Source: Buxus sempervirens
Taxonomy: Eukaryota; Streptophyta; Magnoliopsida; Buxales; Buxaceae
Direction of reading: 5' to 3'
Length of the DNA: 64,000 nucleotides
Assembly (NCBI GenBank): GCA_947561395.2
Contig: OX387189.1
Coordinates: forward strand, 21,514,329 to 21,578,328
Under the pieces are notes generated by a model. The model was not told the DNA's origin, made no database searches, and worked only from the letters and a program-made list of their open reading frames with translations. Numbering within the stretch: the stretch's first letter is position 1; each line of letters starts with the position of its first letter. Position numbers and translations under genes: made by a program. Of this stretch, positions 1 to 64,000 are shown in pieces.

Positions 1-779
1 CCCAATTCAAATCTCCACCGTATACAATGTAGTTCCATCAGTGAAGACCAAAACCGCCAAATTTGAAGGCGATCCACCGCACGGATGTTTCCCGATCATG
101 TTTTGATTATGGCTGGTCAGACACCTCCATTAGCCACCTTCTTCCTTTCTCTCCCTCTTTTCTCTCAATAATAATCCCACGAAATTTCCCTCTTGTCTAA
201 CCTTAGTTTCCTATTTATACTAGGCTTTAGAAATCCTAAACCAACCCTAATTGGCTAATTTAATTTGGGCTAACCCAACCATGGTCTAGTTAAAGTCTAA
301 TCCTTCTAATTTAATTCCTACTTTTTCTCCACCTTCTATTTTTCTACTTAACAATCCTAATTAAGTTTCTTATTATCTAAACTCCTATTTATAACCTATT
401 TTCGTGCAAAATATTTAATTAAACATTATTATCACTTAAAACCTTATTTTCTCCAAATTAAGACGTGAAATCTCCTAATTACCCTTTTTCCCACTTTTAG
501 GCTTTTATTAATTTCTTTTAATTTCTAAATTGTTAAAATAAATTATTTCCTTCTATTTTCTAATTCTAGTTATTATTTAATGATCTAATTATTAATTACC
601 CTTTTCTGAAAATTACCAAAATACCCTTTTTATTCTTTTAGGCTAATTTCATTAAAATTCTTTCCTTATTTACAATTTATGACCTATTTGAATTACTTAC
701 CTCTAAATCTTCACTTAACTCAAATTTTCTTTTATTTATTATTTATTTATTTATTATGTGAAAATTTGGGATTTTACAA
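1..779 (-). mobile_element. LTR fragment, chromovirus-like, runs off window
   Basis: The retrotransposon gag reading frame on the minus strand is cut off abruptly near 780. The adjoining sequence, read on the minus strand, begins TGTAAAATCCC, a typical LTR start that resembles the TGTAAAACCCC start of the chromovirus 3' LTR at 20,297. The rest is very AT-rich with no coding sequence. I read it as the start of a minus-strand LTR inserted into the gag pseudogene. The other end lies outside the window, so target duplication and length cannot be checked. Confidence 0.5.
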
Positions 780-3075
780 AGTACCCTTAACAAAGAGTCC
801 CTATGTTTTTCAGAATTTAACAATAAGCCTAGTATTGAGATCTGGGCAGGGACTTTGTTCAACTGCTCGACAATATTGAACTCACTCTTTTTGATCATTT
901 TGATGAGGTCAATAGCCTCACTGTCAATTACCTGAGGGGCATCTTCCCCTACTTTGGCTTTTCCCTTATTTTTCTCTTCTTCCTTTTCCTTCTTTGTCTC
1001 CTTTTGTTTTTCTTCCACACCTACACATTTTCCTGACCTCATCATGAGGTTCACTTCTTTCATGCTTTCTGCCTCAGCTACAGGGAATGTAGTGGTGAAG
1101 GCTTCGCTGTAGTTCCATGGTACAGCCGATTCAGAGTAAGAAGGCTTAGGGACATTTATTACTAATGGGGGAAGTTTGGACTTCGATGATGAAGTCTGAG
1201 TAGGAGGAACATCTACAACCAATGGGGGACATTGTTTTGGTTGAGGAGTTACAGAAGTAACAGAAGCATTGAGAGGGTCACAATTTATGACCAATGGCGG
1301 TTTGGACTGAATAAGTGATGTGAAGGTGGGTGGACTGCAATTGATTACCAGAGGTGGTTTTGCAATATTCAATTGGGCCATGAGAGAGGAGGCCCGGTCC
1401 GAAGAAAAACTAATGTTCTCAGCAGCACTCTCATTCTTTCTTGAAATTACATTTATTTCTTTGTCCTTATTTCCTTTGTCAAAATATACTTTGACCGTTG
1501 TCCCTATAGGAGCAATTAACTGGGATGGGTCAAAGGTTATTTCATCAGAGGAAATGACCCCTATGACATTAGATGGGTCTGCCCCATGATGCTGAGGCAA
1601 AGGGTTTTGACCTATGTCTGTTCTAGGAGGATTGGGAGCCTCTGTATTGAAAGACAGGGTATTCTGGTCAAGCAAATCCTGAATGGCGTGTTTCAAAGGC
1701 CAACACTTGTCAGTAGGGTGCCCAGGTGCACCCATGTGGAAATCACAAGTGGTGGAAGAGTCAAAATTTCTCCCCTTGGATGCATTCGGATTGGGTTTTC
1801 TTAAGGTAATATACACTGCTTGCAATAAAGTGGGTAGCAACTGAGACGGAGACATTGGAATAGGGGTGAAAACCCTATTTCTCCTTGTTGCGAAATAGGC
1901 ATCCCTTTCCTCTTTAGTAAAATCCCTCTTTTGGTCTGAGGGTGCTCCTGGAACATTAACCCTCATGGGGGCTTGGGTAGATGGAGCAAATGGAGTAGGA
2001 AAATGAGCGGATATATTAATTTGTATGGGCTTATTAGGGCCTGATGGTGGCTGCACCATGTTCACTTCCCCCTCTTTCTTGTTCCCATTCTTTTTCAACC
2101 CACTTCCTTTCTTCAGATTGGGGTCCTGTTGACTGACCATAGCAGAGTGGTCAATTATTTTACCTGACCTGATCCTGTCTTCGATTCGGTCAACCACTTG
2201 TACCAAGGCAGCAAAATTAGTGGTGGTCTAACCCACCAGGTGGCTGTAGAATGGTTGACCCCATGTACTGATGAAAGTGGAAATCATTTCCTGCTCTAGC
2301 ATGGGTGGCCTGACCTGAGAGGCAGTCTCCCTCCATCTCTTGGCATACTACCTTACGGATTCATCCCTTCCTTTGCTCATTCTCATTACATCGTACCTAT
2401 CTGGCACGATCTCTGAATTGAACCTGTATTGAGCTAGGAAGGCATCTGCTAGGTCCTTCCATCTTCTGATCTTTCCATGATCCAAGGTGGCAAACCACCT
2501 CAAAGCCATTCCGGTTAAGCTCCTTTGGAAGAGCTGAATCAGAACACCCTCATCTCGACCGAACTGGCATAAGGCACCACAGTACAACTTCAGATGGCTC
2601 ATGGGGCAGCCCGTGCCATCATACTTGTCCAGGTCTGGGCACTTGAACTTGGCTGGCAGGTTAACATTAGGGTATAGGCACAAGTCCTCAAAGTTAGTGC
2701 CCCCAAAGTTGTTCACCCCTTTTACCTCCCTCAGTTCGTCTTAGATCATTTCTAGTCGGTTCATGAATTTCTTTTCCATTTATTCCCTCATCCTTTCTTT
2801 TTCCTTTTCTTTGTCCGACTCAACTGTCTCATCCCTGATTAGTATAGGTTCAGGGGTAGGTTCATAAATGGGTTTAGGAATAGGTTGAACCGGAGGTGGA
2901 ATGTTGATTTGGGGTGGAGGTGCTGGGTTGGAAGTAGATGCTTGGTTCTGAGCTTGCACTTGTTGGCCCTGCACCGACAGTATGTTCTCTAGCATTCAGG
3001 CTAGTCCTGCCACTTGCTCCTGGAGCAAGGCAACATCTGGGTTAGGAATATCAGCTTCATTCTCAGTGGGATTCA
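780..3075 (-). pseudogene. Tat-lineage gag pseudogene
   Basis: Gag capsid and nucleocapsid precursor of the retrotransposon, truncated. Translation from the ATG at 3075 matches the gag of the full element: proline-rich N-terminus, retrotransposon gag domain (2,348-2,716, containing the motif LTGMALRWFATLD), then a linker and a CDFHMGAPGHPTDKC zinc-knuckle-like motif that keeps its first cysteine, which the full copy has lost. Stops interrupt it near 2,996, 2,778, 2,742, 2,346 and 2,228; several are CAG to TAG or CAA to TAA relative to the full copy. The longest open stretch is 743-2206, whose last codons already read into the inserted LTR. Protease is missing. Not functional. Confidence 0.9.
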
Positions 3076-3319
3076 TGGTGCGAGCTCTTGATCTGGTTAT
3101 AGGAGCTATGGTTGCAAGTGTATTGGTACCTGGAAAAAAAAAAAAAGAAAAATATCAGTACCCATTTAATCTCATTAACATACCTATGAATGCCTATGTG
3201 CAGGTTAAGTGAACACGAGTTTGGATTTTTTTCTTTATTTGCCTCTTTTTTTTTCTTTTTTTCTTTTTAATTGTTGGAATATTCTATGGCTTCCAACAGG
3301 TCCCACAAAAAAAGAGAAA

Positions 3320-4090
3320 AGGATCTGAAATTCAAAGGCTTTCAGGGGCTCAGGGATATTTTTGAAAAAGGTCTGAAATTCAAAGGCTTTCAGAGGCCCA
3401 GGGATATTTTTGGAAAAAAGTCTGAAATTCAAAGGCTTTCAGAGGCCCAGGGATATTTTTGCAAAAGGTTTGAAATTCAAAGGCTTTCAGAGGCCCAGGG
3501 GTATTTTTGAAAAAGGTCTGAAATTCAGAGGCTTTCAGAGGCCCAGAGATTTTCGAGAAAGGTCTGAAGTTCAAAGGCTTTCAGAGGCCCAAAGATCTGA
3601 AATTCAAAGCCTTTCAAAGGCCTAAAGGTAAAGTCTGAAATTCAAAGGCTTTCAGGGGCCCAAAGATCTGAAATTCAAAGGCTTTCAGAGGCCCGAGGAA
3701 AAAGATCTGAAATTCAAAGGCTTTCAGAGGCCCAGGGATATTTTTGAAAAATGTCTGAAATTCAAAGGCTTTCAGAAGCCCAAGGATTTTCTGAAATTCA
3801 AAGGCTTTCAGAGGCCCGAGGAAAAAGATCTGAAATTCAAAGGCTTTCAGAGGCCCAAAGGTAAAGTCTGAAATTCAAAGGCTTTCAGAGGCCCAAAGAT
3901 TTTTGAGAAAAAGTCTGAAATTCAAAGGCTTTCAGAGGCCCAAAGATTTTTGAGAAAAAGTCTAAAATTCAAAGGCTTTCAGAGGCCCAAAGATTTTTGA
4001 GAAAAAGTCTGAAATTCAAAGGCTTTCAAAGGCCCAAAGATTTTTGAGAAAAAGTCTAAAATTCAAAGGCTTTCAGAGGCCCAAAAGATT
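3320..4090 (-). repeat. Leader tandem array, about 18 copies of a 21-bp inverted repeat
   Basis: About 18 copies of a conserved core, read on the plus strand as CTGAAAT - 7 nt - CTTTCAG followed by AGGCCC, with spacers of variable length. The same array lies in the opposite orientation at 30,960-31,680 in the full element, so it is a family trait of the leader. The core is 21 bp with near-palindromic ends. Open frames through it arise from the repeat and are not genes. Confidence 0.92.
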
Positions 4091-4223
4091 TTTTTTTTGT
4101 TTCACATTTTGTTAAATTTTTTTTAAACGTTTTATTCAAACTCATTTCCCTTTATCATCATTTAAAGGTTAAAGGAACAAGATTTAGTGGGAAAAAACTG
4201 TTTAAAATTGAATTTTCCTCGAA

Positions 4224-4356
4224 AACCGCATATACAGTACGGTCCGGCCTTGCCCGCATTTAAATTACGAGCGAGCCGTGACCGTGTAGTTAACACGGGC
4301 GAGCCTAGCCCGTATAACCAATACGGGCGAGCCCAGCCCGTGTAATAAATGCGGTT
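4224..4356 (-). promoter_or_regulatory. 21-bp palindrome cluster, 5 units, leader
   Basis: Five 21-bp units start at 4224, 4252, 4280, 4308 and 4336, an exact 28-bp period. Each has 7-bp inverted arms around a 7-bp centre; unit 4 is GCCCGTA - 7 nt - TACGGGC. Linkers are 7 bp. The equivalent cluster in the full element is at 30,698-30,830. The function is unknown; see findings. Confidence 0.88.
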
Positions 4357-5589
4357 TATGGAGCTCTTTTATGTTTTTCCAGTTTTTACATGATTTGATC
4401 ACTTTGATTACTCATCCAAACATATGGTTCACCCTTGCTAGGCTTCTAAACTATCCCAAAGTGGACTTTGACCTATTTTCAAAAATACATGTTTAGGAAG
4501 GCACATGTTCCCTCCAAATTGACACCATATTCAGGGGTATGGTACCCTTTGGTTGCCTCTTGTATGAACATTGGGTAGGATTGATTCTGAACAGAGTTAA
4601 AAACTCTTCCTATGGGCTACACCAATTTTAGGATACATGCCTATTTAGAACAATTTTATCCCAAACCGATGGACACCATGACACCCCTATGACATGAAAA
4701 TAATGCAAAAGTTAGGGTTACCTTGTTTATCTTCAATACGGCATCCGCATTATGCCTTGGCTTGCGAACCATGCAAACGGCCTTCCCTCAATTACAAACC
4801 CATATCCCTATGTAATTGTGTACTATAGCCAAAAACGTGTATCTCCACCTTCAAGCGTAGGGGTTTTGGGTTTTGGCTTAATGGAAACTTAGAACTCAAG
4901 CCTAGTGATGACCAGGATCGAATCACAGATCCACGTTATCATCACATCATTAGCCCAAAGTTCTAAGGTGAATGTTTTCACTTTCACTTTCCGAAGTATC
5001 GACCTCGTTGCGCCAAGCTACACACATTCGGGTTCAACTTCCTATAGGTTATGGGTAGGCTGTGTAAAAAAATAAAATGTGCACAGTGCATTGTAAAAAT
5101 TGGGTGCATTCACAACGTCCCAAACCCTTGCCACTCTTTTCGTAGCCATGCATATACAAACCAATGCATAATAGGAAAGCATATTTAAAGTAAACAAGTA
5201 AACAAGCAATCCTATAGCACCTAAACATGCTCACAAAAATCACCCAAACATGTAAACATATGATCATGTTATACAACCCGAAAACACATCATGGAGATCA
5301 TGCTGAAAATTAAAACATTCTATTATAAAAATACAGCAAGAAATCAGCATGGTTTAGCAAAACAAACCCCCCTACGCATGTTTCTAGAAACAATCCTATA
5401 AATCAGAATTAAGCATGTTTCTACCCCCATGAATTCTTAAGCAAAAATTCAAATTTAAAACATACTAAACATGCTTAAGAATACAAAATAGCAAGCAAAA
5501 CCATAGAACATATCAAACATGCTAAAAATAGCAAGCAAAACAAAACACCAAAACATGAACAAAAACACCAAAAGGCTGAAATCCTCAAG

Positions 5590-5607
5590 TCCCCATCAGA
5601 GTTGTCA
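5590..5607 (-). other. Mutated primer binding site (tRNA-Arg type)
   Basis: Directly inside the LTR end at 5610 there is a sequence matching the full element's PBS (29,482-29,499) with several transitions. It marks this LTR as the 5' LTR of a minus-strand element. Confidence 0.75.
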
Positions 5608-5609
5608 GT

Positions 5610-7411
5610 TGCGAGACATGGAAAAAATTGATTCAATGACTTCCTAATTATCACACGGGATTGGTTAAAAACACAGAGTCGCCACCATTCTGTTTAGGTG
5701 TGAATGAACACCAAAATATCAAATAAGTACAAAAAGGCAAATTTAGGGTAAAAATAACCTTCTAAAAAAAAACCAAAGATGGGTAAGGGGATTAGGTTAT
5801 GAATAGGGGAAGGTGTTAGGCACCCTTATTCATCCACACAAGGTGGTTGCCAGGCATTGTTCATGTTAAAATAAAGGAAAAAAGGCTTGCTATAACAATC
5901 ATAAAAAATCACAAAAAAGTGTATCGGTTTTTCATACAAATAGCCTGATTGATCCAAAACTTTCAAATATGATCATACTATTCCTAGGGTTTCATGATTA
6001 AAATAAAATTGAGATAAAATCAAATAAAAACAATCTAAAGTGAAAACTTAAAAAATCTGGCTTCAAGTTAAATTCTAGAAATCTAGAAAAATATGATTTT
6101 TATAAAATATTGCAGAATTGAACTTGAATAGTCCAGGACATAGATATAGCCCAAATTTCACATTAAATCAAGAAATCAAAACCAAAAATACCCACGTTGA
6201 TGAAGATCATCAAAAGGGGAGAACTTAGACCGTAGGGTCTTCTCTCAAAAGTGAAAAACGATTCAAAAGCCATCTCATGAAACCCTACAAGTTACTTTCA
6301 GGCTTCTGAATCCAGATCTATCATACTGATCATGATGGATCCAGGATCTTAGCCTAATAACACAAAAATCACGAAAACAGTGCTGTAGGTGCAAAAGTGT
6401 GAAAAATCCAAATTTTACAAAAAAAAGTGGGGATCTCATGCTATAGACATCATGGATTCATAGGATTCATTAAGATTCAATCACAAGATCATTAAAACAT
6501 TAGCAGGATATCCAAAGCAGTCACATCTCACAGATTAGAGCACATGGGGGTCTACCCTACGGATCCACCTGTTCTCTTTTCCCCTAGCTCTCTCTTCACG
6601 TTTTATGGCTAGAGAGGAATCTTGAGGTACTTAGAGATAGGTTTGGGTACACAAGCACAATCAAAGGCTTTATTCTAGAAAAAGGAAAAAAACAGATTAT
6701 AGGGTTCTATTCTAGGGATCCACCTGTTCCCCTTTCCCCTAGCTCTCTCTTCACCTTTTACGGCTAGAGAGGATTCTTGAGGTACTTAGAGATAGGTTTG
6801 GATACACAAGATAAAAGGAGGCCTTATTCTGCAGCATTAGAGAAGATCCTATTATCTCTAGAATTGAAGACAGAAAATAAAAGGGATAAGGGACTTACCT
6901 GGATTAAGCAAGCAAAGCAGCAGGGATTCCTCTATTCTCTTGGAGCTCCTTGGACTTCATAATTTCGTGGCCCTTTGCTTAAGGATCTCACCTCTATTTA
7001 TAAGCAAACCCAAGGGTATGGCTGGTCCAGAGGGATATACCTTGATCCCCCCACATTGGGTTAAAAATAAGGATAATGCCCATCCATGGCCAACAAAGAT
7101 ATTTCAAACAAATAAAAGTGATAATTCGCTTATCTAAAGATATATTGGACTGAAGATAAGGCTCAGAAATCGAGCAAGGATCAAATTCGCACAAATCTCC
7201 TGCGCCCGTATTTACATTGCGGGCAAATGGTGTCCGCATTCTTATTACGGTCACTGCGTGCCCGTATACAAATTTCGGGCACAGTCAGCCCATGGATGCA
7301 ATACGGGCAATGCTTAAATTATTGAATTTCATGCATTTTTGACCTGTTTCAAATCCTAATTAATATTTTCAATTATTTTCTCATTTTGTAGTGCAATTTG
7401 GGATGTCTACA
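5610..7411 (-). mobile_element. 5' LTR of the decayed Tat copy
   Basis: The 1.8-kb LTR runs on the minus strand from TGTAGACATCCC at 7411 to CATGTCTCGCA at 5610. It has a TATA box (minus strand, 6992-7002, TATAAATAGAG) about 200 bp downstream of a four-unit palindrome cluster (7204-7308). Two copies of the conserved TCTCTCT/AGAGAGA-type stem-loop lie near 6,585 and 6,740. A PBS-like GAGTCGCCA on the plus strand lies near 5,680. The base after the right end is host chromovirus sequence; the left partner is missing, so no target duplication can be tested. Confidence 0.88.
7204..7308 (-). promoter_or_regulatory. 21-bp palindrome cluster, 4 units, LTR U3
   Basis: Units start at 7204, 7232, 7260 and 7288, an exact 28-bp period, with 7-bp arms such as GCCCGTA and TGCGGGC and 7-bp linkers. 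The cluster sits about 200 bp upstream of the minus-strand TATA box at 6992-7002, the same place as in the other LTRs of this family. Confidence 0.9.
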
Positions 7412-9517
7412 GGGGTGAGTAAATTAACTTGGAATCAAGGTAGTTATATTAATTAGAAGGTTAGGTTTATGAAGAAACAAGTGTGGAAGTTAAAGATTAG
7501 ATCAGTCCTATGCCAAGTTGCTCAATTGGAATTGATGTCTGCAGATTTTGAGTGTGTGCTGAGTGCTGCCGAGGGGCGCCTACCCTCTCAGCAGCCTATA
7601 TTTTTTATTCATTTCAAGCTCTTGTTAAACCTATTATGGAAGTTCATTTAGGATTACTTTGGGAACTATATATCCTAGCGATAATTTGAAGTACCTGGAG
7701 GGTATTGTATTAGATACTTTACATCACAAATCGGGTTTGGTGCTGAGTGGTGCCTACTTTTCCTAGAGGTGGGCACCCAGCTCACCACTAGCACCCTTGT
7801 CTTAGTTTTAAGCAATCTTGTGGGGGTTTAATTAGAGAGTTTAATGAGAAGTTATTAAGGGACTTTGGGGGATTAGGAAATACTGGTATTAGGTGCTTTC
7901 TTGGTATCAAGTAAAGAAATCAGAAACTGTTCTAGTTAAGTTTGGTGAATTATTAGACTGCTGAAAATTCTCCAGCACATATACATTATACATTTTACAT
8001 TTTAAAAGCTAAATTGGGAACTACTTAAAGGTTTAATTATTGATGATTACCAGGGATTGGAATGAATAAGGAGATACTGAATTAGGTGTTTAAAGAGACT
8101 TAGTAAGCATGGTATTTGTTTTCAGATTTGGTATAGGTGAGTTAGGAGCATTGGAGTTACAAATTAAAGACTATAGGATTGTCTCTTTTAGGTTCAAAAA
8201 CACATTTAAGGTTGCTTGGGAATCATATTAAGGAATAATTATAGAATTGAGTTTAGCTTAAAGGTGGAAATATGAGGAGTGCAAACAATGGAATTTCATG
8301 TGTTAGTCGGAGTATTTAAAGGTCATTTCTAGCATAAGTGACCTGAAATAATTCTTGTGGGGAAAACCTACATTTTACAGCTTTAAATGAGTTCAGCACA
8401 TCCCTATTGATAGTAGGAATAAATTCTAAGATTTTACACTCGAAGTTACCGGTTTAACCGAAATTCGACCGTCTTACTAAATTTAAGATTATAAAAGGGT
8501 TTTTATGCAATATTATGGAAAAAGGGTTTTAAACAAAATATTTAGTTTAAATGGACTATTTGGAGTTCTCCATACACTTGGAGGATAGTTTTATTGTCTT
8601 GATGAAAAGATGTTATTCTACCTCCGTGTATCTCGATATGAGTTTGAAACCTCTCCATGTACCTTGGATTGGGGATTTGTTTTCTCCATGTATCTTAGAG
8701 GGTGATGATGCTTTCATTGGCACTATTGGGATTGGTTTGGTTATTTTGATTGTTGGCTATGAGTCTAGATGGCATAGCTCAGTGTGGATCCACATTCATC
8801 AAGTTAAGAGCTAGGTAGTGGAATAGATTGATCTTTGCTACTTGTAATACTTTGTTCGCGCACGCGTTCTATCATGTATCGATGAGGCCTTCTCTGTATC
8901 TGGTTGGCTGCAGCTATCCCTCATTTTATTGTGTATCTCGGACTATGACTGGATTAGTACTTTCCAACCCATTACTGTATTTGGATGGGTTGTCCTGCAA
9001 TAAGTCGATGATCATGTAACTCGGCTTCGCACATAAGCTGGGAGGTGGCATAGTGAGCAGGGTCTTTACACTAGTTAAAGGCAATTTATTTCATGAGTCC
9101 ACCGTGGACTTATCTCTGATAATTGCATGTAATGAAGTTCTGTTATACCATGATTGTTGATATTTTCCTTTATTAGTATATATGTTGGGTTTTGATTACT
9201 TGGATTACTCGTAAATGTTGGTTATTGTTACTGATGCATGATTTACTATTGAAGCATGTTTTTAGAACTGTTATAAATGTTTTGTTGCCTGCATGTGCTA
9301 CTTGCTGAGATATTCGTATCTCATTACATTTTGTTTTGTTTTCAGATCCTGGTGAGGATGATCTTGGTGGGGTTGAGCCTGTTACTGAGTTCCTTGAGTA
9401 TAGGGGAGAGGATTACTTTGTAGAGTGATTTTGGGGATTTCAATTGTTTGTTGATTACATTTGATATAGTGAGTAGGACTTGATTGTAATTGTTCTTTTC
9501 ATTTGTGGATTGGGTGA
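7412..9517 (+). mobile_element. Probable 5' LTR and flank of decayed chromovirus
   Basis: This stretch has no credible coding sequence. It precedes the integrase fragment of a plus-strand chromovirus and begins GGGGTGAGTAAATT, like an internal part of that element's 3' LTR at about 20,385. A TTGTTTTCAG stretch near 9,340 resembles the splice-acceptor-like segment common in Tekay LTRs. I read it as degraded 5' LTR, with gag, protease and RT deleted before 9,518. The boundaries are uncertain. Confidence 0.4.
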
Positions 9518-9819
9518 TTGGGTTTCTTAGCGAACTCTGATATTGTTGTTGATGTTAATAAAATGCAATTTCATGTCTTCTTACACTCGAAGTATGCAGT
9601 GCACCCAAGGAGTACAAAGATGTACAAGAATCTGAAGGAGATCTATTGGTGGTCAGGAATGAAGAGGGAGATTGCAGAGTATGTGGCTAAGTGTTTGACA
9701 TGTCAACAAGTGAAGGCTGAGCATCGTAAGCCACCTGGGCTACTTCAGTCACTTCCTATTCTAGAATGGAAGTGGGAACATGTGACCATGGACTTTGTGT
9801 CTGGATTGCCCTTGACAGC
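9518..9819 (+). pseudogene. Chromovirus integrase fragment 1 (zinc finger and start of core)
   Basis: The translation has the HHCC zinc-binding module of a Ty3/gypsy integrase (HSKYAVHPRSTKMY, then CLTCQQVKAEH) followed by the start of the catalytic core, EHVTMDFVSGLP, which carries the first catalytic aspartate. The wording is typical of Tekay-type plant chromoviruses. The frame breaks at 9820 where an LTR is inserted and the protein resumes in pieces at about 15,200, 17,226 and 19,784. Gag, protease and RT are absent upstream, so this is a deleted, dead copy. Confidence 0.9.
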
Positions 9820-10885
9820 TGTGCGCACCTGATTTCGGTCACACGATGAGGCGCACGCGAGATGATGCGTGCCTCGAGACTTGTTTGGAGTCGCCACTGC
9901 CTGATGGGGTGCAGGCAGACACCTGGGTGCCTATTTTTGTCTATTAAGGCTTGGTCTGCGGCTAGAGATTCTAAGCAAGTTCTCGGTCGCGGTTGGGGAA
10001 GTCCGTAGACACCCTAGTCCACCCCGTCGAATGACGGGTCCCATGGGTTTCCCCGGTTTGAGTCAACTTTGGTCTCTCACTCACCCGATTCCTATTCCAG
10101 TGTTCAATTTGGTTAAGTCTGGCAGGACCGCCAAAGTGGTGTGGGTCCCTTTACTTGGTTTTATCTTTCTTAGCTTAAAGTGGTGTGAGTCGGATTGGGC
10201 AGGCCCCGTTGGAAGGCCCGCGGATTCCTTGGTGGGCTTGGTTAAGCCCACGTGTCCCCTGGTGGGCCTCGGTCTAGCCTGAGAGGCCCTTTGGGCTTGG
10301 TTCAAATGAATTAATTTTATTTGGATTTCAAGTTTGATTGTTTAAGTGGATTTCCAAGCCAAAGTGCGCCGGGATTGCTTTGTAGGCCCTTGAGTGGGCC
10401 ACACAGTTGGTTGCCAAGTAGTTTTGATTATCTTTCTTAATCTATGCCAAAGTGGGCCAGGATTTGGGCTTGGGGCCCTTTACCTGGGCTTGGGCTTGAA
10501 AGCCCAAGTCTTCATGAGTTAGGGTTTGGAAACCCTAAAATTGGTTCGCTTTAATGGGCTTTAGCGGGCGCGATCGGCCCTACCCGCAGTCTCGGCCAAA
10601 CCAAACCTAGATCTAAACATGCATGTTGCCCCAGTTGGGCTTTGGTGGGCCTCAAGGGGTCTGGCCCACTCAACTCTCTTAATCATCTTATTTAAGCACA
10701 ATAGGTTTGTCGGGCTTGGTGGGCGCCGTTGGAAGGCCCACCTGGAATCAATTTGGACCGGGTCGGTCCATGGCCCATCTTGGGTTTCCGGGTGACCCGG
10801 AAACCCTTCTGGTTCATCCGGATGTGATCAAACAAACCAAAAAACAGCACAAGATTAGAAATGGCAAGAAAAAGCAATCTGGCAG

Positions 10886-10950
10886 TGTAGCTGGCCTAAG
10901 ATGCCGGTTACACATAAGGGTCAATGTATCCGGCATCTTTAGCCGGCTAC
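10886..10950. promoter_or_regulatory. Palindrome pair inside LTR
   Basis: Two inverted repeats, about 27 bp (10,886-10,912) and 25 bp (10,926-10,950). The second has arms GTATCCGGC and GCCGGCTAC around a 7-nt centre. It is a variant of the 21-bp palindromes elsewhere in the nest, and occupies a position similar to the second cluster (18,085-18,189) of the related solo LTR. Confidence 0.7.
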
Positions 10951-12189
10951 GAACATGACTCTGTTGATCCTACTTGAGTTGCTGGATCAACCTACAGAAG
11001 CTGCTTTTTTGGATTTTTGCTATGGGCTTGGATTCTTAGGCCTCTTGGGGTGTTCTAGGGATTGTGGGGGCTACTGTGTGAGCCCACGTTGGTTCAGGTG
11101 AAAGCCACTTGGCTCTCTTCTTGATGTTTTGAAAATTAAAGGGAGGAGATGGTGGCCAGGGCTTGCCTCCTCCTCTTTTCTGGACCCACTTGATGCACAA
11201 ACAGGGACTCAAGTGTCCCTGTCTTGGGTTCCTTTTTCTTCTAAGCGATCCCCCATTATCCTACATAAAACAGCAAGCGAAGTGGAGCATCCACAAACAT
11301 GCTTCAAGTAAACAAAAACCCAATCCAGCCCCATGGAACATGTGCAAAGGGGGGACTGACTTTTCATGGCCAAAACAGCAACTAAACATGAGTTATGATC
11401 CTAAGTGAACACATGCAAAAGTAAAGAAAAACAAGCATGCTCAAAGCTATGATCCTATCCAAATGAGTAAAGGAACATATATCACCCATCCCTCCTATTA
11501 TAACCATATGCACCCAACTCACACATCTAACTAAAAAGTGTCTAAAGAAGGGAATAGGGGGGATTAAATTGGGATACATTGGAATAAATGGAAGGAACAT
11601 GCTCCTCCATTAAAAGTAAAACGATAGCAATATTAATATCCCTATGGAACAGCAATCCTATGCCACTTAAAACCATGCTTAAGGAACTCTCCTTCTCCTA
11701 AAATACCCATCTTACCTCATGAAAGCAACATCTTTGTGATGGTATATATCAAAACAAAAATAGTGTAAACAAAGGAACAGGCATGAATCTATTATCCTAG
11801 CAGCAAACACATGACATGCACAAAATCCAACATGCTTCAAATCATGTCATCTTTATATATGTGAAACAAGATAAACAAAGTGCTCACCTTGGGGGTTTAG
11901 ACCCCTTTTTGAGTGTGTGGAACTCCTTGAGATGCACGAGCAACTGCTGGAGCAGCACCTCTCCCCCACCAACAGCAACTTCTTTTCTTGGTTGTGAGGA
12001 AATGGAGAAAAAGAAGGAGAAAAGGGGTTGGGTAATGTTTAGGTGGTGTCTTGGGTGATATGGGGGCAATGAGGGGTTGAATGGGAGGTTTTCGGAGCAA
12101 GGACAAAGGGGGAGGAAGAGGTGGAAGCAGCCAAAAAGAAGCCAACCCCGGAAATGGGGCTGCTGTTGCCTTTTTATAGAAAGATTTTT

Positions 12190-12435
12190 GTATCCGGAAT
12201 TTAATGTCGGATACACTATACTTCCTTTGTATCCGGCATATTATGTCGGATACACTGCAGTTCCTTTGTATCCGACATATTATATCGGATACAAGACATA
12301 ATAATTTCGAAAATTAAATGCCACCGCGAATTTGTCGGCGAATCGGCGCGAATCTCGCCGAGCAAATCTTTGTATCTGACATTTGATGTTGGTTATACAC
12401 AAACCTATGTTTATCCGATATATTTGACCGGATAC
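12190..12435 (-). promoter_or_regulatory. Palindrome cluster with 39-bp period, LTR promoter
   Basis: Three 25-bp units start at 12190, 12229 and 12268, an exact 39-bp period. Arms are GTATCCGGC and GTCGGATAC around a 7-nt centre. Two weaker units follow (12,372-12,398 and 12,409-12,435). The cluster lies 12 bp upstream of the minus-strand TATA box at 12,169-12,178. The geometry (7-nt centre, CCG/CGG in the arms) matches the 21-bp units of the other LTRs although the bases differ. Confidence 0.85.
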
Positions 12436-13024
12436 AAATTAAAAAATTACGGATTTGTCCCTCGACTTGACCAATTTGATTGATTCGACTGATTTGACAC
12501 TTTTGGGTATCTGCAGATTGCCCCCTGCGAATTTTGGTTTAAACCCTGGGATATTTTGCATGTTTGGATATTTACGGATTGCCCCTTGAGATATTTTTTT
12601 GTTCCACTCGCCACGTGTGCGGCTTTTTGTCACGTGTGCAGCTTTCTGGGTTTGGCTCGGAAACTTTGACAGCTCATATCTCCTTCATCCGGACTCCGAT
12701 TTGAGCAAACTAAGTTGCGTTGGACTCGTATCAGAGCCCTCTATCCAATGATATAGGGCTAAGCACCTGGTTCGGGGTTCAAAAAAAAGTCAACTTTCAG
12801 CTCACCCTCAAGTTTGACCGGCCCACAGAACCTTCATCCGGACTCCGATTCCAGCAAACTCAGTTGCGTTGGACTCGTGTCAGGATTCTCTATCCATTGA
12901 GATAAAGCAAGGCGGCCAATTATCACTTGATCAAAAGGTCAAATTTCAACCCCTCAGGGTTTGACTTTTCTGCTAGGGTTTTCATTTTTAGCACTTCCAG
13001 GGGTGCAAAAATAAGGTGCTTACA

Positions 13025-13042
13025 GCAGTCCCTCTTTGCCGA
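13025..13042 (-). other. Polypurine tract
   Basis: Read on the minus strand, GGCAAAGAGGGACTGC lies directly before the LTR start at 13024. The full element has GCAAAGAGGGGGCAGC at the same place (47,046-47,061). This identifies 9820-13024 as a 3' LTR and places the element's body at higher coordinates. Confidence 0.75.
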
Positions 13043-15190
13043 AGTCACCTTGGGGATGAACGGCAATGAAAATAGAAGAACCTTGTTTTTGCGCCCAGCA
13101 TTTCTGTCGACGTGATTGATGAGCTTAAATCCTCTTGATTTTCATAAAAAGGGGGTGGAGACGACAAGCGTTGATCTCCAAAGTAGTGAAAATTCCAACT
13201 GGTTTCCACTAAGATTTTCGAAGTTTGCTCACCCACTTCGGGTTTCTGGGAGCAACTTCTAATTTTGATTCAGATTAAAAAGGGTGGGGTTGGACTTAAG
13301 CTCATCAACCCGTTTCGATGTTGATGCAAGGCACTCAACAGTTTTCTCTTTCTCTTGTTTGTTCCATTAAAGTTTTTAGGTGATTTCCGACTCCTGATTT
13401 GGGATTTGATTTCAGATTTTTTTTTTTAGGGTTTGGATCAGGGACTGGAAGGAACGAAGAAGGAGGAGATGCTCTTGGTGAGGAGGTGCTCTTGGCGTTG
13501 ATCGGTGCCTCAAGGGAGCTCACACACCTGTCTTACTCTATTTACAAAAGTGGGAAATGAAAAAATTTACAAATGGGGCCATCTTGCCCGGAGATTTCTT
13601 CTTTTTGTCTTCTTCTTCTTGAGAGGTTCTTTGTCTCTTTCTGCTTTCTCAGAGGGGAGGGTGCTTCTGCCAATCCCTGTTTTAATGAGGTAGGGGCTTC
13701 CCAGTTCGAAGTAACCCCACTGGGGATTGGTGGGAGTCCCCACCATCTCACTTTTTTGCGTAACTCAGTTCCTTTTTGTCGGGTGTGAGTTGATCGGCCT
13801 TCCGGCTCTTGTCTTTCTGAGTGGAGGCCCTCCCTATTTGGAGGAGGAGATCATCACTTAGGCAAACACTGGGGCTTCTCTTGAGAGGACCGTTCCACTG
13901 AGGATTTGCGGAAGCCTTCTTGCATTTGTCTTTCTTTTGCAAAACCAACCTCTTCAGACTGGGCATGGTCTTGATATACAGCTTCAGGTTTCTTGGACAT
14001 TCCGCTGGGGAACAGAGTCAGCTTAGGGACAGAGGAAGTCTTTGTCATTCCCCCTGCCGGTGTATTACTGCATCGGCTTTTCGCTATTTTGCCTTTCTTT
14101 TGTTCTTGGCCTCTAGACATTTCTTGACTCCTTCTGGTTCTTTTGCCTTGCCTGGGCCTACAAAATTCTCACAAAGCAGTGAGGTATTTGAAATTCAAGT
14201 TGCAGGCACTTGACTTATTGTGTGTGCAAGTGCATATGACTGGCATGAAGCATTTTTTTTTAGCTTTTCAAAAATTGTACAAGTGATTTTAAAAGAGAGG
14301 CGGGACCAGTGACCATGGTGAACTGCCTTGTTAGCTTGAGGTGCTTCAGGACGGTGTTCTTGACACGCAATCCCATGAGATTCTTGACTTGTGCCGGCGG
14401 AGGCCTAAAAGATGAGGGGTGTTTCAAGGAGTGTTCCCCCCTTTCCCAATTTTGGTTTTCTCTTACCCTGACCCAATTTTTTTCAGGGTGGTTTTAGGAT
14501 TTTGCAATTGAGGGTTTTTCCCTTTTCTTTTCCCTTGGGTTAGTCCCAGTCCCGGTTTATGGGTTTTGGCCAACTTGTACATCATGTCCCATAGATCCGA
14601 GAGGTCTTTATATTAGGACGAAACATCGGCTTGGTTTTAAATATAAGAAATGAAGGGATATAAGGCCCAAATTCTTATCTTTTCATTTTCAGGTTTTACT
14701 TTGTGTCTTGCCAAAGCTCGTTCTTCTTTTTAGATTCCTTTCATCATAGATCTGCATGAATCCCATTGTCACATTTTCTGCAATCAGAAAGGACTTTTTG
14801 ATAGGACGAAACGAAGGCTGGGGTTTTTAGCTCATGAAAGAAAGGGAATATGGTTCAAAGTTTCTTTGTACATGGGTCAAGCCATGTTCCACCCTTTTCT
14901 TGGCTGCTTGGGCTTTACCATTGCCTTTTGCTTTCCTTCATTTTCCTTTTTTTTGAGGTCTTTTGTGGCCTTCGCCTTTTTCCTATGCTTTTTTTTTCTT
15001 TTGCTCTGGGATTATCTTAACTTTTGCTTTGATTAGCAAGTCCCAGTGTATTTTTTGCTTTCTTCCTCTCTTCTTTGTTTCTGCTCATTCATGACTTTTC
15101 TTCTTTACCCAGCGCCAGATTTAGGGCTCATGACTCAGTGGGTTGGAAGAAAGAAAATTTTGGCTCAAGTGGTTTGACCAGAGATATGAC
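13043..15190 (-). mobile_element. Internal 3' region of the truncated Tat-like element
   Basis: This is about 2.1 kb of sequence between the polypurine tract and the point where host chromovirus integrase resumes. No known protein domain is visible on either strand; open frames are short and disagree with each other. Two similar stretches around 14,600-14,670 and 14,790-14,860 share TAGGACGAAAC and look like an old internal duplication. By position it corresponds to the region of the full element that holds its antisense genes. The right boundary is diffuse. Confidence 0.5.
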
Positions 15191-15386
15191 CTTGAAAACT
15201 GGGGAAATAAAGCAAGGATGGCCTTTCATTAGAGGACCATACAGACATTAGAGGACATGTTGCGATACTGTGTGCTGGATTGGGGTGGTAGTTGGAGCAG
15301 CCACTTGAATTTGGTGGAGTTCACTTATAATAATAGCTACCAGGCCAGTATACAAATGGCACTGTTTGAGGCATTGTATGGTTGTA
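15191..15386 (+). pseudogene. Chromovirus integrase fragment 2 (core)
   Basis: The translation near 15,225-15,386 matches the third catalytic region of gypsy integrase: [21 protein letters not shown] and [12 protein letters not shown], ending FEALYGC. The segment between VSGLP of fragment 1 and this point is missing, as is the catalytic glutamate motif upstream of RTIQTLED. It is cut at 15387 by a solo LTR and continues at 17,226. Confidence 0.85.
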
Positions 15387-17225
15387 TGTAGACACCCCAA
15401 ATTGCACTACAAGATGAGAAAATAAAGAAAAATATTTAATTGAGATTTGAAAAAGGTCAAAAAAGGTTAAAAATTGGCCAAATCTATTCTGTCCGCATTT
15501 GATATGCGGACGAGCCTTGACCGCATTTGATCTGCGGACATTACGTGACTGCATTGAAAATGCGGACAAGGCATGTCCGCAATGCAAATGCGGTCATGCG
15601 TATTTTTGGGCATTTTCATAAAAAATAATTTTTTAAGCCTTGTTACTATTTTTTACCTCTCTCTAGGGTTTCGTCCGTCCGTTTTACCCTCATTGGTTCT
15701 CATATTTACTCCAACTCATGTTTCTAAAACTGAATTAAAACATTCTAGAACCCCACCCTTGCCCTTGCTCTTGCTTATAAATAGAGGGCCTCTCCTCAAG
15801 CAAATGGCTGGAAATTGTGCCTAAGAATTGTGCCAGAAATTGAAGATTGGAAGAGCTCCAAGTGAAGAAGAGAACCCCTGTCTCTTTGCTTTCTCAAGTC
15901 CAATTAAGCTTCTCTCCTCTTTTATTTTCTAGTTTTAATTTCTATGATTATTCTGATCTTCTCCCTTTCTGTAGAATAAGGCCTGTGTGTGATTGTAACA
16001 CCAAACCTAAATCCAAGTACCTCAAGCATCTTCTTTAGCCGTAAAACGTGAAGAGAGTTCTAGGGGAAAAGAGGACAGGAATGGATCCGTAGGGCTGACC
16101 CCCATATGCGGTAATCTTAGAAATGTGTAGTTGTAATATGTTGTTTAGGTTATGTGATTGATTATTGATGAAATATGGAGGAATACCATGAATCTATGCT
16201 GTTCATAGCATTAGATCTTATTTTCCTCCTAGATTTTGATTTTTACATTGTTTTCTCCCTTTTTTATGTTTTTTATTATTTTTATCATTAGGCTAGGATT
16301 TTGGGCTGCCATGATCTATATGGTAAATCTGAAATCCAAAGCCTTAAATTAACCTCTGGGGTTTCATGAGGTGATTTTTGGAGTTGCTTTGATTTTTAAG
16401 GAAAGACCCTATGGTCTAAACTCTCCATTTTTGATGTTTTTCATCAATATGGATGAATCTTGCTCAGATCTCTTAATTAATGAGAAACCTGAACCATATG
16501 TACCCTAGATGGTTTTGATTCATTCTTCAACTTCATAAAGTGATTTTTGGTTTATTTTCAATTTTGACAGAAGACCCTATAGTCTAAACTCTCCCATTTT
16601 GATGTTTTTCATCAATATGGGTGTATTTGGTATTAGATTTCTTAATTAATGAGAAATCTGGGCCAGATCTATACCCTAGATTGTTCAGATTCAATTCTTC
16701 AATATTTTGTAAAAATAATTTTTTTTATTATTATGTAATTTCTAGATTTCAAAGATTTAATTTAAAGCTAGATTTTTACTTTGGATTTGTTTTCTTTATC
16801 TTGATTTTAGTCAATCATGAAGCCCAAGGAATGGTATATTCATAAGAAGGATCCAGAATTAATTGGATCATTCATATGAAAAATGCCATACATTTTTTAT
16901 GCTTTTTCTTTTACTTTTGATTTGATTTTTATTGGCAAGCCTTTTTCAAAAACATGAACAATACTTGGCAACCACCTTGTGTGGATGAACAGGGGTGCCT
17001 AACACCTTCCCCTATTCATAACCTAATCTCCTTACCCATCTCGGGTTTATTTTTTTTATTAGAGTTATTTTTACTCTAATTTTGTCTTTTATTATTTATT
17101 TTATTTGATTATTTTGGTGTCCATTCACACCCTAAAAAAAAAGAATGGTGGTGACTCCATGATTTTTATTGAGCCCGTGTGATGATTAGGAAAGTCATTG
17201 AATTGATTTTTTCCCATGTCTCACA
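15387..17225 (+). mobile_element. Solo LTR of the Tat family
   Basis: A complete LTR, TGTAGACACCCC at 15387 to CATGTCTCACA at 17225, 1,839 bp, same family as the 1.82-kb LTRs of the full element. It has a palindrome cluster (15,491-15,595), a TATA box (15,776-15,786, TATAAATAGAG), one stem-loop element near 16,030 and a PBS-like GGTGGTGACTC near 17,147. No PBS or polypurine tract flanks it. Flanks TTGTA (15,382-15,386) and CTGTG (17,226-17,230) agree at three of five bases and differ by transitions, as expected of an old target duplication. It splits integrase in frame, giving ALYGC then CRSP. Confidence 0.88.
15491..15595 (+). promoter_or_regulatory. 21-bp palindrome cluster, 4 units, LTR U3
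   Basis: Units at 15491, 15519, 15547 and 15575, exact 28-bp period, 7-bp linkers. Arms here are mostly GTCCGCA and TGCGGAC, so both arms carry the compensating change relative to the GCCCGTA/TACGGGC arms of other LTRs. TATA box 181 bp downstream. Confidence 0.9.
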
Positions 17226-17353
17226 CTGTGCATGTAGATCACCCATTTGCTGGGAGGAGGTTGGTGAGAGGTAGTATTTGCGACCTCAGATTGTGCAAGA
17301 TAGCGTTAAGAAAGTGAGTTTGATCAGATAGCGTCTCTTGACTGCATAGAGCC
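17226..17353 (+). pseudogene. Chromovirus integrase fragment 3
   Basis: A short piece encoding the segment after the integrase core: CRSPVCWEEVGER (first Arg codon and others mutated), a Pro-Gln-Ile-Val-Gln stretch, then RLLTA. A TAG stop lies before RLLTA. It is bounded by two independent LTR insertions and continues at 19,784 with SRQKSYANNRQRDLRF. Confidence 0.85.
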
Positions 17354-18084
17354 TGTGCGCACCTAAATTTTACCTAGATCGCACACGGGGCGCACGTGTA
17401 GTTCGTGCATGCCTCGGGACATTCGGAGTCTCCACTGCCTGAGAGGTGCAGGCAGACACGGTGTTTTCCCTATTCGGGTCTAAGTCTGGTTTGCGGCTTT
17501 TCAGAGTTCTAGCTAAGTCCTCGGTTACTTCCGGGGAAGTCCTAAGACACCCCGGCCCGCCCCGTCAGTCTGACGGGTCCCTCGGGTCTCCCTGGTTTTT
17601 TGAGTCAGTCTCACCCTTCCTAAGCCAGCATGCCACTTTATTTGGTCTGGCAGGACCCTCTGGTGGTGTGGGCCCCTTTTTATTTTATTTTATCTGTTTA
17701 TTTAGGTGAGATGGGTCGGATACGGGTCTCGTTGGATGACCTGTGGGTTGCCAAGGTTGGGCTTGGGCCCAACAGGGTTATTGGGTAACCCTTTTGGTTT
17801 ATTTATTTAACTAAATTATTTACAAACATTTGGGCTTTGATTTGGCCCATGAGCTAGGGGTCAAGTGGCCTGGAGCCCATTCGTTGAAAATGGGCCTGGT
17901 TTGGGCCAGTCAAATATGGGCCCAATAATTGGGCCCAAGGGGTCTTGGTGGGCCCATCTAGGCCCACAGTCCAAAAATGGGCTAAAAATAGCACAAAAAA
18001 CTTATTAAATCGAGTCGAGCCGGTTCAGGTTGGAATGGATTCAACCGGGCCGGAAAATTACATTTTTAAGTTATTTTCATAATT

Positions 18085-18189
18085 GCCCATATTTGCTATA
18101 TGGGCGCGCCTTGCCCGTGAATATAATACGGTTCAGGCTTGCCCGTATAATAAATACGGGCATGCCCAAACCGTACTGAGTTTACGGGC
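18085..18189 (-). promoter_or_regulatory. 21-bp palindrome cluster, 4 units, second cluster in solo LTR
   Basis: Units at 18085, 18113, 18141 and 18169, exact 28-bp period with 7-bp linkers. Unit 1 has arms GCCCATA and TATGGGC, unit 3 GCCCGTA and TACGGGC: a paired change that keeps the palindrome. Confidence 0.9.
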
Positions 18190-19000
18190 TCATGCAATTT
18201 TGCATTTTTGGTGCCGATTCTGCTTGGGATCAGTTCAGTGTCCTCTTTGGAGTGTTCTGCAATGTCTGTCGGGGTTTGAAATGTCTTCACAGCAACACAT
18301 GAGCCCACTTCTTAGCCATGTTCTTCTTCCTTTTTTCTTTTGTATTCTCCAAAGAAGCAAGCTTTCCTTTTACTTTTCTTATCACTGTTATTAAGAAGGA
18401 AAGGGAAAGAATTTACAGGGGTGCATGGGAGGATTTAAGGGAACAATTCAGTCTTTAAATAGATGCAAGAACGGGCTTTATGCCACTTCGGACATTTTCT
18501 AAGCCTTTTGGGAAACTACTCTTCTCCCATGGATTCCCACCTTGTGTGAGAATTCTCATGACATGCCAAACACAATAAACAAGTTAGAAATACAACTAGA
18601 AAATGAGAAAAAAAAGATTAGAAGAAATACCCAAGACTAGCTTATTTCAAGTTATGTTGAATACAATGTAGCAAAAATACTTACAGTGTCACTTGCTTGT
18701 TTTTGTGAGTTATGGATCTTTGATGATTTCGGAAGCGCTTCCGCGTCTCCTTGAATTTCCAAATTGGGTTTTGAAAGGAGTTTTGTGGGGTTCTTATGCT
18801 AAAAGGGTAAAAGGGCAGAGTTTAGGCAGGGTTTGGACTAACAAGGGGTATTTTGGGTATTTGGTGTTCTGGTATTGGGGTGGCAGGGTTTGGGCAGAGT
18901 TTGGACGTGGGAATGCTGAAGAAGGAGAGGGAGAGGGCCTAAGATCTTGGCTTGTCCGAATGGGGGGCTGGCCTCTCTATTTATAGGTAAAAAAGATCAT

Positions 19001-19215
19001 GCCCGTATTTGAAGTGCGGGCATGCCTTGTCCGTATTTCAAATGCGGGCATGCCTTACCCGTATTTCAAATGCGGGCGAAAAACGCACATTTCCAAATCT
19101 CGCCGAATCGGACGTACGAGACGCGTGTCCCGCCGTCCAGTGACGCGCGTCCTCTTCGAGAAGTTTGCCCGTATTTGAAATACGGGCATGCCCTGCCCGT
19201 ATTTCAAATACGGGC
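19001..19215 (-). promoter_or_regulatory. 21-bp palindrome cluster, 5 units, at LTR promoter
   Basis: Units at 19001, 19029 and 19057 (28-bp period, linker ATGCCTT), then 19167 and 19195 (28-bp period, linker ATGCCCT). Units 4 and 5 are perfect 7-bp inverted arms, GCCCGTA and TACGGGC, with centres TTTGAAA and TTTCAAA. The minus-strand TATA box lies 16 bp downstream. Confidence 0.92.
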
Positions 19216-19783
19216 GAGCACGTTTTTAAAATGTTTGGATTTCAAACCATTATTCAATTTGATTTTTTTGTAAAGATTTTATTCGATTTTTTCGATTATT
19301 TTATTAAAAAACGAGATTCTTTTATTTAAAATATTTAATATATTAATAAATACATTTATTTTATTGGTTTATTCTATTTTCTGCTGCCCTTTTGCCACAT
19401 GGGCAGTCTTTCTGAAACTTCAGCTGCCCATAACTTCTTCGTCCGGTGTCCGATTTCAGCAAACTTAGTGTCGTTGGAACCAGCTCGGAACCACCTATCC
19501 ACTGGGATCAAATTTGGTAGCTGAATTGGGGTCGATCAAAAAGTTAACTTTTCGCTCACCAAAAGTTTGACCAGCTCATAACTTTCTCATCCGGACTCCG
19601 ATTCCATCAAACTCAGTTGCGTTGGAACCGTGTCGACATGCTCTTTTCAATGAGATAAAGTTTGATGGTCAAATTCACTTAAATCAAAAAGTCAATTTTT
19701 TGACCCCCTCAAGGTTTGACTTTTAGTTTGAATTTTCATTTTTCTTCATTTTAGGGGTGAAAAAATCAGGTGCTAACAGAGCC

Positions 19784-20296
19784 GTCAGAAAAGTTATGCG
19801 AATAATAGACAGCGGGACTTGAGATTCGATGTTGGGGATCAGGTATTTGTGAAGATATCTCCTTCTAAGGGTATTATAAGGTTTGGTAAGAAAGGAAAGT
19901 TATCACCGAGGTTCATTGGCTCCTTTGAGATAGTGAAGGAGGTAAGCCCAGTGGCATATCGTCTGGCTTTACCTACACAGTTAGGTGGAGTACATGATGT
20001 ATTTCACATCTCCATGCTACAACGATATATTCCAGATCCGAGTCATGTGATCGAGGTTGAGCCATTGACTATCCAGGAGGACTTGTCTTACGAGGAGAGA
20101 TCCGTCTAGATTTTAGATTAGCATGATCAAGTTCTATGAACTAAGGTGATACCTTTGGTTAAAGTTCTATGGCAAAATCACACAACCGATGAAGCTACAT
20201 GGGAGCAAGAGGATGAAATGAAGCGAAAATATCAAGATTTGTTTAATTCGTCATGAGGTAAATTGCGATGACGAAATTTATCTGTAGGGGGGAGAA
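19784..20296 (+). pseudogene. Chromovirus integrase C-terminus, chromodomain, polypurine tract
   Basis: The translation gives the integrase C-terminal domain (FDVGDQVFVKISPSKG, then KLSPRFIGSFEIVKEV, HDVFHISMLQRYIPDP). After a stop at 20,107 a degraded chromodomain-like tail follows (KVLWQNHTTDEATWEQEDEM, near 20,160-20,230). In chromoviruses this domain guides integration to heterochromatin. A purine run, GTAGGGGGGAGAA, sits directly before the 3' LTR at 20,297. The open part is 19,819-20,109. Confidence 0.9.
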
Positions 20297-20776
20297 TGTA
20301 AAACCCCAGATTTTCGATTACGTATTTGGGGAAATTATTCAATAAATTCTAATAATGACTTTGGTGGATATTTCAGGGAAGGGGTGAGCAAGGGTATTTT
20401 GGGGAATTCAGAAGAAATCGGAGTTTTATACTAATTAGTAGTAAGGGGTTGCTATTCTATAATTTGAATATTTAATAAATGTCGTAGAGAAAATTAAATA
20501 AATACAATTAAATGATAATGTATATAGCTTGGTAAGGTGGCAACCACCTGATCAATCGCATTGGTTTGGTCAGTGCAAAACTGGCACCCAACCCGGAACC
20601 GATTCACTACTGTAACAACTCGAATCCGGTTCAACAACCAAACTCAAGCTGTTACCAAAATAATGGGGTCAGAATGAACTAAAGTTAACAAGGAATTTTA
20701 AATCTAATTAACTACCTCAGAGTTAAGGTGGGAAATAAAACAATTCTTTATTCAAGTTAATTCAAATAAATTTACA
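20297..20776 (+). mobile_element. Start of chromovirus 3' LTR, truncated
   Basis: It begins TGTAAAACCCC directly after the polypurine tract. AT-rich sequence follows for at least 300 bp. A second LTR-like start, TGTAACAACTCG, occurs at about 20,614 and a TTTACA end at about 20,775, so a small additional element may be nested here. The boundary with the downstream Tat pol fragment is approximate. Confidence 0.5.
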
Positions 20777-22223
20777 ATGAAGAAACTAAATATTCATGAT
20801 GAAATCTACAATAGCAATTTCAATTCTACCCATAAAATTTTCTACCCCATCTACAATAGCAATTTCAATTCTACCCATAAGGTTCTCATAATTGAACAAA
20901 AGGAAGAAAAAATAATTGAGAGCCTTTGCTTTGAACAGCCAGTTGAACATGCAATAATAATGGAAAAGCATGAGCAAATACTCAGTACTAAAAATGAGCG
21001 AGACCTCAAACAATCAAACTGGGGCACTTGCCCACAGCAACAAAATGATTTGGATGTCGTCCCCTGTAAGTCTTTCGAGCATGAGGACGACGATGAGTCA
21101 TGGGAGACTCCACCTAAAATCATGCTCGCCTTGGAAAGGCATGAGAAAGGTCTCCAGGCCAACATTGAGGAAACTAAACCTATTAACATAGGTGAAATAG
21201 CACAATCGAAAATACTGTAAATTAGTAAAAGCTATCACAATTATTGAGAAAACAGATGATTGATTTTCTAAAGTCTTATTCTAATGTGTTTGCATGGTCA
21301 TATGAGGATATTCCCATGTTAGACACGGACTTGGTTGTGCACTAGTTACCAACAAAGTTTGAGGCCGCACCTGTAAAGCAAAAGCTCAAACGCACAAAGC
21401 TGGAATGGGCCTTAAAGATTAAGGAAAAGGTCACTAAACAATTGGATTCTAGGTTCTTGCAAGTGACAGACTATCCAGAGTGGTTAGCAAACATTGTACC
21501 AGTTCCAAAGAAAGACGGAAAGGTCAGGATGTGTGTTGATTACAGAGATCTGAACAAAGCAAGCCCGAAAGATGACTTCCCATTGCCACACATTGACATG
21601 TTGGTTGATAACATAGCGACACATTCGATTTTATCATTCATGGACCTACTGCTACTGTGTGATGCCATTCAGACTAAAGAATGCGGGCACCACCTATCAG
21701 TGGGCAATGACTCTGTTATTCCACGATATGATGCAGAAAGAGATAGATGTGTATGTGGATGATATGATTGCGAAGTCTAAAGAAAAAGAGAATCATTTGG
21801 TGAACCTTGGAAAGGTGTTTGATAGACTCAGAAAGCACAAGCTTAGGCTCAATCCAAATAAATGTGTGTTTAGAGTTACCTCAAGGAAACTGCTCGGTTT
21901 TATAGTGGGAAAGCGGGGAATTGAAGTTGACCCCATCAAAGCGAAAGCGATTTGGAAATGCCTCCTCCGTCGATAGAAAAGGAAGTGAGAGGTTTCCTTG
22001 GCAGACAGCAGTACATCAGTCAGTTTATGGCACAAATAACTCCCGTGTGCAAACTGATATTCAAGTTGCTAATGAAGGGCAACCCAGTGGTTTGGAATGA
22101 GGATTTTCAAGAAGCGTTCAAAAAAATCAAGGCATATCTGATGGGTCCACCAACATTGATCCCACTAGTCCCAGGGCAACCCTTGATTATGTATTTGACA
22201 GTCTCAAAAACGGTTGTAGGATG
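20777..22223 (+). pseudogene. Older Tat-lineage pol fragment (linker and RT)
   Basis: Decayed pol of a second Tat subfamily. The pre-RT linker (20,777-21,220) contains LERHEKGLQANIEETKPIN, matching the full element's linker, preceded by a duplicated 32-bp segment (near 20,800 and 20,850). RT follows in broken frames: VPVPKKDGKVRMCVDYRDLN near 21,497, then a deletion of roughly 30 codons after SFMD, then YVDDMIAK near 21,750, then the thumb and connection to 22,223. An LTR insertion splits it there; it resumes at 27,061. No gag or protease remains. Confidence 0.9.
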
Positions 22224-23740
22224 TGTGATGCCCCAAACCCGGGTCAATGCAAATCAAGCACCAAACTCAAATCTGAAGTGCTATATACTGGGCCCAAAGC
22301 AACTAAATACCAGACATTGCAGTTCAATTTATTTAACATTTAATATCAGAGTGTGGAAGTCTAACATCAATAAAATTAATAAGCGTGGATGGAAATATCA
22401 TCCAAACCATCACATCACAAATAAATCATAAGTCTTGTAAAATGGGTTCTATCACTATCACTCTCATAATCATCCAAAATAAAAATGTATGGTACTAAAT
22501 GAACGTATCATCTGTAACAACCTCCAATAAAAGTAAATCTACGCAGGATAATAATAATCCTTCGGATGAAAATTTAGCGAACTCTCCTTAAGAACCAACC
22601 CCTAAGTTGTGCTCACATAGATTAGCTGAAAAACAAAACAAAACAAAACATTGATGTGATACAAATATCTCAATAGGTAACACTATGCATGAACAAACAG
22701 TTTATATACATAAAAATAATCATGCTTTCATGCTCGATAAAATAAACGAATAATCATGGTACAATCACGATAGATAAAACAATACTTAATTAAAAGCAAT
22801 TTATCAAATAAGAACTATCTCATCAACATGATTCTCAACACATCAGTGCAATTAGAAAAACTGAAACTCAACCATCATATAACATTGTAGGACTCATGAA
22901 GAAAAGCAGGCCTTTAACAAGAAACTCTCAGTTCACTACGCCACCATGCAACTTATGAACGAAGCTAGTAATAATAACCCTCATACCAGTAACTGGAATC
23001 TGAAATATGGGGCTTAGACATCGACTTATTGTACACAAAACTCACATACCAGCAACGATATTTGAAATACGGAATTTGGCATGTACCACCCAAGCATGTA
23101 GTCCCTGAAATCTGAACATGGGGATGGCCACTAATCGACACATATAGGGCACCTCACTAGTAACTCGAATCTAAAATGAGATCCTATTGACATGAAGACC
23201 CCTCAATGCAAACTAACTTTCAAAGGAAGCGCAAACGCGAACTAGGAGTATCCAATCAAAGAAAAACCTCTTCACTCTCTAGCTTAACCCTATGGATCCA
23301 TATGCAGATATGCCCATTATACACCAATAGTAATAACTCACTCAATATCAAAGAAATTTAGAAATAGTGCCTAGTGCCATATAGGGTTTTCCAAAGCTTA
23401 TACACTTTCGAATAAGTAACTCAATCTACTAATTCTGGTGTGAAGTTTTTCAAACAAATATTAGTGATCAAACTCTTTTAAAATATACTTATTTGGAGTA
23501 AGTTTTATCCCATTCGAGTCAAACCAGTTTGTGAAATAACTAAAATCCATGAATACCCTGGGTAAGACATATTTTAACAAAACAGATCCAAAATACTCTT
23601 TAAATTATTTTTAATCTAACGATTGACGGAAACAGTTCGTAAACACTTAATATTTGTTGGTTCAAAGGTTTAATATCCTTAGAAATCATTTTATAATGAA
23701 ATTTTCCTCAAAATTCAAAAAACTCAGGAATCTGTGTTGA

Positions 23741-23960
23741 TCGCTCGACCCACGCGCTCAAGCGAAATGATTAGGCAATCTCGACATTTAATTTGATCAG
23801 AAATATTAACGGGTGCTCAAGCGCTCATGTTGAGTGACCTAAATATTTTAAGAGTTTTGAACTGTCGCTCAACCCCAATCGCTTAAGCGATGTGTTGAGT
23901 GACTGGTTAAGTAGAAATTACAGGCGAGTCGCCTGACAGGATCGCTTAAGTGATCGTGTC
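23741..23960. promoter_or_regulatory. Nested palindrome cluster, third LTR family
   Basis: Several inverted repeats built from GCTCAA/TTGAGC and ATCGCTTAAGCGAT: for example 23,864-23,903 has 10-nt ends GTCGCTCAAC and GTTGAGTGAC enclosing ATCGCTTAAGCGAT, and 23,940-23,955 is a 16-nt near palindrome. Spacing is irregular. It parallels the CCG/CGG palindromes of the other LTRs but shares no sequence with them. Confidence 0.65.
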
Positions 23961-24549
23961 AAGCGCTCAACAAATAACGGCTAATTCCAGAAACTCGAAA
24001 CATACGTTCAAGGCAATAAAACCTATTTTGTACATTATAATCATCTTTAATAACATCCAAAATCATATAAGTAATATTCAAAATCAAGCCATTTGATCAA
24101 AACAGTATTAAACAATGTTTAACGACTAATCGGTGTGCTACCTACCTCTGTACGCTCGAGAGAGTGTTGTCTCTCCTTCTTCCTCTTCTATCTTCTTAGT
24201 TTAGGATCTGATCTCTCCCCTTTCAGCAACACAGAGCTCCTTCTGGAGTACAGAACTCTCTAAGTCCAGCAAAACTCCACAGTTTCTCTTCTTCTTCTCT
24301 CGGTTCTTCCTTCTCTTTTCTCAGCCGCCAGAGACAAAGCTACGTAGGTATACAATTTAGGCGTATGATACAATAAGAAACCCTATTTTAATACAAGCTA
24401 TCCCATGCATCACATCTCTACCAACTACCATACAACTAACCAATCAGATTTAATATAACTCTTAACATTATACTCACCCCAATATCTCATGATCCAACAG
24501 TTGGATTCGCATCATACTCGAAATCTCCCTCATCCATGTGACCACCTTT

Positions 24550-26963
24550 TGTGAGACATGGATTCGTCATCTCCGATGACTTCCGATTATCGTCACGCGG
24601 GGATCGATAAAAATAAGAGTCGCCACCATCCATTTTAAGGTGTGAATGGACACCAAAGGGCTCATAAATGTCAAATAGAGCCAAAGTAGCTCTGATATAT
24701 GGAAAATCCAGAGATTGGATAAGAGGAATTATTTATGAGCGGGGGAAGGTGTTAGGCACCCCCACTCACCCGTCTAAGACGGTTACCATATGCTTGCTCA
24801 TGCTAAGAATTATTTTTCTAACAAAATGGGCAAAAGGATGCTTACAACAAGCACCATGTATGTGATCATTCCACATGAGAAGTCTAATGAACTTAGGCTC
24901 TCTTTGTGGATTCATCACTTCTAAAACCTCATGAGTGAAGGAAAATCAAAGTAAAATTGAAGAAAATCAAGCCAAGGCAAATCTGGAGAAATTGGGTCAA
25001 AAGAGCTTGAAAACTTTGATAAACCATAACTCATTCAATTTAAATCCAAATCAAATGAAACCAAAGCCATTTGAAACTGATACATATTAGAATATACAGT
25101 AGAAAATTCAGCTCAATCCGATTCAAAACAAAAGAGAAATCCACATATGAAATTTGCTGTTATAACTCAGAAAAAGCGTTAAGTAGGCATTTTCAAAGCT
25201 CTATTCGTGGAGTTTGGCTCAATAAAAATCCATGAAAATTGGTATGGAGGAAGCATGCAGTGCCATCTTTCCAAAGAAAAAAACCTCACACCAATCTCTA
25301 TCCGGATGTGACTTGTGTGCTCTCTTGAACAGGCCTAAAAGACCACAGATGAGCTCTGGACTATGCCAGCGAGCCCTTCTGAGTCAACTGAGCACCCAAG
25401 ACACAAAACAGATTGAAATCTGCCAAAACCAGTTGGAAATGAAAATAGACTTCTCAAAGAAAACTCAGAAACTGGAATCACGGGAAATGGATTAAAACTG
25501 AGCAAATAGTGCACCATCAAAGCGGCAAGTTCAGCAATCTGGGCTGAACTGTCTTATAAACTTTGAAGAGATGGTGTCAAAAATTGGCTACATGGAAGTG
25601 GACGAAAATTTCCAGATATTAAGTAGACACATCCATCTATCACATGTCTTTGGAATCACTCAAAAATTCATCCGGAGCATGAAGTTATGAGTCTTCCAAG
25701 ACAGGCCACAGATCTGTCCTGTTTTGAGGTTTTTTGAAGAGAAAACAAGGAAACCAGTGCATGTGTGCATGTGGATTCGACCAAAACCTCAAAATCAAAT
25801 AAAAACCCTCTCATGAAGTTCTAAAACTCATTCTAAGGCCTAGGACTTCAGATTTTCCATATTGAACATGGGAAGCCCAAGATCTAGCCTATTTGATGAA
25901 AATAGTGAAAGTGAGTGAGAAGGTGTGGAAAATCTCATTTCTATGAGAAGGTTGGAATCCATGGCTATTGAGAGCATGGATTCACATCTTCTCCAAATAT
26001 AAAATAAAATCAGAGAAGCATTCAAGGGTTCAAAATAACCGTATAGCATGCTTTTCATCATTTGAGGGTTCTAAACCTAGAGGATCCATTCCACCTTCCT
26101 TTTCCCCAGGCTCTCTCTTCACGTTTTACGACTAGAGAGGATTCCCAGGTACTTTAGAAGGGGTTTGGGGTTGCAAAAATGCACAAAGGCCTTACACTAC
26201 AGAAAGGTAGAAGATGAGAGATTGCTAGAATGAAAAAGGGAAGACTGGAAATGAAAGAGAGCTTTACCTTGGTTGCTTGAGCCTTCAGTAGACAATCCAG
26301 CAGAGCTTCTCCTTCTTCTTGCAGAGCTTCTAAGCTTCAAATTGTCAGCCATTTTCAAGAGGAGGACCTCTCTATTTATAGGCCAAGCCAAGGGTAGAAG
26401 AGTCCCAAGGGTAGGCCTAAAAGGCTTTCTAGATTATTCCAATTCTCCTCCAAGGCATGAATTGGTGTAATTCAGCAAGTTTCGGAGGGTGAAATAGGGA
26501 GTTTAGGTCCTTGAGAGAGAGGTAATGTGCGTAAATAAGGCTCAGAGATCGAGCCATTTCGCAAAGCCTCGAAACAGCCAAAACCGTATACTCAGTGCGG
26601 TTTCTACAGCACCGCCACTTAAAGTGCGGTTCATGTATACATTTGACCAAACCGCATATACAGGGCGGTTCAATTCAGTTATGCTTTAATTGAGTGCTGT
26701 CCACGCGGCTTAACGGCCGAAGCTTCGCGAAGCCACGTGGCCGCCAGCGCAACAAGCCTTGATGTGAACCGTGCTGTGTGTGCGGTTGCAACCGCACATA
26801 CAGAGCGGTTGAGACCGGATATATAAAATAACCGCATACACAGTGCGGTTGGCACTGATTTTGAAAGTTTTTGAAAGTTTGACACATGTCAAGGCTCAAA
26901 TAAGACCTTTGGAGCCCTTCTTAGTTAATCTCTTATATTGGGGTGCAATTTGGGGTGTCTACA
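24550..26963 (-). mobile_element. Tat-type LTR, diverged subfamily
   Basis: Minus-strand LTR from TGTAGACACCCC (26963) to CATGTCTCACA (24550), 2,414 bp, longer than the 1.82-kb LTRs. Minus-strand TATA box at 26,370-26,380 (TATAAATAGAG), stem-loop element near 26,110, PBS-like GAGTCGCCACC near 24,620 and a palindrome cluster at 26,582-26,850. No PBS follows the left end. Flanks CCTTT and ATTAT do not match, so this may be a truncated element or an LTR product of unequal recombination. The partial LTR at 63,184 belongs to the same subfamily. Confidence 0.85.
26582..26850 (-). promoter_or_regulatory. Palindrome cluster with AACCGCA/TGCGGTT arms, 6 units
   Basis: Six units of about 21 bp with arms AACCGCA and TGCGGTT around 7-nt centres, for example at 26,582-26,602 and 26,830-26,850. 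Both arms differ together from the GCCCGTA/TACGGGC form. The linkers are irregular here (2 to about 19 bp or more), unlike the 7-bp linkers elsewhere. The TATA box lies about 200 bp downstream on the minus strand. Confidence 0.85.
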
Positions 26964-27060
26964 ATTATATAATTTATTTCAAATTTCAGTAAGGAACGCA
27001 GTAAAATTACAGATATTTAAGTAATTAAAAATTCTGAAAATTTTGGGGTCTTATAGGATG

Positions 27061-27656
27061 TGTGTTTGGACAACACAATGTGATAGGAAGAAATGAACAA
27101 ACAATCTACTACCTGAGTAAGAAGTTCACTGACTTTGAGACAAGATACTCAGTGCTCGAAAAGATGTGTTGTGCTTTGATCTAAGCATCTCAGAAGCTTC
27201 GACACTACTTGTTCAGCCACACAGTCTTGTTAATCGCAAGTTTAGATCTGTTGAAGTATATTTTTGAAAAGCCGATCTCTACTGGAAAGGTAGCAAGGTG
27301 GCAAATCCTTTTATCTAAATATGAGATCGTCTACACAACAAGAAAGGCGATAAAAAGATAAGCCATGGCAGATCATCTAGCAAAGCATCCCTTACTAGAT
27401 TACCAACGGCTTCTACCACACTTCCTAGACGAAGATGTGATGTATACTAAGTTGGCAGGGGAGACTAATGAAACCAAATTGCAGATGTTCTTTGACGAAG
27501 TAGTCAACGTCAATGGAAAAGGAATTGCAGCTGTACTAATCTCCCCAAAAGGTGTCCATCATCCAATAGCAGCGAAACTCTTGTTCAATTGCACTAACAA
27601 CATGGCAGAATATGAAGTATGTGTGTTAGGCCTACAAGCAGCAATCGAAATAGGAT
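27061..27656 (+). pseudogene. Older Tat pol fragment, RNase H part
   Basis: Continuation of the RT fragment that stops at 22,223. It encodes the end of RT and the first RNase H (YYLSKKFTDFETRYS region, stops present), then AMADHLAKHPL and the start of the second, archaeal-type RNase H (27,365-27,656: MFFDEVVNVNGKGIAAVLIS, NCTNNMAEYEVCVLGLQAA). It is cut at codon AIEIG by the insertion of the full element; NHLEIF follows on the far side at 48,891. Confidence 0.9.
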
Positions 27657-27758
27657 TGTAGACACCCCAAATTGCACTACAAAATGAGAAAATAATAAAA
27701 ACATGTAATTAGAGCTTAAAACAGGTCAAAAATGCCTAAAAATTAATAAACAGGCTTT

Positions 27759-27862
27759 GCCCGTATTTCATTCACGGGCCAGTCACGCCCGAAAATTCTC
27801 TACGGTCAGGCGCGCCCGTGGAAAAAATACGGTCACCGTTGGACCGTAGTGCATTTACGGTC
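27759..27862 (+). promoter_or_regulatory. 21-bp palindrome cluster, 4 units, 5' LTR U3
   Basis: Four units with 6-7-bp linkers, beginning at 27,759 and ending with a unit at 27,842-27,862 (arms GACCGTA and TACGGTC). The TATA box lies 212 bp downstream. Same arrangement in the 3' LTR. Confidence 0.9.
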
Positions 27863-28073
27863 ACTAAAGACACGTGCGATTTTTGTCCTTCTATCGATTT
27901 CCGAGCTTTATCTTTAGTCCAATATAGCTTTAAATGAGCGAATTATGTATTTTATTCGCTGAAGCCACCTTGGTTGGCTATGGATGGGCATTATCCCCAA
28001 TTTTCACTATATCCTGAGGATCAGGATATATCCTTCTGGACCAGCCATGCCCCTGGGTGTGTCTATAAATAGA

Positions 28074-28084
28074 GGCTCTCTCCT
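28074..28084 (+). promoter_or_regulatory. LTR TATA box
   Basis: TATAAATAGAG, followed by GCTCTCTCCTC; the same motif with the same downstream context is found in every LTR of this family in the window. Transcription would start about 30 bp downstream, defining the U3/R boundary. Confidence 0.8.
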
Positions 28085-28302
28085 CTAGCTAAGGGCGACG
28101 AAATTTTGAGTCCAAGGAATTCTAAGAAGCTCCAAGAGAAGAGAAAGAACTCCTGCTGCCTGCCTGCTCAATCCAGGTAAGTCCCCTATCCCTTTTTATT
28201 TTCTGTCTTCAATTCTAGAAGTAATAGGATCATCTCTATTGCTGTAGAATAAGGCCATATTTATATTTGTCTTCCTAAACTTGTCTCTAAGTACCTCAAG
28301 AG

Positions 28303-28487
28303 TCTCTCTAGCCGTAAAACGTGAAGAGAGAACTAGGGGAAAGGGGAACAGGTGGATCCCTAGAATAGAACCCCATATCTGTTTTTTTCTTTTTTTTCAT
28401 AGAATAAGGCCTGTGATTGTGGTTGTGTAACCAAACCTATCTCCAAATACCTCAAGAGTCTCTCTAGCCGTAAAACATGAAGAGAGA
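28303..28487 (+). repeat. Conserved stem-loop, two copies, in LTR R/U5
   Basis: Two copies of a 29-nt element (28,303-28,331 and 28,459-28,487) with 7-bp arms TCTCTCT and AGAGAGA around a conserved loop containing GCCGTAAAACGTG. Each is followed by ACTAGGGGAAA and AACAGGTGGATCC. The surrounding segment is duplicated in tandem. The element is retained in all Tat-type LTRs here, including the diverged one at 24,550-26,963. Confidence 0.75.
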
Positions 28488-29404
28488 ACTAGGGGAAAAG
28501 AGAACAGGTGGATCCGTAGGGTAGACCCCCATGTGCTCAAATCTGTGAGATATGGCTATTTTGAATATCTTGATCATGTTTTAATGCTTTTTATGATATA
28601 TCTGAATGAATTACATGAATCTATGATGTTTATAGCATGAGATCCTCTCTTTTTGCCAAAATTTGGACTTTTGCCACTTTTGCACCTACAGCACTGTTTT
28701 CGTGGATTTTTGTGGTTTTAGGCTAAGATCTTGGATTTATCATGATCAATATGGTAGATCTGGATCCAGAAGCCTGAAAGTGAATTCTAGGGTTTCATGA
28801 TATGGTTTTTAAATTGTTTTTCACTATTGAGAGAAAACCCTACGATCTAAATTCTCCCATTTTGGTGTTTTTCATCAATGTGGGTATTTCTGGTTTTTAT
28901 TTTCTGATTTAATGTGAAATTTGGGCTTTATCTATGTCCTGGACTATTCAAGTTCAATTTTGAAATATTTTATAAAAATCATATTTTTCTAGATTTCTAG
29001 AATTTTGACTTGAAGCCAGATTTTTGGATTTTTCACTTTAAATTGATTTTATTTGATTTTATCTCAATTTTTGTTTTGATCATGAAACCCTAGGAATGGT
29101 ATGATCATATTTGATAGTTCTGGATCAATCAGAATATTCATATGAAAAAAACCATATATTTTTGTCTTCTTTTTTGTGATTTTGTGTGATTTTTATAGCA
29201 AGCTTTTTCTTTTATTTTAACATGAACAAATACTTGGCAACCACCTTGTGTGGATGAATAGGGCTGCCTAACACCTTCCCCTGTTCATAACTTAATCCCC
29301 TTACCCATCTCTGGTTGTTTTTTTTAGGAGGGATATTTTGCCCTAAAATTTGCCTTTTGTGCTTATTTAATATTTTGGTGTCCATTCACACCTAAATTGA
29401 ATGG

Positions 29405-29414
29405 TGGCGACTCT
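29405..29414 (+). other. PBS-like decamer inside U5
   Basis: TGGCGACTCT, identical to the first 10 bases of the PBS 77 bp downstream. Kept in all Tat-type LTRs of the window in a GAATGGTGGCGACTC context, with one change at 17,147. Confidence 0.75.
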
Positions 29415-29481
29415 TTGTTTTATATAATCCCGTGTGATGATTAGGAAATCATAAAAATTGATTTTTTCCATGTCTCACAAC

Positions 29482-29499
29482 TGGCGACTCTGCTGGGGA
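29482..29499 (+). other. Primer binding site, tRNA-Arg
   Basis: TGGCGACTCTGCTGGGGA, two bases after the LTR end. It is the complement of CCA plus the acceptor and T-arm of a plant tRNA-Arg, the primer described for Ogre elements. Assigned from memory of the tRNA sequence. Confidence 0.85.
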
Positions 29500-30697
29500 G
29501 TTGTGGATTTGAGCCTTTTGGTGTTTTAGTTCATGTTTTTGATTTGCTTGCTATTTTATGTTCTTAAGCATGTTGGGTATATTTTAAATCTGAATTATTG
29601 CTTAAGAATTCATGGGGGGTAGAAACATGCTTAATTTTGATTTATAGGAGTGTTTCTACAAACATGCGTAGGAGAGGTTCGTTTTGCTAAACCATGCTTA
29701 TTTTTAGCTATATTTTTATAATAGCATGTTTTAATTTTCAGCATGATCTCCATGATGATTTTGGGTGCATAACATGATCATATGTTTGCATGATAGATGA
29801 TTTTTTTTTATGAGCATGTTTTGGGTGCTATAGGATTGCTTTATTTACTTGTTTATTTTAAATATGCTTTCCTATTATGCCTTGGTTTGTTTATGCATGG
29901 CTGCGAAAAGAGTGGCAAGGGTTTGGGACGTTGTGAATGCACCCTATTTTTACAATGCACTGTGCATCTTTTATTTTTACACAGCCTACCCTTAACCTAT
30001 AGGAAGTTGAACCCGAATGTGTGTAGCTTGGCGCAACGAGGTCGATACTTCGGAAAGCGAAAGTGAAAACATTCACCTTAGAACTTTGAGCTAATGATGT
30101 GATGATAACGTGGATCTGGGATTCTAGTCATCACTAGGCTTGAGTGCTAAGTTGTCATTAAGCCAAAACCCAAAACCCCTACGCTTGAAGGTGGAGTTAC
30201 ACGTTTTTGGCTAAAGTACACAATTACGTGGGGATATGGGTATGAATGATTGTGGGAAGGCCGTGTGCATGGCTTACAAACCAGGGCATAATGCGGATGC
30301 CATATTGAAGGTAAACAAGGTAACAAGGTAATCCTATTGTTTTGCATTATTTTCATGTCATAGGGGTGTCATGGTGCCCATTGGTTCGGGATAAAATTGG
30401 TCCCAAAATATGCATATTTTCTAAAATTGGTGCAGCCCATAGGAAGAGTTCTTAACTCTGTTTAGAATCAATCCTACCCTATGTTCACACAAGAGGCAAC
30501 AGAAGGGTGCCAAATTCTTGAGTATGATGTCAATTTGGAGGGTACATGTGCCCTCCTAAGCATGTGTTTTAGCAAAAAGGCCAAGGTCCACTTTGGGACA
30601 GTTTAGAAGCTCTGCACTGGGTGAACCGTATGTTTAGATGAGCAATTAAAGTGATCAAACCATGTAAAAACTGAAAAAACATAAAAGAGCTCCGTAA
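29500..30697 (+). other. 5' leader, no genes
   Basis: Leader of about 1.2 kb between PBS and the palindrome cluster. It has no convincing reading frame but is collinear with 4,357-5,589 on the minus strand of the older copy, so it is kept as sequence rather than as protein. An inverted match of start and end contexts is not obvious. Confidence 0.7.
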
Positions 30698-30830
30698 AAC
30701 CGTATTTGATACACGGGCTGGGCTCATCCGTATTAGTTATACGGGCGGGGTTCGCCCGTGAATTCCATACGGTCACGGCTTGCTCGTAATTTGAATACGG
30801 GCAGGGCTGGACCGTACTGTGTATACGGTC
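30698..30830 (+). promoter_or_regulatory. 21-bp palindrome cluster, 5 units, leader
   Basis: Units at 30698, 30726, 30754, 30782 and 30810, exact 28-bp period with 7-bp linkers. Arms run from AACCGTA/CACGGGC to GACCGTA/TACGGTC. The older copy has five units in the same place (4,224-4,356). Confidence 0.92.
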
Positions 30831-30959
30831 TCCTCGGAATATTCAACTTTAATCAGTTTTTCCCACTAAAATCTTCCTTTAACCTTTAAATAATGATAAA
30901 GGGAAACAAGTTTGACTAAAATGCTTCAAAAAAAAATAAAAAAAAATGTGAGAGAAAGG

Positions 30960-31680
30960 TTCCTTGGGCCTCTGAAAGCCTTTGAATTTCAGACTTTTTT
31001 AAAAACTCTTGGGCTTCTGAAAGCCTTTGAATTTCAGACTTTTTCAAAACTCTTGGGCCTCTGAAAGCCTTTGAATTTCAGATTTTTTTCAAAAAATCCT
31101 CGGGCCACTGAAAGCCTTTGAATTTCAGACTTCTTTTCAAAAAAATCCTCGGACCTCTGAAAGCCTTTGAATTTCAGACTTTTCAAAAAATCCTTGGGCC
31201 TCTGAAAGCCTTTGAATTTCAGATCTTCGGGCCGCTGAAAGCCTTTGAATTGCAGACCTTTTTATTTTGGGCCTCTGAAAGCGTTTGAATTTCAGAACTT
31301 TTGGGCCTCTGGAAGCCTTTGAATTTCAGAACTCTTGGGCCTCTGAAAGCCTTTGAATTTCAGACCTTTTTCTTTTGGGCCTCTGAAAGCCTTTGAAGTT
31401 CAGAACTTTTGGGCCTCTGAAAGCCTTTGAATTTCAGACCTTTTCCTTTTGGGCCTCTGAAAGCCTTTGAATTTCAGACTTTTTTCAAAATATCCCTGGG
31501 CCTCTGAAAGCCTTTGAATTTCAGACTTTCATCAAAAATCCTTGGGCCTCTGAAAGCCTTTGAATTTCAGATCTTTCCAAAAATATCCCTGGGCCTCTGA
31601 AAGCCTTTGAATTTCAGACCTTTTTCAAAAACCCCCCGGGCCTCTGAAAGCCTTTGAATTTCAGATCTTTCTCTCTTTTG
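30960..31680 (+). repeat. Leader tandem array, about 17 copies
   Basis: Core units read GGGCCT followed by a 21-bp inverted repeat with ends CTGAAAG and ATTTCAG around CCTTTGA. About 17 copies with spacers of a few to about 20 bp, mostly T-rich, some carrying ATCCCTGG or CTTTTG. Only the core is conserved; spacer length varies. The array ends about 230 bp before the gag ATG. Confidence 0.93.
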
Positions 31681-31911
31681 TGGGACCTGTTGGAAGCCCT
31701 AGAATATTCCAACAATTCAGAAAAAAATAGAAAAAAGAAAAAAGAAACAAATAAAGAAAAAATCCAAACTCGTGTTCACCCAGCTTGCACATAGGCATTC
31801 CTAGGCATGTGAATGAGATTAATTGGGCACTGATATTTTTCCTTTATCTTGTGACCAGGTACTAATACACTTGCCATCATAGCTCCTGTAACCAGATCAA
31901 GAGCTCAAGCC

Positions 31912-34900
31912 ATGAATCCCATTGAAGACGAAGCTGATGCTCCTTATCCAGATGTTGTTCTACTCCAAGAACAAGTAGCAGGACTAGCCCGAATGTTAGA
32001 GAACATATTGGCCGTACAAGCCCAACAAGTGCAGGCCCAACAAATGCAGGCCCAGAACCAGGCATCCACATCCAACCCTGCACCTCCACCCCAAGTCAAC
32101 GTTCCACCTCCGTAGCAACCAACTCCTGAACCCGTCTATGAACCTACCCCTGAACCTATACTGACCAGGGATGAGACAGCTGAGTCAAACAAGGCTAAGG
32201 AAAAGGAAAGGATAAGGGAAGAGGTTGAAAGAAAGTTCATGCATAAGCTAGAAATGATCCAAGATGAACTTAGAGAAGTCAAAGGGGTAAACAACTTTGG
32301 GGGCACCAATTTTGAAGACCTGTGCCTATACCCCAATGTTAACCTGCCGACTAAGTTTAAGTGCCCAGACTTGGACAAGTATAATGGCACTGGTTGCCCC
32401 ATGAGCCACCTGAAGTTATACTGCGGTGCCCTATGCCAGTTCGGGCAGGATGAGGGTATCTTGATCCAACTTTTCCAAAGAAGTCTGACTGGAACCGCAT
32501 TAAGATGGTTCGCTACTCTGGACTATGGAAAAATCAAAAGATGGAAGGACCTAGCCGATGCCTTCCTGGCTCAATACCGGTTCAATTCAGAGATCGTGCC
32601 AGACAGGTACGACGTCATGAGAATGAGCAAAGGAAGGGATGAGACTGTAAGGCAATATGCCAAGAGGTGGAGGGAGACGGCCTCCCAGGTCAGGCCACCC
32701 ATGTTAGAACAGGAAATGATTTCTACTTTCATCAGCACTTTGGGTCAACCATTCTACAGCCACCTAGTGGGTCAGACCACCACTAATTTTGCTGCATTGG
32801 TTCAAGTGGCTGACCGAATAGAAGACGGGATCAGGTCAGGTAAGATAATTGACCACTCTGCCACGGTTAGTCAGCAAGACCCTAATCTGAAGAAAGGAAG
32901 CGGAATAAAGAAGAATGGGAACAAGAAGGAGGGTGAGGTAAATATGGTACAGCCACCATCCGGCCCTAACAAGCCTATACAAATCAACATACCAGCTTAT
33001 TTTCCTAATCCACCGGCTCCATCTACCCCGGCCCCCATGAGGGTTAATGTTCCAGCAGCACCTTCAGACCAAAAAAGGGTTTTTACTAAGGAGGAAAAGG
33101 ATGCCTACTTTGCCGCAAGGAGAAATAGGGTTTTCACCCCTATTCCCATGACTCCTTCTCAGTTGTTGTCCACTTTATTGAAAGCAGGGTATGTCACCTT
33201 AAGAGAACCTAATCCGAATGCATCCAAGGGGAGAAACTTTGACCCTTCCACCACTTTTGATTACCATATGGGTGCACCTGGGCACCCTACTGACAAGTGC
33301 TGGCCTTTGAAACATGCCATTCAGGATTTACTGGACCAGAATACCCTGTCTTTCAATACAGGAGCTCCCAATCCTCCAAGAACCGATATTGGACAAAACC
33401 CACTGCCCCAGCATCACGGGGCAGGCCCATCTAATGTCATAGGAGTCATCTCTTCTGACAAAATAACATTTGCTCAATTAATTGCTCCCATAGGGACAAC
33501 GGTCAAAGTATATTTTGACAGGAGAAATGATGACAAAGAAGTAAATGTGATTTCAAAGGGGAATGATAGTGCTGCAAAGAACATTAGCTCATCTTTGGAC
33601 CGGGTCTCATCCCTCATGGCCCAGATGAACATCGCCAAGCCACCTTTGGTAATTAATTACAGTCCATCTACTTTTACTCCACCCATTCAAGCTAAACCAC
33701 CATTGGTCATAAACTGTGATCCCCTTAGTGCATTAGTCACTTCTACAACCCCTCAATCAAAACAACTTTCACCTTTGGGTGTTAATGTTCCTCCATCAAA
33801 GCAACTTCCACCTCTGGTTATTAATGTTCCATTTACCCAGACTTCCGCATCCAAATCCAAACTTCCTCCATTAGTGGTAAATGTCCCCAAGCCTTCCTAC
33901 TCTGAATCAGCTGTACCATGGAACTACATTGAAGCTTTTACCACTACATGCCCTGCAGCTGAAAGCAAGGAAGAAGTAAACCTCATGATGAGGTCAGGAA
34001 AATGTGTAGGGGTGGAAGAAAAACAAAAAGAGACAGAGAAAGAAAAGAAAGAAGAAGAAAAAAATAAAGGAAAGGCCAAGGTAGGAGAAGAGTCCCCTCA
34101 GGTAACTAACAGTGAGGCTGCTGACCTCATTAAGGTCATAAAAAAGAGTGAGTTCAATGTTGTTGAGCAGTTAAATAAAGTCCCTGCCCAGATCTCAATT
34201 CTGGGATTATTGTTAAATTCTGAAAAACATAGGGACTCCTTGTTAAGGATACTCCAGGGGGCCCATGTGCCTAAAAATATTGAACCAGACCAACTAGGCC
34301 GGATGGTTGGTCAAATTTTATCCCACAATGTGATAACTTTTTCTGAAACTGAAATCAGTCCAGCAGGGTACCATCATGTTGACCCATTACACATAGCTGT
34401 ACTCAGTAAGGGTTGCATGATAGCCCGGGACTTGATTGATAATGGGTCGGCTCTCAATGTCTGCCCGTTAGTAACCTTTGTTAAGCTCAATTTGGAGCGA
34501 AACAAAATAAAACAAAATGGAAGAATCATAAGAGCATTTGACAGCTCTAAAACACACTCCCTAGGGGAGGTTGAACTGCCGGTCACAATTGGACCGTATA
34601 TTTTTAACATCACATTTGAGGTGATGGATATACCTGTAGCTTTCAACCTACTCCTAGGAAGGCCATGGATTCATACAGCTAGGGCCATACCATCTACCCT
34701 CCACCAAAGAGTCAAATATATTAGAGGGCAAAAGGTGATTACCGTCCTGGCCGAAAATTTGGTTCCCCCCATGTGGTCCCCTGATGTACCCTGTATTAAC
34801 ATGGAAATGACTGCTGATAAGATGACATTTCACTCTTTCCAATTTGAAACTGTTAATTTCATACCTGGGGGGTATCAGGAAAAAGAAGGAAAGTTGACCT

Positions 34901-34986
34901 GTGCTGAGAGAATGGTCAAGAATGTGCTAGAAAAGTACCATTTTCACCCTGGAAAAGGTCTGGGGTTAACCTACAAGGAAGGATAG
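31912..34986 (+). CDS. gag-pro: Gag-protease of the full element (one amber stop)
   Basis: Structural polyprotein and aspartic protease. It starts at ATG 31912 (MNPIEDEADAPYPD), is stopped by TAG at 32,113-32,115 and reopens in the same frame to 34,986. The older copy has a sense codon there. Domains counted from the ATG at 32,239: retrotransposon gag domain (residues about 40-170, LKLYCGALCQFG, ALRWFATLDYGKIKRWKDL), proline-rich linker, zinc-knuckle-like DYHMGAPGHPTDKCW near 340 with its first Cys replaced by Phe, a repeated PPLVINC/PPLVVNV motif (about 470-560), a Lys/Glu-rich stretch, protease (LIDNGSALNVCP near 734; NLLLGRPWIH), and a G-patch-like tail (HPGKGLGL). The final stop follows a one-base deletion near 34,974. 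Unspliced genomic RNA would be the message. Confidence 0.93.
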
Positions 34987-35971
34987 AACCGGTACAGGTC
35001 AAGAAGGTGGTTCACAGAGCAGGGTTAGGGTCCAAGCCAAGGAAATGGAGAAGACAGGGGCAGATAGAAACTATGAAATTCCCTCATATCAGGGAAACTT
35101 TTCCAAAGCTTTCTCACATGATTCAACTGTCTCCTCCTGAGGATCAGTCCAAACCTCCGTACTACAATGTCAACCCATTCCAGAAACCCAAATCCTCAAC
35201 CATACAACCATATGTTCCACCTCCACCTCCACAAGCATCGGGTGGGCCTGGGCCACAGGCAGAACAAGAGTAGGACTTTTCAGAGGACATTGGAACATTC
35301 TTTGCCATGACAGAAGGCAAACAAGAAGAAGTAGCAGAGGAGCTACCCTTTATTGATTGGGCTGCAGTAGAAGTTCCATCTGGGACCAGCCCTACAGGAG
35401 AAGCAGGCAACGCAACTCACCCAGTACTAGTGATTTCTGATGCGGACCCTGAGCTTGAGGAGCAGGCTTGTATCCCTGCCCCAGGTTCTTTTATTCTGAA
35501 TAATTGGGAGGAAACTCCCCTTACTTTTGAAGCCGCGTTTGTTTGGCAAACAGACATGGCTTCCAAAAAAAAACTCCATTAGTGGAATGCCCTTTTCCTG
35601 AAGATTTTAATGAGCCTTCGTCTTCAGGGAAAGATTTTGTAGAAGGCTCTCAAAAAACAAAAAAATATTTTTCAATGTTTTCTAGAAAAGATAAAATTTT
35701 CAAAAAGGTCCAAACCATTTATGAACCATATAAGCAAACGGAATTGGATCAGGATGAGTATGACTTCGACCTTGAGCTCGACTTTGACCTAATGGGGGTG
35801 GAGGAAGAGACCGAGGACGAAGAAGACGACGTTCCAAAAGAAATCACATATCAATTAGAGCGTCATGAAAAGGGGGTCCAACCCAATATTGAAGAGACCA
35901 TATTAATAAACCTAGGGACTAAAGATGACCCAAAAATAGTGAAGATTGGGGTATGTCTATCTGAGGTATAG
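34987..35971 (+). pseudogene. Protease-RT linker region, interrupted
   Basis: Coding-like region linking protease to RT. After the one-base deletion the frame continues as HRAGLGSKPRKWRRQG to a TAG at 35,271, then TEGKQEEVAEELPFIDW to a run of nine A (35,565-35,574) where the frame shifts. The next piece (35,543-35,971) has acidic EEETEDEEDD and LERHEKGVQPNIEET, and ends at a TAG (35,969-35,971) directly before RT. The older Tat fragment retains the LERHEKG motif, so the region is part of the polyprotein. In Ogre elements an intron is known between protease and RT; I cannot tell whether one is used here. Confidence 0.8.
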
Positions 35972-35980
35972 CGGGAAGAA

Positions 35981-38900
35981 ATGATACGATTCTTGGCTGA
36001 TTATGAAGATGTATTTGCATGGTCGTATCGGGATATGCCTGGACTAGACACAGACATGGTTGTACATAGGCTACCAATTCTGCCAGATGCTAAGCCAGTT
36101 AAACAGAAACTGAGAAGGTTAAAACCAGAATGGACTTTAAAGGTCAAAGATGAAGTGGTTAAGCAGTTCCAAGCAGGATTCTTGGCGGTTTCCACATACC
36201 CTGAATGGCTTGCAAATATAGTACCAGTGCCAAAGAAAGATGGAAAGGTCAGAATGTGCGTAGATTATAGAGATTTGAATAAGGCAAGTCCAAAGGATGA
36301 TTTTCCACTTCCACACATAGACATCTTGGTGGATAACACCGCTGTACATAGTTTGTTCTCATTCATGGACGGCTTTTCTGGTTATAATCAAATCAAGATG
36401 GCAAAGGAGGATCAGGAGAAAACGGCTTTCATTACACCTTGGGGTACCTTCCACTACACTGTCATGCCATTTGGACTTAAGAACGCTGGGGCAACCTACC
36501 AGAGGGCCATGACAGCCTTATTCCATGATATGATCCATAAGGAGATGGAGGTTTATGTGGATGATATGATAGCCAAATCCTGTGAAGAAGAAGACCACTT
36601 GATCAATTTGAAGAAGGTGTTTGACCGGCTCAGGAAATATATTCTAAGGCTTAACCCTGCAAAATGTGTCTTTGGGGCTACATCAGGAAAGTTATTGGGC
36701 TTTATAGTAAGCAGGAAGGGAATTGAGATTGACCCAGCTAAAGCCAGAGCAATCATTGAAATGCCATCACCTAGAACGGAGAAGGAAGTTCGTGGTTTTC
36801 TTGGAAGAATTCAGTACATAAGCCGGTTCATAGCACAGCTCACCACTATCTGTGAACCAATTTTCAAACTTCTTAGAAAGAATAACCCGACAGTATGGAA
36901 TGATGATTGCCAAGAAGCCTTTGACACAATAAAGGAGTATTTATTGAACCCACCTATACTAGTACCACCAACTCCAGGAAGACCATTGATTTTATACTTG
37001 TCTGTTTTAGAGACGTCAATGGGGTGTGTCTTAGGACAGCATGACGATACAGGCAGAAAGGAGAGGGCGATTTACTACCTGAGTAAGAAATTTACAGAAT
37101 ATGAAGCAAAATATTCCCCTCTAGAAAAGACTTGTTGTGCTTTAGTGTGGGAAACTCAGAGACTAAGGCACTATTTCCTTAGTCATTCCACCTTACTGAT
37201 ATCTCGAATGGACCCTTTGAAGTATCTATTTGAGAAACCAGCTTTAACTGGCAGAACAGCAAAGTGGCAGTTGTTACTCTCTGAATTTGACCTCACCTAT
37301 ATCACACAGAAGGCCATTAAGGGTCAAGCCATAGCTGATCACTTAGCTGCACACCCTTTACCAGAATACCAACCCTTAAAGACCAACTTCCCTGATGAGG
37401 CAATCCTGTTTGCTGAAGAGGAAGAAGGTGAAAGCTCATGACAAATGTTTTTTGATGGGGCCGCCAATATGAATGGAAATGGAATAGGGGCTGTTTTGAT
37501 CAAGCCAGATGGGGCACATATCCCAATCGCAGTAAAACTAAGGTTCCAATGCACAAACAATATAGCAGAATATGAAGCATGCATAATTGGGTTGCAAGCT
37601 GCCTTAGACCATGAAGTAGAGGAACTTGACGTATATGGAGATTCGAGTCTTATCATCTTCCAAACAACTGGTGAATGGAAAACCAAGGATCGCAAATTGA
37701 TCCCCTATCACCAGTATTTGGAAGAAATAAGCACCAGGTTTACTCGAATTTCCTTCAATTATATGCCAAGGGCCAAAAACCAGTTTGCGGATGCTCTAGC
37801 AACATTGGCTTCAATGGTCAGCATGCCAGAAGGTGTTGATATTAGACCACTGGAAATTGAAGTCAGAGATGAGCCAGCCTATTGCCTTGTTCTAGAAGAA
37901 ACCCCAGAAGAAGAAGTACCATGGTTTCAAGACATTAAGAACTTCCTAAATGATCGGAGTTTGCCAGAAAATGTCACCTCTACAGAGAAAAGAACAATAC
38001 AAAGGTTGGCAGGACAGTTCTTATTAAGTGGTGGGCAGTTGTACAAAAGATCACATAACGATATCCTACTTAGATGTGTTGCCAAAACCGAATCAGAAAG
38101 GCTAATTGATACGGTACATGGAGGAGTTTGTGGACCCCATATGAACGGGCATATGCTTGCCAAGAAGATTCTGCGATTGGGATATTACTGGTCGACTATG
38201 GAACACGATTGCTATATACACGTCAAAAGGTGTCATTTATGCCAAGTGTACGCGGATAACAAGAATGCACCCCCAAGTGAATTACACAGCATGACATTCC
38301 CGTGGCCCTTCTCCATGTGGGGTATAGATGTCATTGGAATGATCTCTCCAAAGGCATCAAATGGACACAGGTTTATACTTGTAGCAATCGATTATTTTAC
38401 CAAGTGGGTAGAAGCGGCTTCTTATGCAAACATTACGAGTAGCCATGTTCTTAAGTTTTTGAAGCACAACATCATTTGTCGCTACGGTTTGCCAAGTGCC
38501 ATAGTAACAGACAATGCTTCAAACCTTAAGAACAAAGACATGAGGAAGATGTGTGAACAATTCCAGATTACCCACCACAAGTCAGCTCCTTACAGACCAA
38601 AGATGAATGGGGCAGTGGAAGCAGCAAATAAGAACATAAAGAAGATCATTCAGAAGATGGTAGTGAGTTTTAAAGATTGGCATGAAATGCTGCCACTTGC
38701 TCTACATGCTTACAGAACCTCGATTCTGACTTCTACAGGGGCAACCCCATATTCCCTAGTCTATGGAATGGAAGCAGTTTTACCAGTGGAAGTGGAAATA
38801 CCTTCACTAAGAGTGCTAATGGAAGCTGAATTAGAAGAAGCTGAATGGATACAGTCTAGGCATGATCAACTCAATTTAATAGAAGAAAAGCGTTTGAAGG

Positions 38901-39169
38901 CACTTAGTCATGGCCAATTGTATCGGAAGAGGATGGCCAGGGCTTACAATAAAAAGGTGAAGCCCAGAACTTTCCAAGAAGGAAATTTGGTATTAAAGAA
39001 GATTTTACCCTTTTTGGAAGATCCTCGTGGAAAATTCAAACCAAATTGGGAAGGGCCTTATATAGTTAAGAAGGTCCTATCAGGGGGTGCTCTCATCTTA
39101 ACAGAAATGGATGGGAAGGATTTTCCTGAGCCAATTAACTCTGATACAGTAAAGAGATATTTTCCATGA
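35981..39169 (+). CDS. pol: Reverse transcriptase, two RNases H, integrase (one TGA)
   Basis: Copies element RNA into DNA and inserts it. One frame from 35,981 to 39,169, broken only by TGA at 37,439-37,441, a likely Trp codon. RT: VPVPKKDGKVRMCVDYRDLN, MPFGLKNAGATYQR and catalytic YVDD near residue 192. First RNase H to about 37,400 (EKTCCALVWETQRLRHY). Second, archaeal-type RNase H from 37,445 (MFFDGAANMNGNGIGAVLI, NNIAEYEACIIGLQAA), a marker of the Tat lineage. Integrase: HHCC finger about 38,118-38,240 (CHLCQVY); catalytic Asp 38,327, Asp 38,510 and Glu 38,618, spacing D-35-E; C-terminal domain ending DTVKRYFP. No chromodomain. All catalytic residues inspected are present. Confidence 0.95.
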
Positions 39170-40080
39170 ATGAATATTACTAGGAAAGGATCTGAGGCCA
39201 TTTTTCCTTATATCCCAAAATTTACATCCCTAGTCAAGTCAATTTGAGCCTGTTCGTCTTTTTGTTAAACCTAAACTGGACCTACAGTCTTATACTGGGG
39301 CAAAGCCAATAAGGGCAAAGCCAATAGGGGCAAAAGAAAAAAAATGAGAAAAAAAGAGAGAAAAAAATATATATATAAGGGCAAATGAAAGCCAAATACA
39401 AAAGAAGAGGAATGGGATCGAATTCACCATGACTGTAAGTCCAGTTGACCCATTTTTTCACACTTAGAAAATTTTGAGCCTTTAATACCTTTTCTTTCAT
39501 AAACCGAGCTTAGCCTTTGTTTCATCCTATTATTAAGCCCTCGGTGATTTTAGTATATTCATTCAACTTTCAGAGTAAGATTGGTGATGACGGAATACAG
39601 AAGCCAACCCTAGTGAAAACCGTAATTGGCGCTAGGGGGAAAAGGGGCAAAAAAAAAAAAGAATCAAGGGTTAAGTTGATCATGTGGTCTAAAATCAGCA
39701 TGAGCACTGGAAATTGAGCAGATTAGCAAGGTCAGTCATGAAGGAAATGCCATTTGGGGATGACTCTAAAGGTCGCGGGTAGACAGATTTGGTCTCTCCC
39801 TATTGCTTGGATTACCCTTTTCATTATTCAACCTGATTTTAATTCCTTTAATTATATGTGATTAAGTGTTTTGGATCAGCTTTCAAAAAAAAAAAAAAAC
39901 TATACTTTGGCCAGTGATGAGAAATCAAATACTTTTTCATAAAACTTCTGTTTTTATAAGCATCTGAGAATTCTGAGGCCAATAATATAAAACCTATTTT
40001 GGAATTAAATATTTTGTCTTTCCACTAATGGAGTTTGCTTTTGTATAAAAGTATGAAAAAAAATATAAGAATAAAAGAAT
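39170..40080. other. Non-coding spacer between integrase and antisense gene 1
   Basis: No coding signal. A 14-bp direct repeat, GGGCAAAGCCAATA, occurs twice near 39,298-39,326, and short A-runs are frequent. It would hold the 3' untranslated sequence and polyadenylation signals of antisense gene 1, none of which I can pinpoint. Confidence 0.6.
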
Positions 40081-41980
40081 CTAATCTCTACTCCCCAGCT
40101 GCTCCTCAAGCTCCCTAATCCTAGCTGCCTGAGTTGCAATGATTCCAGAAGCACCCTCTGCATCAGGATCACTCAAAAAGGAGATGATCTCATCAGAAAG
40201 AGAATGCTTGATCTTCAACGCCCTAAGGTCAACCAGGGAATCCTGATATTTCTTCCGCATCACGCGGACTTCAAAGCGACGCGCCTGTCGTTGTTCCTCA
40301 AGTTTATTTTCCAGGGCAAGGCGGCAAGACTTCTGCTCTTCAAGTTGCCTCTCCAAATTAATACCCTTTATCCTGAGCTCTTGTGCTTCTCGTACCCAAA
40401 TTTGTTGAAGCCGCTTGTGGGTTGCTCTTTCAGACTCCAGGATGTCCTCATAAGAAGGGGGAAGAACCGCAGGAGGATCCTCTGGTACTGGGGCATGACT
40501 CTGCACCTGCTCTTTGATCCAGAATTGATAATCCTTCACATGGGACTCCGAAAAGATAGGACCCCGCAGAAAACGGACGTAGGACCACTCTTTCATTAAT
40601 TGAGCAGTTAGCCCCATGGAGGCTGGTGTAAGTGGCCCTAAAAGCTTTTCATATCCAGTAGGGATCATAATCCCCTGGATCGCTCTAAACTGCCGAAGAA
40701 CCCTCAAAGGAAGATAGAGAACAGCAGATTTCAAGCCTGCTAGGACCAGAAAGTTTTTATCTCTAAAGCTGATCACTGTCTTTGGAGTAGGCTGATAAGT
40801 GCCAGGCCATCTCACTTGATCATCCTGGAGAGTACCCAAGAAAGTGAACCAGCCTTGCTTGCCACCTTGGATGTTAGGACATCCCCTATTGCTCATCAGA
40901 ACAGGAACTTTCAATCTTGGAAAGAAGCGGCGAGTTATTTCTTCAACCTGGCTAAGATGGTCAAGCAACCAAAGCTGCAGAAAAAGGGAGTATTCCAATT
41001 TATTTCCAAAAAGAAAAAAAAAGAGAAAAAAGAAAAAGAAAGAAAAAATGAAAAAAAAAATGAAGAAAAAAAAAAGGAATAAAAAGAAAAAGAGAAGAAG
41101 AAGAAAAAGAAAAGAAAAAAAGAAAAGAAGAAGAAGAAAAAGAAAAGAAAAAAAAGAAGAGAAGAAGAAAAAAAAAAGAGAAAAAAAAAAGAAAAGAAAA
41201 AAAATATATATGTATATTTTTTACCTGTAGGATAGGGGCGCAGGCAAGGAAGCGTTTCTTCTTCCTGAAATAGCAATCAGTAAGGGCCTGGTATATCTCT
41301 GCTAGGATCATAGGGGCCAACCTCTCACGTTCCCTAACCTGGCAGATAACTGAGATGAGAGCCAAGTCAACCTGGTCATCACCCCGTGGAAAAAGCAACT
41401 GATTGACCACTACCAGGGTCAATGCATTAAACCTAGCGTCCTTGTCTTCACTCCTCAGAAGTTTTTCAGTCAAAAAGGTCTTGGACAAGGTCAATAGTGC
41501 ATCAGAATTTCCTAGGTCCTTCTTCCCTATACCCAAGAAATTGGAAGCCTCTTTTTTATAACTAAGCTTTAGGGGTGGGTTCACAACTTTTTCAGAAAAT
41601 CTTAGGCCAAGGATGGTTTCAATCTCTTCTATGGTAGGAGTCATCTCTTTATCATCAAAGCGGAAGAGATTCAGTTCAGGTACCCAGTGTCCAATCAAAG
41701 CTTCAATGATTTCCCACTTAAAGGGAATTTTAGGGAGGTGTAGGATATGCCCTAAGTGGATGGAATCCCAGCAAATCTCCTCATCAAGGGTCATGGAGTT
41801 AACCCATCTATCATAGAAGGAGTCCACAATGTTGTACCTGGTGAGATTAGGAGGTTTTGATCTAACAGGTTGTCTTGCAGGAGGAGATTCAACGGCAGGA
41901 GAAAGCGGCGTAGGGAAAGCCATGGAAGCGCTAAAGAAGCCAAGGAAAGCGAGAAAAGACGTGCTCAGGGAGTTTTCCAA
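40081..41980 (-). CDS. Antisense gene 1: DUF7745/plant-mobile-domain-like, coiled coil
   Basis: Two-exon gene on the strand opposite pol. Exon 1 41,980-41,225 (252 codons), intron 40,975-41,224 (250 bp, donor CAG|GTAAAA, acceptor TTTCTGCAG|C), exon 2 40,974-40,081; phase 0 on both sides, product about 549 residues. N-terminal half: NIVDSFYDRW, LHLPKIPFKWEIIEALI, ELNLFRFDDKEMTPTIEEIE, a pattern I associate with DUF7745 and plant mobile domain proteins. After the junction: LWLLDHLSQVEE and LYLPLRVLRQF. The last 120 residues are a Lys/Glu/Arg-rich coiled coil ending ARIRELEEQL. No stops or frameshifts once spliced. A TATA box (42,014-42,023) and a five-unit palindrome cluster lie just upstream. 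Function unknown; related antisense ORFs are known from Tat/Ogre elements. Confidence 0.85.
40998..41215 (-). other. Polypyrimidine-rich intron core of antisense gene 1
   Basis: About 200 bp of almost pure A/G on the plus strand (runs of AAAAAG and AAGAAG), hence T/C-rich on the minus strand. It lies wholly inside the inferred intron and would act as an extreme polypyrimidine tract before the TTTCTGCAG acceptor. Lys-rich or Phe-rich open frames across it are low-complexity artefacts. Confidence 0.8.
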
Positions 41981-42013
41981 TTATTAAAAGTGTCATAATG
42001 ACGTTCCCTATGA

Positions 42014-42023
42014 GTTTATATAG
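42014..42023 (-). promoter_or_regulatory. TATA box of antisense gene 1
   Basis: On the minus strand CTATATAAAC, 34 bp before the ATG at 41,980 and 23 bp downstream of the palindrome cluster at 42,046-42,178. The short distance leaves almost no 5' untranslated region if start is about 30 bp downstream. Confidence 0.7.
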
Positions 42024-42045
42024 AAAAAATCGTTAAGGCAGTAAA

Positions 42046-42178
42046 ATCCGTAATTGTAATACGGGCATAGTGCGCCCGTATAAAGAATACGGACACACTG
42101 TGACCGGGAAAAATTTACGGGCACAGTGCGCCCGTATAACAATTACGGGCTCGGCTTGCTCGTAGTCTAAGTACGGTT
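42046..42178 (-). promoter_or_regulatory. 21-bp palindrome cluster, 5 units, antisense gene 1 promoter
   Basis: Units at 42046, 42074, 42102, 42130 and 42158, exact 28-bp period with 7-bp linkers. Unit 4 has GCCCGTA and TACGGGC arms. It sits between the 3' end of antisense gene 2 and the TATA box of antisense gene 1. Confidence 0.93.
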
Positions 42179-42395
42179 CCTTTCCGGAAAAATGCAAAAA
42201 TGGGCAGTTTTAATTTCTTTGTTTCCCTAAGCTTCACCTGTCCCTGTTTTAACATTCATCAGGTAATAAATACTGAAAATAAAGAAGAAAAGAACACAAA
42301 TGGAAATAAATCAAACTTCTTTTATAGATATATGAATGTTTACATCACTTTTGCCAAAAAATACAAGTGTACATGGAAGAATCCTAATCTAATGT

Positions 42396-45256
42396 CTATG
42401 CAGGTCCGCCCCTACGGCCACGGCCTCGTCCTCTGCCTCGACCACGGCCTGAAGATCGCCTGCGCTCAAAGACATGCCGCACAACATTGCGGGCTGTGCT
42501 ACGCGTCATCCTGCTCAAAACAGACTGAATATCATGCCACATATATAAAGGCACAAGGCCAGCAGTGGGATGATCAGGAGGGACGTACCCTGAAGTATCT
42601 ACATCAGAATCAGTACGGGAAGAATCCGCTGAAGTATCAACAGCAGCATGCGTCTCCTCAACATCCTCCATAGCAGGACTAGTAGGAGCAGAGGTCTCAG
42701 GTACATCAGCATCAGGACCAGGCTCTACAGGATCAGCTGTAGTCTCCTCCATCACCACAGCATCCACGGTAGGCTCAACCACAGCAGCGTCCATAGCCGA
42801 ATCCATATCTACATCAGCAGACGCAGCAGGAGCAGTCTCAGCTACTGGGGCAGACTCTGGCACATCCTCAGTAGCAGGTACAATATCAGCCTCGACCTCG
42901 GGCTCTGCTGCAAGAACCTCTACTGGACTGGGAGACGTCATGAACTCCACCCGTGCCACAGAAAATACCTCATCCCGAAAATGCATGGGCACGGGTGAAG
43001 CAGGTGAAGAAGGGCCGGCTGTGTCCTCCTGAAACTAAGATAAGGAATTTCAGTCAGAACAAGACAAACTAATGCGAGAGTTTTTTTTATGGAAATAAAA
43101 GAAGAAGTTAACCTGAGTATAAGATGGACCCGCCTGGTCCTGTGCATCAGATGGACCTTCCTGGCCCTGTGCTCTGGCTAGCTGCCCCCGGAGGTCTGAA
43201 ATGGTGATATAGAGGGCATCTCGCTCGGCGATCGCAGCATCTCGCTGGCGCTCTAGATCAGCATATCGAGACCGGATCTCTGCCAACTGGGCCTCCAGAA
43301 ATAGAAAAGAAAGAAGTCAGAAAAATGCCAAGTTCAGATGAAATGAAAATAGAAAGGTGAAAAGGAAGAAGGCATACCGTAGTGTCATAGGCCCTAATCA
43401 CTACCCCTCCAATCTCAGTGACTCCGCCACGGACAGGCATAGGTGGCATGAGGCACCCAACAGAAGCTCGCCTGAACCAGGCATCATAGTCACCCTCCTC
43501 CAATAATGTCTCTGCCTCAGTCCAATCTAGGAACTGGGCAGGATCAACAGGCATAGGAAGGTAGGAAGGAGTAGTATCTGGCGGGATGGCAGGAATCCGT
43601 GGCTCTCCCACATGCTGAAAGAAGAAGCGCTCGCCGCAGTACCAAATGCTGCCCAGCTGACCAATAAAGAACTGGTATCTCTGTCGTCTCTGGTCAGGGA
43701 CAAATGCATCATCTCTGGCTGCCTGCAGAGCCAGCACCTCATGAATGTCCTCCATCCTGGGGACAAATAGCTGAAAAACAGAACAGGACATCAAATATGT
43801 GACTCAAGAAGAAAAGAAAAGAACAAAGTAGAGAAATTAAAGAAGATTACCTCAGACCAGTACAACCTGTCCAAGTGGGCCCGGGCGGACCTGGGACGAC
43901 TCTTTTCAGAGTCATGCTCTACATGACACCATCTACGTGCCATAGGATACGTCTCCTCAGGCATCGTAGAGGTAGGACGGAAATAGGGTATATAAACCCT
44001 AGCAAAAAACTGCAAAAAAAAAAAAAAAGAGTTAGAGGAATTGAAAAGGAGAGATAAGAAAAAGAGAAAGAGAAGAGAAATAGATATTTCACCTGCAGAA
44101 AAGGCAGAAAAATCTGCACCCAACTCCAGCCCCTCTAGAAGTAGAGAGGCCGCTCACCGATCGGCGAAGGCCGGCCAAAATAGTACCAAAAATAAGCGGG
44201 CCCCATGCATATCTCCTCGCCCGCTGAAGATCTCCCAGTAAGCTCAGAAAATGAGGACTGACTGAGGTCTTGTCCTCTGGGAAGAAGCAGGATCCCATCA
44301 TATACAGAAAAAGGAATCGGAAGGCATATGGGAAAACGTGGTCACTGGCAGCAAGCTGACCAAACTGCCTCCTACTGAAAGTCTCTCTCAACCATGTCAG
44401 AGACAATCTCGCTCTCCCCTGATCCCATGCCTCAGGAGGCAGCACGATATATCCAAGATAAGCTGCAACCTCATCAGCCTCTGGCATCGCCATCTCGGGA
44501 ATAACATCACCGATCATCCTAATCCCGGTGATGAGCGTGAAATCAGAAGGCCGGATCCCAATCTCAATATCTGGAAAGTGGAAGCTCAATGTCTCTGGGA
44601 AAAACCTCTCCAGCAATGCGGCAATGAGGGCCCGATCCAAGCGTACGTCCAGGATGGTGATAAACATACCAAATCCATACAAGCCTAGCTCCCGACGGAA
44701 GGCCGAACTGCAAGCTCCCAAAAATCTAATAAAGCTAGCCCAGCTCCCTCTATAGTGGGACATAGCAAACTCCAAAGGGATATCCGCCCTAATACACGCT
44801 GAGGGATGAGTCCTCAAGCCATGCAAAAGATCGGTATCCATAATCTGGGCAGCCACCTCCTCAGGGATCTCAACCCTGGTCCTGGCCTCATCTCTGCCAC
44901 GGCCCCCTCTGAGGCCTCCTCTATGGCCCTCATCATGGCCTCCATCTCTGCCTCCAGCTCTGCGCCTGCTACGGCTCCTATCTCTGCCCAAAGCCTCAAC
45001 AGCCGGCTAAAAGAAAATAATTGAAAGAAGGAAAGAATAAGAAGGATGTATTTTGTAAAAGAATCTTGAATTCAGAATTATTAGAATATACCTCTGGGGT
45101 CGCCTCACGCGAATCCCCAGAAGGAAGATCCGGGACATCAGAATCTGAATCCCTCTCGGCCCTCGAAGACGAGGCCACATCAGCATGATCCCGCCTAACC
45201 CTCGAAGAGGAAGGCTCATCTGCAGGATCCCGGGAAGCTGATCGAAGACGGGCCAT
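42396..45256 (-). CDS. Antisense gene 2: plant mobile domain protein, six exons
   Basis: Six exons on the minus strand: 45,256-45,092; 45,006-44,093; 44,009-43,851; 43,770-43,378; 43,286 (or 43,292)-43,113; 43,034-42,396. All junctions are GT-AG. Exons 1, 3, 4, 5 and 6 are in phase 0. About 815 codons. Exon 1 is Ser/Arg/Asp-rich; exon 2 starts with an Arg/Gly-rich stretch, then a plant mobile domain (aminotransferase-like, transposase-derived): IGIRPSDFTLITGIRMIGD, TWLRETFSRRQFGQL, YMMGSCFFPEDK, ARRYAWGPLIFGTILAGLRR. Exon 5 is a coiled coil; exon 6 has an acidic Ala/Val/Glu-rich region and an RG-rich tail. A run of five T near 44,108-44,112 puts the end of exon 2 out of frame with exon 3, a probable one-base indel. 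Role unknown. Confidence 0.82.
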
Positions 45257-46602
45257 CTACGGTTCAAATCAGGGAGATATTTAATTATTCTTGTTAAAAT
45301 TTTATTGTTTGATCTTTATTCTAACCAAGATTAACTAATTTGCAGGAAAAGGAAAATTGGGAAAAGAAAGTGCTTCAAGAACTCCCGACCAAAATCAGAA
45401 ATCAACTAAGGAGTTTATTTTTGAGAAATTTTATTGTTCTTTGCTTTAATGTATAGGAAGTTCAGGCTTCCTGTATATGAAAAAAAAAAAAAAAAAGAAG
45501 AGAAGAAAAAGAATTATGTATATTGATCTTAATTTTCTCTTTTGGGATTTTCTATAAAGACCTAACCATTCAACTTTATTTGGTTTCAGGATAGAAGTTT
45601 AAGTCTATTTGCATGGATATTGGAATTGCAGAGCCGAAAAGCCATTATTCATCTCAAGATAAGAGACTTCAATAAGGGGCTTGCCATTCGAAGACAAGAA
45701 CCTCAGAATTTCAGTCAAGAATCAGAAAATTTGCAAACAACAGTTCAGAGGTGTCAATTAACAAGGAAAAAGAACCAAATATCAGCTCAAAAACAGAAAA
45801 TCTATAGCTTGAGATAATCATCTCTAATTCAAGGAGCAGAAGAAATAAAAGTGTCATTCAGGACATGTCATTCACAAGGAAAAGCGGCATATTGAACAAA
45901 CCAATGTCGGGGAGTTTAATCATTCCAGAATTCAAGAGCATAGAAATAGTGAATCAAATCAGACCAATATAGACAAAGTAAGCATTTGGGTTAATCAAGA
46001 GCAAAGAAAGAAAAAAAAAAGAGAGAATTGGATTCTACTGTCACATGTATTGCTCATAAGAGAAGCTTACAGAAATTTCGGCCAACCAGAAAGATCACAT
46101 GAAAAGCAAATCAGGCCAAGCAAAGATTCAGGTCTAAGAAACAAATCAGAAATTTTTTGTCGAATGCATATCCCCCAACAGTGAGCATGGAATTGGGGAT
46201 TATTCTCAAACCATAAACAGTCAAACTCGTGCATAAACTAGACTTGATGCTATTATTGAAAAGGGGATTTCGGCCACTTACTTAGTACAGTCGAAATGGA
46301 GGAATCAAACGAGGAGCTCTTACTTTACCAAAGATCAAAGGAAAATCCACGGCCGATTGAGTAAATGAAAACACAAAGGATGCTCGAATGTGAGAGTCGC
46401 CGGATTCAATGGAGGATATGAGAACCACCGGAATGAACAGTGGTCGCCGGAAAATGAGAAGTTCGCCGGAGGTAGAAGTCGTGCACCTTCGGAGATTTGA
46501 AGAAGAAGAGAAAACCGTAAGAGAAGATACGGTCGCAGAGAAAATAGGGCAGAGTGCGAGCAGAAGAAGAAAGGTCGCGGCCGCGGTTAAGAAGAGGGCA
46601 AA
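45257..46602 (-). promoter_or_regulatory. Probable 5' untranslated exon and intron of antisense gene 2
   Basis: On the minus strand, sequence just below the palindrome cluster (46,600 to about 46,300) looks like a plant 5' untranslated leader, CT-rich and ending in donor-like TTTG|GTAAAG or CTAA|GTAAGTG. The ATG at 45,256 is preceded at once by CCGTAG, a possible acceptor. I infer a leader intron. No clear TATA box was found and the open frame 46,282-46,698 is not convincing as protein. Confidence 0.4.
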
Positions 46603-46706
46603 ATCCGTAAAATCAGTACGGGCATCAGACGCCCGTGAAAGCAATACGGTCCTGTCCGCCAGTGAAAAACCTACGGGCAACATATGTCCGTGATACAAAT
46701 ACGGGC
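46603..46706 (-). promoter_or_regulatory. 21-bp palindrome cluster, 4 units, upstream of antisense gene 2
   Basis: Units near 46603, 46631, 46658 and 46686, 27-28-bp period, 6-7-bp linkers. Unit 1 has ATCCGTA and TACGGGC arms. The third unit is weakened (GCCAGTG left arm). It lies about 1.35 kb upstream of the antisense gene 2 ATG and 355 bp before the 3' LTR. Confidence 0.85.
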
Positions 46707-47045
46707 GAAGCCAAAAATAGCATATTTTTGTTATTTTCTCACAATTTTCAAGAGAATAATGTTTATATTAGTTGTAAGTTGCAAGGATTGCCACCATACC
46801 CACTTTCGTTTAAAAAATTTTGTCTCAAATCTCACTTCATAGCCCACAAGTGCTCAGTGAGAGGAGAGAGGAGGATTTGGCCCTTAAGCTGAGGGACTTC
46901 TTAGCAAATCTTCCACAATCAATTTTTTTCTTTTTCAAAAATCATCCATTTAATCCTTGCAAAGTGCAATTGATTAGACAAAAATCTCAGAAAGTGCAAT
47001 TGGTGGGTCTTTTTGCTCTCTGCTTGTAATTGGTTCCAATTACCA

Positions 47046-47061
47046 GCAAAGAGGGGGCAGC
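47046..47061 (+). other. Polypurine tract
   Basis: GCAAAGAGGGGGCAGC directly before the 3' LTR; the primer for plus-strand DNA synthesis. A related tract flanks the LTR at 13,024. Confidence 0.85.
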
Positions 47062-48885
47062 TGTAGACACCCCAAATTGCACTACAAAATGAGAAAATAA
47101 TAAAAACATGTAATTAGAGCTTAAAACAGGTCAAAAATGCCTAAAAATTGAATAAACAGGCTTTGCCCGTATTTCATTCACGGGCCAGTCACGCCCGAAA
47201 ATTCTCTACGGTCAGGCACGCCCGTGGAAAAAATACGGTCACCGTTGGACCGTAGTGCATTTACGGTCACTAAAGACACGTGCGATTTTTGTCCTTCTCT
47301 CGATTTCTGAGCTTTATCTTTAGTCCAATATAGCTTTAAATGAGTGAATTATGTATTTTATTCGCTGAAGCCACCTTGGTTGGCTATGGATGGGCATTAT
47401 CCCCAATTTTCACTATATCCTGAGGATCAGGATATATCCTTCTAGACCAGCCATGCCCCTGGGTGTGTCTATAAATAGAGGCTCTCTCCTCTAGCTAAGG
47501 GCGACGAAATTTTGAGTCCAAGGAATTCTAAGAAGCTCCAAGAGAAGAGAAAGAACTCCTGCTGCCTGCCTGCTCAATCCAGGTAAGTCCCCTATCCCTT
47601 TTTATTTTCTGTCTTCAATTCTAGAAGTAATAGGATCATCTCTATTGCTGTAGAATAAGGCCATATTTATATTTGTCTTCCTAAACTTGTCTCTAAGTAC
47701 CTCAAGAGTCTCTCTAGCCGTAAAACGTGAAGAGAGAACTAGGGGAAAGGGGAACAGGTGGATCCCTAGAATAGAACCCCATATCTGTTTTTTTCTTTTT
47801 TTTCATAGAATAAGGCCTGTGATTGTGGTTGTGTAACCAAACCTATCTCCAAGTACCTCAAGAGTCTCTCTAGCCGTAAAACGTGAAGAGAGAACTAGGG
47901 GAAAAGAGAACAGGTGGATCCGTAGGGTAGACCCCCATGTGCTCAAATCTGTGAGATATGGCTATTTTGAATATCTTGATCATGTTTTAATGCTTTTTAT
48001 GATATATCTGAATGAATTACATGAATCTATGATGTTTATAGCATGAGATCCTCTCTTTTTGCCAAAATTTGGATTTTTGCCACTTTTGCACCTACAGCAC
48101 TGTTTTCTTGGATTTTTGTGGTTTTAGGCTAAGATCTTGGATTTATCATGATCAATATGGTAGATCTGGATCCAGAAGCCTGAAAGTGAATTCTACGGTT
48201 TCATGATATGGTTTTTAAATTGTTTTTCACTATTGAGAGAAGACCCTACGATCTAAATTCTCCCATTTTGGTGTTTTTCATCAATGTGGGTATTTCTGGT
48301 TTTTATTTTCTGATTTAATGTGAAATTTGGGCTTTATCTATGTCCTGGACTATTCAAGTTCAATTTTGAAATATTTTATAAAAATCATATTTTTCTAGAT
48401 TTCTAGAATTTTGACTTGAAGCCAGATTTTTGGATTTTTCACTTTAAATTGATTTTATTTGATTTTATCTCAATTTTTGTTTTGATCATGAAACCCTAGG
48501 AATGGTATGATCATATTTGATAGTTCTGGATCAATCAGAATATTCATATGAAAAAAACCATATATTTTTGTCGTCTTTTTTGTGATTTTGTGTGATTTTT
48601 ATAGCAAGCTTTTTCTTTTATTTTAACATAAACAAATACCTGGCAACCACCTTGTGTGGATGAATAGGGGTGCCTAACACCTTCCCTTGTTCATAACTTA
48701 ATCCCCTTACCCATCTCTGGTTGTTTTTTTTAGGAGGGATATTTTGCCCTAAAATTTGCCTTTTGTGCTTATTTAATATTTTGGTGTCCATTCACACCTA
48801 AATTGAATGGTGGCGACTCTTTGTTTTATATAATCCCGTGTGATGATTAGGAAATCATAAAAATTGATTTTTTCCATGTCTCACA
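47062..48885 (+). mobile_element. 3' LTR of the full element
   Basis: 1,824 bp, nearly identical to the 5' LTR. I counted 17 differences, mostly transitions, including one single-base indel. It has its own palindrome cluster (47,165-47,268), TATA box (47,470-47,480), stem-loop pair and PBS-like decamer. Followed by the target duplication AGGAT. Confidence 0.96.
47165..47268 (+). promoter_or_regulatory. 21-bp palindrome cluster, 4 units, 3' LTR U3
   Basis: Four units, linkers of 6-7 bp, last unit 47,248-47,268 with GACCGTA/TACGGTC arms. TATA box 202 bp downstream. Because U3 of the 3' LTR is copied into the 3' end of the genomic RNA, these repeats would be present as RNA hairpins. Confidence 0.9.
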
Positions 48886-48890
48886 AGGAT

Positions 48891-49290
48891 GTTAATCACC
48901 TTGAAATATTTTAAGACCATAGGAACAAGATTTGCTCGGAATTTGCAATCAAATGAAAATTTCTAAAAATTGGCTTCAAACTCTATTTTGAATTCATGAG
49001 ATTTGAATTGATATAAAGCCAGCCATATTCAACATGACAAATTCAAATTTTAGCCTAAAATTGAAAACCACTGGTATGATTGTGGATGTGTGCTTCTGTA
49101 TAAGATGTATAATTAAAAATAAGAAACTATAAATTATAGGGAAGACTGTGAGTCATAAGCCATCAAATTGACGCGGATCAAATAGCCATTGCCTTGCAAA
49201 TTTAAAACATGCAAATGCATTAATGCAACCAATCAATCAAAATTACTACAACTTTGGTTTTAGTTCTAAGTGCCATCACTTTTCATTTCC
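48891..49290 (+). pseudogene. Right flank: tail of the interrupted RNase H, then unique DNA
   Basis: The first bases after the target duplication encode NHLEIF in line with the RNase H codons AIEIG that end at 27,656, as in archaeal-type RNases H of Tat elements. This confirms that the 21-kb element landed in an older element. Homology fades within about 30 bp and the rest of the stretch is AT-rich with nothing recognisable. Confidence 0.6.
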
Positions 49291-49291
49291 C

Positions 49292-49483
49292 CTAAATCTC
49301 GTCCGCAAGTTCTACATTTGAGAGAGTTGACAAAGTTACTTGGTACAAGATAGAAGGCGTAAACAAACAATGCTTTAACCTACGGAGTGGATATCTTCTT
49401 CCTTCAAACAAGACAAGAGCACAAGTGAGAACACTAAGCATTATCATAAGAGTCTTCATAGTAGCTGAGGATCCTCCCTTCAA
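49292..49483 (-). CDS. Candidate small secreted peptide gene
   Basis: On the minus strand an ATG at 49,459 opens a signal-peptide-like N-terminus, MKTLMIMLSVLTCALVLFEG, followed by RRYPLR. A TATA-like CTATAAAC lies about 60 bp upstream near 49,520. The frame runs to 49,292 unspliced; alternatively a short intron (donor CCGTAG|GTTAAA near 49,379, acceptor ATGTAG near 49,306) would give a 40-residue product. I do not recognise the family. It may be a fragment or chance. Confidence 0.3.
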   Translation of the reverse strand: MKGGSSATMKTLMIMLSVLTCALVLFEGRRYPLRRLKHCLFTPSILYQVTLSTLSNVELADEI

Positions 49484-49639
49484 CTTCCAGCCCCTTTCTA
49501 GGTAGTGGAGGCCTCAGTTTATAGCAAGTGGAGGGGTGAAAGCATCCTAAGGATATGTAAAAATTAGGGATTCTAGAAAGTCCCATATGCATGGTTTGAA
49601 TTGTAGTCTTCCGGTGATTCACAAAGATGTAGGATAGTC

Positions 49640-50927
49640 TCGGCTATTCAATCTGAAAAAAGATTAAATTTGTGTTGCACCATCAACAAAGGCCGCTACA
49701 TAAATCAATAAATTGAACCGCGTCTTCTGATGGTAACGAGTAAAAGAGGCCAAAATAAGCAGAACCGTGTTTTATGGATGGTTCAATAAAAATTAAATTG
49801 AAATGTTTAATAAAAATGGTTCTAAGAATATTATTCTTGCTTCTAAGAAAACTCACAATTCATGACAATTTTAACCCTTATTTGAAAAGGTAGTACTTAC
49901 CTAAATAACGTTTAAGTAAATGTTCAAATTTACTTTTTGTTATCCGTTTACTCAAGATATTACTTATAAATAAGGACATATCCTAATTTTATCTACTAAA
50001 TATGACCCCTGATCCAAATTCCAAATGAATAAAAAGCAAATTTTCAAGATAAAAAACAAAATTCGATTTTCAAGTTCTGACAAAAATATCAACTCCCAAA
50101 TACTACGGTATCTGTTAAACTTTTAAGGCCCAAAATTTTTTTTCATGTCATAACATTGCCAAAACATTGATTTCCGGGAAAAATAATCTTTAAATTTTGT
50201 CTTTAAAAGTAATTTTATTGGCTCGGTCAAAAGTCAATAAATTTTCAGCAGGATATTAAAAGGTGAACTTGTTCAAAATTTGATCCTGGGCTATTATATT
50301 TGTGATTTCGAATTCAAATTAATGAGTCACAAATCTTAGGATAAAATTCACATGTTAAGAGTTAAATTTTTTTGATAAAACTGCTGCCTCCGATGTGATT
50401 TATACAAAATCTTGCAATTTTGATATGTCTATAGGAGCAGGATCAATTAGGCCCAGAAAAATCTGAAATGCAAATGATTCTTAATTTTAAAAATTCTATT
50501 AAGTAGAAACAACTTAATTGATCATAAGATTTCCTTATTTGGATTTAATATATTTTATTTTTACTATTTATATTTTCATTGAGGCAACAAATAGTATGGT
50601 GAAAGGTAATTAAGCGTCTTTGAGTGGATGGGTCATGGGTGAGAATGGCGCCTGACATTTCCCATCTCTCATAATCGGAACTTACGTTGATTTTGGTTGA
50701 ATATTGGTTAATCATAATTATAATAACTACATCAATGTACCTTCAGTAACCATCCACGCCATTATTTAGTAGATGGTGGTAACTCAACATTTTTGGAATA
50801 GAATGTCCACACCTGATTTTCCATGATGTTGCATAATCTCTCATCACTAGTAAATATAGCTTATAGCATCATAACGGACCATTTGGTGTCTCTGGCGTTG
50901 TGGATGACAAACACATGTCTATAAACA

Positions 50928-50936
<9 letters not shown>
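49640..50936. other. AT-rich intergenic DNA
   Basis: No gene, repeat or RNA structure that I can support. Open frames are very short. Confidence 0.6.

Positions 50937-51002
<66 letters not shown>
50937..51002. repeat. (AT)33 microsatellite
   Basis: Uninterrupted AT dinucleotide repeat of about 66 bp. The length may be fixed imperfectly by assembly. Confidence 0.97.
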
Positions 51003-51005
<3 letters not shown>

Positions 51006-51259
51006 TGAAGAGGGCGATTAAGACATCACTGAAGATTGTTAAAGTTAATGCATTGCAAATTCACCATCAACATAAAGGGTACGTGGATATTGATACAAGG
51101 AGATGACTCAAAGATCATAGAGGAATTGTTTCCAATACAACTATCATAATCAACCACCGGTGACCCACAACTTGTGATCACCACTCCCCTTCATAATCTT
51201 TACTATTATATAATCCAATCTCACTACCATTTACAATCACCAACCACCAATATCACTAA

Positions 51260-51635
51260 GGGAAAATTATGAAAAAGTCATTTTTGGCGGCTATTTATAA
51301 AAACAATCCATAAAAAAGCTTATTTACAAAGAAGTCACTTTTTTTAAATAATTAGATTACAAGATCATTTTTCAGAAATAATGAAATTATAGCTAGGATC
51401 ACTTATTGTACCTTGGATCCAAGTTCCCTTGCGTGGGATACAAGTGCATCTTACGTCGGTACAGGCATTTTTTACCTACTATAAAGTGACACTATTTTTT
51501 ATTTAATTTTCTAAAAAGTGAACCTGCAAGTCAATTATGTTTGAAATGTGATCCTTTTCTGCAAAATGAGATTTTTGATAGACTATTTTTTTTTAAAATA
51601 GTGGCCAAAAAGTGACCGTTTCCTATTATTTTCCC
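51260..51635. mobile_element. Mutator-type MITE
   Basis: Imperfect terminal inverted repeats of about 28 bp: the left end starts GGGAAAATTATGAAAAAG, and the right end, inverted, starts GGGAAAATAATAGGAAAC; both continue into GTCA and TTTTTGGC. Flanked by nine-base duplications TATCACTAA (51,251-51,259) and TAGCACTAA (51,636-51,644), eight of nine identical, the length typical of Mutator-like elements. 376 bp, no coding capacity. Confidence 0.7.
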
Positions 51636-52020
51636 TAGCACTAACTTTACCACGTATGGCATTTAATAATTTATAAATTATGAAGAAGCCAGATGACAAC
51701 CATCAATTAATTTGGTTAAGTAATTGGATCTACGCGGATCAAAAAAAAGCACACTCATTTTGCGACACCTTGTAATCCTGTATTTCTAAATCCGAAATAG
51801 AATCAACTCACGGACTAAAACCAATTAGATGAAAGTTTAAGAATCTTCTTGAGCTCGATCGCCTGACCTGCTAACATTAAGAAGGCCTTACTCAGAAGTA
51901 CCACTCTAATCTCTATAAATAATTGAACACACAAAGCAAAAAAAAAACGATTAGGTGCAAGTGTTAAAGGTTCCGAACAAATTAAATATAAATATTTTAG
52001 TCAGAAAAATTTGTCGATTG

Positions 52021-52900
52021 AGTGGAAGACTTGTTTAGTAAATGGCTTTTGATTACTCTATTTTAATGTCACCGTCAATTAGGACAATGAGCTCACTTCT
52101 GATTACGTGGGATTCAACTTGCCATGTTCTTTTAGCATTTTCCTATAACAAAAGACGGTTAGGTGACCGTTTTATAGATTTCCACTGAGCTGGCCTCTGA
52201 GTATTTTGTTCTTCATCTCTACTTTTCTGCACAGGTCTACTTATTTTACTCACTATTCTTCCAATTCTGAGTTCCTTGTGCTCATCGTTACATCATGTTG
52301 AAGACGTCAGCTTTTGTGTGTGTGGGTATCTCCCTATAAAGATATATATATATAGATAGATAGATAAAAAGTTCACACCGCAAGTGGATCAAGATTACAG
52401 ATAATTACAAATTGTCAAATGTACATATTTGCATTAAAACACCATTCATTCTAGTTAAGAATTAAAGCAAACAACTAATTCTAGGAACACCTTTTCTTAT
52501 ACTGATTCAAACCTTTTCTTAGTGTTACAGAAAACAGTTTAGAAACTCAAAGAAATAGAAAAAAGAATAAATTTCGTGGGAACAATTTGATGATTGATCT
52601 AGTGGAAGACTTGCTTAGTAAGTGGCTTTTGATTACTCTATTTAATGTCACCATCGCTTAGGACAATGAGCTCACTTCTGATTACGTGGGGATTCAACTT
52701 TCCATGTTCTTTAGCATTTTCCTATAACAAAAGACGGTTAGGTGGCCGTTTTGTAGGATTCCACAGAGCTGGCCTTTGAGTATTTTGTTCCTCATCTCTA
52801 CTTTTCTGCACAGGTCTACTTATTTTACTCACTATTCTTCCAATTTTGAGTTCTTTGTGCTCATCGTTACATCATGTTGAAGACGTCAGCTTTTGAGTGT
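52021..52900. repeat. Direct duplication of about 300 bp
   Basis: 52,021-52,320 and 52,601-52,900 are closely similar throughout, starting AGTGGAAGACTTG and ending GAAGACGTCAGCTTTTG, offset by 580 bp. A third partial copy of the 3' end (CATGTTGAAGACGTCA) lies near 52,930. It has no coding frame. Unequal crossing over or a small tandem element could have produced it. Confidence 0.85.
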
Positions 52901-53641
52901 GTAATCTGCATGCTTGTTCTCATCATTACGTCATGTTGAAGACGTCAATCTACTTGGAAAACAGCTTGCAGTGGGAATACGTATGAATCCTAAAAACTGA
53001 TTTGGTTTTAATTTAAGCGGTCAGTAGTGGGTGGGTATCAGTGGGTACCAGCCGGCTCTAAATATTTGTGTTTGTTTTGAGATTTATTGGTACAAGGCTT
53101 TAAAAGGGGTACTTTTCATATAATATATGATTAATGTTCTAGGACCAACAGCACCAGCCCAAACTTGACATCTTGTCACCCCTCTGCTTGTTACATGTTA
53201 TGGACTTTTTTCTTTTTTTTAACTCTTTTTATTTAGTATATTAAACCTAAGCTACAAAAGCATAATTGGAAAGACAACAAAAAATCAGTTGGAAAGCATT
53301 TGTAAATTTTATCACTATTTGTGAATAATTTTAACATTTTTAGAATGCTATATTATTGATAAGGGAAAAAAAAGAGTAACATAATCTAGAAAAAAAGGAG
53401 TAACCTAATCTAGAATTATATATAACGTTCTATTTGATATTATTCATAGCAAAATAATTTTTATCCATTAGAGTGAAAGAAAAAATAAATAGGATTATGT
53501 TTAGAAGATAACAATAAACATGTAATGTTATGAGATTAGTAAATTACTGTTATGTTTTTACTAAAAGTTGTTTTTAAAGCAGACAAATATGTGAAATAAA
53601 TTGGGAAGGATATTTTGGGTATGCAAAAACCAAAACACTTA

Positions 53642-54870
53642 GGATATGTTTGGATTGTGAGAATCCAAAGGTGGGAATTGGAATTGGCAGCTATGAATTT
53701 CAGTTCTTGTGTTTGGTTGACCAATTCCCATAAGAGTTAATATTCATGTGGGAAAAAAATTACAATCGATTTTCATGATTCATGAGAATTAAAATTATAC
53801 CTAGGAGGTGTTTTATACAATTCTCATTCAACATAAGAATTTTTTTATCATTAATTTTTTGCAAGAGGTCCCATTTTCATTTATTCCATAACATGAGAAA
53901 TGACGTCGATCAAAGCATAAATAGATATTTAAATCTAGAGAGAAAACTTTAAAAAAGAATAGACTGCTGTAGAGTGAAAAAAATATAGAAAGAAAACTCT
54001 AGAGAGAGGGAGGAATGCTCTAGATAGAGAAAAAGAAGGTTCTAAAAAGAATTTTAGAAAGAGTAATGCTTAAAAGATAACATTTAGAGAGAAGGTTCTA
54101 GAGAGATAAAACTCTAGAAAGGGAAATGCTCTAGAGAGAGAAAATAGAGAACAACAGAAAGAAGAGAATGCTTTAAAGATAGAATATCTAGAGAAAATTC
54201 TAGAGTGAAAATTCTCTGAAGAGAGAATTTTAGAGAGAGAGGCACTATTGGAAGAGAATCCTAGAGAGATAAAATCTTATATAGAGAATTTTAGAGAGAT
54301 AAAATACTGTAGAAAGAGAATCATAGAGAGAAAATCTTCTAGAGAGAATTATAGATAGAGAAAATATAAAAAGAGAAAATCCTTTCTACAGTGAAAAAAT
54401 CTCTAAAGAGAGAATCTTAGAGACAGAAAACACTATAGAAAGAGAATACCAGAGAGATAAAAAGAGAGAATTATAGAGAGGGAAAACCTATATAGAGAAA
54501 ATCCTTTCTAGAGTAAAAATTCTCTTTTTGTAGAATTTTCGTGAGAGAAAAAAATCCTAGAATGAGAGTCCAAGAGAGAAAATCTTCTAGAAAGAGAAAT
54601 TTTAAAGACAAAAAATCCTAGAGATAGAAAATCATCTTGAAAGAAAATTTAAAGATAAGAAATAAATAAAACCAACACAAAGTTAGCTCAAATTATATAT
54701 GTTTTGATATATGTAATTGTTATATATATAAAGAGAAAAAAATTTTGAATTCCCTATTGGCAACCAAACAATAGAATTTTAATATATAGGAGTTGAAAAT
54801 CATAAGATTTATAATTCATATACATTGCAATTCACATGTATATTTGAATTCTTTTCATCCAAACGTACCT
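53642..54870. mobile_element. PIF/Harbinger-type (Tourist-like) MITE
   Basis: The left end GGATATGTTTGGAT and the inverted right end AGGTACGTTTGGAT form terminal repeats, flanked by TTA on both sides (53,639-53,641 and 54,871-54,873), the three-base duplication of PIF/Harbinger elements. 1,229 bp, long for a MITE because about 700 bp of an AGAGA-rich array fills the interior. No transposase. Confidence 0.6.
53935..54650 (+). repeat. Degenerate AGAGAGAAAAT-type array
   Basis: Purine-rich, irregular repeats of TAGAGAGA followed by AAA, TCT or ATTTTAG with a unit of roughly 15-25 bp, inside the MITE. Many TCTAGAG palindromic contexts occur. No reading frame persists. Confidence 0.8.
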
Positions 54871-54873
54871 TTA

Positions 54874-55786
54874 AGGTAGTTTGTGCATTTAATAGTGGTA
54901 TAAATATAGATTCCTATGTCTCCACATTTATTGTGGCTTTGCATAGAAATTTAAAAAAAAATGATTTGATTAGAATGTTGAATCCTCCTTTTTTGTATTT
55001 ACTAATATTTAAAAGTTTGAAGATGTTATAATTCTTAACCCATTTTTTATATAGGCATGGAAATATCTCATAGCTAGTATTTGAATTCAAAGAAACTTTT
55101 ACATGGATAAAACAACAATCTGCCATATTTATTTGCTATATTGAATTTATGAAAGTCAATAAACATTATTGGATTTTATGCAAATCTTTTTTTACAATAT
55201 CTTAAATAATAATGGTAATAATAATAATCCAGTAGCTAACGAGAACATCTATAAATATTGGCTTATTAATATTCTAGTTCAACTCTATATATCTGTTAGT
55301 CTCCCAAGTCAACTCAAACTCTAATCATTAACTTTAAAATATTTGTTAAGAAGAAAATAATAAATATCCTAAAGGCATCAATTTTTATTTACTTTCTTTT
55401 TGTATCCTAATTCAAATCAAACTCTAAGAACTATATAAAACTAAAACCTTTACTATAATTAAGAAGAAAAAAAAACGTTCTTCTACGAAGATAGTCTCCT
55501 ATAATTTTAACTTAAAGTCTAAACATTTATTATAGTCATCTAATTGAATGTAAATTCTTAGAAATTAATTTAAGGATATAATTTACTAAGATAGAACTTT
55601 CATATCATTTTAGATAATTTGTATAGTTTGAGTGAATATATGCCAGCTAAGTGACTCCATGTTTCATTGATTGTTTTCATGATTGTTCCTCATGGTGAAA
55701 CATCTTTCTATAATCATTATAATCAATTTATTATTGATTTAAAATATACTATATACCTCTAGCCATTAGGATTAAGTGTATTCTGT
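54874..55786. other. AT-rich intergenic DNA
   Basis: Nothing recognisable; short chance frames only. Confidence 0.6.
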
Positions 55787-57410
55787 AGATGATAATCTAA
55801 AGAAGACAATAACCATAGGAGCGAAAATCCCTAATCATCCAAGCTTTCTCCCACGTCTATAAACTTATAAAGAGAAAATAATAGGAAAGAAAAGATGTAT
55901 AGGAAGTTTCTAATTTAGTCTTTTGCGGGAACTGGCTTCTTATTTATACTAAATCAAGACTAATCCCATCACAACCAAAATTCCTAATGTGTTACCCACC
56001 ATCAATAGGATTATATAAGAATTAGGATAAGCCACTAATACCATAGTAGGGAATTCTTGGATACCCACTTCCTAGTTTAATTAGGAAACCAAAATCGTAT
56101 CATGCCATTTTTCAGTCTCCTTTAAGGAGATGTGCACAACACTCCCCTACTTGGCACACATGACGCAATAATTTTAAAGTTTAGTTTCCAAAATACTCAC
56201 ACAAAATAATGGTAACTTTAAACTTTATATGTGGATATAAATCCCACTCTTAATCCATTATATATTCTCCACATTATGTGTACACGTCACAACAAACAAA
56301 GAAAAGAACAACTTTATATATGATGTTGTAATGTAAGGTATCAAAATCAAATTTATAGTGACCTTACAAATCCATATGACACGCCTATTCTATATAAAAA
56401 CTATGTGACAAGCTTCTTATCATAGGACGAACAACGTTCAACCCTATACCTTTATTAATAATAACCTTACATCCTTTGTTACAACATACTTAATGTGCTT
56501 ATCCTATGCACCATTCCTGTAATTCTTAGAGAAAATACACAGGGCCATTATCACAACAAATCTTTATATAGAAACAAAGAAGACTATTGTGGCGATATTT
56601 CACAAAGATTATATTTACAATTGAAAAAGTCACAACTATTTGCCTAATGTATATAAAGATATATATAACACCATTAATGAACAAGAAATCACCTTTATGT
56701 GTTTTTCCAAAGCTGGTAATGTTTGCATATTTATATTTGATCAGTTCTAAATAACCAAAATAACTTTAAGTAAGCATGTAACCTTTTGTACCTTAAATAC
56801 ATACTACACATATAATCATCCTTACTACGATCCAATGTAGCATACCTTAACTGCTTGGGTATTTACTTGATATTCTCTTATAAATTCAAAATGTTACCTT
56901 GCAAAGGTTTATAATGCATATATATGTAAATTTTTTCTGGCCCTGGAAAATACTTTAAACATTGGGATAAACTAAAATTGTTAAGAAGTCACACTTGGCT
57001 TATAGTCCTTTACTTAAATCTCTTTAGAACTTTATCATATAAGTCTTTTGAGACAATCTTAAAGCACCTCAAGATTTATCTTCGTAAATCCAGGTATGCT
57101 TATAAAACTGAAAAGCTTACCTATACCTTTCCTGTTTAAGTTCTAGGCAAGAAATTATTTTGTCCTGTGAAACACACCAAAATTGTTACTCCTAGTTAGA
57201 GGAATTTTGTCAATGTTCAAGACTAAAAGGTAATTTATTCCCACTAAACTTAAGGTATCCACAATATTCTTCATTAAACCAGGTAAAGTACTTTATCATG
57301 CATTATGAAACTAGAGATTCCAACATTGGGAGGTTTCTTTTAGTTTGTATATTAAAAATTACAGAAGTGTAAATTCTAGTAGATAACACAATAAAATCTG
57401 GGATTAATTA
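55787..57410 (-). mobile_element. Decayed Ty1/copia retrotransposon, 3' end
   Basis: Read on the minus strand, fragments of copia RT/RNase H are visible through many stops: LRLSQKTYM near 57,060, CDN followed by PVYFL near 56,540, and KHIKYVV near 56,480. A polypurine-like AAGTAGGGGAG precedes an LTR start TGTTGTGCACA at about 56,143; the LTR probably ends near 55,787 (ATCATCTACA). The order RT, RNase H, polypurine tract, LTR is that of copia 3' ends. Very old. Confidence 0.6.
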
Positions 57411-57533
57411 AAGCATTGAGAGAGTCGAGATTTTCTTCCTGCTACATCTGAAATGCAACAATTATTAATCAATAATCATTTTTTTAGTGCTTCTAATAAA
57501 ATGTATTTAGTGTTTAAACGTAAACTGTTGAAT

Positions 57534-57562
<29 letters not shown>
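57534..57562 (+). repeat. Poly-C run of 29
   Basis: 29 consecutive C followed by A-rich sequence. Long C/G homopolymers are rare in plant DNA and often uncertain in assemblies. Confidence 0.9.
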
Positions 57563-57564
<2 letters not shown>

Positions 57565-58092
57565 AAAAAACAACAACAAAAAAAGGGATTAAAAAAATTG
57601 ATATTTAATTATTTTAAAATTAATTTCAAATCGCTAATCTTGATAATTAGGCAATTAGCCCAGTCACTGATCATACTCAGCTGAGTTTTTAGGAGTAGTT
57701 GCTCAACAGAGTTACTTGGTGATATTAAACTCCCCTTGGATTTCAGTTTTTAGATCATCTCTCTCTCTCCAGTTTCCCTTTCTGGTAGAACCTGAGAACT
57801 TCATCCATTCCACGTCTTGAGTGATATACCTTCAAGCCAACCACCGGGAAGGAGCTGCAGAAAAGTCAGGTTATATGGGATTCCCCTTCACAAAACCCAT
57901 GTGAACGGTTCCCAAAAAAGAATTGAAAGAGAAAAGAAAAGAAAAAAAAAGGAAAAAAGGAGGGGCCCATCATTTGAGGCCATTTTCTTTTCAAATAAAT
58001 AAATACATAAATAAAATCATTTAACTTTATTTTCAAATAAAAAAATAGTAAGTCAAGTCTTTTTCTTATGAATTTAATTAACTAATGGGGTT

Positions 58093-58143
58093 GAGAGAGA
58101 GAGAGAGAGAAGAAGTGGGGGTGGAGGGAGGGACATATAAAGG
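58093..58143 (+). promoter_or_regulatory. (GA)n tract and TATA box of the methyltransferase gene
   Basis: A GA repeat at 58,093-58,111 is followed by TATAAAGG at 58,136-58,143, 38 bp before the ATG at 58,181. GA tracts near core promoters are common in plants. Transcription would begin near 58,165. Confidence 0.75.
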
Positions 58144-58180
58144 AAGCAAGCTTCCCAAGTGAGAAGCACATAAGAAAACC

Positions 58181-60554
58181 ATGGAGCTGGAGACGGTTCT
58201 TCACATGAATGGAGGGGAGGCAAACACCAGCTATTCTACCAATTCATCACTCCAAGTACCTCTCTCCCCCCCCAACTCCTTATATTTGTGTCATTGGGTG
58301 GTTATATCTGAACAGACAGAAATTGTCTGCACACAATATCTGATGCACCTAAGCACCGTCACATTGTTATTGCCATTGATGCATATATTCAACTTAAAAA
58401 TTATTTCTATCTCAAAATGATATTTTTAAATGTGATGGTTGTATGCACGTTTTTCTTTTTTTTTTTACGAATCGTTTAAAATCTTGCGTGTAGAGAGGAT
58501 GCTTTTCTTTTCTTTTTTTTCTCGTTTTTTGCGTTCCTTGGAAGTTTTAATTTTATTTTTCTTTTCTTTTAACCTGTAGATTGTTTCTTGTTCCTTTTTG
58601 TTTCTTAAAACATCTTTTTCTAGTGAAATTAGTTTTTGGTGATGCTTTTTAAAACATAATTCAGATTCAATCACCTAATTATTGGTCAGTGAAAACCAGT
58701 GACACCTTTTTTATATAATTAATCGAGAATCAGTGGTATTTTACTGTTCAGAAAAGATTTCTTTTAATGAGTTTAATTGAGAATCAGTGGTATTTCAACA
58801 CACTTGTAAACAATTTACTTTTCATCATCTTTTAATGAGTTTAAGAAGTTTTTTTAGGGCATTTTAGGAATAAATCCATTGTAAAATGACATTGGTTCTT
58901 AATAATGTTAAAAAAAGGTTCACTAAATCTGGATTGTTTTTAAAAAGTATCACTAAAAACGGATTTTTCCTTTTTCCTTTCTAGGAACCGTAATCAAGCC
59001 AAGATTTTTTGAAAGGGCTCACCATGAAGCCAAATGAGCACCGAATCCATTTCATAAAGAACTTGTAGCATTTGTTGCACCTTAATTTCTGCTTATATAC
59101 GTCTCCTTTTATTATTATCCTTTTTTTTCCCTGCTTACAGAGATTAGTGATATCAAAGGCAAAATCTATTGTTGAAGAGGCAGTAATAGATCTCTACGGC
59201 AACACCAATCCTCACCGCTTGTGCATTGCTGACCTTGGTTGTTCTTCTGGACCCAACACCCTGTTAGTGGTATCAGAGATCATGGATGTCATTAATGAGA
59301 CTTGTAACCGATTGGGTCACCCATCTCCTGAATTCCAAGTGTTTCTAAATGATCTTCCTGGAAATGACTTCAACACCATCTTCAGGTCTGTTCCAAGCTT
59401 TTGTGAAGAGAAAGGAAGTAAGTTTGGACCTGCATGTTTCATAGCAGGAGTTCCTGGGTCTTTCTACACTAGACTTTTTCCAAACAGTTCCTTACAGTTT
59501 GTCCATTCTTCCTATAGCATCCATTTTCTCTCCCAGGTCAGTACTTAGTAATTAACCACAAGCAAGCCCTACAGATGTGCTTTATAGGGTACTGAAACTT
59601 GTCATTCTTTGTGTGTGGCTGATCTAACTAATTCCTGCACAGGTTCCTGAAGGGCTCGTAAGTGAAACGGGAGAGGCACTGAACAAGGGGAATATTTACA
59701 TAGCAAAGACAAGTCATCCAAACGTTCCTAAAACATATCTTAAGCAATTCGAGAGAGACTTTGCATTGTTTTTGAGATTACGTTCACAAGAATTAGTTGC
59801 TGGAGGTCGTATGGTGCTGACAATTATGGGACATGAAGGAAATAGTGAAGCGTCTGGAAAAGAAAGCTACAGTGTTTACGAATTATTAGGGATGACACTC
59901 AACGACATGGTCTCAGAGGTCTCTCTCTCTCTCTAGATCTCTCTCTCACTGTGTCTCTCTGACCACTCACGCGCACATATTTGTGGCCTTTAATTTTATA
60001 GAACAAACAACATTTACTATGTTAAGTGCAGAGAATAAACTCCTGCCACCTTCCCTGATTCTGACTGTACTTATTGCTTTTGCCAAGGAAACCCTAATAT
60101 TAGGTTCTATTGAGGTATACTATCACTAATTGAATATTGGTATATATATTTTTACTTTTCCATTAATACATTTATCTACTCGCTATAGGGCTTGATTGAA
60201 GAGGACAAACTGGACAGCTTCAACATTCCATATTATGCCCCTTCTGCAGAAGAACTAAGAAACATAATTCTGACAGAAGGATCATTTACTCTTGATCGGT
60301 TTGAAGCTTTCAAAGTCAACTGGGATGCTAGCAACGATGAAGATGGGAATTACATGATTCTTGATAAGTTCACAAGTGGAGAACGCATTAAAAGTTGTAT
60401 AAGATCAGTGGCAGAACCCCTTCTTGTGTCTCACTTCGGAGAGGCAATAATAGATGATTTATTTCATAAGTTTATGATGAAAGTTGTTGAGTACCAAGGG
60501 AAGGAGAAAGCCAAGTACTTAAATCTTGTTGTCTCCATGACAAGAAAGGGATAA
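58181..60554 (+). CDS. SABATH-family S-adenosylmethionine methyltransferase
   Basis: Transfers a methyl group from S-adenosylmethionine to a carboxyl group or ring nitrogen of a small metabolite; family members make methyl salicylate, methyl jasmonate, loganate ester or caffeine. Four exons, all phase 0: 58,181-58,255; 59,141-59,536; 59,643-59,918; 60,189-60,554; product 370 residues, normal for the family. Exon 1 has VLHMNGGEANTSYSTNSSLQ (SAM and substrate Ser, Tyr, Gln). Exon 2 has DLGCSSGPNT (56-65, SAM loop), DLPGNDFN (96-103) and FIAGVPGSFY. The aromatic pocket SSYSIHFLSQ has His153 and Phe154 where salicylate methyltransferases have Met and Trp. Exon 4 starts GLIEEDKLDSFNIPYYAPS and ends SMTRKG. 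No damage seen. Substrate cannot be named; likely cytosolic. Confidence 0.95.
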
Positions 60555-62205
60555 TGATCTATGTGGGGCATGGGCACTCAAATGTGATGAGATGGTGCTA
60601 GTACAATAAGGATTAATGCTACTATGTTTTTTCTTTTCTTTCCCCTCAATGTTGTCTTGCTGTAGAATATTTTATGATGGTACGAAATGGAGTTACTTTG
60701 AATCTTCCTAAAATTGATCTTTAACTTGATGATAGTCTCACTATAGCATGTTTTATGATGGTATGAAATGTAGTTACATTGAGTCTTCCCAAACTTGAAA
60801 CTTGAATAGTGCTAGCTACCACCATTACACCTAATACGTAAATTTAAAAAAAAATAAAAAAATAAAAAAGGAAAGAGACAAACACTGATATCATACAATG
60901 AGAATATGACCAATATTTAAAGAGACCTCCGAGACCAAAGATCAACTAGATTAGGTATAATTAGATACCATTTTTATTTTCCTTTCAGTATTTTCTTCTT
61001 CAAAATTACTACCCTTCACAATATTCTGAGATCCACCAAAACCCCAAATGCTTATATATGCAAATATTTATTAATAATAGGGAGATAATATATACTTGGA
61101 ATCAGTGTGTGACAATCTTTGCATGTACAAATAGCCAAAGTCAGCCAGCTTCAGTGTTTGGTGAGAACAAGGTGTGGGTAGGTATGGGACATAGGCATGG
61201 GCACAAACACAGGGGTAGTTAATAAATAGATTAATTTCTAGGTACGTATGTGGCTAACCTAGAAATTGACCTGGGGTAGTTTAGTCATTTCCTAATTAAC
61301 CTAGTTAATAAATTGATTAATTAAATAATTATTATACTTGAAAACTTAATTAGGCTTAAGTTTGATTTAATTTGAATTTAACTAGTAAGATTTATAGCTT
61401 AATATGTGAGAAAATGACTTTTTGATAATAATACTTAATTTCCAATATGATCTTTAGGATTATAGATTAACATGTTTAATATCTTATTTTGAATGATTAT
61501 TATGATATTCTTGGTATGTTTATTATAAAATATGAATTGTTCTTGATATATGGATGATTTCTTGATCTTCTTAAACAAATTTTTCATTATCTTTGCTAAT
61601 CTTTAATAAGTTTTGATGATTTTTATTGATTAATAATTGCTTTTAATAGGTTCTTCACCCTTTTACTAAGATCTTGATTATTCTTTATTGATTCAATTCT
61701 GTTTATTAATATTTTTGTGCTAAATAAATACATTTTCAACATCTTTATAATCTTTATTTGGGATAGAAAACATCAAATCTTAAGTTAGGTAATCAACCTA
61801 TATCATATGAAATAATATAGGTATCTAAAATCATGATCATAGGGCTTTAACCGATTGACAATTGACAGCCTATTAAGCAAACTAAATGATTAGTCATTAC
61901 AAACCCTAAATAGAATAAAAGGGTATTATTAATTAACATTCTAGTCAAACTGATTGTCTAGTTATAATAGATCCTAAATAAAATAAAATAGAGCCAAAGG
62001 ATAAATAATTATGTATAAATTAATAATTATGGACCCCAAAATAATATGAAACTCAAATAATTAGAGATTTTGGAAGACCCTCTTGCAGGGCAGCCAAAAT
62101 CCTTCCATTATTAGTATTCAGTTTGGACAAATTTTGGCGAACGCCCACTAGTTGGTGGCTCATATTTTGCAAAGCCAGATCCAACCAGTCCCTTGGAAGA
62201 CATTG
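60555..62205. other. 3' flank and AT-rich intergenic DNA
   Basis: Includes the untranslated end of the methyltransferase. A partially repeated segment (TTTTATGATGGTA..GAAATG) occurs at about 60,670 and 60,750. The remainder has no gene or clear mobile element. Confidence 0.6.
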
Positions 62206-63183
62206 TAACATCCTAGTTTCGGAGGTTCTTGTGTTTTGCTGTGGTTATGATGATTTGAAATTATTTTGGAATTTTCCATTAATTATCTAGGAATTTATTG
62301 AATTAATTGCAATAGAATATACTTATTAATTAGTTCAATTGGCCTATTTGTAATTTATCTCATATGTTTTAAACATGAGATTAAGTATACTTGTTTTGTA
62401 GTGATTTTATATTAATCATTATGTATTTATTTGAGGATTTATTAAAGTTAATTTAAACTCAAGGCTTTTATTCCTTAATTTGCACAATTATGCATGTGGT
62501 TACTAAATGGAAGACTAACTTGGTATTTTTATTGGAGGAAAAGTATTAAATTATTTTATTCTATTAATATGTAAATTATTGGTACAAAAACTTTGATTAA
62601 TGGTCTTATATTTAAGCATGTGCAATTTAGGGGTCTTCTTAATGATTGGTGGAGTATGTGTGTAGGGTGTTAAGGGAGTAGGACCATAGTATACTTTGTT
62701 GTTTTATACGGAGATATACTGTTTCTGTATTATCAAATAGGTAGCAGAATACGAATGAAATAGGGTAAACAATAAAACAGTAGCAGGTAATAGATGCACG
62801 AATTCGAGGAAAATAATTAAGACAAAAAAGGATCATAGATGCAAACAGACGAGTTTAGCAGAAACAAAATGTAAAGAGGATTGGAATAAACTTATCGGAT
62901 TAATTAAAGGTCGAGGCGAGATTCAATAATCTCTGCACTTAAAGCCTTAAGCGCCCCCTTTAGAACGATTCTTCAGTGCGACGGGTTGCTTGACGCTGTG
63001 GCTTCCAGTATTCAACGACCAAAGGCCTCTCTAGTAATCCGCACAGAAATACTGGACTATAAGGGAACCCTTTTGCAGTATCACTCGAATTTCCAGAGAA
63101 CAGAAGAAGACAATACACACGACCAATGGAGGCTGTATTCTCAGATTTTGTATATTTCCCAAAACCCTAATCTCTCTACTTAT
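62206..63183. other. AT-rich DNA, possible chromovirus LTR start
   Basis: It begins TGTAACATCCTAG, resembling LTR starts of plant gypsy elements, but no matching end or duplication was found. About 62,900-63,180 is less AT-rich and unrecognised. No gene supported. Confidence 0.3.
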
Positions 63184-64000
63184 TGTGAAACAAGGAAAAA
63201 TCACCTAGATGACTTCCTCATCTTCACACGGGATTCAAAAAAAAGATATAGAGTCGCCACCATTCAAGTTAAGGGGTGAATGGACACCAAAGGGATCATA
63301 AATACCAAATAGAGCCAAAGTAGCTCTCATTAAAGGAAAAATCCAGAGATCAGGTAAGGGAAATTAGTTATGAGCAGGGCAAGGTGTTAGGCACCCCCAC
63401 TCATCCGTACAAGACGGTGGCCACATGCTTGTTCATGCTCAAAAGGTTGTTTGCTAAATAAAAATAAACAAAGAATGCTTGAAAATAAGCAAACATGTAC
63501 GTGATCCTTCCATATGAGTAATCCGATAAATCTAGACTCTCTCTATGGATACACCACTTCTAAGACTTCATGAGTGAATGAAAATCAAACTAACAATTAG
63601 GAAAAACCAAATCAACGCAAATCTGGAAAAATTAGAACATAAGAGCTTGAAAACTTGGATCACTCATAAATCTATCAATTCAACTCAAATCAAATGAAAC
63701 CAAAGCCATTAGAAAACTAATAAGGAGTAGCATACTCAGTAAAAATTTCAGTTCAATACAATTCAAAACGAGAGAGGAACACTCAACCAAAATTGCTGTA
63801 GTAAATCAGAAAAAGTAGCGAGTAGGCATCTTTGAAACTCTACTCATGGAGTTTGGCCCCATATAAATCCATGAAAACTTGCATGGATGAAGTATGTGGT
63901 GCCATCTTTCAAACGAAATAGGCCTTGCACCAAACTTCATCTATTTGTGACTTGTGCGACCTCCCGAACATGCCTAGAGGATCACAGATTAACCCAGAAC
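63184..64000 (-). mobile_element. Partial Tat-type LTR, runs off window
   Basis: Minus-strand LTR end (TGTGAAACAAGG on the plus strand) at 63,184. Collinear with 24,550-25,370, including GAGTCGCCACCATTC near 63,252, AATGGACACCAAAGGG and AAGGTGTTAGGCACCCCCACTC. Promoter and palindrome parts lie beyond the window. Confidence 0.85.

What the first reader, a model, noticed from the sequence alone, without database searches (positions are those of the whole stretch)
4224..47268. A shared family of 21-bp palindromes, 7-7-7 geometry and 28-bp period, in LTRs, leader and antisense promoters
Thirteen clusters, about 57 units: 4224, 7204, 10886, 12190, 15491, 18085, 19001, 26582, 27759, 30698, 42046, 46603, 47165. 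Each typical unit is 21 bp: 7-bp arm, 7-nt centre, inverted 7-bp arm. In nine clusters units are joined by 7-bp (rarely 6-bp) linkers, so half-sites alternate in direction every 14 bp. Arm bases differ between subfamilies but change on both sides (GCCCGTA/TACGGGC, GTCCGCA/TGCGGAC, AACCGCA/TGCGGTT, GTATCCGGC/GTCGGATAC), while the centres drift. Such paired change means the symmetry itself is selected. Distance to the downstream TATA box is consistent: about 180-212 bp in the 1.8-kb LTR family, 12-23 bp in the others. I know of no described element like this.
Basis: partly seen in the sequence, partly recalled or inferred. Interest (0 to 1): 0.95.

Follow-up and report, generated by a model that had tools for sequence, protein, structure and literature searches.

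The report
Paired-site arrays in Ogre retrotransposon promoters
Several plant jumping genes in this stretch share arrays of short mirrored DNA sites with rigid spacing, mostly in front of their promoters, probably docking sites for a paired regulatory protein that the jumping genes may encode themselves.

Summary
In 64 kb, CCG-N11-CGG occurs 47 times against 1.1 expected, and all 47 lie in the 13 reported clusters, 2.9% of the window. Spacings of 10 and 12 give 1 and 6. Ten clusters have a 27/28-bp period.

The arrays sit in LTRs, leaders and antisense promoters of nested Ty3/gypsy elements. The most complete one (E1, 27657-48885, 5-bp target duplication) is an Ogre-type Tat element with two antisense plant-mobile-domain (PMD) genes, each with an array in front.

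Arm matching within units is no better than in within-cluster shuffles (251/315 against 254.0, p 0.79), although compensation of 30% of mismatches would have been detected. This speaks against hairpins or cruciforms. Selection shows otherwise: between E1 and its relative E2, CCG cores changed at 1/54 positions, the rest of the arrays at 54/183, flanks at 406/3051.

Best reading: sites for a dimeric protein that co-regulates all promoters of one element, most likely its own PMD protein (in logic like VANC or foamy-virus Tas). Binding by PMD is inference; a host factor is the main rival. No plant genome could be searched.

The parts
27657..48885 (+). E1: Ogre-type Tat element with both LTRs and TSD AGGAT
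   Evidence: LTRs 27657-29480 / 47062-48886 99.07% identical; TSD; gag, RT, RNase H, second RNase H, INT by Pfam
27759..27862 (+). Array, E1 5' LTR U3: 4 units, steps 28/27/28 bp
   Evidence: TATA 202 bp downstream
47165..47268 (+). Array, E1 3' LTR (LTR duplicate of 27759)
30698..30830 (+). Array, E1 leader: 5 units (4 exact), no TATA within 300 bp
42046..42178 (-). Array, promoter of antisense PMD1: 5 units (4 exact), TATA at 24 bp
40084..41980 (-). PMD1 gene region: ORF 41003-41980 (ATG 41923) matches PF24924 DUF7745 5.5e-21 and PF10536 4.9e-12; ORF 40084-41220 only a sub-threshold PF24924 match (0.026) and a long predicted helix; intron between them inferred
46603..46706 (-). Array, upstream of antisense PMD2: 4 units (3 exact), no TATA within 300 bp; 5'UTR intron inferred
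42399..45256 (-). PMD2 gene region: PF10536 2.7e-17 in ORF 44092-45006; first exon with ATG at 45256 inferred
780..7411 (-). E2: partial relative of E1 (83%), LTR 5609-7411, leader, gag
7204..7308 (-). Array, E2 LTR U3: 4 units (3 exact), TATA at 202 bp
4224..4356 (-). Array, E2 leader: 5 units (4 exact)
15387..17225 (+). LTR_C, third relative of the E1 LTR
15491..15595 (+). Array, LTR_C: 4 units (3 exact), half-sites GTCCGCA/GACCGCA, TATA at 181 bp
24549..26963 (-). LTR_B: starts TGTAGACACCCC like E1, end related to E1 LTR
26582..26855 (-). Array, LTR_B: 5 exact units plus one N12, half-site AACCGCA, irregular spacing, TATA at 202 bp
12190..12440 (-). Array, LTR_A_L: 4 exact units, half-site ATCCGRY, 39-bp steps, TATA at 12 bp
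19001..19215 (-). Array, LTR_A_R: 5 units of GCCCGTA type, TATA at 16 bp, in a homologous LTR
10886..10962 (-). Second array in LTR_A_L, about 1.2 kb downstream of its TATA; 1 exact unit
18085..18189 (-). Second array in LTR_A_R, about 0.8 kb downstream of its TATA; 4 units (3 exact)

Best explanation
Each unit is a two-fold symmetric DNA site (typically RNCCGYR-N7-YRCGGNY; CCG-N11-CGG nearly exact) bound by a protein dimer, and the 4-5 unit arrays are multi-dimer regulatory modules. One Ogre element uses the same module at its LTR promoter, its leader and the promoters of its two antisense PMD genes, forming a self-contained regulon. The most likely binder is the element's own PMD protein, which would bind the array to activate or un-silence all the element's promoters, including its own. 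Related LTRs, some with no visible PMD gene, carry the same geometry with drifted half-sites, as expected if they follow or borrow the factor. Shown: geometry, positions, core conservation, antisense PMD genes behind two arrays. Inferred: protein binding, dimer, PMD as the binder, activation or anti-silencing.
For: CCG-N11-CGG 47 against 1.1, all in the 13 clusters. Unit spacing is rigid while linkers vary (7 or 6 bp, longer or irregular in LTR_A_L and LTR_B), as for a dimer site. Core changed at 1/54 positions between E1 and E2, rest of array 54/183 (p 2e-6), flank 406/3051 (p 0.007); E1 against LTR_C core 1/24, flank 581/1643 (p 8e-4); E2 against LTR_C core 2/24, flank 452/1497. Core CpG kept 34/35 but other array CpG only 6/15 (E1-E2), so this is not regional CpG protection. 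CpG o/e 1.37 in arrays, 0.21-0.30 in the rest of three LTRs, 0.40 in the E1 interior. Arrays lie 12-24 bp from a TATA box at PMD1 and in two LTRs. Both antisense genes carry PMD above the Pfam cut-off. The four distinct E1 arrays share T at position 6 (28/30 half-sites of exact units) against 2/16 in LTR_B plus LTR_C (p 5e-8), although their centres are not significantly alike (p 0.065). The second PMD1 ORF has a predicted 93-residue helix, pLDDT above 90 over about residues 201-250, compatible with a coiled coil. PMD is reported in 57% of Ogre elements (PMC6317226, passage).
Against: No binding or expression data. PMD is not established as a DNA-binding domain; for MAIN/MAIL1 direct recognition of a promoter motif is only a hypothesis in print (PMC7156037, passages). 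The PMD2 model failed (mean pLDDT 40.8) and the PMD1 model is confident only in its helix (mean 51.7). The leader arrays, 10886 and 18085 have no TATA beside them. Position 6 sharing among E1 arrays could come from common descent, and half-sites are not independent. E2 has no PMD region in the window, so co-divergence of protein and site could not be tested. No relative of the E1 PMD proteins is found near the LTR_A LTRs (tblastn).
Confidence: 0.5

Rival explanations
1. The arrays are sites for a dimeric host transcription factor that recognises CCG/CGG half-sites, for example a LOB-domain (LBD) protein or another family, recruited by many elements to obtain expression.
For: Same promoter-proximal anatomy in several families, some without a visible PMD gene. 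LOB domains bind GCGGCG and dimerise to discriminate palindromic DNA (PMC10118128, passages); TGCGGAC/TGCGGTT half-sites contain GCGG.
Against: Half-site flanks are element-specific and coherent across four E1 arrays (T6 28/30 against 2/16), whereas one host factor should hold them constant. 28 of 30 E1 half-sites read ACGG, and GCGGCG occurs in none of the 13 clusters. No CCG-N11-CGG in the window outside the clusters, though this window says little about host genes.
Confidence: 0.33
2. The units act as RNA hairpins or DNA cruciforms (7-bp stem, 7-nt loop), for example to make small RNAs or as packaging signals.
For: Inverted arms, and arrays in the leader, which should be transcribed.
Against: Arm complementarity within a unit is no better than between units of one cluster (p 0.79, power shown); mismatches read in the presumed sense of transcription are 27 A.C, 16 G.U, 21 other; eight arrays lie upstream of a TATA box.
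Confidence: 0.04
3. The arrays are non-functional tandem repeats that expanded recently; similarity is by descent.
For: Tandem form; units in 19001 are near copies; non-core array positions diverge faster than flanks (p 4e-8).
Against: Cores are kept while the rest of the array and flanks change; homologous LTR_A LTRs carry different half-site types in the same place next to the TATA box; centres of the four E1 arrays are not significantly alike.
Confidence: 0.06
4. The sites bind a protein whose role is not transcription, such as integrase, a chromatin insulator or a nucleosome factor.
For: Arrays also in leaders and downstream of TATA in LTR_A.
Against: Placement upstream of TATA boxes at 8 of 13 clusters and before both PMD genes is promoter-like.
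Confidence: 0.07

Closest known systems
VANC proteins and their target motifs in Arabidopsis VANDAL transposons (PMC5735166, passages; PMC10398659, abstract)
   Same: Element-encoded protein, short motif accumulated in arrays in non-coding parts of its own element family, motif changes between families, fast divergence of the array background.
   Different: DNA transposon; 9-bp motif arrayed in one orientation, not inverted pairs at fixed N11; a different protein (no PMD reported in what I read); binding is proven there and inferred here.
Foamy virus Tas with LTR promoter and internal promoter (PMC8670036, abstract start in the listing)
   Same: Element-encoded transactivator needed at both the LTR promoter and an internal promoter; same logic as proposed.
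   Different: Vertebrate retrovirus with an unrelated protein (recalled).
Antisense accessory ORFs of Tat-lineage retrotransposons: Grande gene23, Retand TRP28, Ogre PMD (PMC7264820, parts 1-2 of 3; PMC11963269, abstract and passages; PMC6317226, passages)
   [quoted passage not shown] E1 belongs here.
   Different: None of the text I saw describes inverted-site arrays shared by LTR and antisense promoters.
MAIN/MAIL1 and the DOWN motif (PMC7156037, passages)
   Same: PMD proteins linked to a promoter DNA motif and to transposon silencing.
   Different: Direct binding untested; host proteins; a different motif context.
LOB-domain transcription factors (PMC10118128, passages)
   Same: Dimer with a coiled-coil element, GCGG-type core, palindrome discrimination.
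   Different: Host family; its GCGGCG site is absent from the 13 clusters.

Membership tests
Ogre clade of Tat (Ty3/gypsy) | Second RNase H between RT-RNase H and integrase (Ogre and Retand, PMC6317226 passage) | tested here: met
   RT_RNaseH in 35972-37438, then RVT_3 (5.1e-21) before rve in 37442-39166
Ogre clade of Tat (Ty3/gypsy) | Plant mobile domain in an extra ORF (57% of Ogre, PMC6317226 passage) | tested here: met
   Two antisense ORFs with PF10536, one also PF24924
Ogre clade of Tat (Ty3/gypsy) | PBS complementary to tRNA-Arg (PMC9289625 passage) | tested here: inconclusive
   TGGCGACTCTGCTGGGGA follows the 5' LTR; the match to tRNA-Arg is recalled, not computed
Ogre clade of Tat (Ty3/gypsy) | RT phylogeny within Ogre | not tested
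   No plant RT set was at hand
VANC-type anti-silencing system | Element-encoded protein binds the arrayed motif | not testable with these tools
   Needs DAP-seq or gel shift
VANC-type anti-silencing system | Motifs arrayed in non-coding parts of the element, motif differing between families | tested here: met
VANC-type anti-silencing system | Motifs in one orientation, VANDAL DNA transposon host | tested here: not met
   Inverted half-sites every 14 bp in LTR retrotransposons; not filed as VANC
LOB-domain (LBD) target sites | GCGGCG site | tested here: not met
   GCGGCG/CGCCGC: 3 in the window, 0 inside the 13 clusters
RNA hairpin element | Compensatory pairing within units | tested here: not met
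   within-cluster shuffle p 0.79, 45 units

The most novel reading that the evidence does not exclude
Plant mobile domain proteins encoded antisense in Ogre retrotransposons are sequence-specific dimeric DNA-binding regulators. Each Ogre lineage carries its own code of CCG-N11-CGG arrays at every promoter, the half-site flanks co-evolve with the protein, and related LTRs without a PMD gene carry arrays of the same code. This would give the PMD family, including host MAIN/MAIL1, a molecular activity.
Probability: 0.4. Interest if true: 0.88.

Novelty: new variant of a known kind. Interest (0 to 1): 0.74.

Why it matters
What the antisense genes of Tat and Ogre elements do is open in the papers I saw (PMC7264820, parts 1-2; PMC6317226, passages), and PMD is called a domain of unknown function (PMC9289625, section 12). 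The arrays give a concrete candidate target: a rigid inverted site, repeated, at the LTR and antisense promoters of the element that encodes the protein. A binding assay can settle it. If right, it would be a retrotransposon parallel of the VANC system with a different protein and an inverted-site grammar.

Tried and rejected
Hairpin/cruciform reading: rejected (no compensation, no wobble bias in the presumed sense of transcription). Read on the + strand of the window without regard to transcription there were 28 G.T against 15 A.C; the sense-corrected count is the relevant one. Regional CpG protection as sole cause: rejected, because CpG outside cores in the same arrays is mostly lost (6/15 kept). 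Arrays as duplicates of each other within E1: centres not significantly alike (p 0.065, borderline). Gal4-type reading (the linkers give CGG-N11-CCG; Gal4 site recalled): to my knowledge plants lack that family; noted only as geometry.

Searches without result: PMD1 N-terminal part in the large protein collection (579 candidates, none at E 0.001). PMD2 ORF against PDB sequences (0 at E 1). PMD2 ORF in viral contigs (one stretch, not a relative). Six-half-site pattern in viral contigs: 17 stretches; 15 are 57-73% G+C, L009 is 54% and L010 39%; L009, L010 and L017 are tandem repeats of other sequence; all judged chance or unrelated by eye. Two-unit CCGTA pattern in genome contigs: 0. PMD2 fold unusable; no fold search was run. 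LTR_A internal minus-strand ORFs 13545-13850 and 13857-14168 (two of several): no Pfam family at E 0.01.

Literature: ten searches answered. Nothing in the titles and abstract starts listed pointed to inverted CCG-N11-CGG arrays in plant LTR retrotransposons; the searches aimed at palindromes in LTR U3 or Ogre promoters are. The library holds only open papers, so this is weak evidence of absence.

Dropped rows: the 47165 cluster was left out of the covariation test as the LTR duplicate of 27759. 12190 and 10886 were not in the 45-unit set because of their different half-site, nor was the N12 unit of 26582. The CpG o/e of arrays used 11 stretches, without 10886, 12190 and 26582. The position 6 count used exact units only, so one-mismatch units were left out. 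Two weak matrix hits outside clusters (10126, 17962) were treated as chance.
Full report
What is there. The window is plant-type DNA with nested Ty3/gypsy elements; the species was not identified. E1 (27657-48885, + strand) has both LTRs, 99.07% identical, a 5-bp duplication AGGAT at both sides, gag in 32116-34983, RT and RNase H in 35972-37438, second RNase H and integrase in 37442-39166. Between integrase and 3' LTR lie two antisense genes. PMD1: ORF 41003-41980 matches PF24924 at 5.5e-21 and PF10536 at 4.9e-12; ORF 40084-41220 has only a sub-threshold PF24924 match (0.026). PMD2: ORF 44092-45006 matches PF10536 at 2.7e-17. Second RNase H position and PMD place E1 in the Ogre clade of Tat; Neumann et al. 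report PMD in 57% of Ogre elements (PMC6317226, passages). E2 (780-7411, minus) is an 83% relative with LTR, leader and gag. LTR_C (15387-17225), LTR_B (24549-26963, minus) and the LTR_A pair (minus; starts near 13025 and 19779) are further LTRs.

The motif. Counting CCG-Nk-CGG for k from 0 to 45, k=11 gives 47 against 1.1 expected, with 1 at k=10 and 6 at k=12; k=19 gives 10 against 1.4 (7 of those 10 outside clusters), and k=39 gives 27, which fits the next unit of the 28-bp arrays. CGG-N11-CCG, the linker, gives 29 against 1.4. So in the regular arrays half-sites alternate every 14 bp. All 47 are inside the 13 reported clusters. The half-site matrix is R-N-CCG-Y-R. Unit length is nearly exact, with one N12 exception in LTR_B, while linkers are 7 or 6 bp in the regular arrays, longer in LTR_A_L, irregular in LTR_B. 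This hierarchy points to the unit as the binding entity. The 28- and 39-bp steps differ by about one helical turn (arithmetic, inference).

With 45 units (47165, 10886, 12190 and the N12 unit left out), arms agree at 251 of 315 positions. Dealing right arms among all units gives 230.8 (p 0.0008), but dealing them within clusters gives 254.0 (p 0.79). In the 31 units of the E1, E2 and LTR_C clusters it is 168 against 171.1 (p 0.82). Simulated compensation of 30% of the mismatches is found in 40 of 40 runs, of 20% in 26 of 40, of 10% in 3 of 40. So bases change per cluster, not per unit. Mismatches in the presumed sense of transcription are 27 A.C, 16 G.U and 21 other, not what an RNA stem would favour. 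Intramolecular pairing is therefore unlikely to be the function.

Selection. Between E1 and E2 (LTR plus leader) CCG cores differ at 1/54 positions, other array positions at 54/183, flanks at 406/3051. Core against rest of array p 2e-6; core against flank p 0.007; rest of array against flank p 4e-8 in the faster direction. Between E1 and LTR_C the core differs at 1/24 (flank 581/1643), between E2 and LTR_C at 2/24 (flank 452/1497); these comparisons share sequences and are not independent. CpG o/e is 1.37 in arrays (11 stretches), 0.30, 0.27 and 0.21 in the remaining E1, E2 and LTR_C LTRs, 0.40 in the E1 interior. Core CpG is kept 34/35, other CpG in the same arrays 6/15, flank 46/70 (E1-E2). 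Retention is thus tied to the core and not to the region. A caveat: the core was defined on these arrays, and in the LTR comparisons the aligner may favour CCG; the leader comparison (0/30) has no gap in the array.

Position. Arrays start about 100 bp inside the E1, E2, C and B LTRs, with TATA 202, 202, 181 and 202 bp beyond. In LTR_A_L, LTR_A_R and at PMD1 the TATA is 12, 16 and 24 bp away. Five of 13 clusters have no TATAWAW within 300 bp reading away from the array. PMD2 looks TATA-less, with a pyrimidine-rich stretch and an inferred 5'UTR intron before the ATG at 45256. LTR_A_L and LTR_A_R align over their first several hundred bases but carry different half-site types (ATCCGRY, GCCCGTA) in the same place before the TATA box: the geometry is kept while the letters are swapped.

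Who binds. The four distinct arrays of E1 agree on T at position 6 (28 of 30 half-sites of exact units), LTR_B and LTR_C on C (T in 2 of 16; p 5e-8, half-sites taken as independent), although the centres of the E1 arrays are not significantly alike (p 0.065). E2 is mixed (T in 9 of 14, C in 4). Coherence within one element and shift between elements is what an element-specific factor would leave; common descent of the arrays is not excluded. The element's own candidates are PMD1 and PMD2. The second PMD1 ORF is predicted, without an alignment, to hold a 93-residue helix with pLDDT above 90 over about residues 201-250 in a model of mean pLDDT 51.7, compatible with a coiled-coil dimer. The PMD2 model is unusable. 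MAIN and MAIL1, host PMD proteins, are tied to a promoter motif, but direct recognition is unproven (PMC7156037, passages). A host dimer remains the main rival; for LBD proteins (PMC10118128, passages) the published GCGGCG site is absent from all 13 clusters.

Comparison. The logic is that of VANC (PMC5735166, passages) and of foamy virus Tas (PMC8670036, abstract start in the listing). The antisense accessory genes of Tat elements are known, and a regulatory role is suspected (PMC7264820, parts 1 and 2 of 3; PMC11963269, abstract and passages). I found no description of inverted-site arrays shared by LTR and antisense PMD promoters in searches. Verdict: real, selected, new variant of a known kind; the binder is the open point.

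Noticed in passing
3317-4083 and 30960-31670: E2 and E1 leaders carry tandem repeats (33-47 bp) of a second imperfect inverted repeat, CTGAAA...TTTCAG with about 9 nt between; they may cause the excess at other spacers (not tested).
   Followed up: no
9518-9829 and 19777-20106: Two integrase pieces (Integrase_H2C2; SH3_Tf2-1) flank the LTR_A region, perhaps the remains of one older gypsy element with insertions between.
   Followed up: partly
21247-22236 and 27053-27649: RT/RNase H pieces of an older Tat-like element (E3), apparently split by LTR_B and cut by E1.
   Followed up: partly
63183-63989: Part of another minus-strand LTR related to LTR_B (77%); its array, if any, lies beyond the window.
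   Followed up: no
59069-60551: SAM-dependent carboxyl methyltransferase gene pieces (PF03492), probably a host gene outside the elements.
   Followed up: no
10886-10962 and 18085-18189: LTR_A LTRs hold a second array about 1.2 and 0.8 kb downstream of their TATA; role unexplained.
   Followed up: no
41008-41204: Long A-rich low-complexity stretch (T-rich on the coding strand) in the inferred PMD1 intron.
   Followed up: no
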